A DNA stretch of 64,000 bases from Thiomicrorhabdus sp. Milos-T2 (lineage in GTDB: Bacteria; Pseudomonadota; Gammaproteobacteria; Thiomicrospirales; Thiomicrospiraceae). The stretch is taken from the NCBI RefSeq assembly GCF_000702325.1, contig NZ_KL370891.1, positions 704,917-768,916 of the forward strand, given 5' to 3'. This document shows positions 1-64,000 of this stretch, piece after piece. The translations under genes were made by a program, and so were the position numbers. Within the stretch, counting starts at the first letter, position 1, and each line of letters begins with the position of its first letter. A model generated the notes under the pieces. That model did not search any database, had not been told where the DNA came from, and saw nothing but the letters and a program-made list of their open reading frames with translations.

Positions 1-292
1 TATTTTGTTCTACTGTCATATGCGGGAAAAGAGCAGGGTCTTGCAGGACTAAGCCTAAACCACGCTTTTCTAAGGCAACAACTTGCTGCTCTTGTGACCA
101 AATTTTTCCTTGCCAATAAATTGATCCGACTTTTAGAGGCATAACGCCTGCAATAGCTTTTATTAAACTTGATTTTCCGACCCCACTCGGCCCAACGACA
201 CCAAATATTTCACCCTTTCTTAAGGTCAAGTTTACGTTTTGACATATAGCTGTTTGAGAATGACAAAGTTGTAGGTTTTTGATTTCAAGCAT
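1..292 (-). CDS. ABC transporter ATP-binding protein (partial, N-terminal 97 codons)
   Basis: The reading frame starts at the ATG complementary to 290-292 and runs off the left edge of the window, so only the N-terminal part is seen. It contains a Walker A motif, GPSGVGKS, at about residues 34-41 and a Q-loop region (LVLQDPALFPHMTV) near residue 85, which identify an importer-type ABC ATPase. It would hydrolyse ATP at the cytoplasmic face to power a membrane transporter; the substrate cannot be told from this fragment, and iron, polyamine or thiamine importers are all possible. A Fur-like site lies upstream at 534-552, weakly suggesting metal transport. A mobile repeat (333-491) separates it from that site. 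Confidence 0.85.
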   Translation of the reverse strand, partial: MLEIKNLQLCHSQTAICQNVNLTLRKGEIFGVVGPSGVGKSSLIKAIAGVMPLKVGSIYWQGKIWSQEQQVVALEKRGLGLVLQDPALFPHMTVEQN

Positions 293-332
293 ATTCGTTA
301 CTCGCAATATTTTTATTTATCAGTTTGTATTA

Positions 333-491
333 GAGACCTTTGCACGAGAGTATGAACGAGTAAAAATGGTTAAAATTTACCCGATTTTTGTTGAAAAACT
401 TGCGAATAGCTAGCTATTCCCTGCGTTTTTCGCCGCAATCAGGCAAATTTTCCCTCATTTTTCTTTCGCACCTATCTCGTGCAAAGGTCTC
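333..491 (+). mobile_element. MITE-like inverted repeat, copy 1 (short form, 159 bp)
   Basis: The element starts GAGACCTTTGCACGAGA and ends with the inverse TCTCGTGCAAAGGTCTC. It is flanked by the perfect 5-bp direct repeat TATTA (328-332 and 492-496), the mark of transposition. The centre holds the 16-bp palindrome GAATAGCTAGCTATTC (404-419) and the two halves can fold on each other. There is no coding capacity. Same family as 10591-10821, 20348-20569, 26962-27120, 28592-28750, 50072-50331 and the more decayed copies listed below. Confidence 0.9.
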
Positions 492-492
492 T

Positions 493-791
493 ATTAGTTA
501 TATTAATCTTAATAGTAATTGATTGCAATATGTAATAATAATTATTCTCATTAGTATTTGGGTTTTAATTTTGTTATTTATTAATGATTTCATGGTTATT
601 AAAAGACTTTGCTATTTATTCTATTGAGTGAAAGCGGTAGATTAAATATTATTTTCAGATACTTAGGACTAATTTATGGCACAATAGCGCCCAAATTCAA
701 TGAGCCGTTACTCTCTATCGTTAAGAAAAAACGCTACGCTCAAAATCGCAGTTAAATTGTTAAGTTGCCATATAGTAATAAGGAAAAAATT
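493..791. other. AT-rich intergenic region upstream of the ABC-F gene
   Basis: About 300 bp between the MITE-like repeat and the ABC-F start. Apart from the possible Fur box I see no gene or clear hairpin. It must contain the promoter of the ABC-F gene, but I could not pick one -35/-10 pair with confidence. Confidence 0.5.
534..552. promoter_or_regulatory. possible Fur box
   Basis: A run of three NATAAT/ATTATN-like hexamers, AATAATAATTATTCTCATT, matches about 12 of 19 positions of the classical Fur consensus. It lies in AT-rich DNA between the divergent ABC ATPase and ABC-F genes, and is about 240 bp upstream of the ATPase start with a mobile element between. In DNA this AT-rich a match of this quality can occur by chance. 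Confidence 0.25.
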
Positions 792-2393
792 TTGATTTCA
801 ACAGCTAATATCACCATGCAGTTTGGTGAAAAACCTCTTTTTGAAGACATCTCAGTTAAATTTGGTAACGGAAACCGCTACGGTTTAATTGGTGCTAATG
901 GTTGCGGTAAATCGACCTTTATGAAAATTTTAGGGGGCGATTTAGAACAAACGGCGGGTACGGTGAGTATTGATGAAAATGAGCGTGTTGGTAAATTAAA
1001 ACAGGACCAGTTCGCTTATGAAGAGTTTAGTGTTGTCGATACCGTTATTATGGGTCAACCAGAGCTTTGGGAAGTAAAAAAAGAGCGCGATCGTATTTAC
1101 GGCTTGCCAGCTATGTCTGAAACAGAAGGAATGTTAGTTGCTGATTTAGAAGTTAAGTTTGGTGAAATGGATGGCTATACCGCTGAGTCTCGCGCGGGTG
1201 AATTGCTAATGGGGTTAGAGATTCCGGTAGAGCAACATTATGGCCCAATGAGTGAAGTTGCCCCAGGTTGGAAACTGCGTGTTCTTTTAGCGCAAGCACT
1301 GTTTGCAGACCCAGATATTCTGTTACTTGATGAGCCAACCAACAACTTGGATATTAACACGATTCGTTGGTTAGAAACGGTTTTGAATGAACGTAAAAGC
1401 ACCATGATTATTATCTCCCACGATAGACACTTTCTAAATAGTGTTTGTACTCACATGGCCGATTTAGACTATGGTGAACTACGACTATATCCTGGTAACT
1501 ATGATGAATACATGACTGCGGCAACGATGGCTCGTGAACAGCTATTATCAGACAATGCAAAGAAACAAGCTCAAATTGCCGAGTTAAAAACCTTTGTAAG
1601 CCGCTTCTCTGCAAATGCATCAAAAGCCAAACAGGCTACCTCACGTGCTAAGTTAATCGACAAAATTGAGCTTTCTGAAGTTAAGGCTTCAAGCCGTGTA
1701 AATCCGTTTATTCGTTTTGATCAGGATAAAAAATTATTTAGATTAGCGTTAGAAATCCAAAAGTTAAGTAAAACATACGACAACGATGGAGAATCTAACG
1801 AAGTACTTAAAAACGTTAATTTAATGCTAGAAGTCGAAGAGCGTATTGCGGTTTTAGGGGCAAACGGAATTGGTAAAACCACTTTGTTAAAATGTTTAGT
1901 GGGTGATGAAAAACCAACCTCAGGTATAGTGAAATGGTCTGAAAACGTTAAAGTTGGTTACTATGCTCAGGATCATGCCGATGACTTTAAAGAAGACCTG
2001 TCTTTATTAGAATGGATGGCGCAGTGGAAACAAGAAAGTGATGATGAGCAATCATTACGTGCGGTATTAGGACGTTTATTGTTCTCTCAAAAAGAGATTG
2101 ATAAATCCGTTAAGGTTTTATCAGGGGGTGAACAAGGTCGCATGTTGTTTGGTAAGTTAATGTTACAAAAGCCAAACGTACTGATAATGGATGAGCCAAC
2201 TAACCACTTGGATATGGAATCAATCGAATCTTTAAACTTAGCAATGGAAAACTTCCCAGGAACCATTATTTTTGTGTCGCACGATCGTGAGTTCGTTTCA
2301 TCTATTGCCACACGTTTATTGATAATGAAAGATGGCGGTATCGAAGATTTCCATGGTGACTTCGATTCTTACTTAAAAACACAAGGGCTTTAA
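792..2393 (+). CDS. ybiT: ABC-F family ATPase, YbiT-like (translation factor type)
   Basis: A soluble protein with two ABC domains and no membrane segment, close along its whole length to E. coli YbiT. ABC-F proteins bind the ribosomal E site and act on stalled or starting ribosomes. Walker A motifs are GANGCGKS (about residues 34-41) and GANGIGKT (about 356-363); Walker B DEPTN motifs are near 180 and 467; LSGGE signature near 443. The interdomain linker with basic and alanine-rich residues (about 250-300) is the P-site tRNA interaction motif region. I chose the TTG at 792 because AAGGA lies at 780-784 and the protein then begins like YbiT; a TTG at 765 is also in frame. Followed by a strong terminator. 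Confidence 0.93.
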
Positions 2394-2433
2394 TCCTTTA
2401 ACCTATTTTATGTGAGTAATCTCATTACCCAAA

Positions 2434-2468
2434 GCCCGCTAAGGTATTAAAGCTTTAGCGGGTTTTTT
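2434..2468 (+). terminator. rho-independent terminator of the ABC-F gene
   Basis: Stem CCCGCTAA (2435-2442) with TTAGCGGG (2455-2462), 12-nt loop, followed by a T run (2463-2468). Confidence 0.85.
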
Positions 2469-2573
2469 GTTTTTGTTTTTGTATTTTCGTGAATAGGTGA
2501 ATAGGTGATTGGGTTATTACGTGAATAAGTAGTTTGGTAATTTAGTGCTAAGTAAAAACTAAAATTTTAATTA

Positions 2574-2585
2574 ACCAGGCCTGGT
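2574..2585. repeat. palindrome ACCAGGCCTGGT, copy 1
   Basis: Intergenic. Palindromy extends to 18 bp (2571-2588, TTAACCAGGCCTGGTTAA). Member of the window-wide 13-copy family. Confidence 0.95.
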
Positions 2586-2747
2586 TAATTTCTTCATCAA
2601 ATCCTAGTTAAAATTATCGTGAACTTTATTATTAACGTGATAGGGTAAATGTTGAAAGAGTTTTGCATTCATTTTTTACAAAGCTCTCAATTAAACTAAA
2701 TCGGTAATATTCAGCTCAGTTAAGTTAAGTTCGGCAAGGTTAAAGCA

Positions 2748-3542
2748 ATGAAAATACTCGCAATACAATGGAATCCCGTTTGGCAAAACTCTGCAGAGAA
2801 CCTAATAAAATTAGAACAAACCTTTGCAGAACAGTTAACGGATAAAACTAAAAATATCGACTTAGTTGTTTTGCCCGAAACCTTTCACTCAGGTTTTTCT
2901 ATGCAAGCCGAGCAGTATGCTGAATCGGTTGATGGCAAGGTGAGTCAGAAGTTATCAGAATTAGCTAAAACCTATTCAGTTGCGATTATTGCCGGTGTAG
3001 CGCAAAAGCAGGTTAGAGCAGGTTGCCATGGTCAACAAGCTCGGTTTTATAATCGTGCTTTAGCCTTTAATCGTGAAGGTCAGCAAATTGGAAGTTACAG
3101 CAAACAAAAACTGTTTAGCTACGCCAATGAACAACACTCCTTTATTGCAGGACATCAGCCCGAAATTGTTCAGCTAAATGGCGAACCCTTTGCCCTATTT
3201 ATTTGTTATGACCTGAGATTTCCCGAACTCTTTAGGGAGGTTGCTTCGCAGGTAAAAGGCATGATCATTATTGCCAATTGGCCACAATCTCGTCAACAGC
3301 ATTGGGAGACATTACTAAAAGCTAGAGCCATTGAAAACCAATGTTTCGTCATTGGGGTCAATCGCATAGGGCAAGATGGTAATGGCTTAAATTACATTGG
3401 CGGTTCTAGTGTGATTTCCCCACTGGGAGAAGTCTTAGCCTATGCAAATGAGCAGCAAGAATGGCTTAATGTAGAGATAGATTTGCAGCAAGTTAATGAG
3501 GTTAGGAAGCAATTTCCTTTTTTAGAAGATTGTCATATTTAG
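2748..3542 (+). CDS. carbon-nitrogen hydrolase, omega-amidase type (YafV/Nit2-like)
   Basis: A 264-residue nitrilase-superfamily enzyme, single-domain and cytoplasmic. The Glu-Lys-Cys catalytic triad is visible: E44 in LPETFHSGFS, K119 in YSKQKLFS and C153 in ICYDLRFPELFR. Length and motif spacing fit omega-amidases (YafV, Nit2), which hydrolyse alpha-ketoglutaramate and alpha-ketosuccinamate and so salvage transamination by-products. The start ATG follows an AAGGTTAAAGCA stretch that can serve as ribosome binding site. Convergent with the next gene, with a 22-bp palindrome between the two stops. Other amidase substrates are possible; the superfamily call is secure. Confidence 0.88.
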   Translation: MKILAIQWNPVWQNSAENLIKLEQTFAEQLTDKTKNIDLVVLPETFHSGFSMQAEQYAESVDGKVSQKLSELAKTYSVAIIAGVAQKQVRAGCHGQQARFYNRALAFNREGQQIGSYSKQKLFSYANEQHSFIAGHQPEIVQLNGEPFALFICYDLRFPELFREVASQVKGMIIIANWPQSRQQHWETLLKARAIENQCFVIGVNRIGQDGNGLNYIGGSSVISPLGEVLAYANEQQEWLNVEIDLQQVNEVRKQFPFLEDCHI

Positions 3543-3552
3543 TGGCAAAACA

Positions 3553-3564
3553 ACCAGGCCTGGT
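3553..3564. repeat. palindrome ACCAGGCCTGGT, copy 2
   Basis: Lies between two convergent genes. Palindromy extends over 22 bp (3548-3569), ending in GTTT/AAAC, so as RNA it would form a 9-bp stem with a GGCC loop and might also act as a bidirectional terminator. Confidence 0.95.
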
Positions 3565-3578
3565 TGTTTGCTTAGATT

Positions 3579-4127
3579 TTAATTGGCAATTTGTTTAGTG
3601 TTATTTAATGCTTTTAAGGCGTTATTAATTGATTCTTTTAAATAATGCGGATAAAAGTCATAAGCGCCAGAAAGCAGTTGGTCAGTAATGACATCTCCTT
3701 CACCATTAACAAAAATCACCACGGGCAAACTGGTTAGATTGTATAAATCTTTAAACTCCTCATTTGGCATTGCATCGCCATAAAAATCAATGGTAGTTTC
3801 ATCTACGTTGACATTAATCTCAGTCATCAAAACAAAACCCTCTAAATCCCCCGAATACAACATCGGAACAATCGCTTCATCTTTTAAATCTTGGGTAGAC
3901 TTTAAGCCCTTGGCTGAAAACAAAATGGCAATGGGAATATTTTGTTTCAGTGCCTTTTTACCCAATTCTTGCAAATTAGTCGCAATTGGCAAAACGCTAG
4001 TATCGCTATAAGCATTAACTGAAAACAAACTCGAAAACAAAAGCGAAATTACCACACCCCGAAAGAGGGTATAAAGGCCTGGTAAAATCAAAATTGATTT
4101 AAAAGCCCGTTCTTTAAATATATTCAT
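3579..4127 (-). CDS. exported thioredoxin-fold protein lacking the CxxC active site
   Basis: A 182-residue protein with an N-terminal hydrophobic segment (about residues 10-42), so exported or membrane-anchored. The rest resembles thioredoxin-like proteins of sulfur oxidisers (SoxW-like): a beta strand IAILFSAKG where thioredoxins carry WCxxC, and the cis-proline segment TSLPVVIFVNGEGD. The two active cysteines are absent, so it cannot be a dithiol oxidoreductase. Possible roles are a chaperone or a scaffold; I do not know its function. It stands alone, convergent with the nitrilase gene and followed upstream by a palindrome copy at 4184. Confidence 0.7.
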   Translation of the reverse strand: MNIFKERAFKSILILPGLYTLFRGVVISLLFSSLFSVNAYSDTSVLPIATNLQELGKKALKQNIPIAILFSAKGLKSTQDLKDEAIVPMLYSGDLEGFVLMTEINVNVDETTIDFYGDAMPNEEFKDLYNLTSLPVVIFVNGEGDVITDQLLSGAYDFYPHYLKESINNALKALNNTKQIAN

Positions 4128-4183
4128 TATGTTAATCCTTGAGGTTAGAAAAAACCAAATACCATCATGTGAATAATTATATT

Positions 4184-4195
4184 ACCAGGCCTGGT
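4184..4195. repeat. palindrome ACCAGGCCTGGT, copy 3
   Basis: Intergenic, 57 bp upstream of the thioredoxin-fold gene. Palindromy extends to 16 bp (4182-4197). Confidence 0.95.
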
Positions 4196-4388
4196 AAAAC
4201 AGAAAATGACTTTATCGATAGAAATAATTTACACAGAAACGTTAACTGTTAATGGCTAAGCAGGGAATCGAAAGGCTGGAATAGAAAAGCGGGAAATAGA
4301 AAATCGAGAAACAGACAATGCTAAGTTAAGCTTTCTAAGTTAAGGAGAGATGAATTAAGAGGTTTAGATTAAGTCTGAAATTCTAAGT

Positions 4389-4427
4389 CTAAAACTAGGC
4401 AACGCAAATTGCTTTGCCTAGTTTTAG
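4389..4427 (-). terminator. strong hairpin downstream of fklB, probable terminator
   Basis: Perfect 14-bp inverted repeat CTAAAACTAGGCAA (4389-4402) and TTGCCTAGTTTTAG (4414-4427) with an 11-nt loop. It lies 50 bp beyond the fklB stop. The terminal U-rich tract is inside the stem, so it could work in both directions. Confidence 0.65.
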
Positions 4428-4477
4428 AAGTCGTGAGTTTTTAAAAAAACTTCGTGACTTCGTAGTTAATTATTTAA

Positions 4478-5098
4478 CTAAGCAACAATATCTAATAACT
4501 CTACATCAAATACTAAAGCAGAGTAAGGCGCGATTTTGCCGCCAGAACCTTGAGCACCATAAGCCAATTCTTGAGGCACATACAAACGCCACTTAGACCC
4601 TTTAGGCATTAATTGCAGGGCTTCTGTCCAACCCGCAATAACACGGTTAACAGGGAACTCAGCAGGCTGACCACGTTCTACAGAACTATCAAATACCGTA
4701 CCATCAATTAACGTCCCGTGATAGTGAGTCGAAACGGTAGATTCTGCAGTAGGTTTATCGCCAGTACCTTCAGTAATAACTTCATACTGTAAGCCTGATT
4801 CAGTCACAAACACACCCTCTTTTTTCGCATTTTCAGCTAAAAAGGCTTCACCTTCAGCCGCAGCCGCTTGAGCTTTCTCAGCCTGCTTTACTTGCATAAT
4901 ATCGTTAATTTCTTGAAATGCTTTAGCAAAGGCAGCATCATCAATTGGGCTAGCCACACCAGAAAGCGCATCCAAAACACCCGCAGCAACCGCTTCAGCG
5001 TTTACACCCTCAAAAGGGTCAGAAGTCAATTGATCACCCATTTGGCGACCAATACCATAACTGACGATGTCAGCAGAAGAAGTAAAGTTATGAGACAT
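4478..5098 (-). CDS. fklB: FKBP-type peptidyl-prolyl cis-trans isomerase, FklB type
   Basis: The 206-residue length equals that of E. coli FklB. Residues 1-90 form the alpha-helical dimerisation region (FKBP_N) and residues about 105-206 the FKBP catalytic domain with STHYHGTLIDGTVFDSS, GWTEALQLMPKGSKWRLYVP and LAYG, the usual ligand-pocket segments. It catalyses rotation about X-Pro bonds and assists folding. There is no signal peptide, so it is cytoplasmic. An AGGAC ribosome binding site lies just upstream of the ATG. Confidence 0.93.
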   Translation of the reverse strand: MSHNFTSSADIVSYGIGRQMGDQLTSDPFEGVNAEAVAAGVLDALSGVASPIDDAAFAKAFQEINDIMQVKQAEKAQAAAAEGEAFLAENAKKEGVFVTESGLQYEVITEGTGDKPTAESTVSTHYHGTLIDGTVFDSSVERGQPAEFPVNRVIAGWTEALQLMPKGSKWRLYVPQELAYGAQGSGGKIAPYSALVFDVELLDIVA

Positions 5099-5413
5099 AC
5101 TAAAAAGTCCTGTTAATTAAAAAAAGGGCATCTTAGCACAAATCAACAAACGTTACGAAAAGGGCAGGTTAATAACAAATAATCTACAAACGTAATAGAC
5201 TACGTACTTAAACTAGTAAGGAAGATTTTTATAGTGTAATATTCACAAAAGTGCTTTTTAACAGCAGCAAAAAACTACGTTAATAAAGCTTAACCTGTCA
5301 AAAAAACAGGCGTAGACAAAACAAAGGCAAAACAGCTTAAAAGCACCCCAATACAAAATAACAAGGCAATAGTGGCTTACAATAAATGTTAGATATAGAA
5401 ATATGGGGAATAT
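5099..5413. other. intergenic region with attC-like left boundary
   Basis: A 315-bp gap upstream of the secreted-protein gene. It contains a small hairpin (CCTGT/ACAGG, about 5296-5309) and, at 5358-5394, TAACAAGGCAAT followed by GTTAGAT, resembling the core pair of an integron attC site. No gene is seen. Confidence 0.45.
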
Positions 5414-6001
5414 ATGTTGACACTTAATAACTTTTTATTTACATGTATTTACCTTTCCCTCTCCTGGTTTTCATCTTTTTCGTTTGCAGACACTGACGGT
5501 AATTTCTGCATTGGTAAGGGGTATGTAGCAGTTGAATCTCGGGGAATGCATATAGATTCAGAAAAGCCTTCAGTTTATATTGTAACCGTTGGCCCTGAAG
5601 GTTTATCTGAACGCATGACTGTGATGGTACCTGATGATGATAGGAGCAGAGAGCTGAGGTGTGAGCCTGATAAAATCGTTGTCAGTAATGGGTATTTGAT
5701 CGAATTAGTTTCCACTGGTAGCCTAAATGTTAAGCGGACAAAGATTGATAGCGAGAAACCGTTCAGCAATACATATATTCCTTATGTGAGAGAGTCAAAG
5801 GTAGTATCTATACCATCAGATGATTTAATACATCGGTATTGGCTTGTCCTAAGTGCAGTGGAGCAGCAAGTTTCTGTTGATAACTATGGTGTCATTTATC
5901 ATCATTTTTCCGCGCGTGTTGTGCAGACCAATAAAAAGCATGGATTTTTTATTGGTTCTAGATTGTTGGCAGATGGTATAGATATTGAGACAGTTGATTG
6001 A
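5414..6001 (+). CDS. secreted protein of unknown function, possible integron-cassette cargo
   Basis: A 195-residue protein with a clear signal peptide (cleavage likely after residue 25, SFA-DTDG), so exported to the periplasm. I recognise no domain. Two cysteines (about positions 32 and 78) could form a disulfide. It ends 13 bp before an attC-like sequence (6015-6060) and a similar but weaker pair of core motifs lies just upstream (5358-5394), so the gene has the layout of a gene cassette with its own attC. An ATGGGGA sequence upstream of the ATG can serve as ribosome binding site. Confidence 0.7.
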   Translation: MLTLNNFLFTCIYLSLSWFSSFSFADTDGNFCIGKGYVAVESRGMHIDSEKPSVYIVTVGPEGLSERMTVMVPDDDRSRELRCEPDKIVVSNGYLIELVSTGSLNVKRTKIDSEKPFSNTYIPYVRESKVVSIPSDDLIHRYWLVLSAVEQQVSVDNYGVIYHHFSARVVQTNKKHGFFIGSRLLADGIDIETVD

Positions 6002-6014
6002 ATTAAAACAATAA

Positions 6015-6060
6015 TCTAACAAGGCATTGCAGCGGACAAGCCGCTGAATTCGGCGTTAAT
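6015..6060 (+). repeat. attC-like recombination site (truncated)
   Basis: TCTAACAAGGCATT (6015-6028), then the 6-bp inverted repeat CAGCGG (6030-6035) / CCGCTG (6041-6046), then GGCGTTAAT (6052-6060). The order TAACAA - CAGCGGAC - CCGCTGA - GGCGTTA is that of integron attC sites, but the terminal loop is only five bases and the last core box (GTTAATC) departs from GTTRRRY. It may be a relic or a minimal site. No integron integrase is in the window. Confidence 0.45.
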
Positions 6061-6131
6061 CTGCCTGGAAAATGTCCGCTAGTGATGGCTGATTTGGAGA
6101 TAAAACAGTCGACTGGATTAGGAGCAAATTT

Positions 6132-6536
6132 ATGGATTCAACTTCACCACATAAGACCCAAATGAATAAAAAAAGTTTGAGGCTTGGGCGCATTTTCTTA
6201 CTTACCTCTGTAGTACTATTCATCAGTGCATGTGATCAACTGTTCACTGACTCGCCCTTTGACGCAGACGGCAAGCTTACCACTGCTGAGCTGGGCTATT
6301 TTCTGGAGGGAATGAAAGAAGCGACAAACATCAGTGAAAAGGTGAACAGTTGTATCAAGACAGAGGCTGAACGTCGCGCAGAGATTGCTGGCGATCCGCA
6401 GACCATCGATCCGAAATCGCTGTCTCTGCCAGAGGAAAATTGGGTGCCTTTGGATAAGTCTGACAAACGGTTAATTTTGGCCCAGCTTATCGTGACCGAG
6501 GCCAGCGTATTCTGCACTGCAGGACGAGAAATGTGA
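6132..6536 (+). CDS. lipoprotein of unknown function
   Basis: A 134-residue protein with a lipobox (FISAC, cysteine about residue 34), so exported and lipid-anchored. The mature part has three further cysteines (about 68 and near the C-terminus) and no domain I know. The start at 6132 has a GGAG ribosome binding site at 6120-6123; a second in-frame ATG at 6162 gives a more usual signal peptide. Local GC is higher than in neighbouring core genes, and it lies between an attC-like site and an insertion sequence, which points to acquired DNA. Confidence 0.65.
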   Translation: MDSTSPHKTQMNKKSLRLGRIFLLTSVVLFISACDQLFTDSPFDADGKLTTAELGYFLEGMKEATNISEKVNSCIKTEAERRAEIAGDPQTIDPKSLSLPEENWVPLDKSDKRLILAQLIVTEASVFCTAGREM

Positions 6537-6586
6537 GCGTTTATCAACAGGACAAGCTGGTAGTAAAAGTAAAAGGGGTCAGTACC

Positions 6587-7856
6587 ACTGCTGTCCCACT
6601 TAGCTAAAATGAAAAAGCCTGAATCCATACAGATTGTTACAATGTAAGTACCACCAAACATATGTAATAACAGAGGATTCAGACTATGAGCTTTCATAAT
6701 ACAGTATTATCACAAGTCTTAAAAATGTTTCCGAGACTTGAATTTGAAAAGCTTTCAAGCATTCATGATGGGAAAAGACGAAGTGACGCTTTAAGTCGCT
6801 GGTCTCAATTTGCAGCCTTGGCGATTGGCCAGATAGGTGCACGCCATAGCCTTCGAGATATTGAAGCCACAATAGAGTCACAACCCCAACAGCAATATCA
6901 TTTAGGCAGCCAAAAAATAAAACGCACGACATTCAGTCGAGCCAATGAAAAGCTAGATTATCAGTTCTATTCTGACTTGTTTTCTAAGCTTTACAAACAA
7001 TGCTCTCAGCACTCACCAAAACATAATTTCAGATTCAAATCAAAGCTATTCTCGTTGGATGGTTCTCTTATTGATCTTTCCATGAAGCTTTTTCCATGGG
7101 CGGATTACAATAAGAAAAAATCAGCCATGAAACTGCATATTGGACTTGATCATGATGGCCTTATCCCAGCTTTTGCATCCTTAACAGGAGCCAAAGAGTC
7201 TGAAATGAAACAAGTTGATTTATGGAAGTTTCCAAAGGGAAGTGTACTCGTTTTTGACAAAGGTTATAACAACTTCAGCTGGCACAAAGCCTTGAGTTCA
7301 AAAGGGTTGGTATGGGTAACAAGAATCCGAGGCAATGCAAAGTATAAAGTTGTAAAAACGTTACCGACGACAAAAAACTTAAACATTATTTCTGATCAGA
7401 TCATTGAATACACTGGACAGAAATCCCTTAGAGAAAACTTACCCGCTATTCGCTTAGTGAATTATTACGACCCCGTCACGCAAAAAGATTATCAGTTTAT
7501 TACCAATCAAATGAACTGGTCAGCTCAGACAATTGCAGATATATATAAAGAGCGTTGGCAGGTAGAACTCTTCTTTAAATGGATCAAACAAAATCTAAAA
7601 ATCAAAGCTTTTTTAGGTAACTCTAAAAATGCGGTAATGACTCAAATCATGGCCGCATTATGTGTTTATTTGATTATCGCTTTTCTTAAGTTTCAATCAG
7701 GATCGAAAAAGAGTTTTCAGCAGATTTTAAGATTACTACAAATGAATCTATTTATTAGAAGGCCGTTAATAGAACTTTTGAAGCCACCACCTAATGTAGA
7801 AAACGTGAGGCCCCAAATGAGTTTAGGCTTGGTGAGAAATTAAGTGGGACAGCAGT
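6587..7856 (+). mobile_element. complete IS4-family insertion sequence
   Basis: Bounded by 16-bp perfect inverted repeats ACTGCTGTCCCACTTA (6587-6602) and TAAGTGGGACAGCAGT (7841-7856), 1270 bp long, and flanked by the 11-bp direct repeat GGGTCAGTACC (6576-6586 and 7857-7867). It carries one intact transposase gene. Length, inverted repeats and an 11-bp duplication are typical of IS4. The intact frame and perfect duplication indicate a recent insertion. Confidence 0.95.
6686..7843 (+). CDS. IS4-family transposase
   Basis: A 385-residue DDE transposase. An N-terminal DUF4372-like DNA-binding part (about residues 1-75) is followed by the catalytic domain with Asp in LDGSLIDLS (about 125), Asp in FDKGYNN (about 191) and Glu in YKERWQVELFFKWIK (about 294). 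This last segment fits the IS4 YREK signature Y-(2)-R-(3)-E-(6)-K exactly. It would cut and join the ends of the surrounding element. No frameshift or stop, so probably active. Confidence 0.95.
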   Translation: MSFHNTVLSQVLKMFPRLEFEKLSSIHDGKRRSDALSRWSQFAALAIGQIGARHSLRDIEATIESQPQQQYHLGSQKIKRTTFSRANEKLDYQFYSDLFSKLYKQCSQHSPKHNFRFKSKLFSLDGSLIDLSMKLFPWADYNKKKSAMKLHIGLDHDGLIPAFASLTGAKESEMKQVDLWKFPKGSVLVFDKGYNNFSWHKALSSKGLVWVTRIRGNAKYKVVKTLPTTKNLNIISDQIIEYTGQKSLRENLPAIRLVNYYDPVTQKDYQFITNQMNWSAQTIADIYKERWQVELFFKWIKQNLKIKAFLGNSKNAVMTQIMAALCVYLIIAFLKFQSGSKKSFQQILRLLQMNLFIRRPLIELLKPPPNVENVRPQMSLGLVRN

Positions 7857-7961
7857 GGGTCAGTACCCTTTTATTTTAAAAAATATTTTATCTTATTGAA
7901 TTTATTAAAGAATAATTATAATTTTCCTTTTATCAGGGATTTAAGGGTACTGACCCCTTTT
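7857..7961. repeat. right part of an inverted-repeat element split by the IS
   Basis: Removing the IS and one 11-bp duplication joins AAAAGGGGTCAGTACCC (from 6571) to an AT-rich stretch ending GGGTACTGACCCCTTTT (7945-7961), a near-perfect inverse of the start. The IS therefore landed in the left end of an older element of about 110 bp. GGGGTCAGT-type ends resemble small palindromic elements common in gammaproteobacteria. Confidence 0.7.
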
Positions 7962-7963
7962 CC

Positions 7964-7975
7964 ACCAGGCCTGGT
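7964..7975. repeat. palindrome ACCAGGCCTGGT, copy 4
   Basis: Intergenic, directly beyond the inverted-repeat element and 43 bp past the stop of the minus-strand DUF6508 gene. Confidence 0.95.
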
Positions 7976-8017
7976 TGGTTTAGTTCATTGATTTATTGAT
8001 TGGTTTGTCGATTGATT

Positions 8018-8440
8018 TTATTCGTGTGGCATTTCATATAGGATTGTTTGCAAACGTTTAAGAATGTTTTGAATATAGCCTTTTTTAATCATTCTATTCC
8101 AATGACCATCACAAAACTTTTCACCACGAACGCAATAGGTGATTAAGCTTTTAATGTTTTCGATTGTGGCTGATTGAATGTAGCGTTCATCTTTAATGAG
8201 GTTTTGTTGTTCTTCCGGTTTATATTCAAAATCCATCCAAATATTATTAGAGGCTTCTGCAAAGAATTTATTAACGATAGCGTGATAGATTGGGTAGGGG
8301 GTATCTATAACTCCGTTTTGATGATGTTCACCACCGCCTGTTGATTGAACCGGATTAAAGTCAGGTGAATAAAGTATTGGCAGGTATCCAGCTAAGTTTT
8401 CGATATCTCTAGTATTGGGTAAAGCGTCATCAATTCGCAT
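8018..8440 (-). CDS. DUF6508-like protein
   Basis: A 140-residue soluble protein. The C-terminal part VRGEKFCDGHWNRMIKKGYIQNILKRL, with a GERFCDGHW-like core, matches what I recall of the DUF6508 family, whose function is unknown. No signal peptide or membrane segment. It stands alone between the insertion-sequence patch and the DUF1415 operon. An imperfect palindrome (ACCAGGCCAGGT, 8535-8546) lies upstream. Confidence 0.65.
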   Translation of the reverse strand: MRIDDALPNTRDIENLAGYLPILYSPDFNPVQSTGGGEHHQNGVIDTPYPIYHAIVNKFFAEASNNIWMDFEYKPEEQQNLIKDERYIQSATIENIKSLITYCVRGEKFCDGHWNRMIKKGYIQNILKRLQTILYEMPHE

Positions 8441-8559
8441 AGCTTGAGTTCTTGTGTATTTAGATTAATGAGAGTTAATGATGTGATTATAGTTTAAGCT
8501 TTTATACGTAGTTAGTCTTTTTTGAAATTAAACAACCAGGCCAGGTTAGTTTTTACTGG

Positions 8560-9123
8560 TTAGTTTTTAAATATATGGGGAAATAGAACGCTTTTTTGTT
8601 GTAACGTTAGATTGCTAACGGTTTCAATATTTTGTTCTGGAATTTCTTCTGGGTTGGGGTAGTGTTCTATGGCTTTTTCTAGACTGGCTTCACGCAATAA
8701 ATGTAGGATTGGGTAGGGCGCGCGATTGGTCAGGTTTTCTGTGTCTTCTGGTTCTGTTCCACCAAATTGGTAGTTGGGATGAAATGTAGCAACTTGAAAA
8801 ATACCTTGCCATTGGTTGTCTTCGATTAGAGCATCGACATATTCTAAAAAGTCATTGTAGTCGTAAAAATCTTGTAGCATATTTGGCACAATTAATAGCG
8901 TGGTTTCTATGCTTTCTGCTTTGGTTTCGGCTAATAAATTCAACTCATTTTGCAGGTCTTCAAGCAAGCAGGCATCTGAATCACAATGTGAGATGGTAAA
9001 ACGAATCTGTTGGTTTTTATAGGGTTGTGAAGCAAAAGGACATAGGTTTAAGCCAATCACCACTTTGTCTAACCACTGGTTAACATCATTTAAAATGGCT
9101 TGATTATTATTTGGGTTAGACAT
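8560..9123 (-). CDS. DUF1415 family protein
   Basis: A 187-residue cytoplasmic protein with the family hallmarks: VIGLNLCPFA near the N-terminus (about residues 22-31), FQVATFHPNYQFGGT in the middle and NRAPYPILHLLREASLEKAI. The function is unknown; the conserved cysteine, histidine and arginine suggest an enzyme. It is 10 bp downstream of the DUF5718 gene on the same strand and probably in one operon with it and cytochrome b561. Confidence 0.85.
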   Translation of the reverse strand: MSNPNNNQAILNDVNQWLDKVVIGLNLCPFASQPYKNQQIRFTISHCDSDACLLEDLQNELNLLAETKAESIETTLLIVPNMLQDFYDYNDFLEYVDALIEDNQWQGIFQVATFHPNYQFGGTEPEDTENLTNRAPYPILHLLREASLEKAIEHYPNPEEIPEQNIETVSNLTLQQKSVLFPHIFKN

Positions 9124-9133
9124 GGTTTTTTCT

Positions 9134-9988
9134 CTAAACGATGGTTTGATGCAAAATTGAGCTGTTAACCAGTTGGCTTTTATCGCCTATCAAATGAGCA
9201 AATACGTCTTCGGCACTATTTTGTGTTGCATCATAAACATAGATAAAAACTTCATCACCCGGTTGTAAGAATACGGTTTCACCAAACTTTGTGTAGGTGG
9301 TTGCCCCTAAGCTAATCATAATGGTGTTAGGTTGGCCTGATTGCTGTAATAGTTGGTGCAAGTTTTCAAGAGGCCCGGCATCTTGTTGGTGATTAAGTTT
9401 TTCAATCATCCAGTCATTCAGTTGCTCATGAAAGTATGAGTAGGTCAGTACGGAACTGTCTTTTCCGTATGGATGAATTTGTCCATCACGCTTTAAGAAT
9501 GAGGCGATGTGAAAACTGTCTAATTCACAACCCGGTTTAAAGCTGGTTAAACTTATAAAATCTTGAGAAACGCCTTTGGTTGAGTGGCCCCAGTTTTTCT
9601 TTTCGCTGATTTTTTTTGCGCCAGGTTTGCGAATTGAGCAGTCATTAAACGCCGCAAAAGCTTTGGGTAAAAGTGCAGTAACATAACCTTCATCATAGGT
9701 AATATCAAAAACAATGCATACTTCAGGTTCAGCTTGCAAGTGTGCCTTATCGTCAAGATTTTTAGGGTAGTGAATTTCGCTTGAAGAGAGAGGGTAAACC
9801 CCGATTTGCTTTGTAGATCCTGTTAAATAAAAGGGGAAAAGCCCTTTTGGTGCATTGCTTGAAGCAGTTTTAACATTCACAAAGTCAGGCGTTTCTCCCG
9901 CTTGCTCTAAGTGCCCTGCAAAGTTGCCAGCCACGCCAAACCCTACCATTTTTTGTAGGGTATTTTTATCAATAGAATATTGGCTCAT
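9134..9988 (-). CDS. DUF5718 family protein
   Basis: A 284-residue cytoplasmic protein. GFGVAGNFAGHLEQAGE at the N-terminus, AEPEVCIVFDITY and the C-terminal SLGATTYTKFGETVFLQPGDEV recall DUF5718, whose fold appears related to fumarylacetoacetate hydrolases; that relation is from memory and not tested. Only 6 bp separate it from cytochrome b561 upstream and 10 bp from DUF1415 downstream, so the three are likely co-transcribed. No function is assigned. Confidence 0.75.
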   Translation of the reverse strand: MSQYSIDKNTLQKMVGFGVAGNFAGHLEQAGETPDFVNVKTASSNAPKGLFPFYLTGSTKQIGVYPLSSSEIHYPKNLDDKAHLQAEPEVCIVFDITYDEGYVTALLPKAFAAFNDCSIRKPGAKKISEKKNWGHSTKGVSQDFISLTSFKPGCELDSFHIASFLKRDGQIHPYGKDSSVLTYSYFHEQLNDWMIEKLNHQQDAGPLENLHQLLQQSGQPNTIMISLGATTYTKFGETVFLQPGDEVFIYVYDATQNSAEDVFAHLIGDKSQLVNSSILHQTIV

Positions 9989-9994
9989 AGTGGT

Positions 9995-10558
9995 TTATTG
10001 TTCTTTTTGGTTTTTGCCTAGCATGCGTAATAACGTGGCATCTTTGTAAACTAGGTGATGTTTTAAAGCACCAGCAACGTGCAATAGAATAACGGCAATC
10101 ATTAATGTGCCTGCAGTGCCATGAATTTCTTCTGCAATCTCATGAATCATTTCGTTTTCACCAATTAACACGGGTAGGGTAAATAGGTTAAAGAAAGAGA
10201 CATCATGTCCGCCTGTTGTAGACATAATCCAACCAGAAATAGGCATCATAATCATTGCTAGGTAAAAAATGCCTTTTACTGCGTGGCCAAGAATGTGTTC
10301 AAATTTGTTGTTGGATATTTGCTCTGGATTAGGGCTGATTTTTAACCAAACTAAACGCAACATCATCAACATAAAAAGCCCAATTCCTAATGATTTGTGC
10401 AAATCATATAACTCAAATTTTTCGGGACTTTTTTCTAGGTCGCTCATATATAAACCAATAGCAATTAAGCCAATAAAAAGTACCGCTGAAATCCAATGGT
10501 TGGCTCGAGAAACTAAGCCATAATTTTGTTCACTGTTCTTTAACATTTTGCTATCCAT
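9995..10558 (-). CDS. cytochrome b561 family protein
   Basis: A 187-residue inner-membrane protein with four predicted transmembrane helices. Likely haem-ligand histidines are H21 (ANHWIS), H54 (DLHKSLG), H146 (IHGTAG) and H160 (LLHVAG), the usual arrangement for bacterial di-haem cytochrome b561. Members oxidise quinol or pass electrons between quinone and periplasmic partners such as superoxide. First gene of a probable three-gene operon. A MITE-like repeat lies immediately upstream (10591-10821), so its promoter is in or beyond that repeat. Confidence 0.88.
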   Translation of the reverse strand: MDSKMLKNSEQNYGLVSRANHWISAVLFIGLIAIGLYMSDLEKSPEKFELYDLHKSLGIGLFMLMMLRLVWLKISPNPEQISNNKFEHILGHAVKGIFYLAMIMMPISGWIMSTTGGHDVSFFNLFTLPVLIGENEMIHEIAEEIHGTAGTLMIAVILLHVAGALKHHLVYKDATLLRMLGKNQKEQ

Positions 10559-10590
10559 TTTGTATTATTTGATTTTTTTAGTGTGGTTAA

Positions 10591-10821
10591 GAGACCTTTG
10601 CACCCAAGGGCATAAACACGAGATAGGTGCGAAAGAAAAATGAGGTAAAATTTACCTGATTCTCGACTTACTCCTTCGGGCGTCGAGTTCTTTGTTTGCG
10701 GCGGAAAACGCAGGGAATAGCTAGCTATTCGCAAGTTTTTCAACAAAAATCAGATAAATTTTTACCCTCAAGGGGCACCTAGAACCATTTTTACTCGTGC
10801 ATATTCTCGTGCAAAGGTCTC
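10591..10821 (-). mobile_element. MITE-like inverted repeat, copy 2 (long form, 231 bp)
   Basis: Inverted relative to copy 1. Ends GAGACCTTTGCAC / TCTCGTGCAAAGGTCTC, with a perfect 5-bp target duplication GTTAA at 10586-10590 and 10822-10826. It carries extra internal sequence (a TCGACTT/CGTCGAG hairpin and a CCCTCAAGGGGCACC block) absent from the short form. Open frames across it are not real genes. Confidence 0.9.
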
Positions 10822-10864
10822 GTTAAGTAAGACTTTAATATAAAAAGCTTGAATATAAAAGGCT

Positions 10865-11731
10865 TCAATACAAAAGGCTTTGAAATTTTCTGCGGTAAAT
10901 TGTAACTAATTCAGGGGCTTTTGCGGTAAGCATTTCAAAGGCTTTAATAATGGCTTTTTGTGGTAAGCCTTCTTGATAAGTGCGATCTACCGTAAAAAGT
11001 TTAAATAGGCTTTGTAATGCATTTTCAGCATGACCGTTAAGCATTAAATAGCTCGCAAGGGCGTAGAGGGCATCAGAATCATTTGGGTTTCTAGCTAATG
11101 TGGCTTGAATATTTTCTATTTCTGGTGCCTGCTCTAAAACCGCTGAGAAGAATAAAATCCCTTCTAATTCTTTACCTTTAGGGTCATTTTGAGCCTCTTC
11201 AGGTAACTTGTAAAATAGGTCTTGAGCTTTGTCTAGGTGGCCTGTATGTAGATACATTTGTACTAAATCTAGGTGAATCTTAAAGTTGTTGGCGTTGACT
11301 TTAGCAGCTTCGCCTAAGAGTTTAATGGCTTGGTCATATTGGCCTTGAGCGAAGGCTTCTCCTGCTTGTAAACGTAATACTTCAGACGGTTCTTCTTGAA
11401 TATTAGCCTCTAGCATAGCGCGATAGGCATCTTCTGTTAACAGTCCTTGATATTCGGTTACTATGTCACCGTTTTTAATCAGTTTACAAAAAGGAATGGT
11501 TGGCGAGCCAAGTTTTTGAGCTAGTTCAGTTTGTTGATCTGCATTGATTTTGGCAAGAATAAATTTACCGGCAAATTCCTGTGCTAGCTTTTCTAATATG
11601 GTATTGGTTAATTTACTCTGCTCATTGAGTGGTGACCAAAAATTTAGCAAAACAGGCAAACGTTTAGAGTTTTGCATAACCATTTCTTGAACATTGTTTA
11701 ATGTAATATCAACAATCATCGCTTCTTGCAT
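10865..11731 (-). CDS. cnoX: co-chaperone CnoX (YbbN): thioredoxin fold plus TPR
   Basis: A 288-residue protein like E. coli CnoX/YbbN: an N-terminal thioredoxin domain (about 1-110), a TPR-like helical part (about 120-270) and the conserved C-terminus YRRKFQSLLY. CnoX holds unfolded substrates and passes them to GroEL and DnaK under oxidative stress. In the active-site loop (SPLNEQSK) all cysteines are missing, including the single one of E. coli, so redox-controlled binding of that kind is unlikely here. The start has AAGGA eight bases upstream; an in-frame ATG five codons later is an alternative. Confidence 0.88.
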   Translation of the reverse strand: MQEAMIVDITLNNVQEMVMQNSKRLPVLLNFWSPLNEQSKLTNTILEKLAQEFAGKFILAKINADQQTELAQKLGSPTIPFCKLIKNGDIVTEYQGLLTEDAYRAMLEANIQEEPSEVLRLQAGEAFAQGQYDQAIKLLGEAAKVNANNFKIHLDLVQMYLHTGHLDKAQDLFYKLPEEAQNDPKGKELEGILFFSAVLEQAPEIENIQATLARNPNDSDALYALASYLMLNGHAENALQSLFKLFTVDRTYQEGLPQKAIIKAFEMLTAKAPELVTIYRRKFQSLLY

Positions 11732-11943
11732 TGATGGTGTCCTTTAAGTGGGTTTAGTATGTTGAGCCTTAATAATAGGGTGCATTATAGTGTAAAAAAC
11801 AATCAGATAAAGTTAAGCTTTTAGCATTGAGTAAACCGTGGTTAATCAATTGTTTTTATTGGAATAGCAATCGGTTAAAATAAAATCTTATTGTATTTTA
11901 AATCTATCTTCCTTTTATCTCTGCTTCAGTTTGAAGGCCGTTT

Positions 11944-14097
11944 ATGACCACTCTAGATTTCGTTGGACTGCGTAAAAATTTAATCATACGTTATACCTTG
12001 GCTTTATCTTTGATTGCATTGCTTGTTACTCTTGCGTTTACTTTTTTGATAATGGCAATTAAAGATTCAAATAATTCTGCTTATTTGGTTAATATTTCGG
12101 GTAAACAACGTATGCTCAGCCAAACTATTGTGCTAGATGTTTATAGAATTAAAGTTGTTCGGGAAAAAATGACGAATAATTCTGATAATAATTTAAATAC
12201 AGAGTTAATGGTTTTTAGTCATCGTTTAGAAAGAAACATTAATGAAATGGCTGCGGCTAATCATCAGTTAAGAACCGGAAAATTTTTAAGCCATGGTAAT
12301 CATGCTTTGTCACCTGAATTAAAGGAGTTGTATTTTGGTTCGACTCAACTGGCTAAAAAGGTTGATAGTTTTTTGGCGCTAGCTCAAACATTAAATAAAG
12401 AAGTAGTTGTTGGCAAGGGATTTGAGAAAATTTCTCACTTAAGTCAGCTGTCAGTTCTTCTCTTGCCAGAGCTTGATAACGCCGTCAAAATATATCAAAA
12501 AGAGGGGGAGGACAAGCTCTCAACCCTTAAATCAATAGAAACGAATGTTTGGTTTTTGACACTTATTGCTTTGGTGATTGAAGCACTTTTTATTTTTCAG
12601 CCATTGGTTCGTAAACTCACTGAATATGCTAATAAACATACTGGATATAAGCGTGAGCTTGAATACCAAGTAGAGTTAAGAACCTTAAAGTTAGAACGTG
12701 CAAATCAAACTTTAGCAGATTTGGCATCAAAAGATGCTTTAACTGGGTTGCAAAATAGACTGAACTTAGAAAAAAGTACTGAGCGAATTCTTGAGCTGAA
12801 CAAAAAATACAGCACCCCATTTGCGGTCTTAATGATTGATATTGACTGGTTTAAAAGCGTTAATGATGACTATGGTCACGAAGCTGGAGATTTTGTATTA
12901 AAAGAGAGTGCTCAAATATTAATTGAATCTGTCCGACAAACAGATTTAATTTATAGAACAGGTGGTGAGGAGTTTGTTATTTTGTTTGAAGGCACCTCTT
13001 TAGAGGATGCCAAAGCCAAAGCTGAAGACGTTCGCCAAACATTTGAAAAACATATTTTTAAATATCATGATTTTGAAATTAAAAGAACGATTAGTATTGG
13101 TGTATATCATTCTGATATAGCTCAGGTTCAAAATTTTAAGCAAATCTATAAGCTGACTGATGATGCGCTTTATCGAAGTAAAGCCATAGGCCGTAATCGA
13201 ATCAATCTTTGTAAGACAAGTTCTGAAGAGGTTTTGGATAATGTTCTCCATAAAAAAGGCGATTTTGTCTTTATTCGTTTTGATGCGGATAGTTTTAGAG
13301 AGCTTGATAAAACTCGCAGCTTTAAAAATACGGATGGCTGTATTAAGCCTTGCGAAGTCAGTGAAAACGTTTTCGAATTAATGGGGGTTCAAGCTAGTAG
13401 GCTGCTTGACGGAGAACATTGTATAAGAGAGTTTTTACACCCCGATGATTTTGATTTGGTTCAAAGGTTTGCCGAAACCGGTTTGCAATTATCAGAATTA
13501 AGTCAACAATATAGCTCTAAAACCCTTTTATGGCGATCTTCTTTTAGAATTTTAAATCTTGTTGGAGATGCAAAAATTACTAGCCTAGAGGTCTATTTTG
13601 AACCGGGTAAAATTCAAGGTTCTCTAGGTTTGATTAAGCTAGAGTTGTTTGAGAGTCTAAGTCTTCATTCTTCATTTGGAGATGCTTTATTGGTCTACAA
13701 TTTTCATGCAATGCTAGAAAATACCAACGACTATATCTATTTTAAAGATCGCTATCATGTCTTTACTGCGGCAAGTAAAACTTTAGTAAAGATTGCAAAT
13801 GTCAAAGACCGAGCTGAGTTGGTGGGTAAAACCGATTATGACGTTTTTCCAAAAGAGTATGCCGATCAGTATTTTAAACTTGAAAAACAGATCTTTAGTG
13901 GTGAGGTCGAGGTCGCTCAAGAGTACCAGCCTACCTTAGATGATGAGGGCAATAAAGGTTGGGTAGATAATCGTAAATATCCAATCAAGGATCAAAATGG
14001 CGAAATTATTGGTTTATTTGGTATCGCCAGAGTCATATCAGATCAAGAGCATGAGTCTTTGCTTGAAGTTAATTCGAGTGATTCATTAATTGATTGA
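11944..14097 (+). CDS. membrane diguanylate cyclase with PilJ-type sensor and C-terminal PAS
   Basis: 717 residues. Transmembrane helices at about 13-37 and 200-220 enclose a periplasmic sensor with the NISGKQRMLSQ motif of PilJ/NarX-type four-helix domains. A GGDEF domain follows (about 260-425) with DALTGLQNR, the active-site GGEEF at about 340-344 and the inhibitory RxxD site (RQTD) five residues before it. A PAS domain lies at the C-terminus (about 595-700, with YIYFKDRYHVFTAAS and GKTDYDVFP); the part between is poorly recognised, perhaps a second degenerate PAS. It would make c-di-GMP from two GTP. PAS after GGDEF is less common than before it. Confidence 0.9.
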   Translation: MTTLDFVGLRKNLIIRYTLALSLIALLVTLAFTFLIMAIKDSNNSAYLVNISGKQRMLSQTIVLDVYRIKVVREKMTNNSDNNLNTELMVFSHRLERNINEMAAANHQLRTGKFLSHGNHALSPELKELYFGSTQLAKKVDSFLALAQTLNKEVVVGKGFEKISHLSQLSVLLLPELDNAVKIYQKEGEDKLSTLKSIETNVWFLTLIALVIEALFIFQPLVRKLTEYANKHTGYKRELEYQVELRTLKLERANQTLADLASKDALTGLQNRLNLEKSTERILELNKKYSTPFAVLMIDIDWFKSVNDDYGHEAGDFVLKESAQILIESVRQTDLIYRTGGEEFVILFEGTSLEDAKAKAEDVRQTFEKHIFKYHDFEIKRTISIGVYHSDIAQVQNFKQIYKLTDDALYRSKAIGRNRINLCKTSSEEVLDNVLHKKGDFVFIRFDADSFRELDKTRSFKNTDGCIKPCEVSENVFELMGVQASRLLDGEHCIREFLHPDDFDLVQRFAETGLQLSELSQQYSSKTLLWRSSFRILNLVGDAKITSLEVYFEPGKIQGSLGLIKLELFESLSLHSSFGDALLVYNFHAMLENTNDYIYFKDRYHVFTAASKTLVKIANVKDRAELVGKTDYDVFPKEYADQYFKLEKQIFSGEVEVAQEYQPTLDDEGNKGWVDNRKYPIKDQNGEIIGLFGIARVISDQEHESLLEVNSSDSLID

Positions 14098-14114
14098 TTG
14101 ATTGATTGATTGAT
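14091..14114. repeat. tetranucleotide tandem repeat (TGAT)6
   Basis: Six perfect TGAT units that include the stop codon (14095-14097) of the diguanylate cyclase gene, followed by TGAGTGATTAG. Since TGA occurs in every frame within the run, slippage would change little in the protein. Confidence 0.9.
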
Positions 14115-14130
14115 TGAGTGATTAGCCATT

Positions 14131-16752
14131 TTATTTTTTTAATAGAGTTTTAAGTTGATAAACCTTATCTAAGGCCATTCTGGGGGTTAACTCATTAGGG
14201 TCAATTTCTTGTAAAAGTTGTTCAACTTTTTCAAGTGCAGGGTTAGTCTCATAACTAAACATATCAAACTGCTGAGTGGGTTCAGCGGCTTGAGCGGCTT
14301 GATTTTCTTTATTAACGGGCGTTGCTGATTTTTGAGTTACGGCCTGGTTTTCCAGTTGGGTTAAATGTTGTTTAGCAAGCTGTATTACGTTTTGGGGCAC
14401 TCCGGCTAGAGCCGCCACTTGTAAGCCATAACTTTGAGATGCAGGGCCATCTTGAACTTGGTGTAAAAACACAATGCTGTCTTGATGTTCAATGGCGTCT
14501 AAATGCACATTAATGGTGTTGTTAAACTGTTCGTTTAAGGTGGTGAGTTCAAAATAGTGGGTTGCAAATAGGCAATAACCTTTTACATTTTGGGCAATGT
14601 GTTCTGCAATTGACCAGGCTAGTGCTAGTCCATCAAAGGTTGAGGTTCCTCGACCGACTTCATCCATTAAAATCAATGAGTTTTCTGTTGCATGATGCAA
14701 TATATTAGCGGTTTCAGTCATCTCTACCATAAAGGTTGAACGCCCAGATGTTAAGTCGTCAGAGGCGCCAATACGGGTAAATATTCGGTCAATGGGCCCG
14801 AGTTCGGCTTTATCAGCGGGGACGTAACTTCCCATAAATGCCATTAAGGTAATCAGTGCCGTTTGACGCATATAGGTGGATTTACCCCCCATGTTTGGTC
14901 CGGTAATTATGTGTAATTTACGCGTCTCATTAAATAAGGCATCGTTAGGAATAAACGGTTCGCTAGAGACGGCTTCAACCGTTAAATGGCGGCCTTGTTC
15001 AATGACCAGGCCTGGTTGTTCTGTTAGCACGGGACGCGTTAAATTTAAACGAACTGCTTGTTGTGCTAAGTTGACTAAAACATCTAATTCAGACAAGGCA
15101 CTGGCACAATTTTGTAGTTCAGCTAAATGTTGGTTTAGTTTTTCTAATAGGGCTTGGTAAAGCCATTTTTCTCGAGCAAGGGCTTTTTCGCCCGCACTTA
15201 AAATCTTGTCTTCAAAGGTTTTAAGTTCAGGAATAATATAGCGTTCTTGGCCTTTTAAGGTTTGACGACGAATATATTCGGCAGGAACATTGGCACTTTG
15301 TAGTTTACTGATTTCAATGTAGTAGCCATGCACACGGTTATAACCGACTTTTAAGGTGGATATACCTGTGCGTTCTTTTTCTCGTTGTTCAAGCGCTAAG
15401 AGATAATCGCCAGCTTCATTTTTTAAGTTACGTAACTCATCAAGTTCAGTATCGTAGCCTTCTGCAATGACTCCACCATCACGAATTAACATGGGAGGGT
15501 TATCAATAATTGCTCTGTCTAATAGCTCGGCCAATTCTGGAAAAGTACTCATTCTTTGAGCAAGCTCGTTAAGTTTTTTGGCTTGATTAAGGTTGGCAAG
15601 TTGGTTTTGAAAATCGGGTAAAGCGTTTAAGGTTCTGCCAAGATGTAGGCAGTCACGCGGTCGAGCGGAACCTAAAGCCACACGGCTTAAAATACGCTCC
15701 ATATCTCCCACTTGTTTTAAGGTGGTTCGCAGTTCATCGTCTTGATGGTTAGTTAAAATTGTTTCAATGGCATCTAAACGTTGGTTGATAATGGTGCGGT
15801 TTCGCAGCGGTTGGTTAAGCCAACGTTTAAGTAATCGGCTTCCCATTGCGGTAGCTGTATGGTCTAAAATTGCGGCTAGAGTATTGCTGGTTCCACCAGA
15901 TAAATTGGTATCAATTTCTAAATTACGACGACTAATGGCATCTAAAACTAAGGTGTCGGTGGTTTGATAGGTGTGCAGGCTAGAAATATAACTTAAATCA
16001 CTTTGAAGCATACTCTGCGCATAGTGCAAAATGACTCCTGCTGCGCTAATTGATGCCGAATGTGATTCACAGCCGTAAGCAACTAAATCTTGAGTTTGAA
16101 AATGAGATATCAAACGTTTACGACAGCTGGAAACATCAAAATGCCAGCTTGGGTATCTTACCAGGCCTGGTTGATTCAATATATTTTTAGGAAGTTGCTC
16201 TCTAAATAAATCGTCATCGGGCACTAATAGCTCAGAGGGTTTTAAGCGTTCGACTTCTGATAATAGTTGATTTAAAGAGGTCAATTGTGTGGTTTCAAAT
16301 CGGCCACTAGAAACCTCTAAATAGGCTAATCCATATTGATTGTCTTGCTGAGTGATTGCTACTAACAAGTTTTCATTTTTGTCTTCTAGCAGAGCTTCTT
16401 CTACTAGGGTGCCGGGAGTAATGACTCTGACCACTTTACGTTCAACCGGGCCTTTGCTTGTTCCTGGATCACCGACTTGTTCACAGATAGCGACCGATTC
16501 ACCGAGTTTAACCAGTTTTGCTAAATAGCCCTCAGCAGAATGGTGTGGAATCCCTGCCATTGGAATGGGCTCACCACCAGATTTACCACGAGCCGTAAGA
16601 GTGATTTCTAATAATTCTGAAGCTTTTTTGGCATCTTCAAAAAACAACTCATAAAAGTCACCCATGCGGTAAAACAAAAGATGGTTTTGATGTTGTTCTT
16701 TAATAGCCAAGAACTGTTGCATCATTGGGGTGTGTTTGATTGCTGAATTCAC
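14131..16752 (-). CDS. mutS: DNA mismatch repair protein MutS
   Basis: 873 residues, normal for MutS1. The mismatch-binding Phe-x-Glu motif is present near the N-terminus (GDFYELF, F33/E35). The ATPase domain has Walker [10 protein letters not shown] at about residues 615-623, [14 protein letters not shown] and ATHYFELT. It finds mismatches and recruits MutL. Convergent with the upstream diguanylate cyclase gene and divergent from the next one. Two exact copies of the ACCAGGCCTGGT palindrome lie within the coding sequence (15005-15016 and 16160-16171), both read as Pro-Gly-Leu-Val. Confidence 0.97.
15005..15016. repeat. palindrome ACCAGGCCTGGT, copy 5 (in mutS)
   Basis: Inside mutS, encoding Gln-Pro-Gly-Leu-Val in the frame of the gene. 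Confidence 0.95.
16160..16171. repeat. palindrome ACCAGGCCTGGT, copy 6 (in mutS)
   Basis: Second copy inside mutS, again encoding Gln-Pro-Gly-Leu-Val. Confidence 0.95.
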
Positions 16753-16982
16753 GAAGTTGTTTATCTTTAAAATTTGAGGGTTAAGGGAGAATAATATGAC
16801 TTTTTGTAAAAAATAGAGTATTTTTTCAAAAGTAAGTTCAAAAACTTATTCTAGCAAAAATAAACTTTATCTTGAAATAATGATATGTAAACCTGTTCAT
16901 GATAAGCTTTTTTGAGAGAGCTTTAATCACAAGTTTGAATGATTGTTTGTAATATTATTTATGATACTGAAGGAGTGCTGTT

Positions 16983-19337
16983 TTGAACAAAAAAATCATG
17001 TTATTTGTAACAGCAATCTTATTTGTATCTATCTTTTTTATTTATGGTGCTTTTAAAAATGTCTCAACAAATTACCAGGCAATTTCTGATCAATTAACCT
17101 TGCAGCAGCACAAGCGTGTAGCCCTCAATAAAATGTTCAATTCTGCCAGAGAACGCTCGCTTATTTTACTGCAAATGTTAGCTGAAAAGGATGACTTTGT
17201 GCTTGATGAACTTAATCAAAGTTTGAGTGCAGATGCCACAGATTTTATGCAGGCTCGCAGTCAATTTATGGAGTTAAAAATCACAGAACAAGAACGTGAT
17301 TTAATGGCAATTCAAAACGCGTTAACAGCAAAAAATGCACCATTGCAGTTGGAAGTAGCTAATTTGCTTATAGGGCATGAAAGAAATAATGCTGTTTCTT
17401 TGTTATTACAAAAAGCGATTCCCGGACAAAATCAAGTGTTAGCACAAATCACTAAGATTGATGACCTTGGTAATCAATCAGAGAAAGCCCTAGTAAGTAA
17501 TATTGAGAGTAAAATAAAAGATTCAGAATTTCGTTTTAGTTTGGTTTTATTTAGTTTTATTGCTTTTGTACTGTTTATATTGGTTTATCTACAGCGTATA
17601 TCTAGAAACGAACAACGGCTTTTGTTGAAAAATTTAGATATGCAAAAAGAGGTTTCATCTCAATTAAGAATTTCTGAAGAACGTCTTCATACTTTTACGG
17701 ATGCGCTATCAACATTTACGTTTTTATTATCTTCAGAAGGCCGTATTGAGTTGGTTAATAAAACAGCCATTCAACAAACCGGGTTAGATATTAAAGATGT
17801 TCAAGGGCTTTCGCTTTATGAAAGTTATTGGTGGGATTTTAATGTTCAAGCAGTGGAAAATCTTAAAGCTGATTTAAAACAAGCCGCAACAGGAGAAAAA
17901 ATTGAAAGGGAAATGACCTTAAAATTTGGCGAAAATCAGTTTATGGAAGTTAATTTTATTATAACGCCCATTTTTGATTCGACTGGCAATATCACTAACT
18001 TAGTTGCAGAGGCGCAAGATATTACCGAACGCCAAAAGATAGCAAAAAAAATCTCCTATCAAGCATCCCATGACGCATTAACAGGATTGATAAATCGATA
18101 TGAATTCGAACGTCGACTTTCCTTGTTATTACAGCGAGCGCAAAACAATGAAATTCATTATGTTTTTTATTTAGATTTAGATCAATTTAAAATTGTTAAT
18201 GATACTTGTGGTCATTCAGCAGGAGATGAGCTGTTGAGACAGGTTCCCAAAATTATTCAGCCACATGTAAGGTCATCAGACACACTAGCCCGCCTAGGTG
18301 GTGATGAGTTTGCTGTTTTGTTCGAGAACAGTAATTATGAGGCGGTAATTAATGCTGCGAAATCTATGATTCGATCAATAGGTGATTACCAGTTTTATTG
18401 GCAAGAAAATAGTTTTAGAATCGGGGTAAGTATTGGAATCGTTGAAATAGATGCCGATATGACCAGTGCAGATGAGGTCTTAAAATGGACGGATTCAGCT
18501 TGTTATGCTGCTAAAGATACAGGCCGAAATACATATCATTTTTATACTCAAGATGACGAATTATTACAGATGCGAGAAAAAGAGATGGGGTGGATATCTC
18601 GCATTGAACAAGCGCTTAATGACGAACGTTTTGTTTTGTATGCACAACCTATTGTTCCAGTGATTGAGCGAGAGGGGAAGTTTTCTAGCTATGAAATATT
18701 AGTGCGTATTCAGAATGACGATGGAAGTTTAATCCCACCTGGAGCTTTTTTGCCTGCAGCGGAGCGTTATGGCAAAGTCACAGAAATTGATCGTTGGGTC
18801 TTTAAAAAGGCGCTATCAACCTTGGCTTCGTGTCCAAAGGTATTAGCCAATGTAGAGTATTTTTCAATTAATGTTTCAGCGCAATCGATGACGGATTATG
18901 AGTTTTTACAGTTTGTATTAAGATTATTTGATGAATATCAGCAAGTTTCTTCTAAAATTTGTATAGAAATTACCGAAACAACAATCATTAGCAATATGAC
19001 CGATGCCATATTCTTTATTGAAGAACTGCGTAAATTAAGGGTGAGATTTGCCTTAGATGATTTTGGAAGTGGTTTGTCTTCGTTTGGATATTTAAAAAAT
19101 CTGCCTGTTGATTACCTAAAAATTGATGGCGTTTTTGTAAAAGATATTTGTGAAGATTCAATGGATTTGGCAATGGTGAAATCGATTCATGAAGTTGCAA
19201 CGGTTGTTGGTTTGAAAACAGTTGCTGAATTTGTTGAAAATGATGAAATATTAAAGCAATTGAAAGACTTGGGCATTGATTTTGTGCAGGGGTATGGTAT
19301 TGGTAAACCTCAGCCCCTGTTAGATTTATGCAATTGA
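16983..19337 (+). CDS. membrane PAS-GGDEF-EAL protein (c-di-GMP synthesis/hydrolysis)
   Basis: 784 residues. Two transmembrane helices (about 5-25 and 179-203) enclose a helical periplasmic sensor. A PAS domain (about 225-345) precedes a GGDEF domain with DALTGLINR, DLDQFKIVND, intact GGDEF at about 439-443 and RxxD site RSSD. The EAL domain (about 530-784) has SYEILVRI where EAL is usual, then SINVSAQS, IEITET, DDFGSGLSSFGYLK, DYLKIDG and VQGYGIGKP, so the metal ligands are kept and the change Ala to Ile in EAL is tolerated in other active enzymes. Both activities look possible. Start TTG at 16983 has AGGAG at 16970-16974. Confidence 0.9.
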   Translation: MNKKIMLFVTAILFVSIFFIYGAFKNVSTNYQAISDQLTLQQHKRVALNKMFNSARERSLILLQMLAEKDDFVLDELNQSLSADATDFMQARSQFMELKITEQERDLMAIQNALTAKNAPLQLEVANLLIGHERNNAVSLLLQKAIPGQNQVLAQITKIDDLGNQSEKALVSNIESKIKDSEFRFSLVLFSFIAFVLFILVYLQRISRNEQRLLLKNLDMQKEVSSQLRISEERLHTFTDALSTFTFLLSSEGRIELVNKTAIQQTGLDIKDVQGLSLYESYWWDFNVQAVENLKADLKQAATGEKIEREMTLKFGENQFMEVNFIITPIFDSTGNITNLVAEAQDITERQKIAKKISYQASHDALTGLINRYEFERRLSLLLQRAQNNEIHYVFYLDLDQFKIVNDTCGHSAGDELLRQVPKIIQPHVRSSDTLARLGGDEFAVLFENSNYEAVINAAKSMIRSIGDYQFYWQENSFRIGVSIGIVEIDADMTSADEVLKWTDSACYAAKDTGRNTYHFYTQDDELLQMREKEMGWISRIEQALNDERFVLYAQPIVPVIEREGKFSSYEILVRIQNDDGSLIPPGAFLPAAERYGKVTEIDRWVFKKALSTLASCPKVLANVEYFSINVSAQSMTDYEFLQFVLRLFDEYQQVSSKICIEITETTIISNMTDAIFFIEELRKLRVRFALDDFGSGLSSFGYLKNLPVDYLKIDGVFVKDICEDSMDLAMVKSIHEVATVVGLKTVAEFVENDEILKQLKDLGIDFVQGYGIGKPQPLLDLCN

Positions 19338-19385
19338 TATGGGGTTTGATTGATCTTTTTAGGTTGAGCATAAATTAAGCATAAA

Positions 19386-19540
19386 GAGAGCTTTGCATTA
19401 AATGGATAATCGTATAAAAATGGGTAAAATTTATCGGCTTGTCGTTAAAAAACTTGCAAATAGCAAGTATTGCTAGCGATTGGCTGCATTTTCAGATAAG
19501 TCAGATCGATAGGTTTTTCCACATTATTCTCATGAGCCCC
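19386..19540 (+). mobile_element. decayed MITE-like repeat
   Basis: GAGCTTTGCATTAAATGG, then AAAAATGGGTAAAATTTATCGGCTTGTCG, AAACTTGCAAATAGC and GCTGCATTTTCAG follow the order of the short MITE-like form but with many changes, and the right end is hard to place. No target duplication could be seen. Confidence 0.5.
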
Positions 19541-19588
19541 TCTTGAACAAACCTCCCGTAAAGCTAAAGAAATATATGGATATTAAAT

Positions 19589-20071
19589 ATGAAATTTGAA
19601 AATTTGGTAACCCAAGTGGGTAAGGCTTTAGTGGATTATGACTCTATGGTGGTTACGGCTGAATCCTGTACGGGTGGAATGATTGCTGAAGCATTAACTT
19701 CTGTTGCCGGAAGTACGGCTTGGTTTGACCGTGCTTACATTACTTACAGTTATGAGTCTAAACGCGAAATGCTCGGTATAAAAGAGCTAACCATTCAGAA
19801 AAAAGGTGCGGTTAGCCAGGAGTGTGTGGAAGAGATGGCATTAAGTGCTTTGCAGCAATCGCACGCAAAAGTGAGTGTCGCTTGTAGCGGAATTGCAGGA
19901 CCAGGGGGCGGAGCACCTGGCAAACCCGTTGGCACAGTTTGGCTTGCTTGGGCTGTACAAGGGCAAGAAGAGGTTATTTCTCAACAGTTTTTGTTTGACG
20001 GTGATAGACAAGCGGTAAGAGAAAAAACAACTGAAGCGGCGTTAATGGGCATAATGAAATTGATTGCTTGA
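19589..20071 (+). CDS. pncC: nicotinamide-nucleotide amidase PncC (CinA C-terminal domain)
   Basis: 160 residues, the stand-alone CinA C-terminal domain. Conserved segments are TAESCTGGMIAEALTSVAGSTAWFDR, GAVSQECVEEMA and SGIAGPGGGAPGKPVGTVWLAW. It deamidates NMN to nicotinate mononucleotide and so recycles pyridine nucleotides. Its place upstream of recA and recX is conserved in gammaproteobacteria, but here 650 bp with a mobile repeat separate it from recA, so recA probably has its own promoter. Confidence 0.93.
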   Translation: MKFENLVTQVGKALVDYDSMVVTAESCTGGMIAEALTSVAGSTAWFDRAYITYSYESKREMLGIKELTIQKKGAVSQECVEEMALSALQQSHAKVSVACSGIAGPGGGAPGKPVGTVWLAWAVQGQEEVISQQFLFDGDRQAVREKTTEAALMGIMKLIA

Positions 20072-20722
20072 TTGGTAATTACGGTCTCTACTAGGATTTA
20101 AATTTATTTTATGGGATAATTCGCGTTTAAAATTTTGCTAGGGCGAAGATTAAATAAATCCTGTGAAATTTATACTGTTCTAAAGCGCTTAGAAAAAGAA
20201 TAAGATATTTGTTTTTAAAAGGGTTTTAGATTAAAAATAGAATTTGCTAAGCCTTTGTTTTAGCCATGTGTTTTGCCTTTAATATCTATCTTTAAAAGAT
20301 TGTTGAAGGCAGGTTGGCAAACAAGGGTTTTTTATTGGAAATAATAAGAGACCTTTGCACGAGAGTATGCACGAGTAAAAATGGTTCTAGGTGCCCCTTG
20401 AGGGTAAAAATTCACCTGATTTTTGTTGTACCCCAAGGGTACTTCCGTTGGGCGACAACTTGCGAATAGCTAGCTATTCCCTGCGTTTTCCGCCTCAATC
20501 AGGCAAATTTTTTACCCTCAAGGGGTACTCACGCCTATTTTTTTCGTACCTATCTCGTGCAAAGGTCTCATAAGACTAATTTTTGATAAATCAAAATAAA
20601 GAATTTTCAAAAGCTTGAATAAAATAGTTAAGAAATGCATTAAAAGTGCATAGCTAAATTTTTATCGCCTAAGACTTATAAAGACTTATAGTCTAAGCCG
20701 AAAACCAAAAGGATCGCACTAG
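20072..20722. other. long intergenic region between pncC and recA
   Basis: 651 bp with the long-form MITE-like repeat (20348-20569) and AT-rich flanks. The recA promoter must lie in 20570-20700. I looked for the gammaproteobacterial LexA site CTGT-N8-ACAG and did not find one. The imperfect dyad GACTTATAAAGACTTATAGTC (about 20671-20691) is the most striking motif near recA. Confidence 0.6.
20348..20569 (+). mobile_element. MITE-like inverted repeat, copy 3 (long form, 222 bp)
   Basis: Ends GAGACCTTTGCACGAGAG / TCTCGTGCAAAGGTCTC, same orientation as copy 1, flanked by ATAA on both sides. It holds the extra blocks GTGCCCCTTGAGGGTAAAAA and its inverse TTTTTACCCTCAAGGGGTAC found in the long form. 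A 60-codon open frame inside it also occurs, in altered form, in the other long copies; this comes from copying of the repeat. Confidence 0.9.
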
Positions 20723-21751
20723 ATGGATGATAATAAGAAAAAAGCATTAGATGCCGCTTTAGGCCAAATTGAGAAACAGTTTGGTAAAGGTTCAATTATG
20801 CGTATGGGCGACAGTACGGTGCCTCGTGATATCGAAGCGGTTTCTACTGGTTCTTTAGGTTTGGATATGGCATTGGGCATAGGCGGTTTGCCAAAAGGAC
20901 GTGTTGTTGAAATTTATGGTCCAGAATCATCAGGTAAAACCACTTTAACGTTACATGCGATTGCTGAAATGCAAAAAGCAGGCGGTACAGCAGCATTTAT
21001 TGATGCAGAACACGCTTTAGATCCTCTTTACGCAGAAAAACTCGGTGTGGATGTTGATAACTTATTAGTTTCTCAGCCAGATACCGGTGAACAAGCTCTA
21101 GAAATTACTGATTCATTGGTTCGTTCTGGTGCGGTAGATGTTGTGGTAGTTGACTCGGTTGCTGCTTTAACACCTAAGACAGAAATTGAAGGTGATATGG
21201 GGGATTCTCATATGGGTCTTCAAGCACGTTTAATGTCGCAAGCGTTACGAAAGTTAACCGCCAATATTAAGCGTACAAATACTTTAGTTATTTTCATTAA
21301 CCAGATTCGTATGAAAATTGGTGTAATGTTTGGTAACCCTGAAACCACAACGGGCGGTAATGCACTGAAATTCTATGCGTCAGTTCGTTTAGATATTCGT
21401 CGTATTGGTGCGATCAAAAAAGGCGATGAAATCTTAGGTAACGAAACGCGCGTTAAAGTGGTTAAAAATAAGGTTTCTCCACCTTTTAAACAAGTACAGT
21501 TTGATATTCTTTATGGCCAAGGTATCTCTCGTGAAGGTGAAATTATTGATCTTGGTGTTAAAGAAAAGTTGATTGATAAATCGGGTTCTTGGTACGCGTA
21601 TAACGGTGCAAAAATTGGTCAGGGTAAAGATAATGTACGTCAGTATTTAATTGATAACCCTGAAATTGCCGCAGAATTGATGGATAAAATTAAGACAGCG
21701 ATAATGCCACAGCCTAAAGCCATTGACGAATCTGAAGAAGTTGCTGAGTAA
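20723..21751 (+). CDS. recA: recombinase RecA
   Basis: 342 residues. Walker A GPESSGKT (66-73), [42 protein letters not shown] including loop L1, and the L2 region around [21 protein letters not shown] are all present. It forms filaments on single-stranded DNA for strand exchange and triggers LexA autocleavage. The stop is inside a perfect 12-bp tandem duplication GTTGCTGAGTAA (21740-21751 and 21752-21763), so a second in-frame copy of the stop follows. AAGGA ribosome binding site at 20709-20713. Confidence 0.98.
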
Positions 21752-21763
21752 GTTGCTGAGTAA
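21740..21763. repeat. 12-bp tandem duplication across the recA stop codon
   Basis: GTTGCTGAGTAA occurs twice in direct tandem; each copy ends with TAA in the recA frame. Confidence 0.95.
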
Positions 21764-21780
21764 ATTAATCAGTTGCTTAG

Positions 21781-22410
21781 TTGAGGTATAAAGCCACCTT
21801 GAAAAATGCAGAAGAGTTTTTAGCTGAGTTAGCAATGAAATCAGGAGCGGATTTAGGTATTGAACCTAATCCGCATTCTGCTTTTGGAGAGAGTGATTCT
21901 TTATCTTCAGAAGTAAAAAATACCGCTGAACTCGCAAAAAAAATTGAAGCCAAAGCGGTTGCCTTATTGGCTATGCGTGAACATGGTGCTAAAGAGTTAA
22001 AACAGAAGTTATTAACTAAGTTTCCAGAAACCTCAGAGTTATTGGCAGAGTATGCAGAACAACCAGGCCTGGTTAAATTATTAGTGACTGATGTATTGAC
22101 GCTTTGCCAAGAAAACAATTGGCAAAGCGATGAGCGTTATATTGAACAAGCGGTTCGTAATTATGTTGATAAAGGCCATGGCCCGCAAAAAATTCGGCAG
22201 AAGTTACAGCAGAATTGTCATGATTCAGGTCAGATTTCAGCCGCATTAGATTGGGATGAATCGGATTGGGTTGAACTTGCTCAAGACGCTTTATACAAAA
22301 AGTATGGTAGCTGTAAAAAGCCAGCTGAACAAAAAGAACAAGCAAGGTGTATGCGTTTTTTGCAGAGCCGTGGCTTTTCTCAGAGTACGATTTGGAAATC
22401 GTTTCGTTAA
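21781..22410 (+). CDS. recX: regulatory protein RecX
   Basis: The C-terminal 150 residues show the RecX pattern: ALLAMREHGAKELKQKLLTKFP, DERYIEQAVRNYVDKGHGPQKIRQKL and KEQARCMRFLQSRGFSQSTIWK. RecX limits RecA filament growth. As drawn (TTG at 21781, 209 residues) it has an N-terminal extension of about 50 residues not typical of the family. TTG 21799 or ATG 21835 are other possible starts; no strong ribosome binding site decides. It follows recA by 29 bp, and a palindrome copy (22062-22073) lies in the gene. Confidence 0.88.
   Translation: MRYKATLKNAEEFLAELAMKSGADLGIEPNPHSAFGESDSLSSEVKNTAELAKKIEAKAVALLAMREHGAKELKQKLLTKFPETSELLAEYAEQPGLVKLLVTDVLTLCQENNWQSDERYIEQAVRNYVDKGHGPQKIRQKLQQNCHDSGQISAALDWDESDWVELAQDALYKKYGSCKKPAEQKEQARCMRFLQSRGFSQSTIWKSFR
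22062..22073. repeat. palindrome ACCAGGCCTGGT, copy 7 (in recX)
   Basis: Inside recX, read as Gln-Pro-Gly-Leu-Val; palindromy extends to 14 bp. Confidence 0.95.
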
Positions 22411-22612
22411 ACTAAGATTCGTTAAATAAAAGCTTCGTTAAATAAAAAGCAGATAGAACGATTTTCCTAAGACGATTTTCTTAAGCTGGTTTTGAGTTTA
22501 GAGAAACTAAAGAGACTTTTACAAGAGTCTCTAAAATCAACTGATACTGAATTACTAGTACAGAATTACAAACAGAATTACAAAATTTATAAACTTTAAG
22601 GTTATTTTCATT

Positions 22613-25204
22613 ATGACGAGTGCCGAACTCAGAAAAGCTTTTCTAGATTATTTCGTTAAGCAAAACCACACAGCCGTTCATTCTAGTCCGGTTGTACCAG
22701 GTAATGATCCAACATTGTTATTTACCAATGCTGGAATGGTTCAGTTTAAAGAGACGTTTTTAGGTCAAGAGCAGCGTGACTATACTCGTGCAACTAGTGT
22801 GCAACGTTGTATTCGTGCGGGTGGTAAACACAATGACTTAGAAAATGTAGGCTATACCGCCCGTCACCATACGTTTTTTGAAATGTTGGGTAACTTCAGT
22901 TTTGGCGATTACTTTAAGCAAGAAGCGATTAAATTCGCTTGGAACTTTTTGACCAAAGAGCTAAACCTTCCAGAAGAAAAACTTTGGGTAACCGTATTTG
23001 AAGAAGATGACGAAACGGCAAATATCTGGTTAAAAGATATGGGGATAAGCTCTGAGCGTTTCTCACGTTGTGGTGCTAAAGATAACTTTTGGCAAATGGG
23101 TGACACTGGACCTTGTGGGCCTTGTACCGAAATCTTTTATGATCACGGCGCAGATGTAGCGGGTGGACCTCCAGGTTCGCCTGATGAAGATGGTGACCGC
23201 TATATTGAAATCTGGAACTTGGTGTTCATGCAATTTGAACGTGCAGCAGACGGCACTTTAACGCCTTTACCAAAACCATCGGTAGATACGGGTATGGGGT
23301 TGGAGCGTTTAGCAGCGGTTATGCAGAACGTGCATAATAACTACGATATTGATTTGTTCCAAGCGATTGTAAAACAAGCCGCTAAATTAACCAATCAAAC
23401 CGATTTAAGCAATAGCTCTTTACGAGTGATTGCTGACCATATTCGTTCTTGTGCGTTTACGATTGTAGATGGTGTTTTACCTTCTAACGAAGGGCGAGGT
23501 TATGTATTACGTCGTATTATTCGTCGCGCAATTCGTCATGGTTATAAGTTGGGTATGAATGATGTGTTCTTCTATAAACTTGTTCCCGTTTTAGTTGAAC
23601 AAATGGGTGAAGCTTATCCTGAGTTGGTTAAAGAACAGGCTAATGTAGAACGCGCTTTAAAGTTAGAAGAAGAGCGTTTTGCAGAAACTCTTGAAAATGG
23701 TATGAAGCTGTTAGAAGAGTATATCGCAGGTATGAAAGATTCGGTTATTGCGGGTGAAATTGCTTTTAAACTTTACGATACTTACGGCTTCCCGTTAGAT
23801 CTTACTGCTGATGTTGCACGAGAAAAGAACTTAACCGTTGATGAAGCTGGATTTGAAAAATCGATGGAAGCACAGCGTGAGCGTGCTCGTTCGGCAAGTA
23901 ATTTTGCGGCACAAACCGCTGGTAAAATTGATTATACCGGCGAAACTCAGTTTGTGGGTTATGACCGCGATGAAGCTGAAGCTAAGGTAATGGCAATTTT
24001 TGTTGATGGTACTTCGGTTGATTCAATTGTAGAAGGCACTGATGCTGTTATTGTTTTAGGTAGAACACCTTTTTATGCTGAATCGGGTGGTCAAGTTGGC
24101 GATACGGGAAGTTTAACTGAAGGCATGAATAGTTTTCATGTGAATAACTGCCAAAAACAAGGAAAAACCTTCTTACATATGGGCACGGCAACAGCCGGTT
24201 CTGTTTCTGTTGGTCAAGTTTTAACAGCACGTATTGATGCTAATGGCCGCCGCTCTTCTGAACGTAATCACTCAGCTACGCATTTATTGCATGCAGCATT
24301 AAGAACCGTGTTGGGTACGCATGTACAGCAAAAAGGCTCTTTAGTGACTCCAGAACGTTTACGTTTTGACTTCTCACACTTTGAGCCAATTAAAGCCGAG
24401 CAATTGCTGGAAGTTGAGAAGTTGGTTAACCAAAACATTATGCTAAACAATCCTGTTGGCACCAATGAAATGGATATTGATTCGGCCAAAGAAAAAGGTG
24501 CAATGGCACTGTTTGGCGAAAAATACGGAGATGTTGTTCGCGTAGTTGATATGGGGGATTTCTCCGTTGAACTATGTGGTGGAACTCATGTTTGTTCTAC
24601 AGGGCAAATAGGGCCATTTAGATTGCTATCAGAAACCGGTATTGCTTCAGGTGTTCGCCGTATTGAAGCGGTGACAGGTGAAGGTGCTTGGGCGGCGATT
24701 TATGAAGATGACAAAACATTGTTGAATGTTGCTAATACGGTTAAATCTGATAAGCATCAGGTTGAAACTAAAGTTGCTCAACTGGTTTCTGAACATAAAG
24801 AGCTTGAAAAGCAATTTAAGCAACTTCAATCTAAAATGGCCGCTTCACAAGGTGATGATCTAGCGAATCAAGCCATTAAAGTCGGTGATGTGAGTGTACT
24901 TGCTGCTAAGCTTGAAGGTGCTGATGTTAACACTCTACGCGAAACCTTAGATAAATTAAAAGACAAGCTGGCGCCTGCGGCTATTGTCTTAGCGGCAGTC
25001 GATGGTGAAAAAGTCACCTTAGTTGCAGGTGTTTCTAAAGAAGTCACTGCAACCTTTAAGGCGGGTGAGCTAGTAAATCATGTTGCTCAGCAAGTCGGTG
25101 GTAAAGGTGGTGGGCGTCCAGATATGGCTCAAGCGGGTGGTAAAGATCCAAGTAAATTGGCTGAAGCCTTGGCTTCTGTTAAAGCTTGGGCAGAATCAAA
25201 ATAA
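22613..25204 (+). CDS. alaS: alanyl-tRNA synthetase
   Basis: 863 residues, close to the family norm (E. coli 876). The catalytic domain starts with [17 protein letters not shown] and has class II motif regions around [16 protein letters not shown] and [15 protein letters not shown]. The editing domain has the zinc motif HSATHLLH and [15 protein letters not shown]-terminal glycine-rich C-Ala domain ends in [16 protein letters not shown]. It charges tRNA-Ala and clears misacylated products. Its position after recA-recX is conserved in gammaproteobacteria. About 200 bp with short direct repeats separate it from recX. Confidence 0.97.
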
Positions 25205-25210
25205 GAGATT

Positions 25211-25277
25211 GTTTGCGATAATAATCGCAAACAAAAAAATAATATGAGAGCTTTTCACGAGAAGGATTCGTGAAAAG
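25211..25277 (+). promoter_or_regulatory. two hairpins between alaS and lysC
   Basis: GTTTGCGAT/ATCGCAAAC (25211-25232) and the perfect 10-bp hairpin CTTTTCACGA (25251-25260) / TCGTGAAAAG (25268-25277) with a 7-nt loop. The second encloses AAGGA and the GTG at 25270, an alternative lysC start. Neither is followed by a T run, so they are not simple terminators. A close relative of the second hairpin lies before panB (32589-32619). Confidence 0.5.
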
Positions 25278-25302
25278 TTTTCAACATAAAGATATACAGA
25301 AA

Positions 25303-26529
25303 ATGGCATTAATTGTTCAAAAGTTTGGTGGCACCTCGGTAGGAAATGTTGAGCGTATTCAAAATGTAGCAAATCAAATCGCTAAAAGTGTTCGTGAAGG
25401 TAATCAGATTGTGGTTGCTGTATCGGCAATGAGTGGTGAAACAAATCGTTTAACTGCTTTAGCAAAAGAGATGCAATCTCGCCCATCTAAAAGAGAGATG
25501 GATGTTTTACTAACGACCGGTGAGCAAGTTACGATTGCATTATTAAGTATGGCGTTGCAAGAAAGAGATTGCCCTGCGGTCTCCTATACGGGTTGGCAAG
25601 TACCGATTACCACGAATAATGTTCACTCCAAAGCACGTATTGAGAAAATTGACGGTGAAAAGATTTTAAATCAAATCTCTTTAGGTAATGTTGTTGTGGT
25701 TGCTGGTTTTCAGGGAATGACAATTGATGGTGATATTACTACCTTGGGAAGAGGTGGTTCAGATACTACCGCAGTAGCTTTAGCGGCGGCATTAAATGCT
25801 GATGAATGTCAGATTTATACCGATGTAGATGGCGTTTACACCACCGATCCTCGGGTTGTTCCTGAAGCTAAGCGATTAGATAAAGTTACCTATGACGAAA
25901 TGCTTGAATTAGCAAGTTTAGGGGCTAAAGTTTTACAAATACGTTCAGTAGAATTTGCAAGCAAATACAAAGTACCTTTAAGAGTTCTGTCTTCCATGAA
26001 AGAAGGTGGCGGGACTTTAATAACGACAGAAGATAATATTAAGGATAGTAATATGGAAAAGCCTCTCATTTCAGGGATTGCGTTTAGTCGAGATGAAGCT
26101 AAGTTAATGATTTTAGGTGTTCCAGACAAGCCAGGAGTGGCTTATCAGATTCTTGGGCCTATTTCAGATGCCAATATTGAAATTGATATGATTATCCAAA
26201 ACCAAGGGGTTGATGGTAATACAGACTTTACCTTTACGGTAAGTCGTAATGATAGAGAAACTGCGTTTGAAATTTTAGAAAGTATTGCTGCTAAACTGGG
26301 CGCGCGTGAAGTCTTATCTGATGACTCTATTGTTAAAATTTCTATGGTGGGTGTGGGTATGAAATCACATTCGGGCATTGCAAGTACTATGTTTAAGACG
26401 TTAGCAGATAAAGATATTAATATTCAAATGATTGGTACAACCGAAATAAAAATTTCTGTTGTGATTGATGAACCTTGTTTAGAGTTGGCGGTACAGTCAT
26501 TGCATGAAGCTTTTGAATTAGATAAATAA
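25303..26529 (+). CDS. lysC: aspartokinase (LysC-type, monofunctional)
   Basis: 408 residues from the ATG at 25303. The amino acid kinase domain starts MALIVQKFGGTSVG and has VVAVSAMSGETN, TTLGRGGSDTTAVALAAALNADECQIYTDVDGVYTTDPR. Two C-terminal ACT domains (about 265-408) are the site of feedback control by lysine or threonine. It phosphorylates aspartate, the first step to lysine, threonine and methionine. I prefer 25303 since the family starts there; a GTG at 25270 with AAGGA upstream would add 11 residues. Neighbours alaS and csrA are as in many gammaproteobacteria. Confidence 0.95.
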   Translation: MALIVQKFGGTSVGNVERIQNVANQIAKSVREGNQIVVAVSAMSGETNRLTALAKEMQSRPSKREMDVLLTTGEQVTIALLSMALQERDCPAVSYTGWQVPITTNNVHSKARIEKIDGEKILNQISLGNVVVVAGFQGMTIDGDITTLGRGGSDTTAVALAAALNADECQIYTDVDGVYTTDPRVVPEAKRLDKVTYDEMLELASLGAKVLQIRSVEFASKYKVPLRVLSSMKEGGGTLITTEDNIKDSNMEKPLISGIAFSRDEAKLMILGVPDKPGVAYQILGPISDANIEIDMIIQNQGVDGNTDFTFTVSRNDRETAFEILESIAAKLGAREVLSDDSIVKISMVGVGMKSHSGIASTMFKTLADKDINIQMIGTTEIKISVVIDEPCLELAVQSLHEAFELDK

Positions 26530-26579
26530 TCAGAGACCAATGCAATAGTCGATAAATAGATAAAGTTATACCCTTTCTA

Positions 26580-26605
26580 GAAACCTGCTTCAGCAGGTTT
26601 TTTTA
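26580..26605 (+). terminator. rho-independent terminator of lysC
   Basis: AAACCTGC (26581-26588), TTCA loop, GCAGGTTT (26593-26600), T run to 26604. Confidence 0.9.
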
Positions 26606-26745
26606 TACAAAAATATCTTATACTTTTAGCTAAGTATTAGAATTTTCTTATTTTACGCATAAATACGATTAATTATGTAAGTCTTAGTAAAAGTAATATA
26701 CTGGATTAGCTTCATAAATTTAACTCATATATACAGGGATGCATA

Positions 26746-26952
26746 ATGTTAGTTTTAACGCGTAGAGAAAATGAGTCATTTGTCATTGGTGATAATATCA
26801 GACTGACTATTTTAGCGGTAAAGGGGGGGCAAGTTAGGGTTGGAATTGATGCTCCCAAAGACGTTATGATTCATCGCGAAGAATTGTTATTAGAGGGTAA
26901 AATCCAAGATAATAATTATTATAAAAGCGATGAAGAGGTTGTACCAGCTTAA
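26746..26952 (+). CDS. csrA: carbon storage regulator CsrA
   Basis: 68 residues with the whole conserved core: [44 protein letters not shown]44 in the DNA/RNA-contact segment (IHREEL) and L4/R6 near the start are kept. The dimer binds GGA motifs in mRNA leaders and controls carbon storage, motility and biofilm. GGGATG precedes the start. It has its own upstream region after the lysC terminator. A MITE-like repeat starts 10 bp beyond its stop. Confidence 0.97.
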
Positions 26953-26961
26953 TAATTTAAA

Positions 26962-27120
26962 GAGATCTTTGCACGAGAGTATGTACGAGTAAAAATGGTT
27001 AAAATTCACCCGATTTTTGTTGAAAAACTTGCGAATAGCTAGCTATTCCCTAAGTTTTCCGCCGCAATCAGGCAAATTTTCTCTCATTTTTCTTTCGCAC
27101 CTATCTCGTGCAAAGGTCTC
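26962..27120 (+). mobile_element. MITE-like inverted repeat, copy 4 (short form, 159 bp)
   Basis: Ends GAGATCTTTGCACGAGAG / TCTCGTGCAAAGGTCTC, same length as copy 1. Flanks TTAAA and TTAAG agree in four of five bases. Lies between csrA and mtfA, replacing any csrA terminator. Confidence 0.9.
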
Positions 27121-27215
27121 TTAAGTTATTAACTCTTTTAGGGTTGCTTTGGATGTTATCGTTGCGCTAATTGGTCTGCTTAAATATGCTAATATATTAG
27201 CTTTTTGGACTAATC

Positions 27216-28010
27216 ATGCGTCTCATTCAACAACTTCAACATCAAGTTTTAGCCCTTCACCTAAAACGCAATAAAATCCCTCTCAAACTATGGCATCAAG
27301 CCATTCGTAAAATGCCTATTATGCAGCGATATCATTCTTCGCAACGCATGCAGATAAGACTATTAGCAAGTGAAATTCTTAGAACTAAGCATCTTATAGC
27401 CATTAAAGGAATGGTCTTTACAGATGAAATTAAGGTCATCATTGCCACTCAAGCCGCAATTATGGTTTATGGCTTTGAACTCGCTAAAGAGGGTTCTGCA
27501 ATGAGTTGGTTGCGTAATTGGAGCCAAATCATTGTTTACCCAATGCCATTTTTAAATGGTAGAGAAAATATTGTTAGTCCAAATGGTGTATTGGTTAGTC
27601 AGTCAGGTTTGGAATCGGGAGAAACGCAATACCAAGGCGGAATTGTCATTGATTGGAATGATGATAAGCCTCATCGCTTAAGAGCACATGCAAATCAAGT
27701 CTTAATGCATGAAATGGCACATAAGTTAGATATGTTGGATGGTGATACAAATGGGCATCCGCCATTGCATGCAGATATGAATGAAAGAGAGTGGTTTATG
27801 GCTTTTGAAGAGGCGTTTGAATCACTTTGTCAACAATTGATAAAAGGTCGAAAGCCAGCAATTAATCCCTATGCCGCAACTAATCCCGCTGAATTTTTTG
27901 CAGTGTCTACAGAATATTTTTTTGAAGCGCCTGCCGTTTTAAAAAGAGTATTTCCAGCGGTATATCATCAATTAACACTCTTTTATAAACAAAGCCCTCA
28001 ACTTGATTAA
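27216..28010 (+). CDS. mtfA: MtfA-like zinc metallopeptidase (M90 family)
   Basis: 264 residues, as E. coli MtfA (265). The zinc site is H165-E166-x-x-H169 in LMHEMAHKLDMLDG, with a third ligand probably E in STEYFFE near 230. E. coli MtfA inactivates the Mlc repressor and has aminopeptidase activity; whether Mlc exists here is not known from the window. Cytoplasmic. Single gene before two tRNA genes. Confidence 0.92.
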   Translation: MRLIQQLQHQVLALHLKRNKIPLKLWHQAIRKMPIMQRYHSSQRMQIRLLASEILRTKHLIAIKGMVFTDEIKVIIATQAAIMVYGFELAKEGSAMSWLRNWSQIIVYPMPFLNGRENIVSPNGVLVSQSGLESGETQYQGGIVIDWNDDKPHRLRAHANQVLMHEMAHKLDMLDGDTNGHPPLHADMNEREWFMAFEEAFESLCQQLIKGRKPAINPYAATNPAEFFAVSTEYFFEAPAVLKRVFPAVYHQLTLFYKQSPQLD

Positions 28011-28084
28011 CGCTCTATCAATGTTGCTTTTTGAGCATTCCAAACCATTGGCTATAAATAAAGTTAAAAAAGACTAAAACATCG

Positions 28085-28113
28085 TTTACAAGCGGAGCTT
28101 AACCTTGTATTAT
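28085..28113 (+). promoter_or_regulatory. sigma-70 type promoter of tRNA-Ser
   Basis: TTTACA (28085-28090), 17-bp spacer, TATTAT (28108-28113), 14 bp before the tRNA. Confidence 0.7.
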
Positions 28114-28127
28114 ACGCACCAGAAATT

Positions 28128-28220
28128 GGAGACGTGGCCGAGAGGCTGAAGGCGCTCCCCTGCTAAGGGAGTATAGGGTTTGTAGCTCTATCGAGGGTTC
28201 GAATCCCTCCGTCTCCGCCA
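28128..28220 (+). tRNA. tRNA-Ser (GCT)
   Basis: Acceptor arms GGAGACG / CGTCTCC pair fully, anticodon loop CTGCTAA gives anticodon GCT, a long variable arm typical of tRNA-Ser is present, T-arm GGGTTCGAATCCC, and CCA is encoded (28218-28220). Reads AGC/AGU codons. Confidence 0.97.
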
Positions 28221-28255
28221 TTTCTACCCGTTGAAATTTAGTATTAAATAAAGAG

Positions 28256-28283
28256 TTGACTCCTAGCAAATTCTCTCTATAAT
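28256..28283 (+). promoter_or_regulatory. sigma-70 type promoter of tRNA-Arg
   Basis: TTGACT (28256-28261), 16-bp spacer, perfect TATAAT (28278-28283), followed by a GC-containing discriminator ACGCCTC, as in stringently controlled promoters. Confidence 0.85.
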
Positions 28284-28300
28284 ACGCCTCAACAAACAAA

Positions 28301-28377
28301 GCGCCCGTAGCTCAACTGGATAGAGTACTCGGCTACGAACCGAGCGGTTAGGGGTTCGACTCCCTTCGGGCGCACCA
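28301..28377 (+). tRNA. tRNA-Arg (ACG)
   Basis: Acceptor arms GCGCCCG / CGGGCGC pair fully, anticodon stem CTCGG/CCGAG with loop containing ACG, T-arm GGGGTTCGACTCCC, discriminator A, encoded CCA. The wobble A would be edited to inosine by TadA. Confidence 0.97.
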
Positions 28378-28385
28378 TATTTTAA

Positions 28386-28418
28386 AGCCTCGTTAGAGAA
28401 AACTAACGGGGCTTTTTT
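28386..28418 (+). terminator. terminator after tRNA-Arg
   Basis: AGCCTCGTTAG (28386-28396) pairs with CTAACGGGGCT (28403-28413, one G-U), 6-nt loop, then T5. Confidence 0.9.
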
Positions 28419-28552
28419 ATTGTTTAAATTTATTAGTTTATCGGCATAAACATTCCTATTCAACAACGTGTTGTGTAAGAGTTTGTTGCCTATAAATTTA
28501 CGTATTAGGAATAATGAGAACCATTCAATTCTGAAAGAACGGGGTAAAAGCT

Positions 28553-28564
28553 ACCAGGCCTGGT
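28553..28564. repeat. palindrome ACCAGGCCTGGT, copy 8
   Basis: Intergenic; palindromy extends to 16 bp (28551-28566). It lies 28 bp before a MITE-like repeat. Confidence 0.95.
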
Positions 28565-28591
28565 AGTTTTAAATTGAGTTTAAATTTAAAT

Positions 28592-28750
28592 GAGACCTTT
28601 GCACGAGAGTATGCGCGAGTAAAAATGGTTAAAATTTCCCCGATTTTTGTTGAAAAACTTGCGAATAGCTAGCTATTCCCTGCGTTTTCCGCCGCAATCA
28701 GGCAAATTTTTCCTCATTTTTCTTTCGCACCTATCTCATGCAAAGGTCTC
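28592..28750 (+). mobile_element. MITE-like inverted repeat, copy 5 (short form, 159 bp)
   Basis: Ends GAGACCTTTGCACGAGAG / TCTCATGCAAAGGTCTC; identical in length to copies 1 and 4 and nearly identical in sequence. No clear target duplication. Confidence 0.9.
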
Positions 28751-28760
28751 ATAAAGACTA

Positions 28761-28784
28761 AAAAGCCCGATTTTTAGGGGCTTA
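28761..28784 (-). terminator. rho-independent terminator of trpS
   Basis: On the minus strand AAGCCCC ... GGGCTTTT, short A-rich loop, then T run; on the plus strand AAAAGCCC (28761-28768) and GGGGCTT (28777-28783). 30 bp beyond the trpS stop. Confidence 0.75.
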
Positions 28785-28815
28785 TTAGTATTTAAGTGGT
28801 GAAGATGTTTATGGG

Positions 28816-29826
28816 TTAAGGTAAAACAAATCCAATGGCTTCATGTACGTTTTTAAGCGTTTTCTGTGCTTGCTCACGAGCTGTTGATGCTCCTTGTTTT
28901 AGAATGTCGCGAAGATAGGTTTCATCATCACGAATCTCATAAAAACGTTTTTGCATGGGCTCTAAATAATCTACAACCAATTCACCCAATTCTACTTTTA
29001 AGTGCCCATACATTTTGCCTTTAAAATGCGCTTCTACTTCAGGTATGGATTTACCGCTAATTACAGAGTAAATGGTTAAAAGGTTAGAAACACCTGGCTT
29101 ATTCTCTAGGTCATAATGAATTTCAGCACCCGAGTCTGTCGTGGCTTTTTTGAATTTTTTTATTATGGTTTTAGGGTCGTCTAACAGGCCGATAAAGTTG
29201 CCTTTGTTTTCATCTGATTTTGACATCTTAGATAAAGGATCTTGCAAACTCATAATGCGTCCACCAGAGGTTGTGGGCGGAATAAAGGGCTCTGGTATTT
29301 TAAAGATTTCTTTTTCAAAGCGGTTGTTGTAACGGGTTGCTAAGTCGCGCGTTAGTTCTAAGTGTTGTTTTTGGTCTGCACCTACGGGAACCATCTCGGT
29401 TTGATATAGAAGAATGTCAGCAGCCATTAATACTGGATAATCAAATAATCCCACATTGATATTTTGAGCGTGTTTGGCCGATTTGTCTTTAAACTGAGTC
29501 ATTCGGTTAAGTTCACCCATATAGGTTGAACAGTTAAGTATCCAGGCAAGTTCAGAGTGTTCTGGTACGTGTGATTGAATGAAAACAGTGCTTTTGTTTG
29601 GGTCAATCCCCGCAGCAAGGTAGAGGGCTACAAAATCTAAACTACGTTGATGTAAGGCTTTTGGATCTTGTTCAACCGTAATAGCGTGCATATTGACTAA
29701 CGAAAAAAGGCAGTTGTAATCATCCTGCATTTTTACCCAGTTTTTAATTGAGCCAATATAGTTACCAATCATTAAATCGCCAGAAGGCTGAATTCCGCTT
29801 AATAAAGTAGGTTTAGTATTTGTCAT
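28816..29826 (-). CDS. trpS: tryptophanyl-tRNA synthetase
   Basis: 336 residues. Class I motifs are [15 protein letters not shown] near the N-terminus, where TIGN-like IGN replaces HIGH, and KMSKSDEN at about residue 205. [14 protein letters not shown] and ADILLY segments are typical. It charges tRNA-Trp. Cytoplasmic. Alone on its strand, with terminator at 28761-28784. Confidence 0.96.
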
Positions 29827-29961
29827 ATAAATCTTTCTATTCTGTGCCTATGGCGGCTTTTTGAGTTATGTGAATGGACGGTATTTTCGCATTTTATAGT
29901 CTGAATAACTAGGGTAGGCTTGGTTTTTGTTATTTATGCATGACTATATAAGACTTTTTGA

Positions 29962-30408
29962 TTAAAAAATAAATGGGATTAGTTTTTTAGTTTTCTTTTG
30001 ATATTCAGCGTAGTCATTTAGTTTTTCAGTGAGCAGACGTTCTTCGTAGGTTAGCTTTATAAGTAGTGTTGTGCATAAAGATAAGTAGAGGGCTAAAGCA
30101 AACCAGTTAAGTTGTAAAATGACGAGAGGAAAAAAGAATAAGATTATTGAAAAGTACATAGGGTGGCGAATAAATTGATAAGGGCCATGTGTGATTAATT
30201 GGATATCTGGCATTGGATCGGGAACAATATTAAAGTGACCTAAATGCATGCTTTGTATAGCCCATAGTCCAATAAATACTGCGATACCTTGAATGATTAA
30301 AATTGTCATATTGAAGCTTAGCGGCAGTTCTAGAAGAAGTAGCGCAATTAGAAAAAATTGTAAGAAAACTAAGCCAAATGAAATAATAGGATTTTTAGTT
30401 TTGGTCAT
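29962..30408 (-). CDS. isoprenylcysteine carboxylmethyltransferase-like membrane protein
   Basis: 148 residues with about four membrane helices. The C-terminal half has the SAM-binding pattern of ICMT/phospholipid methyltransferases: THGPYQFIRHPMY and YEERLLTEKLNDYAEYQKKTKKLIP. These bacterial relatives methylate lipids or small molecules at the membrane; the substrate is not known. Stands alone between trpS and pcnB. Confidence 0.8.
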   Translation of the reverse strand: MTKTKNPIISFGLVFLQFFLIALLLLELPLSFNMTILIIQGIAVFIGLWAIQSMHLGHFNIVPDPMPDIQLITHGPYQFIRHPMYFSIILFFFPLVILQLNWFALALYLSLCTTLLIKLTYEERLLTEKLNDYAEYQKKTKKLIPFIF

Positions 30409-30618
30409 TGTTATGCTCTTTTTTAATTTATGAGATATTATTTGTAGTTATTTTAAGGGTTTTAAAATAATTTCTTATGACTAAAACATTAATTTAAAAA
30501 TTTAAGTACCACGAGGTTTTGGATAATAAACCTCAAAAAGAAACCTTATTGATTGCAGTATCTTTAAAACACGCTAAAATGAAGTTCTATTCTGTGAACA
30601 CTAAATCAATACTACTTT

Positions 30619-32052
30619 ATGCAACGAATTATTCGTAAAATCAGCGCCTTTTTTTCAAGGGCAAAACATCTTCCCATACATGTTACAGCAGGGGTTAAAC
30701 CTCCGGTCATTGTTAAACGTCAAAAACATGGAATTTCAAGAAAAGAAATCGATAAATCTGCTTTAGATGTTCTATACGGCCTAAAGCGTGGTGGCTATGA
30801 TGCCTATTTGGTGGGCGGTTGTGTTCGAGATTTATTATTGGGGTTAGAGCCTAAAGATTTTGACGTGGTGACTGATGCAGAACCGGATCAAGTAAAAAGT
30901 GTTTTTAAACAACGCTGTCGTTTAATTGGGCGCAGATTCCGTTTAGCACATGTTCGTTTTGGCCGCATGATGATTGAAGTGGCTACTTTTCGTGGGCAAG
31001 GTGATGGTGATGGACGTAAAGATCGTTTTGGGCGTAAAGGAAAAGTTTCTGGCCCCGCTCGTCAAGTGGATGATAGTGGACGACTGCTAAGGGATAATGT
31101 TTACGGTACGATTGAAGAAGATGTTTGGCGCCGAGACTTTACTGTTAATGCTTTGTATTATGACATTAAGACTTTCTCAATTACCGATTACACAGGTGGT
31201 TTAGAGGATATTAATAAAGGCCAGTTACGTTTAATTGGTGACCCTGAAACGCGTTATCGTGAAGACCCTGTTCGTATGATCAGAGCAATACGCTTTGCTT
31301 CTAAATTAGGGTTTAACATTGAAAAGAAAACTGAAAAACCGATTGTGGGTTTGGCGCCTCTGTTACAAGATGTTTCTAATGCCCGTATGTTTGAAGAGGT
31401 CTTGAAACTTTTTCATAGTGGTGTTGCCATTGAGGTTTTTGAGAAATTACGTCATTACGGTTTGTTTGAACATCTATTCCCTTTAACAGAAGAGGCTCTT
31501 TTTGACGAAAAAGACGGCTTTCCGCGCATGATGATTATTGAAGCATTGAAAAGTACAGATGCTAGAATTCAAAGTGGTAAGTCTGTAAATCCTGCCTTTT
31601 TATTTGCAGCGATGCTTTGGGAGCCAATGTTACAGCGCAAACAAACTTTTTTAGATGAAGGTTTCGCTCACCAAGATGCCTTTCACGCAGCTTGTAATGA
31701 TGTCATCGAACAACAAATTAAGCGTACGGCTATTCCTAAACGTTTTACAGCTCAAATGCGAGATATTTGGAATTTACAACATCGTTTGCCCAAACGTCAT
31801 GGGGATAGAGCTCAAAAAATTATAGAACATCCGCGTTTTAGAGCGGCATATGATTTTTTAGGTGTTCGAGCTGCGGGTGGTGAAACCGAAGTTCAGTCTA
31901 TATTTGATTGGTGGACGGTTTACCAAGAAAAAGATCCTGTTGCTCAGGTTGCTTTTGCCAACTCTGTTGAAAAACCTCAACGTAAAAAACGTACTCGTCG
32001 TAATCGTAACTTCTATCGTAAAAGAAGTCAGTCTGGTGAGGGTGATTCTTAA
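30619..32052 (+). CDS. pcnB: poly(A) polymerase I
   Basis: 477 residues. Nucleotidyltransferase core VGGCVRDLLLGLEPKDFDVVTDAEPD with catalytic D80 and D82, RRFRLAHVRFGRMMIEVATFRG and EEDVWRRDFTVNALYYDI, the segment that separates bacterial poly(A) polymerase from CCA-adding enzyme. The C-terminus is strongly basic (QRKKRTRRNRNFYRKR), used for RNA binding. It adds 3' A tails that promote RNA decay. It heads a probable operon pcnB-folK-panB with 52 and 77 bp gaps, an order conserved in gammaproteobacteria. Confidence 0.95.
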   Translation: MQRIIRKISAFFSRAKHLPIHVTAGVKPPVIVKRQKHGISRKEIDKSALDVLYGLKRGGYDAYLVGGCVRDLLLGLEPKDFDVVTDAEPDQVKSVFKQRCRLIGRRFRLAHVRFGRMMIEVATFRGQGDGDGRKDRFGRKGKVSGPARQVDDSGRLLRDNVYGTIEEDVWRRDFTVNALYYDIKTFSITDYTGGLEDINKGQLRLIGDPETRYREDPVRMIRAIRFASKLGFNIEKKTEKPIVGLAPLLQDVSNARMFEEVLKLFHSGVAIEVFEKLRHYGLFEHLFPLTEEALFDEKDGFPRMMIIEALKSTDARIQSGKSVNPAFLFAAMLWEPMLQRKQTFLDEGFAHQDAFHAACNDVIEQQIKRTAIPKRFTAQMRDIWNLQHRLPKRHGDRAQKIIEHPRFRAAYDFLGVRAAGGETEVQSIFDWWTVYQEKDPVAQVAFANSVEKPQRKKRTRRNRNFYRKRSQSGEGDS

Positions 32053-32104
32053 CCCGGTTAATCATGGTTAATGTGATTTAAGATTGGTTTTGTGAGAGTT
32101 TTCT

Positions 32105-32590
32105 ATGTCTACTAATACTGTTTATATAGGATTGGGGAGTAATCTATCTAATCCTGTCGAACAATTAAATACAGCAATGAAATCCATTGCATTAATGCCT
32201 TTTACTCAACTGATTAAACGCTCCTCTTTTTACAGTTCGAAGCCATTAGGACCACAAGACCAGCCCGATTTTATTAATGCGGTTTGTGAAATTGAAACCG
32301 AATTGGAAGCGGAAGATTTACTAAAAAGATTGCAAACGATTGAATTAGAACAAGGGCGAATAAAAAAACGTCATTGGGGTGAGCGCTTAATTGATTTGGA
32401 TATTCTTCTTTTTGGAAACAATCTGATTAATAGCAAAGATTTAGTTGTGCCTCATTCACAAATTGCTTTGCGTGATTTTGTATTGATTCCATTGTCTGAA
32501 ATTGCACCAGGCCTGGTGATTCCTAATAAAGGTAAGGTTGAAAATCTAATTTCTACTCTTACAGATTCATATTTAATGCCTTTAGGATAG
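32105..32590 (+). CDS. folK: 2-amino-4-hydroxy-6-hydroxymethyldihydropteridine pyrophosphokinase
   Basis: 161 residues, normal HPPK length. YIGLGSNLSNPVEQL at the N-terminus, LGPQDQPDFINAVCEIET, RHWGERLIDLDILLFGN with the magnesium-binding aspartates, and VPHSQIALRDFVLIPLSEIAPG are family signatures. It transfers pyrophosphate from ATP to the pterin in folate synthesis. Palindrome copy 9 (32506-32517) is inside the gene. Confidence 0.96.
   Translation: MSTNTVYIGLGSNLSNPVEQLNTAMKSIALMPFTQLIKRSSFYSSKPLGPQDQPDFINAVCEIETELEAEDLLKRLQTIELEQGRIKKRHWGERLIDLDILLFGNNLINSKDLVVPHSQIALRDFVLIPLSEIAPGLVIPNKGKVENLISTLTDSYLMPLG
32506..32517. repeat. palindrome ACCAGGCCTGGT, copy 9 (in folK)
   Basis: Read as Ala-Pro-Gly-Leu-Val; palindromy extends to 14 bp. 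Confidence 0.95.
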
Positions 32591-32619
32591 CTTTGCACGA
32601 GATTCATTCGTGAAAAACT
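32589..32619 (+). repeat. short hairpin repeat upstream of panB
   Basis: AGCTTTGCACGAGATTC followed by ATTCGTGAAAAAC. It matches the hairpin before lysC (25249-25279) in most positions and shares CTTTGCACGAGA with the ends of the MITE-like repeat, of which it may be a remnant. Confidence 0.55.
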
Positions 32620-32667
32620 CTATTTAAATTAGAACGTCATTTATTCATTAACTATCTAGGAAAAGCT

Positions 32668-33459
32668 ATGTCAATAACGCTTTTAAAACTAAAAAAGATG
32701 CATAACAGCAATGAAAAAATTGTGTGTTTAACAGCTTATGATGCAAGCTTTGCTTACTGGGTTGCGGAAGCTGGCGTTGAGGTGATTTTAGTTGGTGACT
32801 CTTTGGGGATGGTAGTGCAAGGTCATAAAACGACTTTACCCGTTACAATGGATGATATGGTTTATCACACTAAAATGGTTCAACAAGGTAATCACCAGGC
32901 CTGGTGTATTGCAGATTTACCTTTTATGTCAGATACCTCAATTGATATGACGCTAAGAAATGCTGCACGCTTAATGAAAGAGGGTGGGGCAAATATGGTA
33001 AAGCTAGAAGGAGGAGAGCGTGTAATCGAATCGGTTGCAGCGCTTTCTGCTTTAGGTGTTCCGGTTTGCGGGCATTTGGGTTTATTACCGCAGTCAGTTG
33101 AAAAATATGGCTATAAAGTTCAGGGTAAAGATTCTGAATCAGCACAGAAATTAATTTCAGATGCAATTGCTCTAGAAGCCGCGGGTGCAGAAATGCTTGT
33201 TTTAGAGTGCGTTCCCGCAGAACTGGCTAAAGAGGTGACTAAGCAATTAAGTATTCCTGTTATAGGGATTGGTTCGGGCAAAGATACCAGTGGTCAGGTT
33301 TTGGTTTTGCATGATATGTTAGGTATTACTGTTGGTCAGGCACCCAAGTTTGCAAAAAATTTTATGGCACAATCTAGCTCAATACAGCAAGCCTTAACCA
33401 CTTATGTCTCAGAGGTTAAAACCGAATTATTTCCTAGCGAAGCTCATCTGGTTGGTTAA
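32668..33459 (+). CDS. panB: 3-methyl-2-oxobutanoate hydroxymethyltransferase
   Basis: 263 residues. [34 protein letters not shown] with the metal-binding Asp, [15 protein letters not shown] and MLVLECVP with the catalytic Glu are present. It makes ketopantoate from ketoisovalerate using methylene-tetrahydrofolate, so it depends on the folate pathway of its neighbour folK. panC follows after a 420-bp gap filled by an inverted-repeat element. Palindrome copy 10 (32894-32905) lies in the gene and is read in a different frame from most other copies. Confidence 0.97.
32894..32905. repeat. palindrome ACCAGGCCTGGT, copy 10 (in panB)
   Basis: Read as His-Gln-Ala-Trp-Cys, i.e. in another frame than the Pro-Gly-Leu-Val copies. 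Palindromy extends to 14 bp. Confidence 0.95.
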
Positions 33460-33882
33460 CCTTAGAGCTTGAGTTTTGTAAGGTTTTATATTATTTGTAG
33501 CTAAGAAATATCGGGTATCCGTATTTTGTGATTGATTATCCAGTATTGTAAAAATTAACCACGAAGACACAGAGGCACGAAGGTTAAAAAAACAAATAAA
33601 AGTGATTCGAAAATCATAGCCTAACAATCTTAAGTCACGCCTATAAACTCCGTATTTGTAAAGTTTAACAGCGATTAATTTATTACGTTTAGTTTGGTTA
33701 TTCGTTAAATTTAAGTTGGTATTAGATATTAGAAATCTTCGTGCTTTCGTGTCTTCGTGGTAAAAGGTTTGTTTAATCAATCATAAAATACATATACTCG
33801 AAATATCTTAGTTAATGTTTTACTCTCCCTCAATTTATCAGAGGGTTATTTAATTGATTCAGTGTTCTTAAATAAGGTCTTT
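33460..33882. other. intergenic region between panB and panC
   Basis: 423 bp, nearly half of it an inverted-repeat element (33558-33762). No real gene is seen; an open frame on the minus strand here is without features and overlaps the repeat. Confidence 0.6.
33558..33762. mobile_element. second inverted-repeat element (accacgaagacac type)
   Basis: Left arm ACCACGAAGACACAGAGG (from 33558) is inverted at 33738-33762 (CTTTCGTGTCTTCGTGGT) with about 22 of 25 bases matching. About 205 bp, AT-rich inside, no coding capacity. Fragments with the same ends lie at 4450-4469 and 40790-40805. Repeats of this type are common in many bacteria. Confidence 0.75.
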
Positions 33883-34734
33883 ATGCAAATCTTTGAAGAA
33901 GTGAGTGCGCTACGTTCGCAAGTCTCTGATTGGAAAAAATCTGGTCATAAAGTTGGGTTTGTTCCAACCATGGGAAATTTACATGATGGTCATCTCAGCC
34001 TCGTTAAAAAAGCACAACAAACTTGTGACAAAGTCGTGGTGAGTATTTTTGTTAACCCGATGCAATTCGGTCCTAATGAAGATTTTGATAGTTATCCACG
34101 TACATTTGATGAAGATCAGGCTAAATTGGCTCAACTGCAAACTGATGCGGTCTTTTACCCTAGTGTTGAAGCGGTATATCCTAATGGATTAGCTCAAACT
34201 CAAGTCAGTGTGCCAGAAGCACTTACTTCTTTGTTAGAAGGCGCAAAGCGTCCTGGGCATTTTGATGGCGTTACCACCGTTGTTGCAAAGCTATTTAATA
34301 TGGTACAAGCAGATAAAGCTTTTTTTGGACAGAAAGATTTTCAGCAGTTAGCGGTCATAAAAGCAATGGTCTTTGAGTTGGCAATGCCGATTGAAATTAT
34401 CTCAGTGCCAATTGCTAGAGATAAAGATGGATTGGCCTTAAGTTCTCGTAATCAATATTTAACTACCGAACAAAGAAACGTTGCTCCCAAGTTATTTACG
34501 ACTATACAAAATATAAGGGTTGCTATTGATTCTGGCAATCTCAATTTTAATGCTCTATGTGAATCAGCAAAACAATCTTTATTGACGGAAGGGTTTGATC
34601 AAGTGGATTATGTTCAGGTCTGTGATGCCATAACATTATTACCTGCAGATAAGCTAACCAATAAAAAGGTGATTCTAGCCGTGGCACGTTTAGGAAAAAC
34701 CCGTTTATTGGATAATATTTTGCTTAATGCTTAA
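33883..34734 (+). CDS. panC: pantothenate synthetase
   Basis: 283 residues from the ATG at 33883, which has AAGGT upstream at 33874; the frame is open to a GTG at 33862. Motifs: GFVPTMGNLHDGHLSLVKKA (HIGH-like), VVSIFVNPMQFGPNEDFDSYPRT, FGQKDFQQLAVI and ALSSRNQYL (KMSKS-like). It joins pantoate and beta-alanine using ATP. Works with panB and panD in this window. Confidence 0.97.
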   Translation: MQIFEEVSALRSQVSDWKKSGHKVGFVPTMGNLHDGHLSLVKKAQQTCDKVVVSIFVNPMQFGPNEDFDSYPRTFDEDQAKLAQLQTDAVFYPSVEAVYPNGLAQTQVSVPEALTSLLEGAKRPGHFDGVTTVVAKLFNMVQADKAFFGQKDFQQLAVIKAMVFELAMPIEIISVPIARDKDGLALSSRNQYLTTEQRNVAPKLFTTIQNIRVAIDSGNLNFNALCESAKQSLLTEGFDQVDYVQVCDAITLLPADKLTNKKVILAVARLGKTRLLDNILLNA

Positions 34735-34869
34735 ATATAGAGCTTTGCTCTAGGCTTTTGTATGAATAAAAAACCGCATAAATAGGATGTTTTTTACAAG
34801 AAATATTCTCTCACCGCGTTCATGCAAATTATTTAAATATAAACTTAACGATATTAAAGAATATAACTT

Positions 34870-35643
34870 ATGAGTTTTTCAACCTTAATAGGCCTTGTTG
34901 CCGGTATTACTATTGTTTTAATTGCAATGGCCATGGGTTCGTCTATCTCGATGTTTGTAAATCTACCAGGCCTGATGATTGTAGTGGGCGGGACTATTGC
35001 GGCAACGATGATTCGTTATTCAATGGCTGATAGTTTTAGAGCGATTGGGATGTCTTTTAGTGTGCTAAAGGTAAGCTCTGAAGTTAAAGATTTTCATGAA
35101 TTAGTGGATATTACTGAAGATTTACTGAGATTAGTTCGAGGTAAAGGTGTCCTTGCGATGGAGTCATATGAACTAAATAATCAGTTTTATAGTTCTGGCG
35201 TAAAGATGTTGGTTGATGGCTATTCACTGGAGATGGTGAAACAAACATTAAAAGAAAAAAATAAATTATTAGTAGAAAAAGCGGAAACCAGTGCCGGTGT
35301 ATTTCGTTCTATTGGTGACGCGGCACCCGCTTTTGGAATGATAGGAACCTTAGTGGGTTTGATTCAAATGCTTTCTAATTTAAGCGACCCAGCAGCGATT
35401 GGACCTTCGATGGCAGTTGCTATGTTAACCACTTTATATGGCGCAATGATAGCGAATCTTATGGCACTACCGATTGCCGATAAAATTGAGTCTTGGGCGC
35501 AAAATGAATCCGATCGTGAGTTGCTGATTATTGAAGCGATTGATAGTATTGGACAAGGGCATAATCCTGCCGTTATGCGTGATTTGTTAGCTCCTTATCT
35601 ACAAATAAATAGCAAGGCCAAAGCTGATGGCGAAGAAAGCTAA
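34870..35643 (+). CDS. motA: flagellar stator protein MotA/PomA
   Basis: 257 residues with four membrane helices (about 5-25, 32-50, 150-172, 182-202) and the cytoplasmic loop between helices 2 and 3 that contacts FliG. FRSIGDAAPAFGMIGTLVGLIQML is the conserved third helix with the key proline. Length and sequence resemble sodium-driven PomA as well as MotA of the short type, so the ion cannot be named. The stop overlaps the motB start by 17 bp. A near-copy of the palindrome (ACCAGGCCTGAT, 34965-34976) is in the gene. Confidence 0.9.
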   Translation: MSFSTLIGLVAGITIVLIAMAMGSSISMFVNLPGLMIVVGGTIAATMIRYSMADSFRAIGMSFSVLKVSSEVKDFHELVDITEDLLRLVRGKGVLAMESYELNNQFYSSGVKMLVDGYSLEMVKQTLKEKNKLLVEKAETSAGVFRSIGDAAPAFGMIGTLVGLIQMLSNLSDPAAIGPSMAVAMLTTLYGAMIANLMALPIADKIESWAQNESDRELLIIEAIDSIGQGHNPAVMRDLLAPYLQINSKAKADGEES

Positions 35644-36367
35644 AGGTGGTCCAGCCTGGTTAGCAACTTTTGCCGACCTAATGTCTTTATTGATGGCGAT
35701 GTTTGTGCTGTTATATGCCATGTCTAGTACTGATGTGCCTAAATATAAAGCGGTTGTAGAATCTCTTAATGAAACCTTGGGAAACGGTAGTGAATTGACT
35801 CCGGAGCAGGAGCAGTTTTTTAATTCCATCTTATCAAAAGAAAAGGTTGAAGAGGTCGATAAGGTTTCTGATTCTCCTCCAGTCGAAGTTTCACAGGTGG
35901 ATGACTTAAAACCTCTATACGATAGCTTAATTGAGACCTATTCTGATGCAAGTCAAAACAATGAAATCAAAATTGAGTACGATGCGGATAACAATCAAAT
36001 TAAATTAGTGTTTCCAGAACAAATCGCTTTTGACCCAGGTAGGGCTGATCTAAAATTACGTTTTGAGAACTTGCTTAGAAAATTTTTTGCTTTTAGAGAT
36101 GAGCCGGTCGATTTAAGAGTCATTGGACATACAGATAGTAGACCCATTTCGGGTGGTCGTTTTAGATCCAATTGGGAGCTTTCTAGTGCTAGAGCCGCAA
36201 GCGTTATTGAATATTTAGTTAGGGATGGATCTATTCGTCCAAATCAGGCAGAAGCAGTTGGCTTGGCTGATACTCAGCCTATTTCATTAGGGAAAACGGC
36301 ATTAGATTATGCTAAAAACCGAAGGGTTGAAATATTAATTGCGCCGCAACACTCGCGACCTAAATAG
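35627..36367 (+). CDS. motB: flagellar stator protein MotB
   Basis: 246 residues. One membrane helix (about 12-32) with the ion-carrying Asp, D17, in WLATFADLMSLLMAMFVLLYAMS. A plug/linker region follows and then the OmpA-like peptidoglycan-binding domain (about 125-240) with IAFDPGRADL, GHTDSRPISGG, SNWELSSARAASVIEYL and NRRVEI. Together with MotA it drives flagellar rotation. Translationally coupled to motA by a 17-bp overlap. Convergent with panD. Confidence 0.92.
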   Translation: MAKKAKGGPAWLATFADLMSLLMAMFVLLYAMSSTDVPKYKAVVESLNETLGNGSELTPEQEQFFNSILSKEKVEEVDKVSDSPPVEVSQVDDLKPLYDSLIETYSDASQNNEIKIEYDADNNQIKLVFPEQIAFDPGRADLKLRFENLLRKFFAFRDEPVDLRVIGHTDSRPISGGRFRSNWELSSARAASVIEYLVRDGSIRPNQAEAVGLADTQPISLGKTALDYAKNRRVEILIAPQHSRPK

Positions 36368-36391
36368 GGTTTTAGTTAGGGTTTTAGAAAT

Positions 36392-36431
36392 AAAAAAGCG
36401 GAGCTAAGAAATCTTTCTGAGCCCCGCTTTT
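36392..36431. terminator. bidirectional terminator between motB and panD
   Basis: AAAAGCGGAGCTAAGAAA pairs with TTTCTGAGCCCCGCTTTT (36414-36431) with two mismatches; A run on one side, T run on the other, so it can serve both convergent genes. Confidence 0.8.
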
Positions 36432-36494
36432 AGTCATTCAAGCAATCAATAATGAAATTAACTATTAACTTATTAATGGTTAACTTATTAACGG

Positions 36495-36893
36495 TTAACT
36501 TGCTTTAGACATATCCACAGTTTGTGTAGGAATGGTATTGCGTGTATGCGTTATTTTGTTATCAGCATCAAAATAAACAAGTTTAGGCTTAAAGTTATCC
36601 GCTTCAGCCTCACTCATAGCAGCATAGGTTGCAATAATCAATAAATCATCCGGATTTGCTTTATGGGCAGCGGCACCGTTCACAGAAATAATTCCACTGT
36701 GATCTTCTGCACGTATCGCATACGTTGTAAAACGTTCTCCATTTGTGATGTTGTATATCTGGATTTGTTCGTATTCTCGAATCCCAGCCACCTCTAATAA
36801 GTGACCATCAATCGCACATGAGCCTTCATAGTCTAGTTCAGCATGTGTGGTAGTCACACGATGTAGTTTCGATTTTAATAGCGTTACTTGCAT
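36495..36893 (-). CDS. panD: aspartate 1-decarboxylase precursor
   Basis: 132 residues. Self-cleavage site G24-S25 in DYEGSCAID, giving the pyruvoyl group; [12 protein letters not shown] and [20 protein letters not shown] are the other family segments. It makes beta-alanine for panC. Unlike panB and panC it lies on the minus strand beyond motAB. Confidence 0.96.
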
Positions 36894-37071
36894 ATAATTC
36901 TCTTTTGCTCGAAGAATGAGATCACCATCACTCAGTTTATAGTCTAGTTAAACAGTAAACTGCGAATAATTAATTTTTTAGCAAGATATTATACTGCTTT
37001 TTTTATAAATTTTTAATGATTAAGTTTGGTTTATTGAGCTATAAAATATATTACAAGAAAAATTAGACAAT

Positions 37072-37096
37072 AAAAAACCCCGCATAAGCGAGGTTT
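37072..37096 (-). terminator. rho-independent terminator of ppc
   Basis: AAACCCCGC / GCGAGGTTT hairpin with ATAA loop; on the minus strand it ends in a T run. Confidence 0.85.
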
Positions 37097-37119
37097 AAAG
37101 GGTTTTGAATCTGAAAAGT

Positions 37120-39909
37120 TTACCCGGTATTTCGCATACCTGCCGCAATGGCATTAATACTATTGAGTAGTGGTGGTAGCCAAATATCACGTTCTTCTTC
37201 TGGCAGTTCAGTAGATTTGTAACGAGAAAGTAAGACCATTTGAATATTATTTAAAGGGACTAAATAAGGGTTACGTCTCTTCAAAGAGAGCGCAATGGTT
37301 GGTGTTTCAGCCATCAAATATTCGTTCCCTGTAATTTCTAAGATACGGTTTACAGAACGTTTATGTTCATCGGCAATCATGCTGTAAACTTGTTGAGCAA
37401 TTTCTTGATCTTGTCCAAGCTTGCTGTACTCTTTACCAATAGTTAAGTCTGTTTTATAAAGAGCCATTTGAATATTGCTGATTAAGGCTTTAAAGAACGG
37501 CCACTTTTCATGCATTTCTTTAAGTTGTCCATCACCATGTTGGTTAATCCAATTATCTAAAGCGTATCCTGTTCCTTGCCAAGCGGGGAAGGTCAGTCGA
37601 GCTTGTGCCCAACCAAATATCCATGGAATGGCACGAATTGATGATTTAGATAAGTTTCCTTTCTTACGGTGAGAAGGACGAGAACCAATGTTCAATAAAC
37701 CAATTTCTGTAACCGGAGTTGCTTCATAGAAAAACTCAAAGAAACCTTTAGTATTGTCAGTTAACTCGCGGAAATTATGTTCACCATCTTTAGCTAATTT
37801 AGCCATAGACTCTAAGAATTCTGGTTTGTCTTTCGTAATCGATTGTACAAGTCCGGTGCTCGCTTTCATTAGGCCTGTTACCCCTAGTGAAAGTTCATAC
37901 ATAGCCGTTTCAGAGTTGCTGTATTTGTATGATAAAACTTCACCTTGCTCTGTAAATTTGATTGAGCCACGCACAGTTCCGGTTGGTTGAGACAATATCG
38001 CAAAGTGAGTAGGACCTCCACCACGACCAACTGTTCCACCACGACCATGGAATAAGCGACAATCCACTTCATACGCATCGGCAAGTTTCATGATTTGTTG
38101 TTGGGCTTGATATAGGCTCCAAGCAGAAGAAAGGTTACCACCATCTTTAGCAGAATCCGAATAACCAAGCATAATTTCTTGTTGATTACCTGAAGCCTTT
38201 AGAAGCGCTTTGTAAGTGCTGTTTTCAAATAACGCTTGAGTGACAGGAACAATATGCTCTAAATCTTCAATGGTTTCAAATAGTGGAGCAATTTGAATGT
38301 CACAATAAGGTTCACCTGCATTGTAGCCTGCCAGGCCTGCTTGATGTGCTAAGAATAGTACTTCCATTACATGGCTAGCTTCGTGCGTCATTGATATAAC
38401 ATAGTTGTTAAACGCTTTTGGACTAATCTCTTTACGCATTTCACGGACAACATTAAAGACTTCTAAGACTTCTTTTGTCATCTTATTTAAAGCAAGGTGT
38501 TGGGTATCAATAATGGTGGCTGAAGAAACATGCTTTGCTAAAACTTCCAGTCTTTCTTGCTCACTTAAGCTAAAGTAATCAATATTAAGATGAGATAGTA
38601 AGTCAGCGACCGCATCACTGTGTACATTAGATTCTTGGCGAATATCTAAACGCATTAAGTAGAAACCAAATGTTTTGACTAAGCGAATTAAATCTTGAAG
38701 TTCTTCATTAGCGACATTTTCATCACCATGATTGCATAAAGAGTCATAAATGAGCTCTAAATCTTCAAGGAGCTCGTCTTCTGATTGATACGCAAAAGAG
38801 CCTTTATCAATAGGTGAATCATCTAACCAAGCTTCAATATAGTTAATATTTTGCTTCAAGCGGCCTTCCATGATGTAAAGAAAACGACGGTAAGGTTCAT
38901 CTTTAAAACGTTCTGAGCGCTTTTGAAAAACCTTTTTAATTAAGTCGGCATCTACAATCATTGAACGGTTGATGATTTCTTGAGAGATATTACAAAGATG
39001 ACGTGAGTGAGTAAGTTTTGAGCTCAGTTCAAAAATACGTTTTCTGTATTCGTAAATGGCCGCGCGACTTTGAAGTAGTAACGCTTTTACCGTTGTGTCA
39101 TGGGTTACAAATGGGTTTCCGTCACGGTCGCCACCTATCCAAGAGCCAAAAGTAAGGAAGTTTGGTGTTTCAATTTTATCATTAGGGTAGTGTTTAGCTA
39201 ATGCTCTTTCCATATAGTTGTAAACAACAGGAACCGCTTCAAACAGAGATTTTCGGAAGTAATAGATACCATTGCGTATTTCATCTTCAACGGTTGGTTT
39301 TTGACGACGAACTTCATCGGTTTGCCAAAGCACTTGAATTTGGGATTCTAGTTGCTGATATAAAGATTCTTTTAGGTATTCATTGTTGTAAGTATCTGCT
39401 TCATTTAATGTGCCAATATCTAAGAAGATTCTTCTTAGGTTATCCATGACTGAACGGCGTTTAGATTCTGTTGGATGGGCCGTAAATACCGGAATGTAGT
39501 GCAGTTTATTAAGTAGTTCTTGAACCTGGGAGGCATCTAAGCCTTGTTCTTTAAACTCTCCAACAGTGTTAAGCACTGAACCGGTCCATAGAGGACCATC
39601 GGATTTAAGTTGGCTTTGTCTTTCGTGATATTGGTGCTCTTCTTCCGCTAAGTTTACTAGGCTAAAGTATAAGTTGAATGCACGAATAATGAGGTTTAGT
39701 TCATCTGGATTACGAGATTCTATAAACGTCTTAAGTTCTTGACGAAGTTCTGGGTTATCTTCTTTTTGGAGAGAAATATAGCCTTTTCGAAGCTTTTCAA
39801 TTGCATTATAAGTTTCAACACCTACTTGTGAAGTGATGACTTTTCCTAGAATATTACCTAGAAGTTTGACTCGCGCTCTTAACTGCTTATCACGATTTTC
39901 AGCTGCCAT
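37120..39909 (-). CDS. ppc: phosphoenolpyruvate carboxylase
   Basis: 929 residues, typical length. The conserved His is in VFTAHPTESKRRSV near residue 160; FGSWIGGDRDGNPFVT, FHGRGGTVGRGGGPTH and the C-terminal tetrapeptide ending MRNTG are present. It forms oxaloacetate from PEP and bicarbonate and fills the citric acid cycle. In an autotroph it also supports carbon assimilation. Alone on its strand with its own terminator. It contains CCAGGCCTG (38331-38339), the centre of the palindrome. Confidence 0.97.
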   Translation of the reverse strand: MAAENRDKQLRARVKLLGNILGKVITSQVGVETYNAIEKLRKGYISLQKEDNPELRQELKTFIESRNPDELNLIIRAFNLYFSLVNLAEEEHQYHERQSQLKSDGPLWTGSVLNTVGEFKEQGLDASQVQELLNKLHYIPVFTAHPTESKRRSVMDNLRRIFLDIGTLNEADTYNNEYLKESLYQQLESQIQVLWQTDEVRRQKPTVEDEIRNGIYYFRKSLFEAVPVVYNYMERALAKHYPNDKIETPNFLTFGSWIGGDRDGNPFVTHDTTVKALLLQSRAAIYEYRKRIFELSSKLTHSRHLCNISQEIINRSMIVDADLIKKVFQKRSERFKDEPYRRFLYIMEGRLKQNINYIEAWLDDSPIDKGSFAYQSEDELLEDLELIYDSLCNHGDENVANEELQDLIRLVKTFGFYLMRLDIRQESNVHSDAVADLLSHLNIDYFSLSEQERLEVLAKHVSSATIIDTQHLALNKMTKEVLEVFNVVREMRKEISPKAFNNYVISMTHEASHVMEVLFLAHQAGLAGYNAGEPYCDIQIAPLFETIEDLEHIVPVTQALFENSTYKALLKASGNQQEIMLGYSDSAKDGGNLSSAWSLYQAQQQIMKLADAYEVDCRLFHGRGGTVGRGGGPTHFAILSQPTGTVRGSIKFTEQGEVLSYKYSNSETAMYELSLGVTGLMKASTGLVQSITKDKPEFLESMAKLAKDGEHNFRELTDNTKGFFEFFYEATPVTEIGLLNIGSRPSHRKKGNLSKSSIRAIPWIFGWAQARLTFPAWQGTGYALDNWINQHGDGQLKEMHEKWPFFKALISNIQMALYKTDLTIGKEYSKLGQDQEIAQQVYSMIADEHKRSVNRILEITGNEYLMAETPTIALSLKRRNPYLVPLNNIQMVLLSRYKSTELPEEERDIWLPPLLNSINAIAAGMRNTG

Positions 39910-40045
39910 TTTTACTCTCAGTTATCTAAACAAAATTAGTTAAGGATTATAGCAGAAATTTGTATGAATTAAGCAGGCTAGGGCTAATAAAATTTTATTG
40001 ATGGTCTGTTTTTGGATGATTTTTAGGGTAGGATTTTTAGCATTA

Positions 40046-40074
40046 AATAAAAAAGCCCTCAATAAGAGGGCATT
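40046..40074 (-). terminator. rho-independent terminator of ppa
   Basis: GCCCTC (40055-40060), AATAA, GAGGGC (40066-40071); AAAAAA on the left becomes the T run on the minus strand. Confidence 0.8.
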
Positions 40075-40111
40075 TCATTAATGACAATTTACCAAAAGGT
40101 ATGGTCTTTAA

Positions 40112-40639
40112 TTATTTTGCTTGATAGCTTTTAACGCCATTTAGAATTTCTTGACGAGCATCATCAACATCTCCCCAGCCATCAACTTTTACCCATTTAC
40201 CCGGTTCAAGATCTTTGTAGTGGCTAAAAAAGTGTTCTACCTGTTCTTTTAGAAGAGGAATATCTTCTACTTTCTCTATTTTAGAATAGATTGGTGATAA
40301 TTTATCGACGGGAACAGCGATAACTTTGGCATCTTCACCTCCATCATCTGTCATTTTAAAAATTCCGATTGGACGACAACGAATTACTGAACCGACCATT
40401 AGAGGGTGTGGTGTTACCACTAATACATCAACGGGGTCGCCGTCATCGGATAGCGTGTCGTTAATGTAACCATAGTTTGCTGGGTAAGACATTGTTGCAC
40501 CTTGAAGGCGGTCAACCCAAACTAAATCAGTGTCTTTATCTACTTCGTATTTGATTGGTGCGGCGAATGCAGAAATTTCAATGATAACGTTTATATCATT
40601 AGGAAGGTCTTTACCTGCTGGAACTGCTGAATATCCCAT
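40112..40639 (-). CDS. ppa: inorganic pyrophosphatase (soluble, family I)
   Basis: 175 residues, as in E. coli (176). Active-site segments are [26 protein letters not shown], with the three metal-binding aspartates, and [18 protein letters not shown]. It splits pyrophosphate to phosphate and pulls biosynthetic reactions forward. Single gene, AAGGAAA before the ATG. Confidence 0.97.
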
Positions 40640-40748
40640 GTTTTATTTCCTTTGTATTTACTACTAAGAAACGATGACACCAAGAAAATATAGGTGTGAT
40701 TCGTTCAGTAGTCATCTATTTAGAGTGAATTTATCGTATTGATAACGT

Positions 40749-40821
40749 AAAACACCCGCATAAATTCTCCGTTTAGACAGCAAAAATGGCGTCTTCGTGG
40801 TTAACTTTTAGCGGGTGTTTT
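40749..40821 (-). terminator. long-loop terminator of fbp containing a repeat fragment
   Basis: AAAACACCCGC (40749-40759) and GCGGGTGTTTT (40811-40821) are perfect inverses separated by 51 nt. The loop contains GTCTTCGTGGTTAAC (40791-40805), like the end of the inverted-repeat element at 33558-33762. It may be a terminator whose loop took up foreign sequence. Confidence 0.6.
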
Positions 40822-40846
40822 CGGCTTAATAAATTAAATTAACTTA

Positions 40847-41815
40847 TTATTTGTGGTATGCCACAACTTTAGCTACTTCGTTTTTAGAACCAAGGACAAC
40901 CGGTACGCGGTCATGGATACCGTCAGGCTGAACGTCCATGATGTCCATGCGACCAGTTGAAGATGCTCCACCAGCTTGTTCAACAATCATAGACATTGGG
41001 TTACCTTCGTACATTAAACGAAGTTTCCCTGCTTTTGATGGATCACGGCTATCATATGGGTACATGAAAATACCACCACGGATAAGAATACGGTGAACTT
41101 CTGCAACCATTGAAGCAACCCAACGCATGTTGTAACGCTTACCTAATGGACCTTCTTCACCTTGTAAACAGTCGTCAATGTACTGCTTCATTTCTGGTTC
41201 CCAGAAACGCTGGTTAGACATGTTGATAGCAAACTCAGCAGTATCTTCAGGAATCTGAAGTCCTTCTTTAGTTAGAACGAATTCACCAACATTGGTATCT
41301 AAAGTGAATAAGTTAACCCCTTTACCTGTTGTCATGACTAATAAGGTAGAAGGTCCGTAAAGAACATAACCCGCAGCTACTTGCTTACGACCATTTTGTA
41401 GAAATACCTCTTGGTTATCACCAGGCGTAGCATCTTGCGCTTCTAAAATTGAGAAAATTGTACCAACAGAAAGGTTAACGTCGATGTTTGAAGAACCATC
41501 TAATGGATCAAAAGTAACAAGGTACTTACCATCAGCATGACCTGCAATAGTGTAATCTTCTTCTTCTGAACCAACACCACGAACATATGGGTTAGCAACT
41601 AAAATGTCTTTAAGAAGATCGTTAGAGATTACATCTAACATCTTTTGTGTTTCACCTTGAACGTTTTCGTCTTCTGTTGCACCTAAGATACCAGCCAATT
41701 CACCTTGACCTAATTTATATGCGATGTCTTTGCATGCAACCATTACGTCTTTGATAACAAGCTCTAATTCAGAATTTACACCATCCGCAGCTAGTACTTT
41801 TATTAATCTTTTCAT
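40847..41815 (-). CDS. fbp: fructose-1,6-bisphosphatase class I
   Basis: 322 residues. Metal-binding GSEEEDY and VTFDPLDGSSNIDVN, then RIDGD-region equivalents and GGIFMYPYDSRDPSKAGKLRLMYEGNPMS for substrate binding are visible. It removes the 1-phosphate of fructose-1,6-bisphosphate in gluconeogenesis and, if the organism is an autotroph, in the Calvin cycle. Single gene. Four highly similar Met-less N-terminal residues fit the family; start ATG has AGAGAGACCCTCG upstream. Confidence 0.96.
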   Translation of the reverse strand: MKRLIKVLAADGVNSELELVIKDVMVACKDIAYKLGQGELAGILGATEDENVQGETQKMLDVISNDLLKDILVANPYVRGVGSEEEDYTIAGHADGKYLVTFDPLDGSSNIDVNLSVGTIFSILEAQDATPGDNQEVFLQNGRKQVAAGYVLYGPSTLLVMTTGKGVNLFTLDTNVGEFVLTKEGLQIPEDTAEFAINMSNQRFWEPEMKQYIDDCLQGEEGPLGKRYNMRWVASMVAEVHRILIRGGIFMYPYDSRDPSKAGKLRLMYEGNPMSMIVEQAGGASSTGRMDIMDVQPDGIHDRVPVVLGSKNEVAKVVAYHK

Positions 41816-42024
41816 CGAGGGTCTCTCTGTTTTAAATTGAAAATTGTAAACCTTTAAATTCTAACATGGTGATGGTTGATTTATCAATTCAATATCGTTA
41901 CGGAGTTTTTTCTAAATTCATAGACCCGTTGCAACAGTCTCCTAAAAAGCGAGTAAAAATCATCGCTATGAGTAATGTACAATAGGCATTCTATAGAAGA
42001 TGTAATGATTAAAAAGAGTCAAAG

Positions 42025-43476
42025 ATGAAATTTATTGTTAAGTTGTTTCCTGAAATAATGATTAAGGGTGGTCCCCTAAAAAAACGCATGATTAATATGC
42101 TTTATGAAAACCTACGTACACTGCTTTTTAGAATTGATGACTCTATTTTAATTAAACGCTTTTGGGACAAAATTGAAGTTCAGGTTGATAAAAAAAATAT
42201 AGATGCTGTTCGTAAAGTATTGCAGCAAACTCCCGGTATTGAAAAGTATTTAGAAGTTGTCCAATATGAGTTAGGTGAAGATTTACAAGCCATTGCAGAA
42301 AAGGTTGCTGAGCATAAACTTGATCAAATTGAAGGAAAAACGTTTGTCGTTAGAGCAAAAAGAACTGGAGAACATTCGGTTACCTCTATTGAAATTGAGC
42401 GTTTTGTTGGGGGGTATTTATATGAGCATGGAAATCCAGCGGGGATTGATTTACATAATCCAGAAGTGAAAGTAGAGTTTGAATTAATTCAACAAATATT
42501 AAATGTCATCACTTTAAGACAACCAGGCCTGGGTGGATTCCCTATGGGTATTCAGGGAGATGTGCTTTCTCTTATGTCCGGTGGTTTTGATTCAACTGTA
42601 GCAAGTTACCTGACAATGAAACGTGGAATTAAAACCCATTTTATCTTTTTTAACCTTGGCGGAGCCGCGCATGAAGTAGGTGTGAAGCAAGTCGCGCTTT
42701 ATTTATGGGGGCAATTTGGTGCTTCCCATAGAGTTCAATTTGTTTCAGTGCCTTTTGAAGAGGTGGTGGAAGAAATATTTAAATCTACCCATGAAAGTTA
42801 TATGGGTGTGACGTTAAAACGTCTTATGATTATGGCGAGTGAAAAAGTGGCTGATGCCATGGGGATTGATGCCTTGGTAACTGGAGAGAGCGTGGCACAA
42901 GTAAGCAGTCAGACTTTGCGTAATCTGGCTGTTATTGACGAGGTTTCTGAAAAACTTATTTTACGACCTCTAGCAACGATGAATAAACCTGAAATAATTA
43001 AAATAGCCGATGATATTGGTACTAGAGAGTTTGCTGAAAATATGCCTGAGTATTGTGGTGTGATTTCTAAAAATCCGGTCACAAATGCCTCTTTTTCTAG
43101 AATGAAAAGGGAAGCTAAACGTTTTAATTATGATATTTTAAATAAAGCTGTTGAACAGGCCTTGACTATTCCGGTCGATAAAATTATTGAAGATGTCAAC
43201 AATACGGCACCTGTGGATGTGGTTAATGAACCTGGTGATGCTCTAGTGATTGACATTAGAAGAGAGTCAGAAGTTTCGTGTGCGCCATTAGATATTGAAA
43301 ATATCAATATTCCTTTTACAGGATTAAATAGGGCTTATAAAAAATTGGACCAATCAAAACAGTATGTTCTGTTTTGTGAAAAAGGTGTAATGAGTCAGTT
43401 GCATGCTCAGTATTTGAGAGATGCAGGTTATGGAAATGTTAGAGTGTATCGTCCTGTTTCGGGGCCCACCCATTAA
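42025..43476 (+). CDS. thiI: tRNA sulfurtransferase ThiI (with rhodanese domain)
   Basis: 483 residues. N-terminal ferredoxin-like and THUMP domains (about 1-165), PP-loop SGGFDST at about 189-195, and a C-terminal rhodanese domain with the persulfide cysteine in LFCEKGVMS (about 453). The second cysteine in MPEYCGVISKNP (about 343) is kept. It makes 4-thiouridine at tRNA position 8 and supplies sulfur for thiamine. Convergent with mltF with only 3 bp between. A near-copy of the palindrome (ACCAGGCCTGGG, 42522-42533) lies inside. Confidence 0.96.
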   Translation: MKFIVKLFPEIMIKGGPLKKRMINMLYENLRTLLFRIDDSILIKRFWDKIEVQVDKKNIDAVRKVLQQTPGIEKYLEVVQYELGEDLQAIAEKVAEHKLDQIEGKTFVVRAKRTGEHSVTSIEIERFVGGYLYEHGNPAGIDLHNPEVKVEFELIQQILNVITLRQPGLGGFPMGIQGDVLSLMSGGFDSTVASYLTMKRGIKTHFIFFNLGGAAHEVGVKQVALYLWGQFGASHRVQFVSVPFEEVVEEIFKSTHESYMGVTLKRLMIMASEKVADAMGIDALVTGESVAQVSSQTLRNLAVIDEVSEKLILRPLATMNKPEIIKIADDIGTREFAENMPEYCGVISKNPVTNASFSRMKREAKRFNYDILNKAVEQALTIPVDKIIEDVNNTAPVDVVNEPGDALVIDIRRESEVSCAPLDIENINIPFTGLNRAYKKLDQSKQYVLFCEKGVMSQLHAQYLRDAGYGNVRVYRPVSGPTH

Positions 43477-43479
43477 GTT

Positions 43480-45003
43480 TTAATTGGTTGGCTTACTCTG
43501 TGTTTTAGTGGACTGGTCTTTTTCTTTGAAAGCCTCTAATTTTTGTTGTTTTAATTGATGTTTCTTTTCAGCAAGTTCTTTAGAGAGTTTTAGCGCGATT
43601 TTGGTTTTTTGAATTTTTGTTACATAGTTTACTGTTTCCTGGCCAATTTCTTGTCTAGCCATTATTTCTACATTGTAATTCCATTTGTTAGGGTTTAAGC
43701 CTCTGGCTTCCGCCATGCGCTGTAATTTTCTGATTCTTCCTGGACCAGCGTTATATGCAGCTAATGTAAAGTTGATTTTGTCTTCTTCAGAATATTCAGG
43801 TTTGTCGAAGTAAAAGTCTCTAATAAAGGCTAAGTATTTTATTCCTGCAAGAATATTGGTTTCTAAATCTTGAATATTGGGGATATTTACGATTTTCGAC
43901 TTAGCCGTTGAGGGCTTAATTTGCATGATGCCAACGGCATTTGCACGGCTTACTAAGTTTTGTTTAAAACCAGATTCTTGGTAAGCTTGCGATGCAATTA
44001 AATACCAGTCGAAATCAAAAAACTCAGCGTATTTTTCAAAATAGTACTGTAAACAAGGTGTTTCACTTAAGGCACTTAAAGATAATGGTTGTTTTATCCA
44101 ATAAGGGTTTTTAAAGTATTTTTTATATAGGCTGTTACCCAAGAATTTTCCAGGTCGAGCGTATCTTTTTATAAATTGATTTAAGGTGTTTTTAAGTTTG
44201 GGTAAATCTTTGTTTATCGCCCATCCAATATGCCCCCCATGGTGAAATATAAAGTTTTTATGAATTTGTAGATTTTTATATATGTTTGCATAAATTTCCG
44301 CAATATGGCTATCTACAACGGTATAGTCAAATAATCCTGCATTCACCATTTCAAGTATGTCCTCAGCCTCTAGCAAAGGGTTAGCTTTAATAATTTCAAT
44401 TGCGGGTAGGCCTAATCTCCCTAGGGCTTGATTAGCACGCTCTAAATTTACAATGTAGCTACTGTTTGAGACAACAATGACTTGCTTGCCAGATAGCTCT
44501 TCTAAAGAAGCTGGTTGCGGGATGTTTTTATTGGAAACAAGAATTTCTTGAACGTTTTTTATGTAAGGTTCGGTAAAATCAATGTAATTTTTTCGCTCTG
44601 GAGTGATTGTTAATCCTGCGGCGACAATGTCACCATAACCTTTTTGTAAATCGGTAATGAGTTCGTCAAAAGGATGAGCTAAGAAGACAATATGAGTTTT
44701 ATACCGTTCTTTTCTTGGGCCACGGTTAAGGTATTTTTCAAACTCTTTCATTAAGTCATGTTCAATTCCTCTGTCACCACGTTTAGTGTGAAAAAAGTTT
44801 GTTCTGTTATAACTGACTAATACACGAAGAATTCGGCGCTCTTTAATCTCTTTAAGGTCGCCAATAAAAGATTGGTTTATTCTTTCTCCTATCGTTTTGC
44901 TTTTTTCAACGGCATAAGCAGACTGGCTTAGTAAGCCTAGAATCGCTAAGCCAACGCCTATTTTAAATAGCAGCAAAAAAGAGAAAAAGTGAGTCCGTTT
45001 CAA
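43480..45003 (-). CDS. mltF: membrane-bound lytic murein transglycosylase F
   Basis: 507 residues. A signal/anchor segment (about 10-32) is followed by a periplasmic solute-binding-like domain (about 55-290, RILRVLVSYNRTNFF, ERKNYIDFTEPY) and an SLT domain (about 325-470) with catalytic Glu in SQAYQESGFKQN, AVGIMQIKPSTA and AAYNAGPGRI. This two-part architecture is diagnostic for MltF, which cleaves glycan strands with formation of anhydro-muropeptides. The C-terminus is Lys/Gln rich. Single gene. Confidence 0.95.
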   Translation of the reverse strand: MKRTHFFSFLLLFKIGVGLAILGLLSQSAYAVEKSKTIGERINQSFIGDLKEIKERRILRVLVSYNRTNFFHTKRGDRGIEHDLMKEFEKYLNRGPRKERYKTHIVFLAHPFDELITDLQKGYGDIVAAGLTITPERKNYIDFTEPYIKNVQEILVSNKNIPQPASLEELSGKQVIVVSNSSYIVNLERANQALGRLGLPAIEIIKANPLLEAEDILEMVNAGLFDYTVVDSHIAEIYANIYKNLQIHKNFIFHHGGHIGWAINKDLPKLKNTLNQFIKRYARPGKFLGNSLYKKYFKNPYWIKQPLSLSALSETPCLQYYFEKYAEFFDFDWYLIASQAYQESGFKQNLVSRANAVGIMQIKPSTAKSKIVNIPNIQDLETNILAGIKYLAFIRDFYFDKPEYSEEDKINFTLAAYNAGPGRIRKLQRMAEARGLNPNKWNYNVEIMARQEIGQETVNYVTKIQKTKIALKLSKELAEKKHQLKQQKLEAFKEKDQSTKTQSKPTN

Positions 45004-45361
45004 AGGCCAATCCTGTAACGATAAAGTAGATATCCATTTTAGAGGAGTTGCTAGGTTAATAAAACTTTAATTTTAACTCTTTATTATAGAAACCTTTGCA
45101 CGAGAGTATGTATGAGTAAAAAATGGTTAAAAACTCACAATAACAATCTTTTACCTAGGTTTTTTGAATTAAGCAGATTGTTTTAACTACATTTTTCTTT
45201 GAAGGTTATCTTGTGCAAAGGCCGCATATTCATGATAGAGAACAATTTTTTTCTAAACTTATTAGAAAACGCTTAAATAAAAACTTTGATAGTTTGCAAT
45301 CTAGATACAATTGAATTTATGAATAAATTGAAATTGGTAATTAATTTTTGGGAGAGATGAA
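45004..45361. other. intergenic region between divergent mltF and flavoprotein gene
   Basis: 358 bp holding a decayed MITE-like repeat (45089-45225). Otherwise AT-rich with no further gene visible. Confidence 0.55.
45089..45225 (+). mobile_element. decayed MITE-like repeat, copy 6
   Basis: Starts GAAACCTTTGCACGAGAGTA and ends TCTTGTGCAAAGGCCGC-like sequence. The middle (ACAATCTTTTACC, AAGCAGATTGTT) differs from the other copies and lacks the GAATAGCTAGCTATTC centre, so this is an old or divergent member. Confidence 0.7.
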
Positions 45362-46774
45362 ATGCGAAAAGTAAAATATGTAATTTTAGGTGCAGGTACT
45401 TCAGGTTTAACAGCATTAGGGATGATCCGTAAGCAAACTGATGACTTTGTGATAATTAATGGCGGGCCTCTTGGTACAACCTGTGCAAGAGTGGGGTGTA
45501 TGCCCTCAAAAGCGATGATTCAATCGGCTAATACTTTTTATAATCGTTCTAAGCTAAATGAGTTTGGTATATCTGGTGGTGAAAGTTTAGAGGTCAATAC
45601 TGAACAGGTTTTGCAAAGAGTTAGACGTTTACGTGATCGTTTTACTAAAGGCGTTCAAGCAGGTTCAACGGATGGTTTGTCTGAAGAGAACTTTATTGAT
45701 GGTTATGCGAAATTTATTGGTCTAAACCTCTTGGAGGTAAATGGTCAACAGATTCAAGCAGAAAGAATTATTATTGCGACGGGTTCTCGTCCAGTTGTTC
45801 CTGGTCCATGGCAAGTTTTAGGCGATAAATTACTGACCAGTGATGAAATTTTTGAGTTAGAAACATTGCCTAAGCGTATCGCTATTGTTGGCCTGGGAAT
45901 TATTGGTTTAGAGTTAGGGCAAGCGTTGTCTAGATTAGGTGTTGAAGTTGTTGGTATTGAAATGCAACATACCGTTGGTGGCTTAGCTTCCCCTAAGGCA
46001 ATTGATAAAGCAATTGAGTTGTTTTCAAAAGAATTTGCAATACATTTAGGTGCTGCGGCCCAGTTAGAAACTACAGAGTCAGGTGTGTTGGTTAAATTTG
46101 GTGATAAATCATTTGAGGTTGATGCTGTTTTAGCTTCCTTAGGTCGACGTCCAAATATTGATTTACTAGATATTGAAAAAACCGGTGTAACGCTTAATCA
46201 AAGAGGAATGCCTAACTTTGATATTAATACGATGCAGATTGATGATACCACTATGTTTATTGCTGGAGATGTCAATGCATATCGTCCCATTTTGCATGAG
46301 GCAAGTCATGAAGGCAAAATAGCGACTCTTAATGCGATGAATTATCCAGAAATTAAGTCATTTGCTAGAAAAACCTCTTTAGGCGTGGCTTTTACAGACC
46401 CTGATATTGGATTTTTTGGTGCTAATTACCGAGATTTGGATTTAGATGAAGTTGTGGTTACAGACTTTAATTTAGAAAAAAATAATGGTCGGGCCATTGT
46501 TATGGCAGAAGATCACGGTGTAATTTGTTTGTTTGGAGATAAGGCCTCTCGCAAATTAATTGGTGGAGAAATCGTGATGCCACACGCTGAGCATATTACT
46601 CATTTATTAGGGTGGGCGGTGGAACAGCAAATGACAGTGTTAGATATTATTAAAATGCCTTTCTATCATCCTGTCTTAGAAGAGGCCGTAAAAGCTGCTC
46701 TTTATCAATTATATTCTCAGTTGTATTCTAAAGAGGAGAGAGGAATTGAGGCGGAATTAACACTATTAAAATAA
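45362..46774 (+). CDS. dihydrolipoyl dehydrogenase-like flavoprotein disulfide reductase
   Basis: 470 residues of the class I pyridine nucleotide-disulfide oxidoreductase family. FAD-binding GAGTSG (10-15), redox-active disulfide CARVGC (about 41-46), NAD(P)-binding GLGIIGLELG (about 178-187), second FAD motif MFIAGDVN (about 300), and the C-terminal His-Glu pair in FYHPVLEEAV (about 445). No E1/E2 genes of a 2-oxoacid dehydrogenase complex lie nearby, so it may work on lipoyl proteins of another system or another disulfide. I leave it without a symbol. GGGAGAG ribosome binding site upstream. Confidence 0.88.
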   Translation: MRKVKYVILGAGTSGLTALGMIRKQTDDFVIINGGPLGTTCARVGCMPSKAMIQSANTFYNRSKLNEFGISGGESLEVNTEQVLQRVRRLRDRFTKGVQAGSTDGLSEENFIDGYAKFIGLNLLEVNGQQIQAERIIIATGSRPVVPGPWQVLGDKLLTSDEIFELETLPKRIAIVGLGIIGLELGQALSRLGVEVVGIEMQHTVGGLASPKAIDKAIELFSKEFAIHLGAAAQLETTESGVLVKFGDKSFEVDAVLASLGRRPNIDLLDIEKTGVTLNQRGMPNFDINTMQIDDTTMFIAGDVNAYRPILHEASHEGKIATLNAMNYPEIKSFARKTSLGVAFTDPDIGFFGANYRDLDLDEVVVTDFNLEKNNGRAIVMAEDHGVICLFGDKASRKLIGGEIVMPHAEHITHLLGWAVEQQMTVLDIIKMPFYHPVLEEAVKAALYQLYSQLYSKEERGIEAELTLLK

Positions 46775-46885
46775 TTCGCTAACTATTTGTTATAATGGCG
46801 CCAATTTTTTTAAACCTAACGTTCTGAAAATTCTCACTGAGTGGAGTTTTAATAAGTGTTAATAGAAGAGCGTTATTAAATTTAG

Positions 46886-49219
46886 ATGGTATTCGTGAGT
46901 AAAGAAAATACATCGGGTCAACAGGATCCACATGCACAGCGTGAAGCTGAAAAGTATGAAAACCCAATTCCAAGTCGTGAGTTTATCTTAGAAGCTTTAG
47001 AAGAGTCACAAAAGCCTTTAAGACTATATCAAATCGCTAAAGCTGTTGATGTTGATGAAGATGATGAAGAGCGTTTTGAAGCTTTATCGCGTCGAGTTAA
47101 GGCAATGGTTCGCGATGGTCAGCTGATTCGTAATCGTCGTGGCGCATTTGGTATTATTAAGAAGATGGATCTAATTAAAGGTCGTGTGCTTGGTCATCCA
47201 GATGGATATGGTTTTTTAGTTCCAGATGAAGGTGGTAAAGACCTTTTTCTTTCTGAGAAAGAAATGCATAAAGTTCTTCATGGCGATACTGTGATTGCAT
47301 CGGTTATTGGTGAAGATCGACGTGGTCGTCAAGAAGGCGCTATTGTTGAAATTACAAGCCATAACACAACTCAAGTTTTAGGACGTCTAAATCATGAAGA
47401 TGGGCTTTCATGGGTAAGACCAAACAATAATCGTCTAACTCAAGATGTGTTTATCCCTAATGATGGCTTGTTAGAAGCGCAAGAAGAGCAAGTTGTTTTG
47501 GTGGAAATACTTCATCAGCCCTCGGCTCGTTCTGGACCTATTGGTAAAATTATTGAAGTCGTTGGTGATTATATGGCGGCTGGAATGGAAATTGATTCGG
47601 CTATTCATGCGTACGGTATTCCAAATGAATGGTCTGCTGAACTTGAAGCAGAGTTGTCGTCAATTCCTGATGAAGTCACCGAAGCTGATTTAGAAGGTCG
47701 TAAAGATTTACGTGGTCTTCAATTGGTAACGATTGATGGCGCGGACACCAAAGATTTTGATGATGCGGTTTTTGCTAAGCGCCGAAAAAATGGTTGGCGT
47801 CTAGTGGTTGCGATTGCGGATGTTTCACATTATGTAAAACCTAATACGGAATTAGATAAAGAAGCATATAAGCGAGGAAATTCAGTTTACTTCCCACAAC
47901 GTGTTGTGCCTATGTTGCCATCAAAGTTATCTGATGGGCTTTGTTCATTAAATCCTAAGGTTGATCGTCTATGTATGGTTGCTGATTTAGCCTTAACTGA
48001 AGATGGTAAGCTTGAGAGAAGTCAATTTTATCAAGCGGTCATGAACTCAAAAGCACGTTTAACGTACACTCAAGTTAACGATATACTTACTGATGAAAGC
48101 AGTGAATACCGTGAAGAGTTTGCTGAGCAAGTTCCTTTGTTACATGATTTACATGATCTTTATAAAGTGCTAAAAGTTGCTCGTGCTGAACGCGGTGCTT
48201 TAGAGTTTGAAACGACAGAAACTCGTATGGTTTTTGATGAAAATCGTAAAATTCAAGAAATTGTGCCTGTTGTTCGCAATGACGCTCACAAGTTAATTGA
48301 AGAGTGCATGTTAATGGCTAACGTCGCTACTGCTCGTTATTTAAAATGGCATAAAATGCCAATGCTGTACCGAGTGCATGAAAAGCCAATGGAAGAGCGT
48401 CTTAAGAATTTAAGAACTTTCTTAGGAGACTTTGGTCTTACGCTAGAAGGTGGTGATGAGCCAACAGCTCATGATTATGCTGATGTCGCGGCAAAGGTTG
48501 AAGGAGAATCTCACGAACACTTAGTTCAAACAGTCTTGTTGCGTAGTATGAATCAGGCTGTTTACCAACCTGAGAATAAGGGGCATTTTGGTCTAAACTA
48601 TGAGCACTATGCTCACTTTACTTCTCCAATTCGTCGTTATCCTGATCTTCTTATTCATCGTGCAATCCGTCATGTATGGAGCAAAAAAGGCGTAGAAGCA
48701 TTTGATTACAATGACAATCAAATGGTTGATCTAGGTCAGCACTGTTCTGATACAGAACGAAGAGCAGATGAAGCGACTCGTGATGCGGTAACCTTCTTGA
48801 AATGCGAATTTTTATCGCACCGAATTGGTGGCGAGTATGAAGCCGTTGTTTCTGCAGCGACTAACTTTGGCCTATTTGTAGAGTTACAACCGCTCTTTGT
48901 TGAGGGGTTGGTTCATATTACAGAGTTAGGTGAAGATTATTTCCACTATGATAACGCACGACATTGTTTAAAAGGTGAACGTACCGGTAAAGTGTATCGT
49001 TTAGGTGATCGCATTAGGGTTCAAGTTGCTCAGGTTAATTTAGATGACCGTAAAGTAGATTTGCGTTTTCTTGAAAGTTTAACTGAACATGAAGAGACAG
49101 ATACGCCTCAGACAGATGAAGTTGCTGATACTGAAACGAATGAAGGTAAAAAGCCGGCTCGCAAAAAACGTTATAACCGTAAAAAGAAACGTTCTAGTTC
49201 TAAGTCAAAAGCAGACTAA
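46886..49219 (+). CDS. rnr: ribonuclease R
   Basis: 777 residues. An N-terminal winged helix (about 30-95, PSREFILEALEESQKPLRL), cold-shock domains, the RNB catalytic domain (about 275-600) with DTKDFDDAVFA holding the metal-binding aspartates and HYAHFTSPIRRYPDLLIHR, an S1 domain (about 660-740) and a basic Lys/Arg tail (ARKKRYNRKKKRSS). It degrades structured RNA 3' to 5'. A GTG at 46895 is another possible start. A TATAAT (46791-46796) upstream suggests its promoter. Probably co-transcribed with rlmB, 10 bp downstream. Confidence 0.96.
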   Translation: MVFVSKENTSGQQDPHAQREAEKYENPIPSREFILEALEESQKPLRLYQIAKAVDVDEDDEERFEALSRRVKAMVRDGQLIRNRRGAFGIIKKMDLIKGRVLGHPDGYGFLVPDEGGKDLFLSEKEMHKVLHGDTVIASVIGEDRRGRQEGAIVEITSHNTTQVLGRLNHEDGLSWVRPNNNRLTQDVFIPNDGLLEAQEEQVVLVEILHQPSARSGPIGKIIEVVGDYMAAGMEIDSAIHAYGIPNEWSAELEAELSSIPDEVTEADLEGRKDLRGLQLVTIDGADTKDFDDAVFAKRRKNGWRLVVAIADVSHYVKPNTELDKEAYKRGNSVYFPQRVVPMLPSKLSDGLCSLNPKVDRLCMVADLALTEDGKLERSQFYQAVMNSKARLTYTQVNDILTDESSEYREEFAEQVPLLHDLHDLYKVLKVARAERGALEFETTETRMVFDENRKIQEIVPVVRNDAHKLIEECMLMANVATARYLKWHKMPMLYRVHEKPMEERLKNLRTFLGDFGLTLEGGDEPTAHDYADVAAKVEGESHEHLVQTVLLRSMNQAVYQPENKGHFGLNYEHYAHFTSPIRRYPDLLIHRAIRHVWSKKGVEAFDYNDNQMVDLGQHCSDTERRADEATRDAVTFLKCEFLSHRIGGEYEAVVSAATNFGLFVELQPLFVEGLVHITELGEDYFHYDNARHCLKGERTGKVYRLGDRIRVQVAQVNLDDRKVDLRFLESLTEHEETDTPQTDEVADTETNEGKKPARKKRYNRKKKRSSSKSKAD

Positions 49220-49229
49220 GGATTAACGG

Positions 49230-49985
49230 ATGAAGCAAGAAGTTATTTATGGTTTACATGCGGTTGAAAAGTTTATTAAACAATCACCGCAGTCGGTTTA
49301 TACCATTAGTTTTTTGAAAGGACGTTTAAGTAATCGTCAACAAGCATTACATGACCAAGCTAAGTATCTTGGGTTAAATCTAGAGTTAGTGAGTAAATCT
49401 GCCTTCAATAAGGTAGATGGAAATCACCAGGGAGTGATGGCTACCGTCGCTAAGCAAGCTGATTTAACGGAGTCTGATTTAAAGGCTTTAGTTGAAGAAA
49501 CCTCTAACCCCTTGTTTGTCTTTTTAGATGAAGTTCAAGACCCTCACAATTTAGGCGCTATTTTAAGAACAGCAGACGCTGTTGGTGTCCATGCTGTAAT
49601 TATTCCTAAACATAACTCAGTTGGAATGAATGCAACCGTTCGAAAGGTGGCATCTGGTGCTGCAGACAACGTTAAGCTTATTGTAGTATCGAATTTAGTG
49701 CGAACACTTAAAGAGATGCAGCAAGCAGGTATGTGGATGATTGGTTTGGCTGGTGAAACAGACCAAACTATCTATGATCATGACTTGACTGGATCTATTG
49801 GCATTGTAATGGGAACAGAGGGGAGTGGTTTAAGACGCTTAACTCGTGAGGCTTGTGATCATTTGGCAGCTATTCCAATGGTTGGCGTGGTTGAAAGTTT
49901 AAATGTTTCAGTTGCCACTGGTGTGACGGTATATGAAGCTTTTAGACAGAGAGCTATTAAAGCTAAAAGTAAAGCTAAAAGTTAA
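49230..49985 (+). CDS. rlmB: 23S rRNA (guanosine-2'-O-)-methyltransferase RlmB
   Basis: 251 residues of the SPOUT/TrmH family. A small N-terminal substrate-binding domain (EVIYGLHAVEKFI) is followed by SpoU motifs: LDEVQDPHNLGAILRTADAVGVHAVIIP (motif 1), GIVMGTEGSGLRR (motif 2) and PMVGVVESLNVSVATGVTVYEAFRQR (motif 3). It methylates G2251 of 23S rRNA. Placement directly after rnr is conserved in gammaproteobacteria. Confidence 0.96.
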   Translation: MKQEVIYGLHAVEKFIKQSPQSVYTISFLKGRLSNRQQALHDQAKYLGLNLELVSKSAFNKVDGNHQGVMATVAKQADLTESDLKALVEETSNPLFVFLDEVQDPHNLGAILRTADAVGVHAVIIPKHNSVGMNATVRKVASGAADNVKLIVVSNLVRTLKEMQQAGMWMIGLAGETDQTIYDHDLTGSIGIVMGTEGSGLRRLTREACDHLAAIPMVGVVESLNVSVATGVTVYEAFRQRAIKAKSKAKS

Positions 49986-50071
49986 ATTTTGTCTTCTACA
50001 AATAGACATTTATTAAAAAAAGCTAAAACAAGCTACAACAAGCTAAAACATAGAATAATTTAAACCATAAA

Positions 50072-50331
50072 GAGACCTTTGCACGAGATAGGTGCGAAAG
50101 AAAAATAGGCGTAAGTACCCCTTGAGGGTAAAAAAATTGCCTGATTCTCGACTTACCCCTTCGGGCGTCGAGTTCTTCGTTTGCAGCGGAAAACGCAGGG
50201 AATAGCTAGCTATTCGCAAGTTGTCGCCCAACGGAAGTGCCCTTGGGGTGCAACAAAAATCAGGTGAATTTTTACCCTCAAGGGGCACCTAGAACCATTT
50301 TTACTCGTGCATACTCTCGTGCAAAGGTCTC
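50072..50331 (-). mobile_element. MITE-like inverted repeat, copy 7 (longest form, 260 bp)
   Basis: Inverted relative to copy 1. Perfect 5-bp target duplication ATAAA (50067-50071 and 50332-50336). Contains both extra inverted blocks (CCCCTTGAGGGTAAAAAA / TTTTTACCCTCAAGGGGCAC) and a TCGACTT/GGGCGTCGAG hairpin. An 81-codon open frame on the minus strand is repeat-borne and not a gene. Confidence 0.92.
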
Positions 50332-50337
50332 ATAAAT

Positions 50338-50385
50338 AAGCATTTATAGAATTACCAGGCCTGGTTGTTTTATAAATGCTTTTTT
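50338..50385 (+). terminator. terminator with the 12-bp palindrome in its loop
   Basis: Stem AAGCATTTATA (50338-50348) and TATAAATGCTT (50371-50381) followed by T run to 50385; the loop contains ACCAGGCCTGGT (50354-50365), which can extend the fold. It may terminate rlmB transcripts that pass the repeat. Confidence 0.7.
50354..50365. repeat. palindrome ACCAGGCCTGGT, copy 11
   Basis: In the loop of the hairpin at 50338-50385. Confidence 0.95.
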
Positions 50386-50442
50386 ATTTGCACATCGGTC
50401 TCATTAAGTCATCCAATAGGTCATCTATTAAGTCATCTTGAA

Positions 50443-51636
50443 TTAAATTGTGTATATGTCACCATTATCATCAATTTTGATTGCAACACTTTTTAATGAC
50501 TCATCCCAACATGGGCCATCAATGCATAAGCCATCTTCAATATTGAAGAAGGCATCGTGCACAGAGCATTTCATTGTTTTTTCAAATGGATTTACATCAA
50601 TCTTATAAGCTTCGTTTAGGGGTACGTCTTGATGTGGGCAATTATTTATATAGCAACGTACACTGTCTTCGTATTTAATTAGCACTAAAGAGTCACCGTT
50701 TTCACTCGTGGTGACAAGTGTTTTCGCATTGCTTAACTGTTTGATGTTAGCTAAGGGTTTTTTAGTCTCTTGTTCTGCGATAATATTGTCTAACCCTGGT
50801 TGAAGGCATTTTTTAGCGGCCAGTTTACTTGCAAAAATAACAGAATCTTTTAAGCTTTTCTGCCCAATTAGAGAATGAATTAATGCGGCATTAAAGGTGT
50901 CTCCTGCTCCAAGAGTATCAATAACCGGGCTTACTTGCTCTGCTTCAATATGTTCTATATTTTGATTGATTGCTTTATACCAAACCCCTTTTGTTCCCCA
51001 AGTACAAACCATGTTTACGTTATCTAACGTAAGACTTTCTAGTAATTCTTGACCGTTGTTGAAGCCTTTTGCTTTAGCGTAATGATGCGAAAAAATGAGC
51101 AGGTTAACACTGGAAAACAAAGCCTCTATTCCATCCCTGGATTTTTCAACTTCTAGGGAGATAGGCTGGTGTGTTAGGAATGTTTTAGCAATATTTATCA
51201 TGCCAGGTAATTGAGTTGTGTTGCGACCTTCAAAGTGTAACCAGTCATATTCTTCAATTTCAATTTTTGCAAAGAAATCAAAGCTTAGTTCTGGTAAATC
51301 ACGATAATGAACAATCGTCCGATGCCCATTTTGAGCATTGAGAGTCACAAAGGAGGTGGGGGTTCTACCTTTAATGAATTTTTGGGTATGTTCTGTAGAA
51401 ATATTTCTTTGATTAAGGCCTGCTATGAGTTGTTTTGATTCGTTGTCCGCAGCGACTGTGGTGCAAATTTCGGTTTGATGTCCTAGTTGATTAAGCACAT
51501 ATAAGGTGTTATTGATATTTCCGCCTGTCTCTACGTCTTTGTTTTGAGCACGTAACTCTTCATCTTCTTGTGGATGATGGTCTACAGTTAAGATAATATC
51601 AAGGACTGCATTTCCTATACCTAAAATTTTAGACAT
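50443..51636 (-). CDS. PfkB-family sugar kinase fused to a Rieske [2Fe-2S] domain
   Basis: 397 residues. Residues 1-290 are a ribokinase/PfkB kinase: ETGGNINNTLYVLNQLG with the substrate-binding glycines and DTLGAGDTFNAAL (241-253) with the catalytic Asp and anion hole. The order of motifs resembles ketohexokinase. Residues about 300-397 are a Rieske domain: C333-x-H335 in NNCPHQDVPL and C357-x2-H360 in KCSVHDAFF, the four cluster ligands. The spacing of 21 residues between the two motifs is somewhat long. I know no characterised protein with this combination; sugar phosphorylation controlled by redox state or electron transfer is conceivable. It is divergent from fnr across 562 bp. Confidence 0.88.
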   Translation of the reverse strand: MSKILGIGNAVLDIILTVDHHPQEDEELRAQNKDVETGGNINNTLYVLNQLGHQTEICTTVAADNESKQLIAGLNQRNISTEHTQKFIKGRTPTSFVTLNAQNGHRTIVHYRDLPELSFDFFAKIEIEEYDWLHFEGRNTTQLPGMINIAKTFLTHQPISLEVEKSRDGIEALFSSVNLLIFSHHYAKAKGFNNGQELLESLTLDNVNMVCTWGTKGVWYKAINQNIEHIEAEQVSPVIDTLGAGDTFNAALIHSLIGQKSLKDSVIFASKLAAKKCLQPGLDNIIAEQETKKPLANIKQLSNAKTLVTTSENGDSLVLIKYEDSVRCYINNCPHQDVPLNEAYKIDVNPFEKTMKCSVHDAFFNIEDGLCIDGPCWDESLKSVAIKIDDNGDIYTI

Positions 51637-52198
51637 CTAATATTTACCGATAATTTTTATTATAAGGCTGGTTGAGCTGATTGGTTAAGCAGCACGTTTT
51701 TCTTAGCTTGAATTTTAACATAGCTCTAAAAACCTTGCTTTATCATGTGTTTTCAAAATAAAAGTGAATAAAGTAAAAAAAAGCTTGACATGAAAATAGA
51801 GCGACTTAAATTTTAATAGTTATATTTTGGTTTATTTTTGTTTTATAAGTAATTGATATTTAATGTTTAAGTGTGTTTTTATTGAAGTTGTAATAAGTGC
51901 GGCTTTTCTAAGAATTCTTTTCCACAAAACCTGTGGATAACTTTGTGTGTAAAGTTAATAAAGGTGCCTTAAGTTCTTTATATTAGCTATAAAATATTAA
52001 ACTGCTTAAAAAATAAGCAGTAAGGTTTTGTTGTGAATTATAGAGAATTACAGACTCTATTTTATGGAGTCATTAACAGAATATCGGTAAATGATTTTGA
52101 GATATAGATGACAAACAAAATAAAAGATATACAATTATTGATTCAAAATAATAAATTGAGCGATTAGTTATTCGCCGTAAATATTCATTAGGCTATGT
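51637..52198. other. long AT-rich intergenic region between kinase-Rieske gene and fnr
   Basis: 562 bp with no gene. It carries two inverted DnaA boxes (51918-51940) and long AT-rich runs. Both divergent genes must have their promoters here. Confidence 0.6.
51918..51940. promoter_or_regulatory. pair of inverted DnaA boxes
   Basis: TTTTCCACA (51918-51926) and TGTGGATAA (51932-51940), the second a perfect TTATCCACA on the other strand, five bases apart. Both fit TTWTNCACA. A TTTGTGTGTAAA follows at 51942-51953. With only two good boxes and no dnaA, dnaN or gidA nearby, this is unlikely to be oriC; it could be a DnaA-binding control site. Confidence 0.55.
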
Positions 52199-52942
52199 AT
52201 GAGTGAAATTAAATCTGCATTTAACGCAAGTTGTTTAAATTGTGGTTTGCAAAAAATATGTTTTCCAACGGGATTACTAAAAAGTGATATTGATCGTCTT
52301 GATGATATTGTTGACAGAAAATCCCCACTTAAAAAAAACCAGCATCTTTATGAAACTGGTCAGCAGTTTTCATCTATTTATGCTATCCGAGCAGGTGTCA
52401 TAAAATTATATTCATATTCAGATCATGGTGAAGAAATTGTTCATGGATTTTACTTACCTGGAGATGTAGTTGGATTTGATGGTTTAGTTGATAAACAGTA
52501 TTTATATAATGCGATTGCTTTAGATACCACGAGTATTTGTAATTTACCGTTTGACGAATTAAGTGAGCTTTCATTAAAAATACCTAATCTTAATCAGCAG
52601 CTTTTAACAGTAATGAGCAAAAAAATGCAAGAAGGAAGAATGCATTCTGAGCTCTTAGTAAAACGTAATGCAGATCAAAGAGTCGCTCAGTTTGTTTGGA
52701 ATATGGCTAATCGTTATAAAAACCGTGGATATGGGTATGACGAATTTCGTCTAAGTATTTTGCATAGAGATGTTGCACTTTATTTAGGTTTAACGCCTGA
52801 AACAGTCTCCCGAATTTTGGCTAAATTTAATGCAGAAAAAATTGTGAGCTGGAAGAAAAAAGAAGTCATTATTTATAATGAAAAGAAATTGAAAAATATT
52901 GCGGGCATAAATGATTGTGATATTTGTAAAGAAGTGGGTTAA
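52199..52942 (+). CDS. fnr: FNR-type oxygen-sensing transcription regulator
   Basis: 247 residues. Cluster ligands C12, C15 and C21 (CLNCGLQKIC) plus C114 (TSICNLP) match E. coli FNR C20/C23/C29/C122. cAMP-like beta-roll domain (about 25-140), dimer helix, then helix-turn-helix RDVALYLGLTPETVSRILAKF with E-x-x-S-R as in FNR recognition, so TTGAT-N4-ATCAA sites are expected. As [4Fe-4S] dimer it activates anaerobic genes. A perfect site lies directly beyond its own stop (52943-52956). Confidence 0.95.
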   Translation: MSEIKSAFNASCLNCGLQKICFPTGLLKSDIDRLDDIVDRKSPLKKNQHLYETGQQFSSIYAIRAGVIKLYSYSDHGEEIVHGFYLPGDVVGFDGLVDKQYLYNAIALDTTSICNLPFDELSELSLKIPNLNQQLLTVMSKKMQEGRMHSELLVKRNADQRVAQFVWNMANRYKNRGYGYDEFRLSILHRDVALYLGLTPETVSRILAKFNAEKIVSWKKKEVIIYNEKKLKNIAGINDCDICKEVG

Positions 52943-52984
52943 TTGATTTCAATCAATATCTAAAATTATTGACTATGTTGTAAT
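52943..52984 (+). promoter_or_regulatory. FNR box and class II promoter
   Basis: TTGATTTCAATCAA (52943-52956) is a perfect TTGAT-N4-ATCAA site. If it is centred at -41.5, the -10 hexamer should lie at 52979-52984, where TGTAAT is found (five of six bases of TATAAT), with transcription starting near 52991. Confidence 0.65.
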
Positions 52985-52990
52985 CAATTT

Positions 52991-53064
52991 ATGGAAACGT
53001 TTGTAATTGGATTTACGCTTTCATAATGTAGCCCGTTTCCCCGGCGTTTAGCCGGGGTCTTTTT
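52991..53064 (+). ncRNA. predicted FNR-activated small RNA
   Basis: About 74 nt from the start predicted by the FNR promoter to the terminator T run. A perfect 7-bp stem GGAAACG (52993-52999) / CGTTTCC (53034-53040) would enclose an unpaired part, and the terminator hairpin CCCCGGC / GCCGGGG (53039-53057) follows, sharing two bases with the first stem. No open reading frame with a ribosome binding site is seen. It resembles FnrS of enterobacteria in concept (FNR-driven, intergenic, terminator-ended), not in sequence. Confidence 0.45.
53039..53064 (+). terminator. rho-independent terminator
   Basis: CCCCGGC (53039-53045), loop GTTTA, GCCGGGG (53051-53057), then TCTTTTT. Ends the predicted small RNA and could also end fnr read-through. 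Confidence 0.9.
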
Positions 53065-53240
53065 CAACTCGTTCTTGAGTTGCTTGTCTAAGTTTTCATA
53101 ATGACAAAGTATCATTTTTAAATTTAAATATTTTCTTCAATCCCTAAAAAAATCTCAAATTCTTCATTTTATCTCTAGCGTTTTTAATATAATTAGGTGT
53201 ATTATTAAGTATAAGTTTTTTTAATTTAGGGAATAAAGCC

Positions 53241-53777
53241 ATGTCTTTTAGAAGCATCTCACAATTATTTTTAGTTGGTTTTTTAGGTTTTGCATTAGTG
53301 GGTTGTAGTTCTACACCCAAAATGGATGATGACAACAGTAAAGAAATGGCATCAAGTCAAGTTGATGCAGATATTGCAGCAGCAAAACTTGCCGCAGCTG
53401 AAAAAGCAGCCGCTGATTTAGCTGCAAAAAAATCTGAGCTTAAAGCCATGATTGATGGTAAAGCCGTTCATTTTGATTTTGATATGTCAGATATCCGACC
53501 TAGTGATTATGCGTTAATTAAAGCTCATGCAGATTATATGGCGCTTGAATCAGGTTCTTCTATTACGGTAAGTGGTTATGGTGATGAGCGTGGAACACGT
53601 GAATATAACTTAGCGCTTGGTGAACGTCGTGCTAATGCGGTTAAAAATGCTTTGGTTGCTGAAGGTGTAAGCCCAAGTCGTATTTCAGTTATTAGCTTTG
53701 GTGAAGACAATCCGGTTGCTGAAGGACATAATGAAAATGCGTGGGCTAAAAACCGTCGTGCAGAATTCAAATACTAA
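53241..53777 (+). CDS. Pal-like OmpA-domain lipoprotein
   Basis: 178 residues. Signal peptide with lipobox LVGC (C22), an Ala/Lys-rich helical linker (about 40-70), and an OmpA-like peptidoglycan-binding domain (about 75-178) with VHFDFDMSDIRPSD, ITVSGYGDERGTREYNLALGERRANAVKNAL and WAKNRRAEFKY. This is the pattern of Pal, which ties the outer membrane to the wall, but the tol-pal genes are not adjacent, so it may be a second paralogue. Terminator follows. Confidence 0.88.
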   Translation: MSFRSISQLFLVGFLGFALVGCSSTPKMDDDNSKEMASSQVDADIAAAKLAAAEKAAADLAAKKSELKAMIDGKAVHFDFDMSDIRPSDYALIKAHADYMALESGSSITVSGYGDERGTREYNLALGERRANAVKNALVAEGVSPSRISVISFGEDNPVAEGHNENAWAKNRRAEFKY

Positions 53778-53804
53778 TTTTTAATTAAATTAGGCCGTTA
53801 CCAA

Positions 53805-53836
53805 AAGCCTTTCTGTTTAAGCAGGAAGGCTTTTTT
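53805..53836 (+). terminator. rho-independent terminator of the Pal-like gene
   Basis: AAGCCTTTCTG (53805-53815) pairs with CAGGAAGGCTT (53822-53832), one wobble pair, then T run. Confidence 0.9.
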
Positions 53837-53910
53837 GTTTTTAAAACTATCTGTTTTAATGTTTTGGTATAAGAACTGTTAATTTGAATATTAGCAACTA
53901 TTACCAATAG

Positions 53911-53926
53911 AGACCTTTGCAACTAT
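53911..53926 (+). repeat. terminal fragment of the MITE-like repeat
   Basis: AGAGACCTTTGCAACT matches the left end only; no right end or target duplication is found, so a relic or chance remnant of an excision. Confidence 0.5.
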
Positions 53927-54028
53927 TTTATGTAGAAACCGTTTAAGAAATATATTTATCCCCAGAGAACTTTATTTGAGCATATTCTCGAGTAATACTC
54001 TCTATATCTTGTGTGAGCTGAATCCAAT

Positions 54029-56671
54029 ATGAATAATCAAAGTCCTATAGAACACTTCCTGAAAGACTACAAAACTCCAGATTTTAAAATAGAGAAAATA
54101 TTTTTAGAATTTAATTTAGCGGCTATGAATACCCGTGTTTCTAACACAATGCAGGTTCTAAATGTGTCTAATCAGACACAAATGGTGTTGGACGGAGAGG
54201 GTTTACAGCTGGTCTCAGTTGTTGTTAATAAGCAAAACATTACAGATGAATGTAAGCAGAATAGTGAGAGCTTAACCATTCCTTGTATTGGTTTAGAATC
54301 ATTTGAGTTGAAAATTGTTACTCAGATTGAACCTGAAAACAATACCGCCTTAGAAGGGCTTTATAGAACAAGTGGTAATTACTGTACTCAGTGTGAAGCG
54401 CAAGGTTTTAGAAAGATAACCTATTTTTTAGATCGTCCAGATGTGTTAACGCTGTTTACAACAAAAATTATTGCGGATAAAAATGAAAATTCGGTATTAC
54501 TTTCCAATGGTAATTTAATTGAGTCAGGTGATTTAGATAACAACCGACATTATGCGGTTTGGGAAGACCCATTTAAAAAACCGTGTTATTTGTTTGCTCT
54601 TGTTGCAGGAAATTTAGAATATATTCAGGATACTTTCCATACTCAAGATGGCAGAGCTGTAGACTTACGAATTTATGTAGAGCCTAAAAATATCGATAAA
54701 TGCCAACATGCTATGGACTCTTTAATTAAGTCAATGAAGTGGGATGAAACGCGTTTTGGTCTAGTCTATGACTTAGATATTTATATGGTTGTTGCGGTTG
54801 ATGACTTTAATATGGGAGCCATGGAAAACAAGGGATTAAATGTTTTTAATTCAAAATTTGTTTTAGCTAAACCTGAGACAGCAACAGACGTTGATTATGA
54901 GGGGATTGAAGCCGTTATTGGGCATGAGTATTTTCATAACTGGACAGGGAACCGAGTCACTTGTCGAGATTGGTTTCAGTTAACGCTTAAAGAAGGCTTA
55001 ACGGTTTTTAGAGATCAAGAGTTTACTGCTGACATGCTTTCTCCTTCAGTTAAACGTATTGATGATGTAAAGCGTTTGCGTAGTAATCAATTTCCAGAAG
55101 ATGCCGGTCCAATGTCTCATCCTATTCAGCCGCAATCTTATATTGAAATGAATAATTTCTATACGATGACGGTTTATGAAAAAGGGGCAGAAGTGGTTCG
55201 GCTTTACCATACTTTGCTAGGAGAAAAGGGCTTTAGAAAAGGGATGGATTTGTATTTTTCTCGTCATGATGGTCAAGCGGTTACAGTTGAAGATTTTAGA
55301 AATGCTATGGGGGATGCCAACGATATTGACTTATCGCAATTACATCAATGGTATCTACAAAGTGGTACCCCCGTTCTAAACGTTAAAACCGACTATGAGT
55401 TTGCAACAAAAGAATTTACGATAACTTTGTCACAAAGTATTCCAAAGTTAAAAGATGAATTTAAACCATTACTCATACCGGTAAAAATCGCACTATTTTC
55501 TAATGAAGGTGAGGCTTTAAGTTTTGATATTTCTTCTGAAGATAAAGCAAATACAATAGTCAAAGGAACAGAGGTAACTCTAAAACTTACCTCAAAAACA
55601 GAACAGTTTAGGTTTAAGAATGTTGAATCCAATCCAGTTGTTTCTTTGTTAAGAGGTTTTTCAGCTCCCGTTATTTTGGAGTATGAACAAAGCGATCAGG
55701 ATTTAGCAGGATTGGCTCGTTTTGATTCGGATAGTTTTAATCGCTGGGAGTCCATGCAAACCTTAGCTTTAAGAGAGATTAAACACAATATTCATTTGTA
55801 TGAAGAGGGTCAACCTCTGACGGTTTCTGATACCTTTAAAAAAGCATTTAATAGTGTTTTGCTAGATGTTAATGTTGACAAGGCACTTAAGGCTCTTGCT
55901 TTAACACTTCCAGATTTAACGTATATTGGAGAACAGTATCAACAGTTAAATGTTGATGCAATCTATCACGTTCAACGTTGGTTAAAGCAAGCGATTGCTA
56001 CTTTGTTTGAGCAGGAACTTTTTGGCCTATATACGCAATTAAATCAAGCTCTAACAAAGTATCAATACAACAAAGAAGATATTGCAATCCGTAAACTTAA
56101 AAAGGTTTGTTTAGATTATTTGTTGTTATTACCAAATCAAATTCAACTAGGTAAGCAACAATTTTCACAAAGTCAAAATATGACTGATGTTTTAGCAGCA
56201 CTAGAAGCTTTATCGCATACAGATAGTCGAGAAAGAGAGGTTTGCTTAAGCGCTTTTTATGACAAATGGAAAGACGATACTTTAGTGTTAGATAAATGGT
56301 TTAGTTTGCAAGCAGGTTCGCACCATATTCATTCGCTTCAGCATGTTAGAGAGTTGGTTAACCATAAGGATTTCAAATACACTAACCCAAACCGCGTGAG
56401 AAGTGTTTTGGGAGTATTTGGACGTTTGAATATGTTAGGTTTTCACCAAAAAGAGGGTGAAGGTTATCGTTTCTTAGCGGAACAAGTGATTAAGTTAGAT
56501 AATCTTAATCCCCAGGTTGCAGCTAGAATTGTGGCTCCTTTTACTCATTGGCAACGATATGATTCTGAAAGACAAGAACTCATGAAGCAAGCATTAAAAA
56601 GAATCCTTGAGACTGAAAACCTTTCAAAAGATGTATATGAAATTGTTTCAAAATCTTTAAATGTTTCTTAA
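54029..56671 (+). CDS. pepN: aminopeptidase N
   Basis: 880 residues, the length of E. coli PepN (870). M1 motifs: substrate-binding GAMEN in FNMGAMENKGLNVFN (about 268) and zinc site HEYFHNWTGNR (about 304-314) with the third ligand in LKEGLTVFRDQEF. The C-terminal part is the helical domain of bacterial PepN. It removes N-terminal residues, mainly Ala and Arg, from peptides in the cytoplasm. Confidence 0.96.
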   Translation: MNNQSPIEHFLKDYKTPDFKIEKIFLEFNLAAMNTRVSNTMQVLNVSNQTQMVLDGEGLQLVSVVVNKQNITDECKQNSESLTIPCIGLESFELKIVTQIEPENNTALEGLYRTSGNYCTQCEAQGFRKITYFLDRPDVLTLFTTKIIADKNENSVLLSNGNLIESGDLDNNRHYAVWEDPFKKPCYLFALVAGNLEYIQDTFHTQDGRAVDLRIYVEPKNIDKCQHAMDSLIKSMKWDETRFGLVYDLDIYMVVAVDDFNMGAMENKGLNVFNSKFVLAKPETATDVDYEGIEAVIGHEYFHNWTGNRVTCRDWFQLTLKEGLTVFRDQEFTADMLSPSVKRIDDVKRLRSNQFPEDAGPMSHPIQPQSYIEMNNFYTMTVYEKGAEVVRLYHTLLGEKGFRKGMDLYFSRHDGQAVTVEDFRNAMGDANDIDLSQLHQWYLQSGTPVLNVKTDYEFATKEFTITLSQSIPKLKDEFKPLLIPVKIALFSNEGEALSFDISSEDKANTIVKGTEVTLKLTSKTEQFRFKNVESNPVVSLLRGFSAPVILEYEQSDQDLAGLARFDSDSFNRWESMQTLALREIKHNIHLYEEGQPLTVSDTFKKAFNSVLLDVNVDKALKALALTLPDLTYIGEQYQQLNVDAIYHVQRWLKQAIATLFEQELFGLYTQLNQALTKYQYNKEDIAIRKLKKVCLDYLLLLPNQIQLGKQQFSQSQNMTDVLAALEALSHTDSREREVCLSAFYDKWKDDTLVLDKWFSLQAGSHHIHSLQHVRELVNHKDFKYTNPNRVRSVLGVFGRLNMLGFHQKEGEGYRFLAEQVIKLDNLNPQVAARIVAPFTHWQRYDSERQELMKQALKRILETENLSKDVYEIVSKSLNVS

Positions 56672-56711
56672 TGGACGCAGATTCGGATGATATGTTTAAG
56701 CATGAGGATAT

Positions 56712-58154
56712 ATGAAAAAAACTCTTAATATTATTCTCGCTATGGTAATGACTTTGCCACTGGCAAGCTTTGCCTATGCTGAAGAATGGGATGAGTTTTT
56801 TCGTGATAGTGAGCCTAAAAGTTTAATTGATCTTGGAGTAGGTAAGTCTCAGCCTCAAAATAAAGTTGAAAGTCAGCAACGTTTACAGCAAGTCAGTCGT
56901 CTGGATCAAGAGATTTTGATCTTGCGAGCAGAAATGTCGAAACAAAATGGAGACTATAAGCAGGTTGCTCAATATTTAAAACAAATCAAAAAACAATTCA
57001 TTATTCCCGCTTTTCAAAAAAGGGTAGATCGATTAGAGGCTTATTTATCAAATCTACCCCAGTCTCCTTCATTATTGTCGGTCTTTTCATTTTCTAAAAA
57101 TATTGATTTTCCAATGCATGACCCTAGCGCAGTTGTCGCCATTGTTTTACCGACAAGTGGACGTTATGAACGTGTTGGCCTTGCATTACAAAATGCTTTG
57201 CAGAGCTCTCTTAATGAGGCGGGCTTTAAAGGAAAGCTAGTGGCTTTAGATTCTAATTTATATTCCACCGCATTTGATTTGTGGGAAATTCTTAAATACT
57301 ACGAACCAGATTTTATTTTTGGACCGATGCAAAAAAATAAAATTCAACAGTGGCAAGAATTAGAGACGGGAGTTGCGACGCTTTATTTTAATGAAACTGA
57401 ACATTTAGCCAGAAATGAATACAGTCTTGCACCAAGTAAAATAGCGGGTCTAGAACAAGTTTTTCAGGTTTTGAATCAAGCTCAGTATCAAAATATTATG
57501 GTTCTTAGAGGTAATGATGAAACTTCTGAAAACGTTGAGCGAGCATTTAACCAGGCCTGGTTAGAATTCAATCATTCTCAGGGATATATCTTACAAACCA
57601 TTAATAAAACGGTAGGGCAATCCATTGATATTGGGTTAAAGGTTCAAGAATCCAAAGATAGGCATAGATGGTTGCAGTCGGTTTTAAATCAAAAATTGGT
57701 CTTTAAGCCCAGAGTCCGTCAAGATATTGAAGCAATCATCTCTTTTGTACCTGAAACCAAAGCGATTCAAGTTGCACCGTATTTAGATTTCTTAAATTCT
57801 CCAGTAGATATAGCCCATATATGGTATCCAACCAAAACGCCCAATGCCAACTACTTAAAAGAAAATATTGATGCATGGTCACAAACATTTGTAATTTTAC
57901 CTATCTCATTAGGCGGCAGTTTAGAAAAACAACCGCCTAGCACTTCAAAAAATAAAAATGGCCTGTTTTATGCTTTAGGAAAGATGGCTATAGAAATTGT
58001 CAAAAATCCGAGTATCTCCTCTACGGTAGATACTTTGATCGATACTAGGTTTGGAACTTATGTTCGAGACGCTAATGGACAATTTTCCCTATTGCCAACT
58101 GTTTATTGGGCAGATAACGGCATCTTTGAAAAGTTTTCTATTCAACCAGAATAG
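56712..58154 (+). CDS. LpoA/LppC-like penicillin-binding protein activator
   Basis: 480 residues with a signal peptide (cleavage after SFAYA, about 23) but no lipobox. A short helical/TPR-like part (about 55-110) is followed by the LppC domain (about 135-475) with VVAIVLPTSGRYERVGLALQNAL and a periplasmic-binding-protein fold. LpoA stimulates PBP1A glycan cross-linking. It is shorter than E. coli LpoA and not a lipoprotein as drawn. Palindrome copy 12 (57550-57561) is in the gene. Divided by 40 bp from pepN on the same strand. Confidence 0.8.
   Translation: MKKTLNIILAMVMTLPLASFAYAEEWDEFFRDSEPKSLIDLGVGKSQPQNKVESQQRLQQVSRLDQEILILRAEMSKQNGDYKQVAQYLKQIKKQFIIPAFQKRVDRLEAYLSNLPQSPSLLSVFSFSKNIDFPMHDPSAVVAIVLPTSGRYERVGLALQNALQSSLNEAGFKGKLVALDSNLYSTAFDLWEILKYYEPDFIFGPMQKNKIQQWQELETGVATLYFNETEHLARNEYSLAPSKIAGLEQVFQVLNQAQYQNIMVLRGNDETSENVERAFNQAWLEFNHSQGYILQTINKTVGQSIDIGLKVQESKDRHRWLQSVLNQKLVFKPRVRQDIEAIISFVPETKAIQVAPYLDFLNSPVDIAHIWYPTKTPNANYLKENIDAWSQTFVILPISLGGSLEKQPPSTSKNKNGLFYALGKMAIEIVKNPSISSTVDTLIDTRFGTYVRDANGQFSLLPTVYWADNGIFEKFSIQPE
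57550..57561. repeat. palindrome ACCAGGCCTGGT, copy 12 (in LppC-like gene)
   Basis: Read as Asn-Gln-Ala-Trp-Leu, the same frame as in panB but different from mutS, recX and folK. Palindromy extends to 16 bp (57548-57563). Confidence 0.95.
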
Positions 58155-58300
58155 ATTTGAAGCTTTTTATTTCGTATCGCTCACAATGACTAAGATTGAG
58201 TTTTATTAGTTAATTTTTTCATTATTTATTTTTTACTTAAATTAAGTTTTTACATAATTTTATTTTTTAAATAATGAAAAAGTTGTTAAGGAATTAATGC

Positions 58301-59506
58301 GTGGCTGAGCAAGACGATACATTTGACCCTAATGATCTAGAAAGTATTGATGCTTTATTGGATGAGGCTGAGCTAGAGGCTGTCTCTGAAGAATCAGATG
58401 ATGACCCTGTTCTAGAATCACCAGAGCTTGATACAGTTGATGATTTACCTGATATGGAAGAGTTGGCCGATGAATCGACTGATCTTCCTGATGAAAGTAA
58501 TGAAAGTGATGACATTCTTGATTCATTAGAAGGTTTAGATTTAGAGGACGAGCCAGAGGTGGTTGATGTTTCTGAACCAAAGGAAGCAGAGGTTGTTGAA
58601 GAGCCTGAACCTGTTGTTGAAACAGATAATATCGTTCCGAATGTTGCTGAGAAAAAAGTAGCAGCGGTTGATAATACCGATGAATTTTTAGAAAAACGTG
58701 CAAGTGCTCAAGTAGCACAAAACTCCAATATGGCGGCAGAAGATATGGATTCTATAAAAAAACTTATCATAATTTTTGGTTCAGTTTTAAGTGTACTGGC
58801 TTTGTCTGGTATCGGAATTGGTTTATGGGGAGCATTAGCGGCTTCCTCTGCAGGAATGGATGAGGAAACCTTAACATTAATTGAATCTATAAAAGTCTCT
58901 TCTGAGGGTAATAATGAACGAATTCATGATGTTGATAAAACGGCTCAATCTGTAGAAAAGAAATTAGATGCAATTAACTTTCAAATAGAACAATTAGTTG
59001 CAGATATGGCGAAAACAAGTTCTGGAACGGATGGACATAATAATGAAATTATTGATCCTTTAGGACTTGGGGGGCATCAGGATTCCCACGCAACAGAGAA
59101 AACAGGAAATGATTCTCATAATGCACAGAATACTCATGCGGTGAAAACCACTCATGATTCACATGCAATGAATACTAATAGTCATACCCAGACAGCACCA
59201 CCTTCTTTACCAGCGGTGGCGGCGGAAAATCCAGAGTTAATGAAAAAAGTAACTTCGGTTAATTATAAATTAATCAAGGCACAACGCCGAATTGATGAAG
59301 TGAATGGTCGCGTTAAAAAAATTCAAGATCAATATAAAGCGTTAATGCAAAGTATTAAAACAGTTGAAAAGCAGGTTTTAGTTGAACAAGCTGAAAAGGC
59401 TAAAAAGCAAGCCGCGATGAAAGAAGCGAAAGAAAAAAATCGATATCAATATTCTGCTCCAGATGCGGCATTTTATGACCAGTCGGTTACGGATTCTTAT
59501 CCATAG
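58301..59506 (+). CDS. acidic single-span membrane protein with His-rich and coiled-coil parts
   Basis: 401 residues from the GTG at 58301 (TAAGGA at 58285-58290). Residues 1-110 are strongly acidic (Asp/Glu/Ser repeats); a single membrane helix lies at about 154-180; then a helical part, a His/Asn-rich stretch (about 245-296, with repeated DSHA) and a coiled-coil with a Lys/Ala tail (about 310-390). No family is recognised. The long acidic N-terminus would be cytoplasmic, the His-rich part periplasmic. Its position before flgP and the flagellar genes suggests, but does not prove, a motility or envelope role. Confidence 0.75.
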   Translation: MAEQDDTFDPNDLESIDALLDEAELEAVSEESDDDPVLESPELDTVDDLPDMEELADESTDLPDESNESDDILDSLEGLDLEDEPEVVDVSEPKEAEVVEEPEPVVETDNIVPNVAEKKVAAVDNTDEFLEKRASAQVAQNSNMAAEDMDSIKKLIIIFGSVLSVLALSGIGIGLWGALAASSAGMDEETLTLIESIKVSSEGNNERIHDVDKTAQSVEKKLDAINFQIEQLVADMAKTSSGTDGHNNEIIDPLGLGGHQDSHATEKTGNDSHNAQNTHAVKTTHDSHAMNTNSHTQTAPPSLPAVAAENPELMKKVTSVNYKLIKAQRRIDEVNGRVKKIQDQYKALMQSIKTVEKQVLVEQAEKAKKQAAMKEAKEKNRYQYSAPDAAFYDQSVTDSYP

Positions 59507-59528
59507 TTAAGATTTGTGAGTATTGCTT

Positions 59529-59774
59529 ATGAAATTGAAATGGTTGTTATTAATGCTTGCTTTGCAAGTGGGGTTGAGTGCTTGTAGCTCAAAACCTGTA
59601 AAAATAGCTAAAAATGCATTGATGAATGTTGGTGAAGATGTAGGTTTGATTGAGAAATCAGTTATGAAAGTTCCCGATTATTATTCAACCAAGCCGTTAC
59701 CTAAAAAATATGAACCCGGTGTTAAGTACAATTTAAAAGACTTAAATTGTTCTGAGACACAAAATAAATGTTAA
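59529..59774 (+). CDS. small lipoprotein of unknown function
   Basis: 81 residues from the ATG at 59529 (a TTG six bases earlier is in frame). Signal peptide with lipobox LSAC (C about 19). The mature part of about 60 residues has no domain I know and ends with two cysteines (LNCSETQNKC). 22 bp after the acidic membrane protein, so likely co-transcribed. Confidence 0.75.
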   Translation: MKLKWLLLMLALQVGLSACSSKPVKIAKNALMNVGEDVGLIEKSVMKVPDYYSTKPLPKKYEPGVKYNLKDLNCSETQNKC

Positions 59775-59784
59775 TCAATTTAAA

Positions 59785-59955
59785 GAGATCTTTGCATACG
59801 AGGTGGCTGAACGAATAAAAAATGGATAAAAACCAACTGATTGTTGTTTGAATACTTGCCTATAGCTTGCTATTAATAGCTATTAACTATGTTTTTCGAC
59901 TAAATCAGACAATTTTTACCAAATTTTTTTCGCGCCCATCTCGTGCAAAGGTCTC
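59785..59955 (+). mobile_element. MITE-like inverted repeat, copy 8 (divergent, 171 bp)
   Basis: Ends GAGATCTTTGCATACGAGG / CATCTCGTGCAAAGGTCTC. The middle is diverged (AATAGCTATTAAC in place of the 16-bp palindrome). It sits 38 bp upstream of flgP and so separates flgP from the preceding genes. Confidence 0.85.
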
Positions 59956-59993
59956 TAAAAAACAGTTTTGAGTAAATAGTGGAGTGTAAGACC

Positions 59994-60561
59994 ATGAAAA
60001 AGAAATTATTTGTAATTGCTGGAGTAGCAGCTAGCAGCTAGTAGCTTAGTGTTATCTGGGTGTATTCAGATTAAGTCAGATGAACCCGCGTCAGCGGCTA
60101 ATGTTCCTCAGCCAATAATGGTTGAGACTAAACCTGTTATGGCTGAAGCAACACCTGTTGCTCCCGCTCAAAAGCCAGAGCTGTTAAAAGTAACGGGTAT
60201 TGGTTATGGTGCTGAAAGTACTTTTGCTGCTTATACACCAGGTCAACGCCGTTTAATGGCTATTAGATCTTCCAAGTTAGATGCATACAGAGCTCTTGCC
60301 GAGCAGTTATATGGTATTAAAATTGATAGTAATACTTCTGTATCAACCTTAACCGCCAAAAATGATAGTTTTCGTGCTCGAGTCAATGCGGTTGTTAAGG
60401 GGGCTAGAGTAGTAAGCGTGACGCCTATGGCAGATAGAAACTACGAGACTGTTTTAGAAGTTTATGTAGACAAAAAATTCTTTGAACAAGCCTTTGTTTA
60501 TACCGCATCTAAAGCCTCTATAGTAGAACCTGAACAGGCTTATAAAGTAAGCTCTTATTAA
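59994..60561 (+). pseudogene. flgP: flgP-like LPP20 lipoprotein with a 7-bp tandem duplication (frameshift)
   Basis: The body (about 60049-60561) is an LPP20-domain lipoprotein like FlgP, needed for outer-membrane assembly around the flagellar motor in Vibrio and Campylobacter. The natural start is the ATG at 59994, with GGAGTG upstream, but the reading frame stops after 15 codons. The cause is a perfect tandem duplication of CAGCTAG (60028-60034 and 60035-60041). With one copy removed the gene is 186 codons with the signal peptide MKKKLFVIAGVAASSLVLSGC. This is either a disabled allele, a reversible switch, or a sequencing error. The GTG at 60049 would lack a signal peptide. Confidence 0.85.
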
Positions 60562-60567
60562 AGAGTT

Positions 60568-60579
60568 ACCAGGCCTGGT
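60568..60579. repeat. palindrome ACCAGGCCTGGT, copy 13
   Basis: Intergenic, 7 bp beyond the flgP stop. Confidence 0.95.
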
Positions 60580-60636
60580 TACTAATGAATTGGTCAATTA
60601 GTTGATTAGGTTTGAGTACGCTAGATTGAGGTCATT

Positions 60637-60924
60637 ATGATTTTAAAAAAAATCTTGATAGCAACCATTTTATCGCTATTTGTTTGGCAAGGAGTTGCCG
60701 ATGCGGCAAGTATTAGTACTAGAGTTAGAATACTTGAAAGCAAAGTCGCTAAGCAGGACAAGCAAATTAGAGCCTCGACTCAGTCACAAAAAAATAGTGA
60801 AGTGAAGGTTGATAAAAGCTTGGCTAAGATGCGAGCTTTAGAGAAAAAATTATCAAAACTGTTAAAAAAAGATGATAAAAAGAAGGTTTTTGAACGTTCT
60901 GATAAACGCTATGCTTTTCCATAA
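60637..60924 (+). CDS. small exported coiled-coil protein near flgP
   Basis: 95 residues. Signal peptide (cleavage after ADA, about 24), then a helix with heptad-like spacing (about 28-75) and a Lys-rich tail. No family is recognised. Its place beyond flgP suggests a link with the flagellar outer-membrane rings, by context only. A strong terminator follows. Confidence 0.7.
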   Translation: MILKKILIATILSLFVWQGVADAASISTRVRILESKVAKQDKQIRASTQSQKNSEVKVDKSLAKMRALEKKLSKLLKKDDKKKVFERSDKRYAFP

Positions 60925-60980
60925 AACTAGATTTTTGGACTTTAGTCTATAATTTTGCAGATAAAATTTTTACTCAAAAT

Positions 60981-61008
60981 AAAACCCCGATTTATATCGG
61001 GGTTTTTT
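60981..61008. terminator. bidirectional terminator between flgP group and PilZ gene
   Basis: AAAACCCCGA (60981-60990), loop TTTATA, TCGGGGTTTT (60997-61006), then T run; also A-rich on the left, so it may act for both convergent genes. Confidence 0.9.
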
Positions 61009-61088
61009 ATGCTTTAACAAGAGCGATGCTTAATAAATATGATTTTTATCGCATAGGGAGTTAGAAGCAGAAGAGAGGATAATTGCGG

Positions 61089-61673
61089 TTATTTTTTAAG
61101 CTCTTTATTACGTTTCTTTTGCGCAAATTCAATTTCTTTTGCTTGAATAAAATAGACAAGTTTCCGTCGGTCATCTTCAGCTAAATTTTGGTAAGAAAGT
61201 GCAATGGTCGAGCCTTCTGAACCATCTGAGATAGGTGCAACACTGATAACGTCGCAGCGAACTAAAATAGGGGTTTCATTTGGAAGTGGTTTAATCAGTA
61301 AATCAATCTTATCTGATAATTTAACGTTCTCTTCTACATCAATAGCAATTCCACCACCACTCAAGTTTACCAAGCGCTGAGGAATCGCTCTAGTTAGTTG
61401 CCTTTCATCAATTGTTTGTAAAAGAAAGTTGATCTTACTATTCATTGCGGTCAATGCTGTTGCTAGCACTGAACTTTTTTGATTAATATGAGAAATAACT
61501 TCGTTTATTTGCTCATCAAGTTGAGACAAATTTTCCATGAAATATTCTTCAATATATTTTGAATCAGGTGTACTGGGAAGAAGTGTTTCAGATGCTTGTT
61601 CTAACGATAAAATACGATAGCTACAAGGCATAATGACATCAATTCGGTAATAAGAGCGTTGGTCTTTACGCAT
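61089..61673 (-). CDS. PilZ-domain protein (c-di-GMP receptor)
   Basis: 194 residues. The RxxxR motif (R7-SYY-R11) is near the N-terminus and the NxSxxG motif (NLSGGG) at about 124-129, as needed for c-di-GMP binding; between them is an inserted helical stretch (about 40-105) with coiled-coil character. The gene is adjacent to flgN, so it probably links c-di-GMP from the GGDEF proteins to motility, as YcgR does. This linkage is inference. Confidence 0.82.
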   Translation of the reverse strand: MRKDQRSYYRIDVIMPCSYRILSLEQASETLLPSTPDSKYIEEYFMENLSQLDEQINEVISHINQKSSVLATALTAMNSKINFLLQTIDERQLTRAIPQRLVNLSGGGIAIDVEENVKLSDKIDLLIKPLPNETPILVRCDVISVAPISDGSEGSTIALSYQNLAEDDRRKLVYFIQAKEIEFAQKKRNKELKK

Positions 61674-61875
61674 AAATCTTCTCTCTAGTCATCACACAAG
61701 GTGTGATTATGTATTAATAATGTTTTTTGGTTAGTTTATACAAATAACGTAACGAATGAAAATTCTTTAGAATATTTTATGAATTTATAAGCAGTAAATG
61801 AGCCAATGGCCAAGTAAATCGTTAAAATAGAGAAGAATGAGGGAGTATTATTGACTAAGGGAAAAGAGTGAATTG

Positions 61876-62370
61876 TTAGGCTTTACCCAGTGAGCTTTGA
61901 TAACCAGAGCGAGTTTTCTCTCCGCTTGAGCTATAGAGTTTCGCATCATCTTTTGGCTTACCAGACATTAAATCTAAAGCATGTTGATTGATATTACTTA
62001 GCATTTGAATAGACATTCCATTGGCTAAATTTTTATCATGACAATTTTGAATTAATTTAATTAAAGCTAGGGTGTTGTTTTGAATCTCTGTAGGTAGGGT
62101 ATTAAAAATTGAAGAATCTGGCAGAGAGTCTAGGGTGACATTGCTTTTTTCAAGCATTGAATTGAGTGTTTGGTTTTTTTCTTCAATTTGATTTGCTAAA
62201 TCACTTTTATGAGAGCTTGCATCAATAAGTTGCTGAGTTAGATTTTTTTTAATAGCTTCTGTTTCAAGGTCTAGAGTATTCAAAAATTGATTTAAAAGTT
62301 GAGTCATTGACTCTGTTTGTGAGGAAAACAGATTCATGTCAAATTCGCTTGGCTCAATTCTTGAATTCAT
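61876..62370 (-). CDS. flgN: flagellar hook-associated chaperone FlgN
   Basis: 164 residues from the ATG at 62370 (an in-frame TTG directly after the flgM stop would add three). Mostly helical, with the C-terminal SGYQSSLGKA typical of FlgN. It binds FlgK and FlgL before export. Directly follows flgM. Its identity rests on context and the C-terminal motif since FlgN proteins are poorly conserved. Confidence 0.85.
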   Translation of the reverse strand: MNSRIEPSEFDMNLFSSQTESMTQLLNQFLNTLDLETEAIKKNLTQQLIDASSHKSDLANQIEEKNQTLNSMLEKSNVTLDSLPDSSIFNTLPTEIQNNTLALIKLIQNCHDKNLANGMSIQMLSNINQHALDLMSGKPKDDAKLYSSSGEKTRSGYQSSLGKA

Positions 62371-62379
62371 TATTATCAA

Positions 62380-62685
62380 CTAGGCTTTAGCAAACAATGC
62401 TTCAGTTTGAATCAGTTTTTCGGCAACCTTTTGAGAGTCAACTTGATAAGACCCATCGTTAATTGCAGCTTTTAGAGCAGCAATTTTTTCAGAGTTATCA
62501 ACATTAACATCTTGAGATTTAGTTTCAAGTTCACGAGCTTGTGATAAAAAATCGGTTAAAGTGACCTTGTCTGTAGAGTTTGGGGTGGCAGTGTTGACAC
62601 GCTCATCAATCTCTTTAGCGGGTGCTTTTGGCTGGTCGTTAGAACGACTAGGTAGAACACCTGTTGTTAAGTTTTTAATATCCAT
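62380..62685 (-). CDS. flgM: anti-sigma-28 factor FlgM
   Basis: 101 residues. N-terminal MDIKNLTTGVLPSR, middle disordered Pro/Thr-rich part, C-terminal helices EKIAALKAAINDGSYQVDSQKVAEKLI, which bind FliA. FlgM blocks FliA until hook completion and is then exported. Upstream is a sigma-28 promoter (62749-62775). flgN follows closely, as in enteric bacteria. Confidence 0.93.
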   Translation of the reverse strand: MDIKNLTTGVLPSRSNDQPKAPAKEIDERVNTATPNSTDKVTLTDFLSQARELETKSQDVNVDNSEKIAALKAAINDGSYQVDSQKVAEKLIQTEALFAKA

Positions 62686-62748
62686 TTTAATGGCCTCACA
62701 CCTGATATTTTGTTTATGTTAACCGTAATTTAACGTCTTCTATTATAT

Positions 62749-62775
62749 GTATCGGTAAAAAAAAGAAAAGCTTTA
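62749..62775 (-). promoter_or_regulatory. sigma-28 (FliA) promoter of flgM-flgN
   Basis: On the minus strand TAAAGCTT, exactly 11 bp, ACCGATAC, against consensus TAAAGTTT-N11-GCCGATAA: 13 of 16 bases with correct spacing. It lies 64 bp upstream of flgM and would give the classical feedback control by FliA. Confidence 0.75.
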
Positions 62776-62908
62776 GTAAAAGTTTACACTTTTTTTAAAT
62801 TTATTTTCTTTGTGTAAACTGCACGGGAGCGGATGTTTCCTTTTTATATATTGTTTTAATGTTTCTATCATATTGTTATGTCGTTATGAGCTGTCAAATT
62901 TATGGCTT

Positions 62909-63643
62909 CTATGGAACTAATACTGTATTCGGAGCAACAACTATGCCTTTAATGGTTTTTTTAGAGGAATTGTTTTTTATAGAGACTTGTTCATCCACGA
63001 CAGCATTTTTTAAAGCCGTTCCTGTTGTTTTAACTTCAATTTCACCAATACGAGTGATGATATTTACTTGTTGATTTTTAAAAACCCAATATGGAGGCTG
63101 CAAATCTCTAATTCTTAATACTTGATTGGGTGCTATTGATTTTTTAGCTCGCATACCAATTGCTTTTGAAATATTTACCATGCTACCTGAAGGTATTTTT
63201 TTATAGTGAATAAGTACTTGTTTTACATCCTCTTCTTTTATAACGGCTTTTTTTAGAATTCCTTGAGTGGAGATAACAACGGGCTGTTTTCCGTTAACGG
63301 TAACGGGGACATAAACACGCCAATTTGGATTTAAGCAAACAGCGCTAATCGTCATTCTACCGGTTACTCTATCTAAATTTTTGTCCTCAATTTGAATTTT
63401 CCCTAGACAAGGTTTTAATCTTGTTTCAGGGGAGAGTTTTCTGAGTTGAATGGTAGGTTCAAATATTTTTTGGTCAATTTTTTGCTTTACATGCTGGGTA
63501 ACCAAGTCGTGGATTTCATCGATAGATTGAAATGCAGTACTTTTGTCTTGGTAAAGATTCGCTTTGGGGCTAGCAATGCTGCTTTTGCTAAACGTCACAA
63601 GAAGCAATGAGATAATGGTAAATAGATAAATCGAATTTTTCAT
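62909..63643 (-). CDS. flgA: flagellar P-ring chaperone FlgA
   Basis: 244 residues. Signal peptide (cleavage near SSIAS, about 25), then the FlgA/SAF domain with WRVYVPVTVNGKQPVVIS, GMRAKKSIAPNQVLRIRDLQPPYWVFKNQQVNIITRIGEIEVKTTGTALKNA and KKTIKGIVVAPNTV. It helps build the periplasmic P ring. Divergent from cheV and upstream of flgM, an arrangement shared with Vibrio and Pseudomonas. Confidence 0.94.
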   Translation of the reverse strand: MKNSIYLFTIISLLLVTFSKSSIASPKANLYQDKSTAFQSIDEIHDLVTQHVKQKIDQKIFEPTIQLRKLSPETRLKPCLGKIQIEDKNLDRVTGRMTISAVCLNPNWRVYVPVTVNGKQPVVISTQGILKKAVIKEEDVKQVLIHYKKIPSGSMVNISKAIGMRAKKSIAPNQVLRIRDLQPPYWVFKNQQVNIITRIGEIEVKTTGTALKNAVVDEQVSIKNNSSKKTIKGIVVAPNTVLVP

Positions 63644-63773
63644 ATGAACAGTCTAACATGGGCGTAAAATTCTTTGAAAGAACTGTTGTTATTAAATCAA
63701 TAAGATATACTCATTTTGCGTTGAGTTAAATAAGTTAATGCATAAAAATAAAACGAAATAAGGTGACGTTAAC

Positions 63774-64000
63774 ATGTCGAGCTTTTTAAAAGGTGTTGAT
63801 CAAAGGACTTCTTTGGCAGGTATGAACCGAATGGAGCTGTTACTTTTTACAATTAAGGGTCAGCAGTTGTTTGGAATAAATGTATTTAAAGTTCGTGAAG
63901 TGATTCGGACGCCTCATATTTCTAGCGTACCTAAAGCGGACTCAAGGGTAGTTGGTGTGTCAGATATTCGTGGGCAGACGATGCCAATGATTGACTTGGC
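63774..64000 (+). CDS. cheV: chemotaxis coupling protein CheV (partial)
   Basis: The first 75 codons are seen; the gene runs off the right edge. AAGGTGA (63760-63766) is the ribosome binding site. The visible part is a CheW-type domain with FTIKGQQLFGINVFKVREVI, VPKADSRVVGVSDIRGQTMPMIDL, as in CheV, which couples receptors to CheA and usually has a receiver domain further on. Its place beside flgA is conserved in Vibrio. Confidence 0.9.
   Translation, partial: MSSFLKGVDQRTSLAGMNRMELLLFTIKGQQLFGINVFKVREVIRTPHISSVPKADSRVVGVSDIRGQTMPMIDL

Follow-up and report, generated by a model that had tools for sequence, protein, structure and literature searches.

The palindrome in the window and in the genome

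The window analysed here, a 64-kb stretch from the genome of a sulfur-oxidising bacterium of the genus Thiomicrorhabdus (G000), holds genes such as mutS, folK, panB and ppc, and copies of a 12-bp palindrome, ACCAGGCCTGGT, recur along it (Table 1). All thirteen exact copies reported by an earlier sequence-only reading were found at precisely the coordinates it gave, together with its three near-copies and its copy of the centre in ppc (GCCAGGCCTGCT). Collectively, 17 matches with at most two mismatches were present, compared with a mean of 0.92 and a maximum of 3 in 100 dinucleotide shuffles.

Table 1 Copies of the palindrome in the window
Feature	Position	Context	State in other genomes
Exact 12-mer	2574..2585	Intergenic	
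Exact 12-mer	3553..3564	Intergenic, directly 3′ of the stop of the CN_hydrolase gene (2748-3542), convergent ORFs either side	Perfect in G015
Exact 12-mer	4184..4195	Intergenic	Perfect in G021
Exact 12-mer	7964..7975	Intergenic, convergent ORFs either side	
1-mismatch copy	8535..8546	Intergenic	
Exact 12-mer	15005..15016	Within mutS, second site in coding order	Perfect in G009, G021, G030; 1 mismatch in G015
Exact 12-mer	16160..16171	Within mutS, first site in coding order, encodes PGLV	
Exact 12-mer	22062..22073	Within recX-like gene	Perfect in G009, G015, G021, G030
Exact 12-mer	28553..28564	Intergenic, convergent ORFs either side	
Exact 12-mer	32506..32517	Within folK	Perfect in G015, G030; 1 mismatch in G009, G021
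Exact 12-mer	32894..32905	Within panB, other reading frame (HQAW)	Perfect in G021, G030; 1 mismatch in G009, G015
1-mismatch copy	34965..34976	In MotA/TolQ/ExbB-family gene	
2-mismatch copy, core intact	38330..38341	In ppc	
1-mismatch copy	42522..42533	In thiI-like gene	
Exact 12-mer	50354..50365	Intergenic, convergent ORFs either side	
Exact 12-mer	57550..57561	Within LppC-like lipoprotein gene	Perfect in G009, G015, G030
Exact 12-mer	60568..60579	Directly 3′ of the stop of ORF 60049-60561	Perfect in G009, G030

The whole of G000 contains 498 exact copies in 2,655,367 bases, a density of approximately 1 per 5.3 kb, and no copy of the reversed control. A 464-kb sample held 93 copies, against 0.03 expected, with the same density on both contigs (20 in 100 kb of C2 and 73 in 364 kb of C1). 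The counts are thus neither near expectation nor confined to the window, the two outcomes that the earlier reading had named as contradicting a highly iterated palindrome. The count in relatives that it had proposed showed that 32 of 62 genomes of the family are rich in the core of the element, while outside the family zero to one copies of ACCAGGCCTGGT were found per genome (21 genomes examined). Literature searches, which covered mostly papers outside subscription, returned no paper on the 12-mer and none relevant by title on CAGGCCTG as an overrepresented genome sequence, and in connection with Thiomicrorhabdus or Hydrogenovibrio they returned the word palindrome for CRISPR only.

Length, symmetry and placement of the element

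The 464-kb sample of G000 revealed that the element extends beyond the 12-mer, approximately as AAANYW-ACCAGGCCTGGT-WRNTTT. In eight of the 13 window copies the first base on either side of the 12-mer also pairs with its counterpart, but the quarter expected by the earlier reading was too low, since flank composition alone yields 36%, and with 47 of 93 copies complementary in the sample the dyad excess is modest. Beyond about 6 bp, the flanks of G000 have almost nothing in common. Meanwhile, G033 displayed four A/T tracts on each side, symmetric and phased at 10.5 bp, starting near 11 bp and fading by about 45 bp. Among the ten genomes sampled, this extended phasing was clear in G033, weak in G036 and absent from the other eight. 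The tracts of G033 were alike at coding and intergenic sites according to a side score that, being derived from the pattern first seen in G033, is circular for that genome overall and informative for the coding/intergenic comparison alone. In G000, G033, G018 and G036, lone half-sites were about as frequent as expected or less so, and in these four genomes the enriched unit is the whole palindrome.

According to crude longest-ORF gene calls, sites were enriched 2.0- to 4.7-fold in the intergenic regions of nine of ten genomes, with no enrichment in G035, and the highest site density fell between convergent genes in eight of the ten. In the G000 sample, 53 of 93 copies lie within genes, using all three frames, and 22 of the 35 measurable intergenic copies lie at most 50 bp downstream of a gene end. 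This last placement speaks for a small mobile repeat or a transcription terminator. The probability that we give to these explanations, or to a by-product of coding, is next to negligible, considering the nearly unshared flanks, the intragenic copies in every frame and the 46 of 93 copies that lack a dyad extension; the state of the mutS sites in carriers and non-carriers (below) contradicts them as well. A terminator was rejected because in those 46 the stem is not extendable by even one pair. Among the matches listed, spacing was more even than random in G036 (KS p 0.010) and G062 (KS p 0.006) and indistinguishable from random in G000 (p 0.97) and G018 (p 0.17); a regular chromosome ruler is thus rejected for the latter two, with some evenness in the former.

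Dialects, probable losses and conserved positions

The core CAGGCCTG occurs in 236 to 1173 copies in each of the 32 carriers, and the element is missing from 30 of the 62 family genomes. The ends on this core vary (ACC-, AGC-, AAC- or mixed) among ten carrier genomes, each of which was sampled over 100 kb (464 kb for G000 and 500 kb for G033) to read its dialect. G023 carries another palindrome in its place, CCGGCCGG, in 1,217 copies. CCWGG is gone from the AGCAGGCCTGCT, AACAGGCCTGTT and CCGGCCGG dialects and AGGCCT from CCGGCCGG, so that GGCC is the sole part common to all sampled dialects. Presence of the element is patchy within one genus, and on a MutS tree of 50 genomes the well-supported branches force at least five label changes, most simply read as losses rather than gains.

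Positions are conserved among carriers. When the window sites were aligned with four carrier relatives, 22 of the 31 comparable cases were perfect, compared with 6.8-8.9% of other 12-mers, and in none of three alignable cases in the non-carrier G003. The first mutS site held the core in 26 of 29 carriers and in 0 of 21 others, MutS aligning poorly in several distant genomes and part of the 0 of 21 standing for "no comparable sequence". The second held it in 18 of 29 carriers and in 0 of 21 others. G023 had its CCGGCCGG palindrome at neither of the two sites.

The earlier reading had compared the palindrome to HIP1 of cyanobacteria. In the plain sense this holds, as both are highly iterated palindromes found within and between genes. 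However, the element described here is not GCGATCGC; it is longer, comes in several dialects, and half of its carriers have no C5 or N4/N6 methylase over the cut-off. If it were HIP1-like in origin, a DNA methyltransferase and methylation-guided repair would create and keep the sequence. The palindromic form and the hundreds of copies agree with HIP1 as described in the available part of its paper (PMC4390886), and GGCC is present in every sampled dialect. We nevertheless regard this origin as very unlikely: CCWGG is missing from the AGC-, AAC- and CCGGCCGG dialects, 16 of the 32 CAGGCCTG carriers, G000 included, lack both C5 (PF00145) and N4/N6 (PF01555) methylases over the cut-off, and flanks and phased tracts are left unexplained. 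The overlaps with CCWGG and AGGCCT noted previously lend methylation no support, as these sites are lost from three dialects and one, respectively. Dcm/Vsr repair of CCWGG is rejected on the same evidence, and C5 and N4/N6 methylases are rejected for half of the carriers. The methylase profiles searched were PF00145 and PF01555; that of the MethyltransfD12 family is PF02086. The HIP paper, in its available part, names a GGCC enzyme of that family (PMC4390886).

Proteins that might read a symmetric site

A strong site for DNA gyrase is a further explanation. In the available parts of the sources, the arms of gyrase sites show a 10.75-bp phasing of G/C, the sites themselves being enriched behind transcribed operons (PMC6379681), and the +1G/+4C preference is satisfied by GGCC (PMC12324340). 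The motif of the E. coli enzyme, as far as described there, shares with our element its symmetry and, in G033, an A/T phasing of about 10.5 bp. Two preferences reported to be consistent across enzymes, -4G/+8C and -2A/+6T, are not matched when the dyad is taken as the midpoint of cleavage (PMC12324340), leaving one of three core preferences in agreement. The phased arms, present in G033 and weakly in G036, are also positioned differently, from about 11 to about 45 bp in G033 against about 20-66 in E. coli. Finally, the CAGGCCTG element is taxonomically patchy, being lacking in 30 of 62 family genomes, yet the same source describes gyrase as essential in nearly all bacteria (PMC12324340). We consider a gyrase site very unlikely.

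Alternatively, the palindrome could be the site of a two-fold-symmetric protein that bends DNA in the cell for nucleoid organisation, segregation or replication, with at most about 90 bp wrapped. Such a protein would agree with the enrichment of the whole palindrome alone, with the symmetric tracts of G033 that reach about 45 bp on each side regardless of coding, with the density between convergent genes and with the evenness of spacing in G036 and G062 (among the matches listed). We hold it to be rather unlikely, as the extended phasing is clear in G033 alone, spacing in G000 and G018 is like random among the matches listed, and one would hardly expect several dialects, with patchiness in one genus, of a system that maintains the chromosome. 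Should the palindrome be no uptake tag, it might mark sites for an undescribed dimeric protein with a nucleosome-like symmetric wrap of at most about 90 bp, its recognition sequence changing between species such that hundreds of sites are rewritten or lost together, a possibility that we judge unlikely. If uptake is not its role, the phased 90-bp element of G033 would point to an undescribed DNA-wrapping protein.

A putative self-recognition tag for DNA uptake

We propose, at slightly better than even odds (roughly 55%), that cells use the palindrome as a self-recognition tag in natural DNA uptake, similar in its working to the uptake signal sequences (USS) of Pasteurellaceae and the DNA uptake sequences (DUS) of Neisseriaceae but two-fold symmetric. 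Uptake, competence, a receptor and DNA bending in the cell are what we infer from the sequences. The element displayed the high copy number, the dialects following phylogeny and the absence from some lineages that characterize uptake sequences. The conserved positions and the intergenic enrichment in nine of ten genomes also speak for the proposal; the lack of such enrichment in G035 and of the palindrome at both mutS sites of G023 speaks against it. Among the roles listed by the sequence-only reading, uptake fits best given the dialects, their patchiness among genomes and the resemblance that a flank in two relatives bears to the tail of the Pasteurellaceae USS, while the methylation side of that list found no support. 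An explanation by a methylase, by Dcm/Vsr, by type II secretion or by gyrase fits less well than an uptake tag.

As an uptake tag, the palindromic core and its A/T-tract flanks would be read by a type IV pilus or competence surface receptor, either dimeric or gripping both halves. A bend at the GGCC centre may then loop the DNA into the secretin pore, after which ComEC would bring in one strand. Tagged DNA would be preferred in uptake and then recombined, resulting in tagged alleles building up across the genome; an altered receptor specificity would move the tag to a new dialect, and loss of the preference or of uptake would let the tags decay.

The reader of USS and DUS is a type IV minor pilin (ComP; ComN is a predicted one), and DUS are biased to genome-maintenance genes. 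All but one of the 32 carriers had ComEC over the cut-off; in the remaining one, G006, the assembly is 82% complete and a ComEC fragment lies where a contig ends. Of the 29 non-carriers, 20 likewise had ComEC over the cut-off (two of them in pieces), so genomes without the tag are not simply those without ComEC. No receptor gene was found with the FimT/GspH profile (PF12019) in 62 genomes or the pilin inventory in ten: the profile gave three weak matches, all in non-carriers and too weak for use, and the inventory, which compared the places of pilin genes, indicated no carrier-specific gene. The type II secretion pseudopilus, an idea from this inventory, was rejected as the reader, since 7 of the 32 carriers lack GspG and four of these seven are rated 100% complete. 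A search for uptake or natural transformation in Thiomicrospira or Hydrogenovibrio, mostly among papers outside subscription, gave no paper with a relevant title.

A monomer on one half is no obvious reader, since lone half-sites are not enriched and USS and DUS, as printed in the available part of a 2016 review, are not palindromic (PMC5031613). Unlike the known, oriented uptake sequences, our motif is symmetric; hence, we liken it to the uptake sequences in its working and do not count it among them. With the USS of Pasteurellaceae, as described in the available part of the source, it shares hundreds of copies, two types and A/T tracts adjoining the core, which the phased tracts of G033 recall. 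USS tails are printed there as GGTCAAATTT/GGTCAATTTT (PMC12616744). The half-site majorities of G036 (GGTCAAATT) and G033 (GGTTAATTTT) resemble the printed eApl-USS ...GCGGTCAAATTT and eHin-USS ...GCGGTCAATTTT, a likeness that was spotted post hoc and scored in four of ten genomes, and A/T-rich tails match easily. The USS-like GGT is not retained in the dialects of G005 (CCTGTT) and G008 (CCTGCT). The USS also differs in that its 9-mer core is one-sided and followed by two A/T regions, compared with a palindromic core flanked on both sides here.

The DUS of Neisseriaceae, in the available part of the source, comprise several dialects that follow phylogeny around a shared short core and are lacking in some members (PMC3630211). 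This is reminiscent of the dialect set described here, with GGCC as the common centre. The DUS differ as continuous, non-palindromic motifs of up to about 13 nt whose uptake was shown by experiment.

Sequence-tagged DNA uptake has been described in two families, according to the available part of the 2016 review (PMC5031613). If our proposal is correct, this would be a third, and its palindromic tag, dialects and sister-species absences would provide an independent example of the way in which such specificity arises, changes and disappears. One point against the proposal is density: at 1 per 5.3 kb, the 12-mer is less frequent than the nine-mer of H. influenzae, for which the available part of the source gives 1,465 copies. 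A two-fold tag would also suggest a symmetric bend as the geometry of DNA entry, and receptor candidates can be tested directly against the dialects and absences that occur in nature.

Copy number, extent and placement of the palindrome

The sequence-only reading had described a highly iterated 12-bp palindrome, and its 13 exact copies and the near-copies were all found at the positions it listed in the window. The iteration holds for the whole genome (G000; 2,655,367 bases in two contigs), which has 498 copies; the reversed control does not occur in it. A 464-kb sample, made up of the window and 20 further stretches, held 93 exact copies (0.03 expected from trinucleotides), at equal density on both contigs. 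It also held 44 sites with one mismatch against 0.9 expected, 39 of them differing at one of the outer two bases of a half.

The element extends past 12 bp. Of 186 flanks in G000, 93% had a purine as the second base, and T was favoured at flank positions 4 to 6 (0.66, 0.61 and 0.51); beyond position 6 the G000 copies had almost nothing in common, and the element is therefore no dispersed repeat. Half-sites on their own showed no enrichment in the four genomes tested (G000 and the relatives G033, G018 and G036), being near or below expectation, with the largest excess at 14 copies of GGCCTGGT in G000 against 11.2 expected. The unit in these genomes is therefore the complete two-fold palindrome.

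Among the sites listed, spacing was random-like on contig C1 of G000 (first 100 sites; KS p 0.97), gave p 0.17 against a random process in G018, and was more even than random in G062 (p 0.006) and in G036 (p 0.010, with one 83-kb gap removed). This gap, which may be an acquired island, contains gspG; elsewhere among the sites listed G036 has one site per 4.6 kb.

Only 53 of the 93 exact G000 copies are coding, though 86% of bases are, and these occupy all three frames (33, 18 and 2). Sites were enriched between genes 2.0- to 4.7-fold in nine of ten genomes, the same enrichment being looked for and not seen in G035, and their density was highest between convergent genes in eight of ten (exceptions G036 and G035). 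Among 35 measurable G000 copies, 22 lay at most 50 bp past a gene end.

Distribution, dialects and conservation

The shorter centre of the palindrome, the core CAGGCCTG, occurred 236-1173 times in 32 of 62 family genomes (hereafter carriers) and 0-74 times in the remaining 30; reversed controls ranged from 0 to 36 across all 62. Carriers comprised 15 of 32 genomes of Thiomicrorhabdus (g1; under Piscirickettsiaceae, Thiotrichales in the NCBI taxonomy), seven of 11 of g6, all nine of g5 and the single g3 genome; g6 and g5 may be Hydrogenovibrio and Thiomicrospira.

Samples of twelve relatives revealed dialects at the palindrome ends: ACC in G018, G036 and G033, a mixture of ACC and AGC in G035, AGC in G008, AAC as the commonest end in G005 (47% of sides at that position), and mixed ends in G017 and G025. 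G023 displayed another palindrome, CCGGCCGG, and samples of G003, G024 and G019 had no such palindrome. The G023 form reached 1,217 copies there (control 22) and 0-159 in other genomes, in several of which it stood at 2 to 5 times the reversed control, at low counts not separable from composition (55 against 12 in G013; 84 against 35 in G031).

Mapped on a midpoint-rooted MutS tree that covers 50 of the 62 genomes, carrier status takes 6 changes, at least 5 of them forced by well-supported branches, against an average of 16.3 for shuffled labels; the count gives the number of changes and not their direction. That g5, g3, g6 and g1 all include carriers suggests that the element arose early and was lost several times.

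Window sites were perfect at 22 of 31 alignable positions in syntenic stretches of four carriers (5/7, 5/8, 5/8 and 7/8), most intergenic sites not being alignable, and at none of three in the non-carrier G003. For comparison, 6.8-8.9% of other aligned 12-mers were perfectly conserved in these carriers, and 6.3-7.7% of GC-rich ones. Of 29 carriers, 26 had the core at the first mutS site, which aligns poorly in several distant genomes, and 18 had it at the second. Both sites lacked it in all 21 other genomes, including G023, whose own palindrome was at neither. The peptide at the first site is PGLV in most carriers and AGLV in three, and alignable non-carriers differ (AGVV, TGRV, PSLV, PNLV, AGLV). 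Some non-carriers retain near-copies such as ACCCAGCCTGGT at the first site. Conservation thus concerns the DNA more than the protein.

Possible role in DNA uptake

We propose, with a probability of roughly 0.55, that the palindrome works like a DNA-uptake sequence, since this reading best fits the dialects, the patchy presence, the genome-wide spread within genes and a tail resembling the uptake signal sequence (USS) of Pasteurellaceae. We write "works like" rather than "is" because no receptor gene was found, uptake is inferred, and the strict palindromic unit is unlike known uptake sequences. ComEC exceeded the cut-off in 31 of 32 carriers; so it did in G023 and in 20 of the remaining 29 genomes, a distribution that agrees with uptake and does not discriminate strongly. 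In G031, one of these remaining genomes and rated 99% complete, the best ComEC match reached just 22 bits. GspG of type II secretion was rejected as the reader, being absent in seven of 32 carriers. The palindrome could instead be tied to DNA methylases, as HIP1 is in the HIP paper (PMC4390886), but half of the carriers (16 of 32) had no match above cut-off to either of the two methylase families tested.

The uptake reading draws on the USS, whose extended form is printed as AAAGTGCGGTCAATTTT and AACAAGCGGTCAAATTT in PMC12616744. Read outward from the dyad, the majority or plurality half-site is CCTGGTCAAATT in G036, CCTGGTTAATTTT in G033 and CCTGGTAANTTT in G000. In the four of ten sampled carriers that were scored, in a comparison set up after both sequences were known, the mean USS-tail match over six positions was 3.20 in G036, 3.89 in G033, 2.94 in G018 and 2.86 in G000, against 1.59, 1.89, 1.82 and 2.04 at random places. 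The G036 and G033 element thus resembles two USS right halves, as printed there, joined head to head. However, the GGT of the USS does not occur in the dialects of G005 (CCTGTT) and G008 (CCTGCT), and the likeness may be convergence on bendable DNA.

Around the core sites of G033, the sole member of its genus among the 62 genomes, A/T content oscillates from 0.95 to 0.30 with a period of 10.5-10.75 bp (73 sites in 500 kb). The phasing reaches about 45 bp either side, with tract centres near 11, 22, 32 and 43 bp. A side score derived from this very pattern averaged 1.62 at coding sites, 2.39 at intergenic sites and 0.57 at random positions; 29 of the 73 sites passed on both sides, 21 on one and 23 on neither. 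Phasing was weak in G036 and amounted to at most the first tract in the other eight genomes. Phased arms are described for gyrase sites in PMC6379681, and the palindrome could be such a site, but it departs from two of the three gyrase core preferences reported in PMC12324340.

Other features

Other repeats were seen in the samples, including a quasi-palindromic one, present in the window, that has AGACCTTTGCACGAGA / TCTCGTGCAAAGGTCT as its inverted ends and GAATAGCTAGCTATTC at its centre and looks like a MITE.

Location of additional features in the family genomes
Feature	Genome	Location	Observation
ComEC in two pieces 37 kb apart	G020 (lineage without palindrome)	contig C1, 50689-51309 and 88072-89325	
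mutS match in several pieces	G031	contig C3, 13377-15955	five TGA codons within one piece
Stretch without exact 12-mer	G036	contig C1, 209049-292354	
Repeat, about 96 copies in 100-kb sample	G019	L096-L100	looks like CRISPR array
Repeat, about 37 copies in 100-kb sample	G018	L101-L105	looks like CRISPR array
Quasi-palindromic repeat, roughly 170 bp	G000	window and L061-L080	6 centres in window, 30 in 464-kb sample
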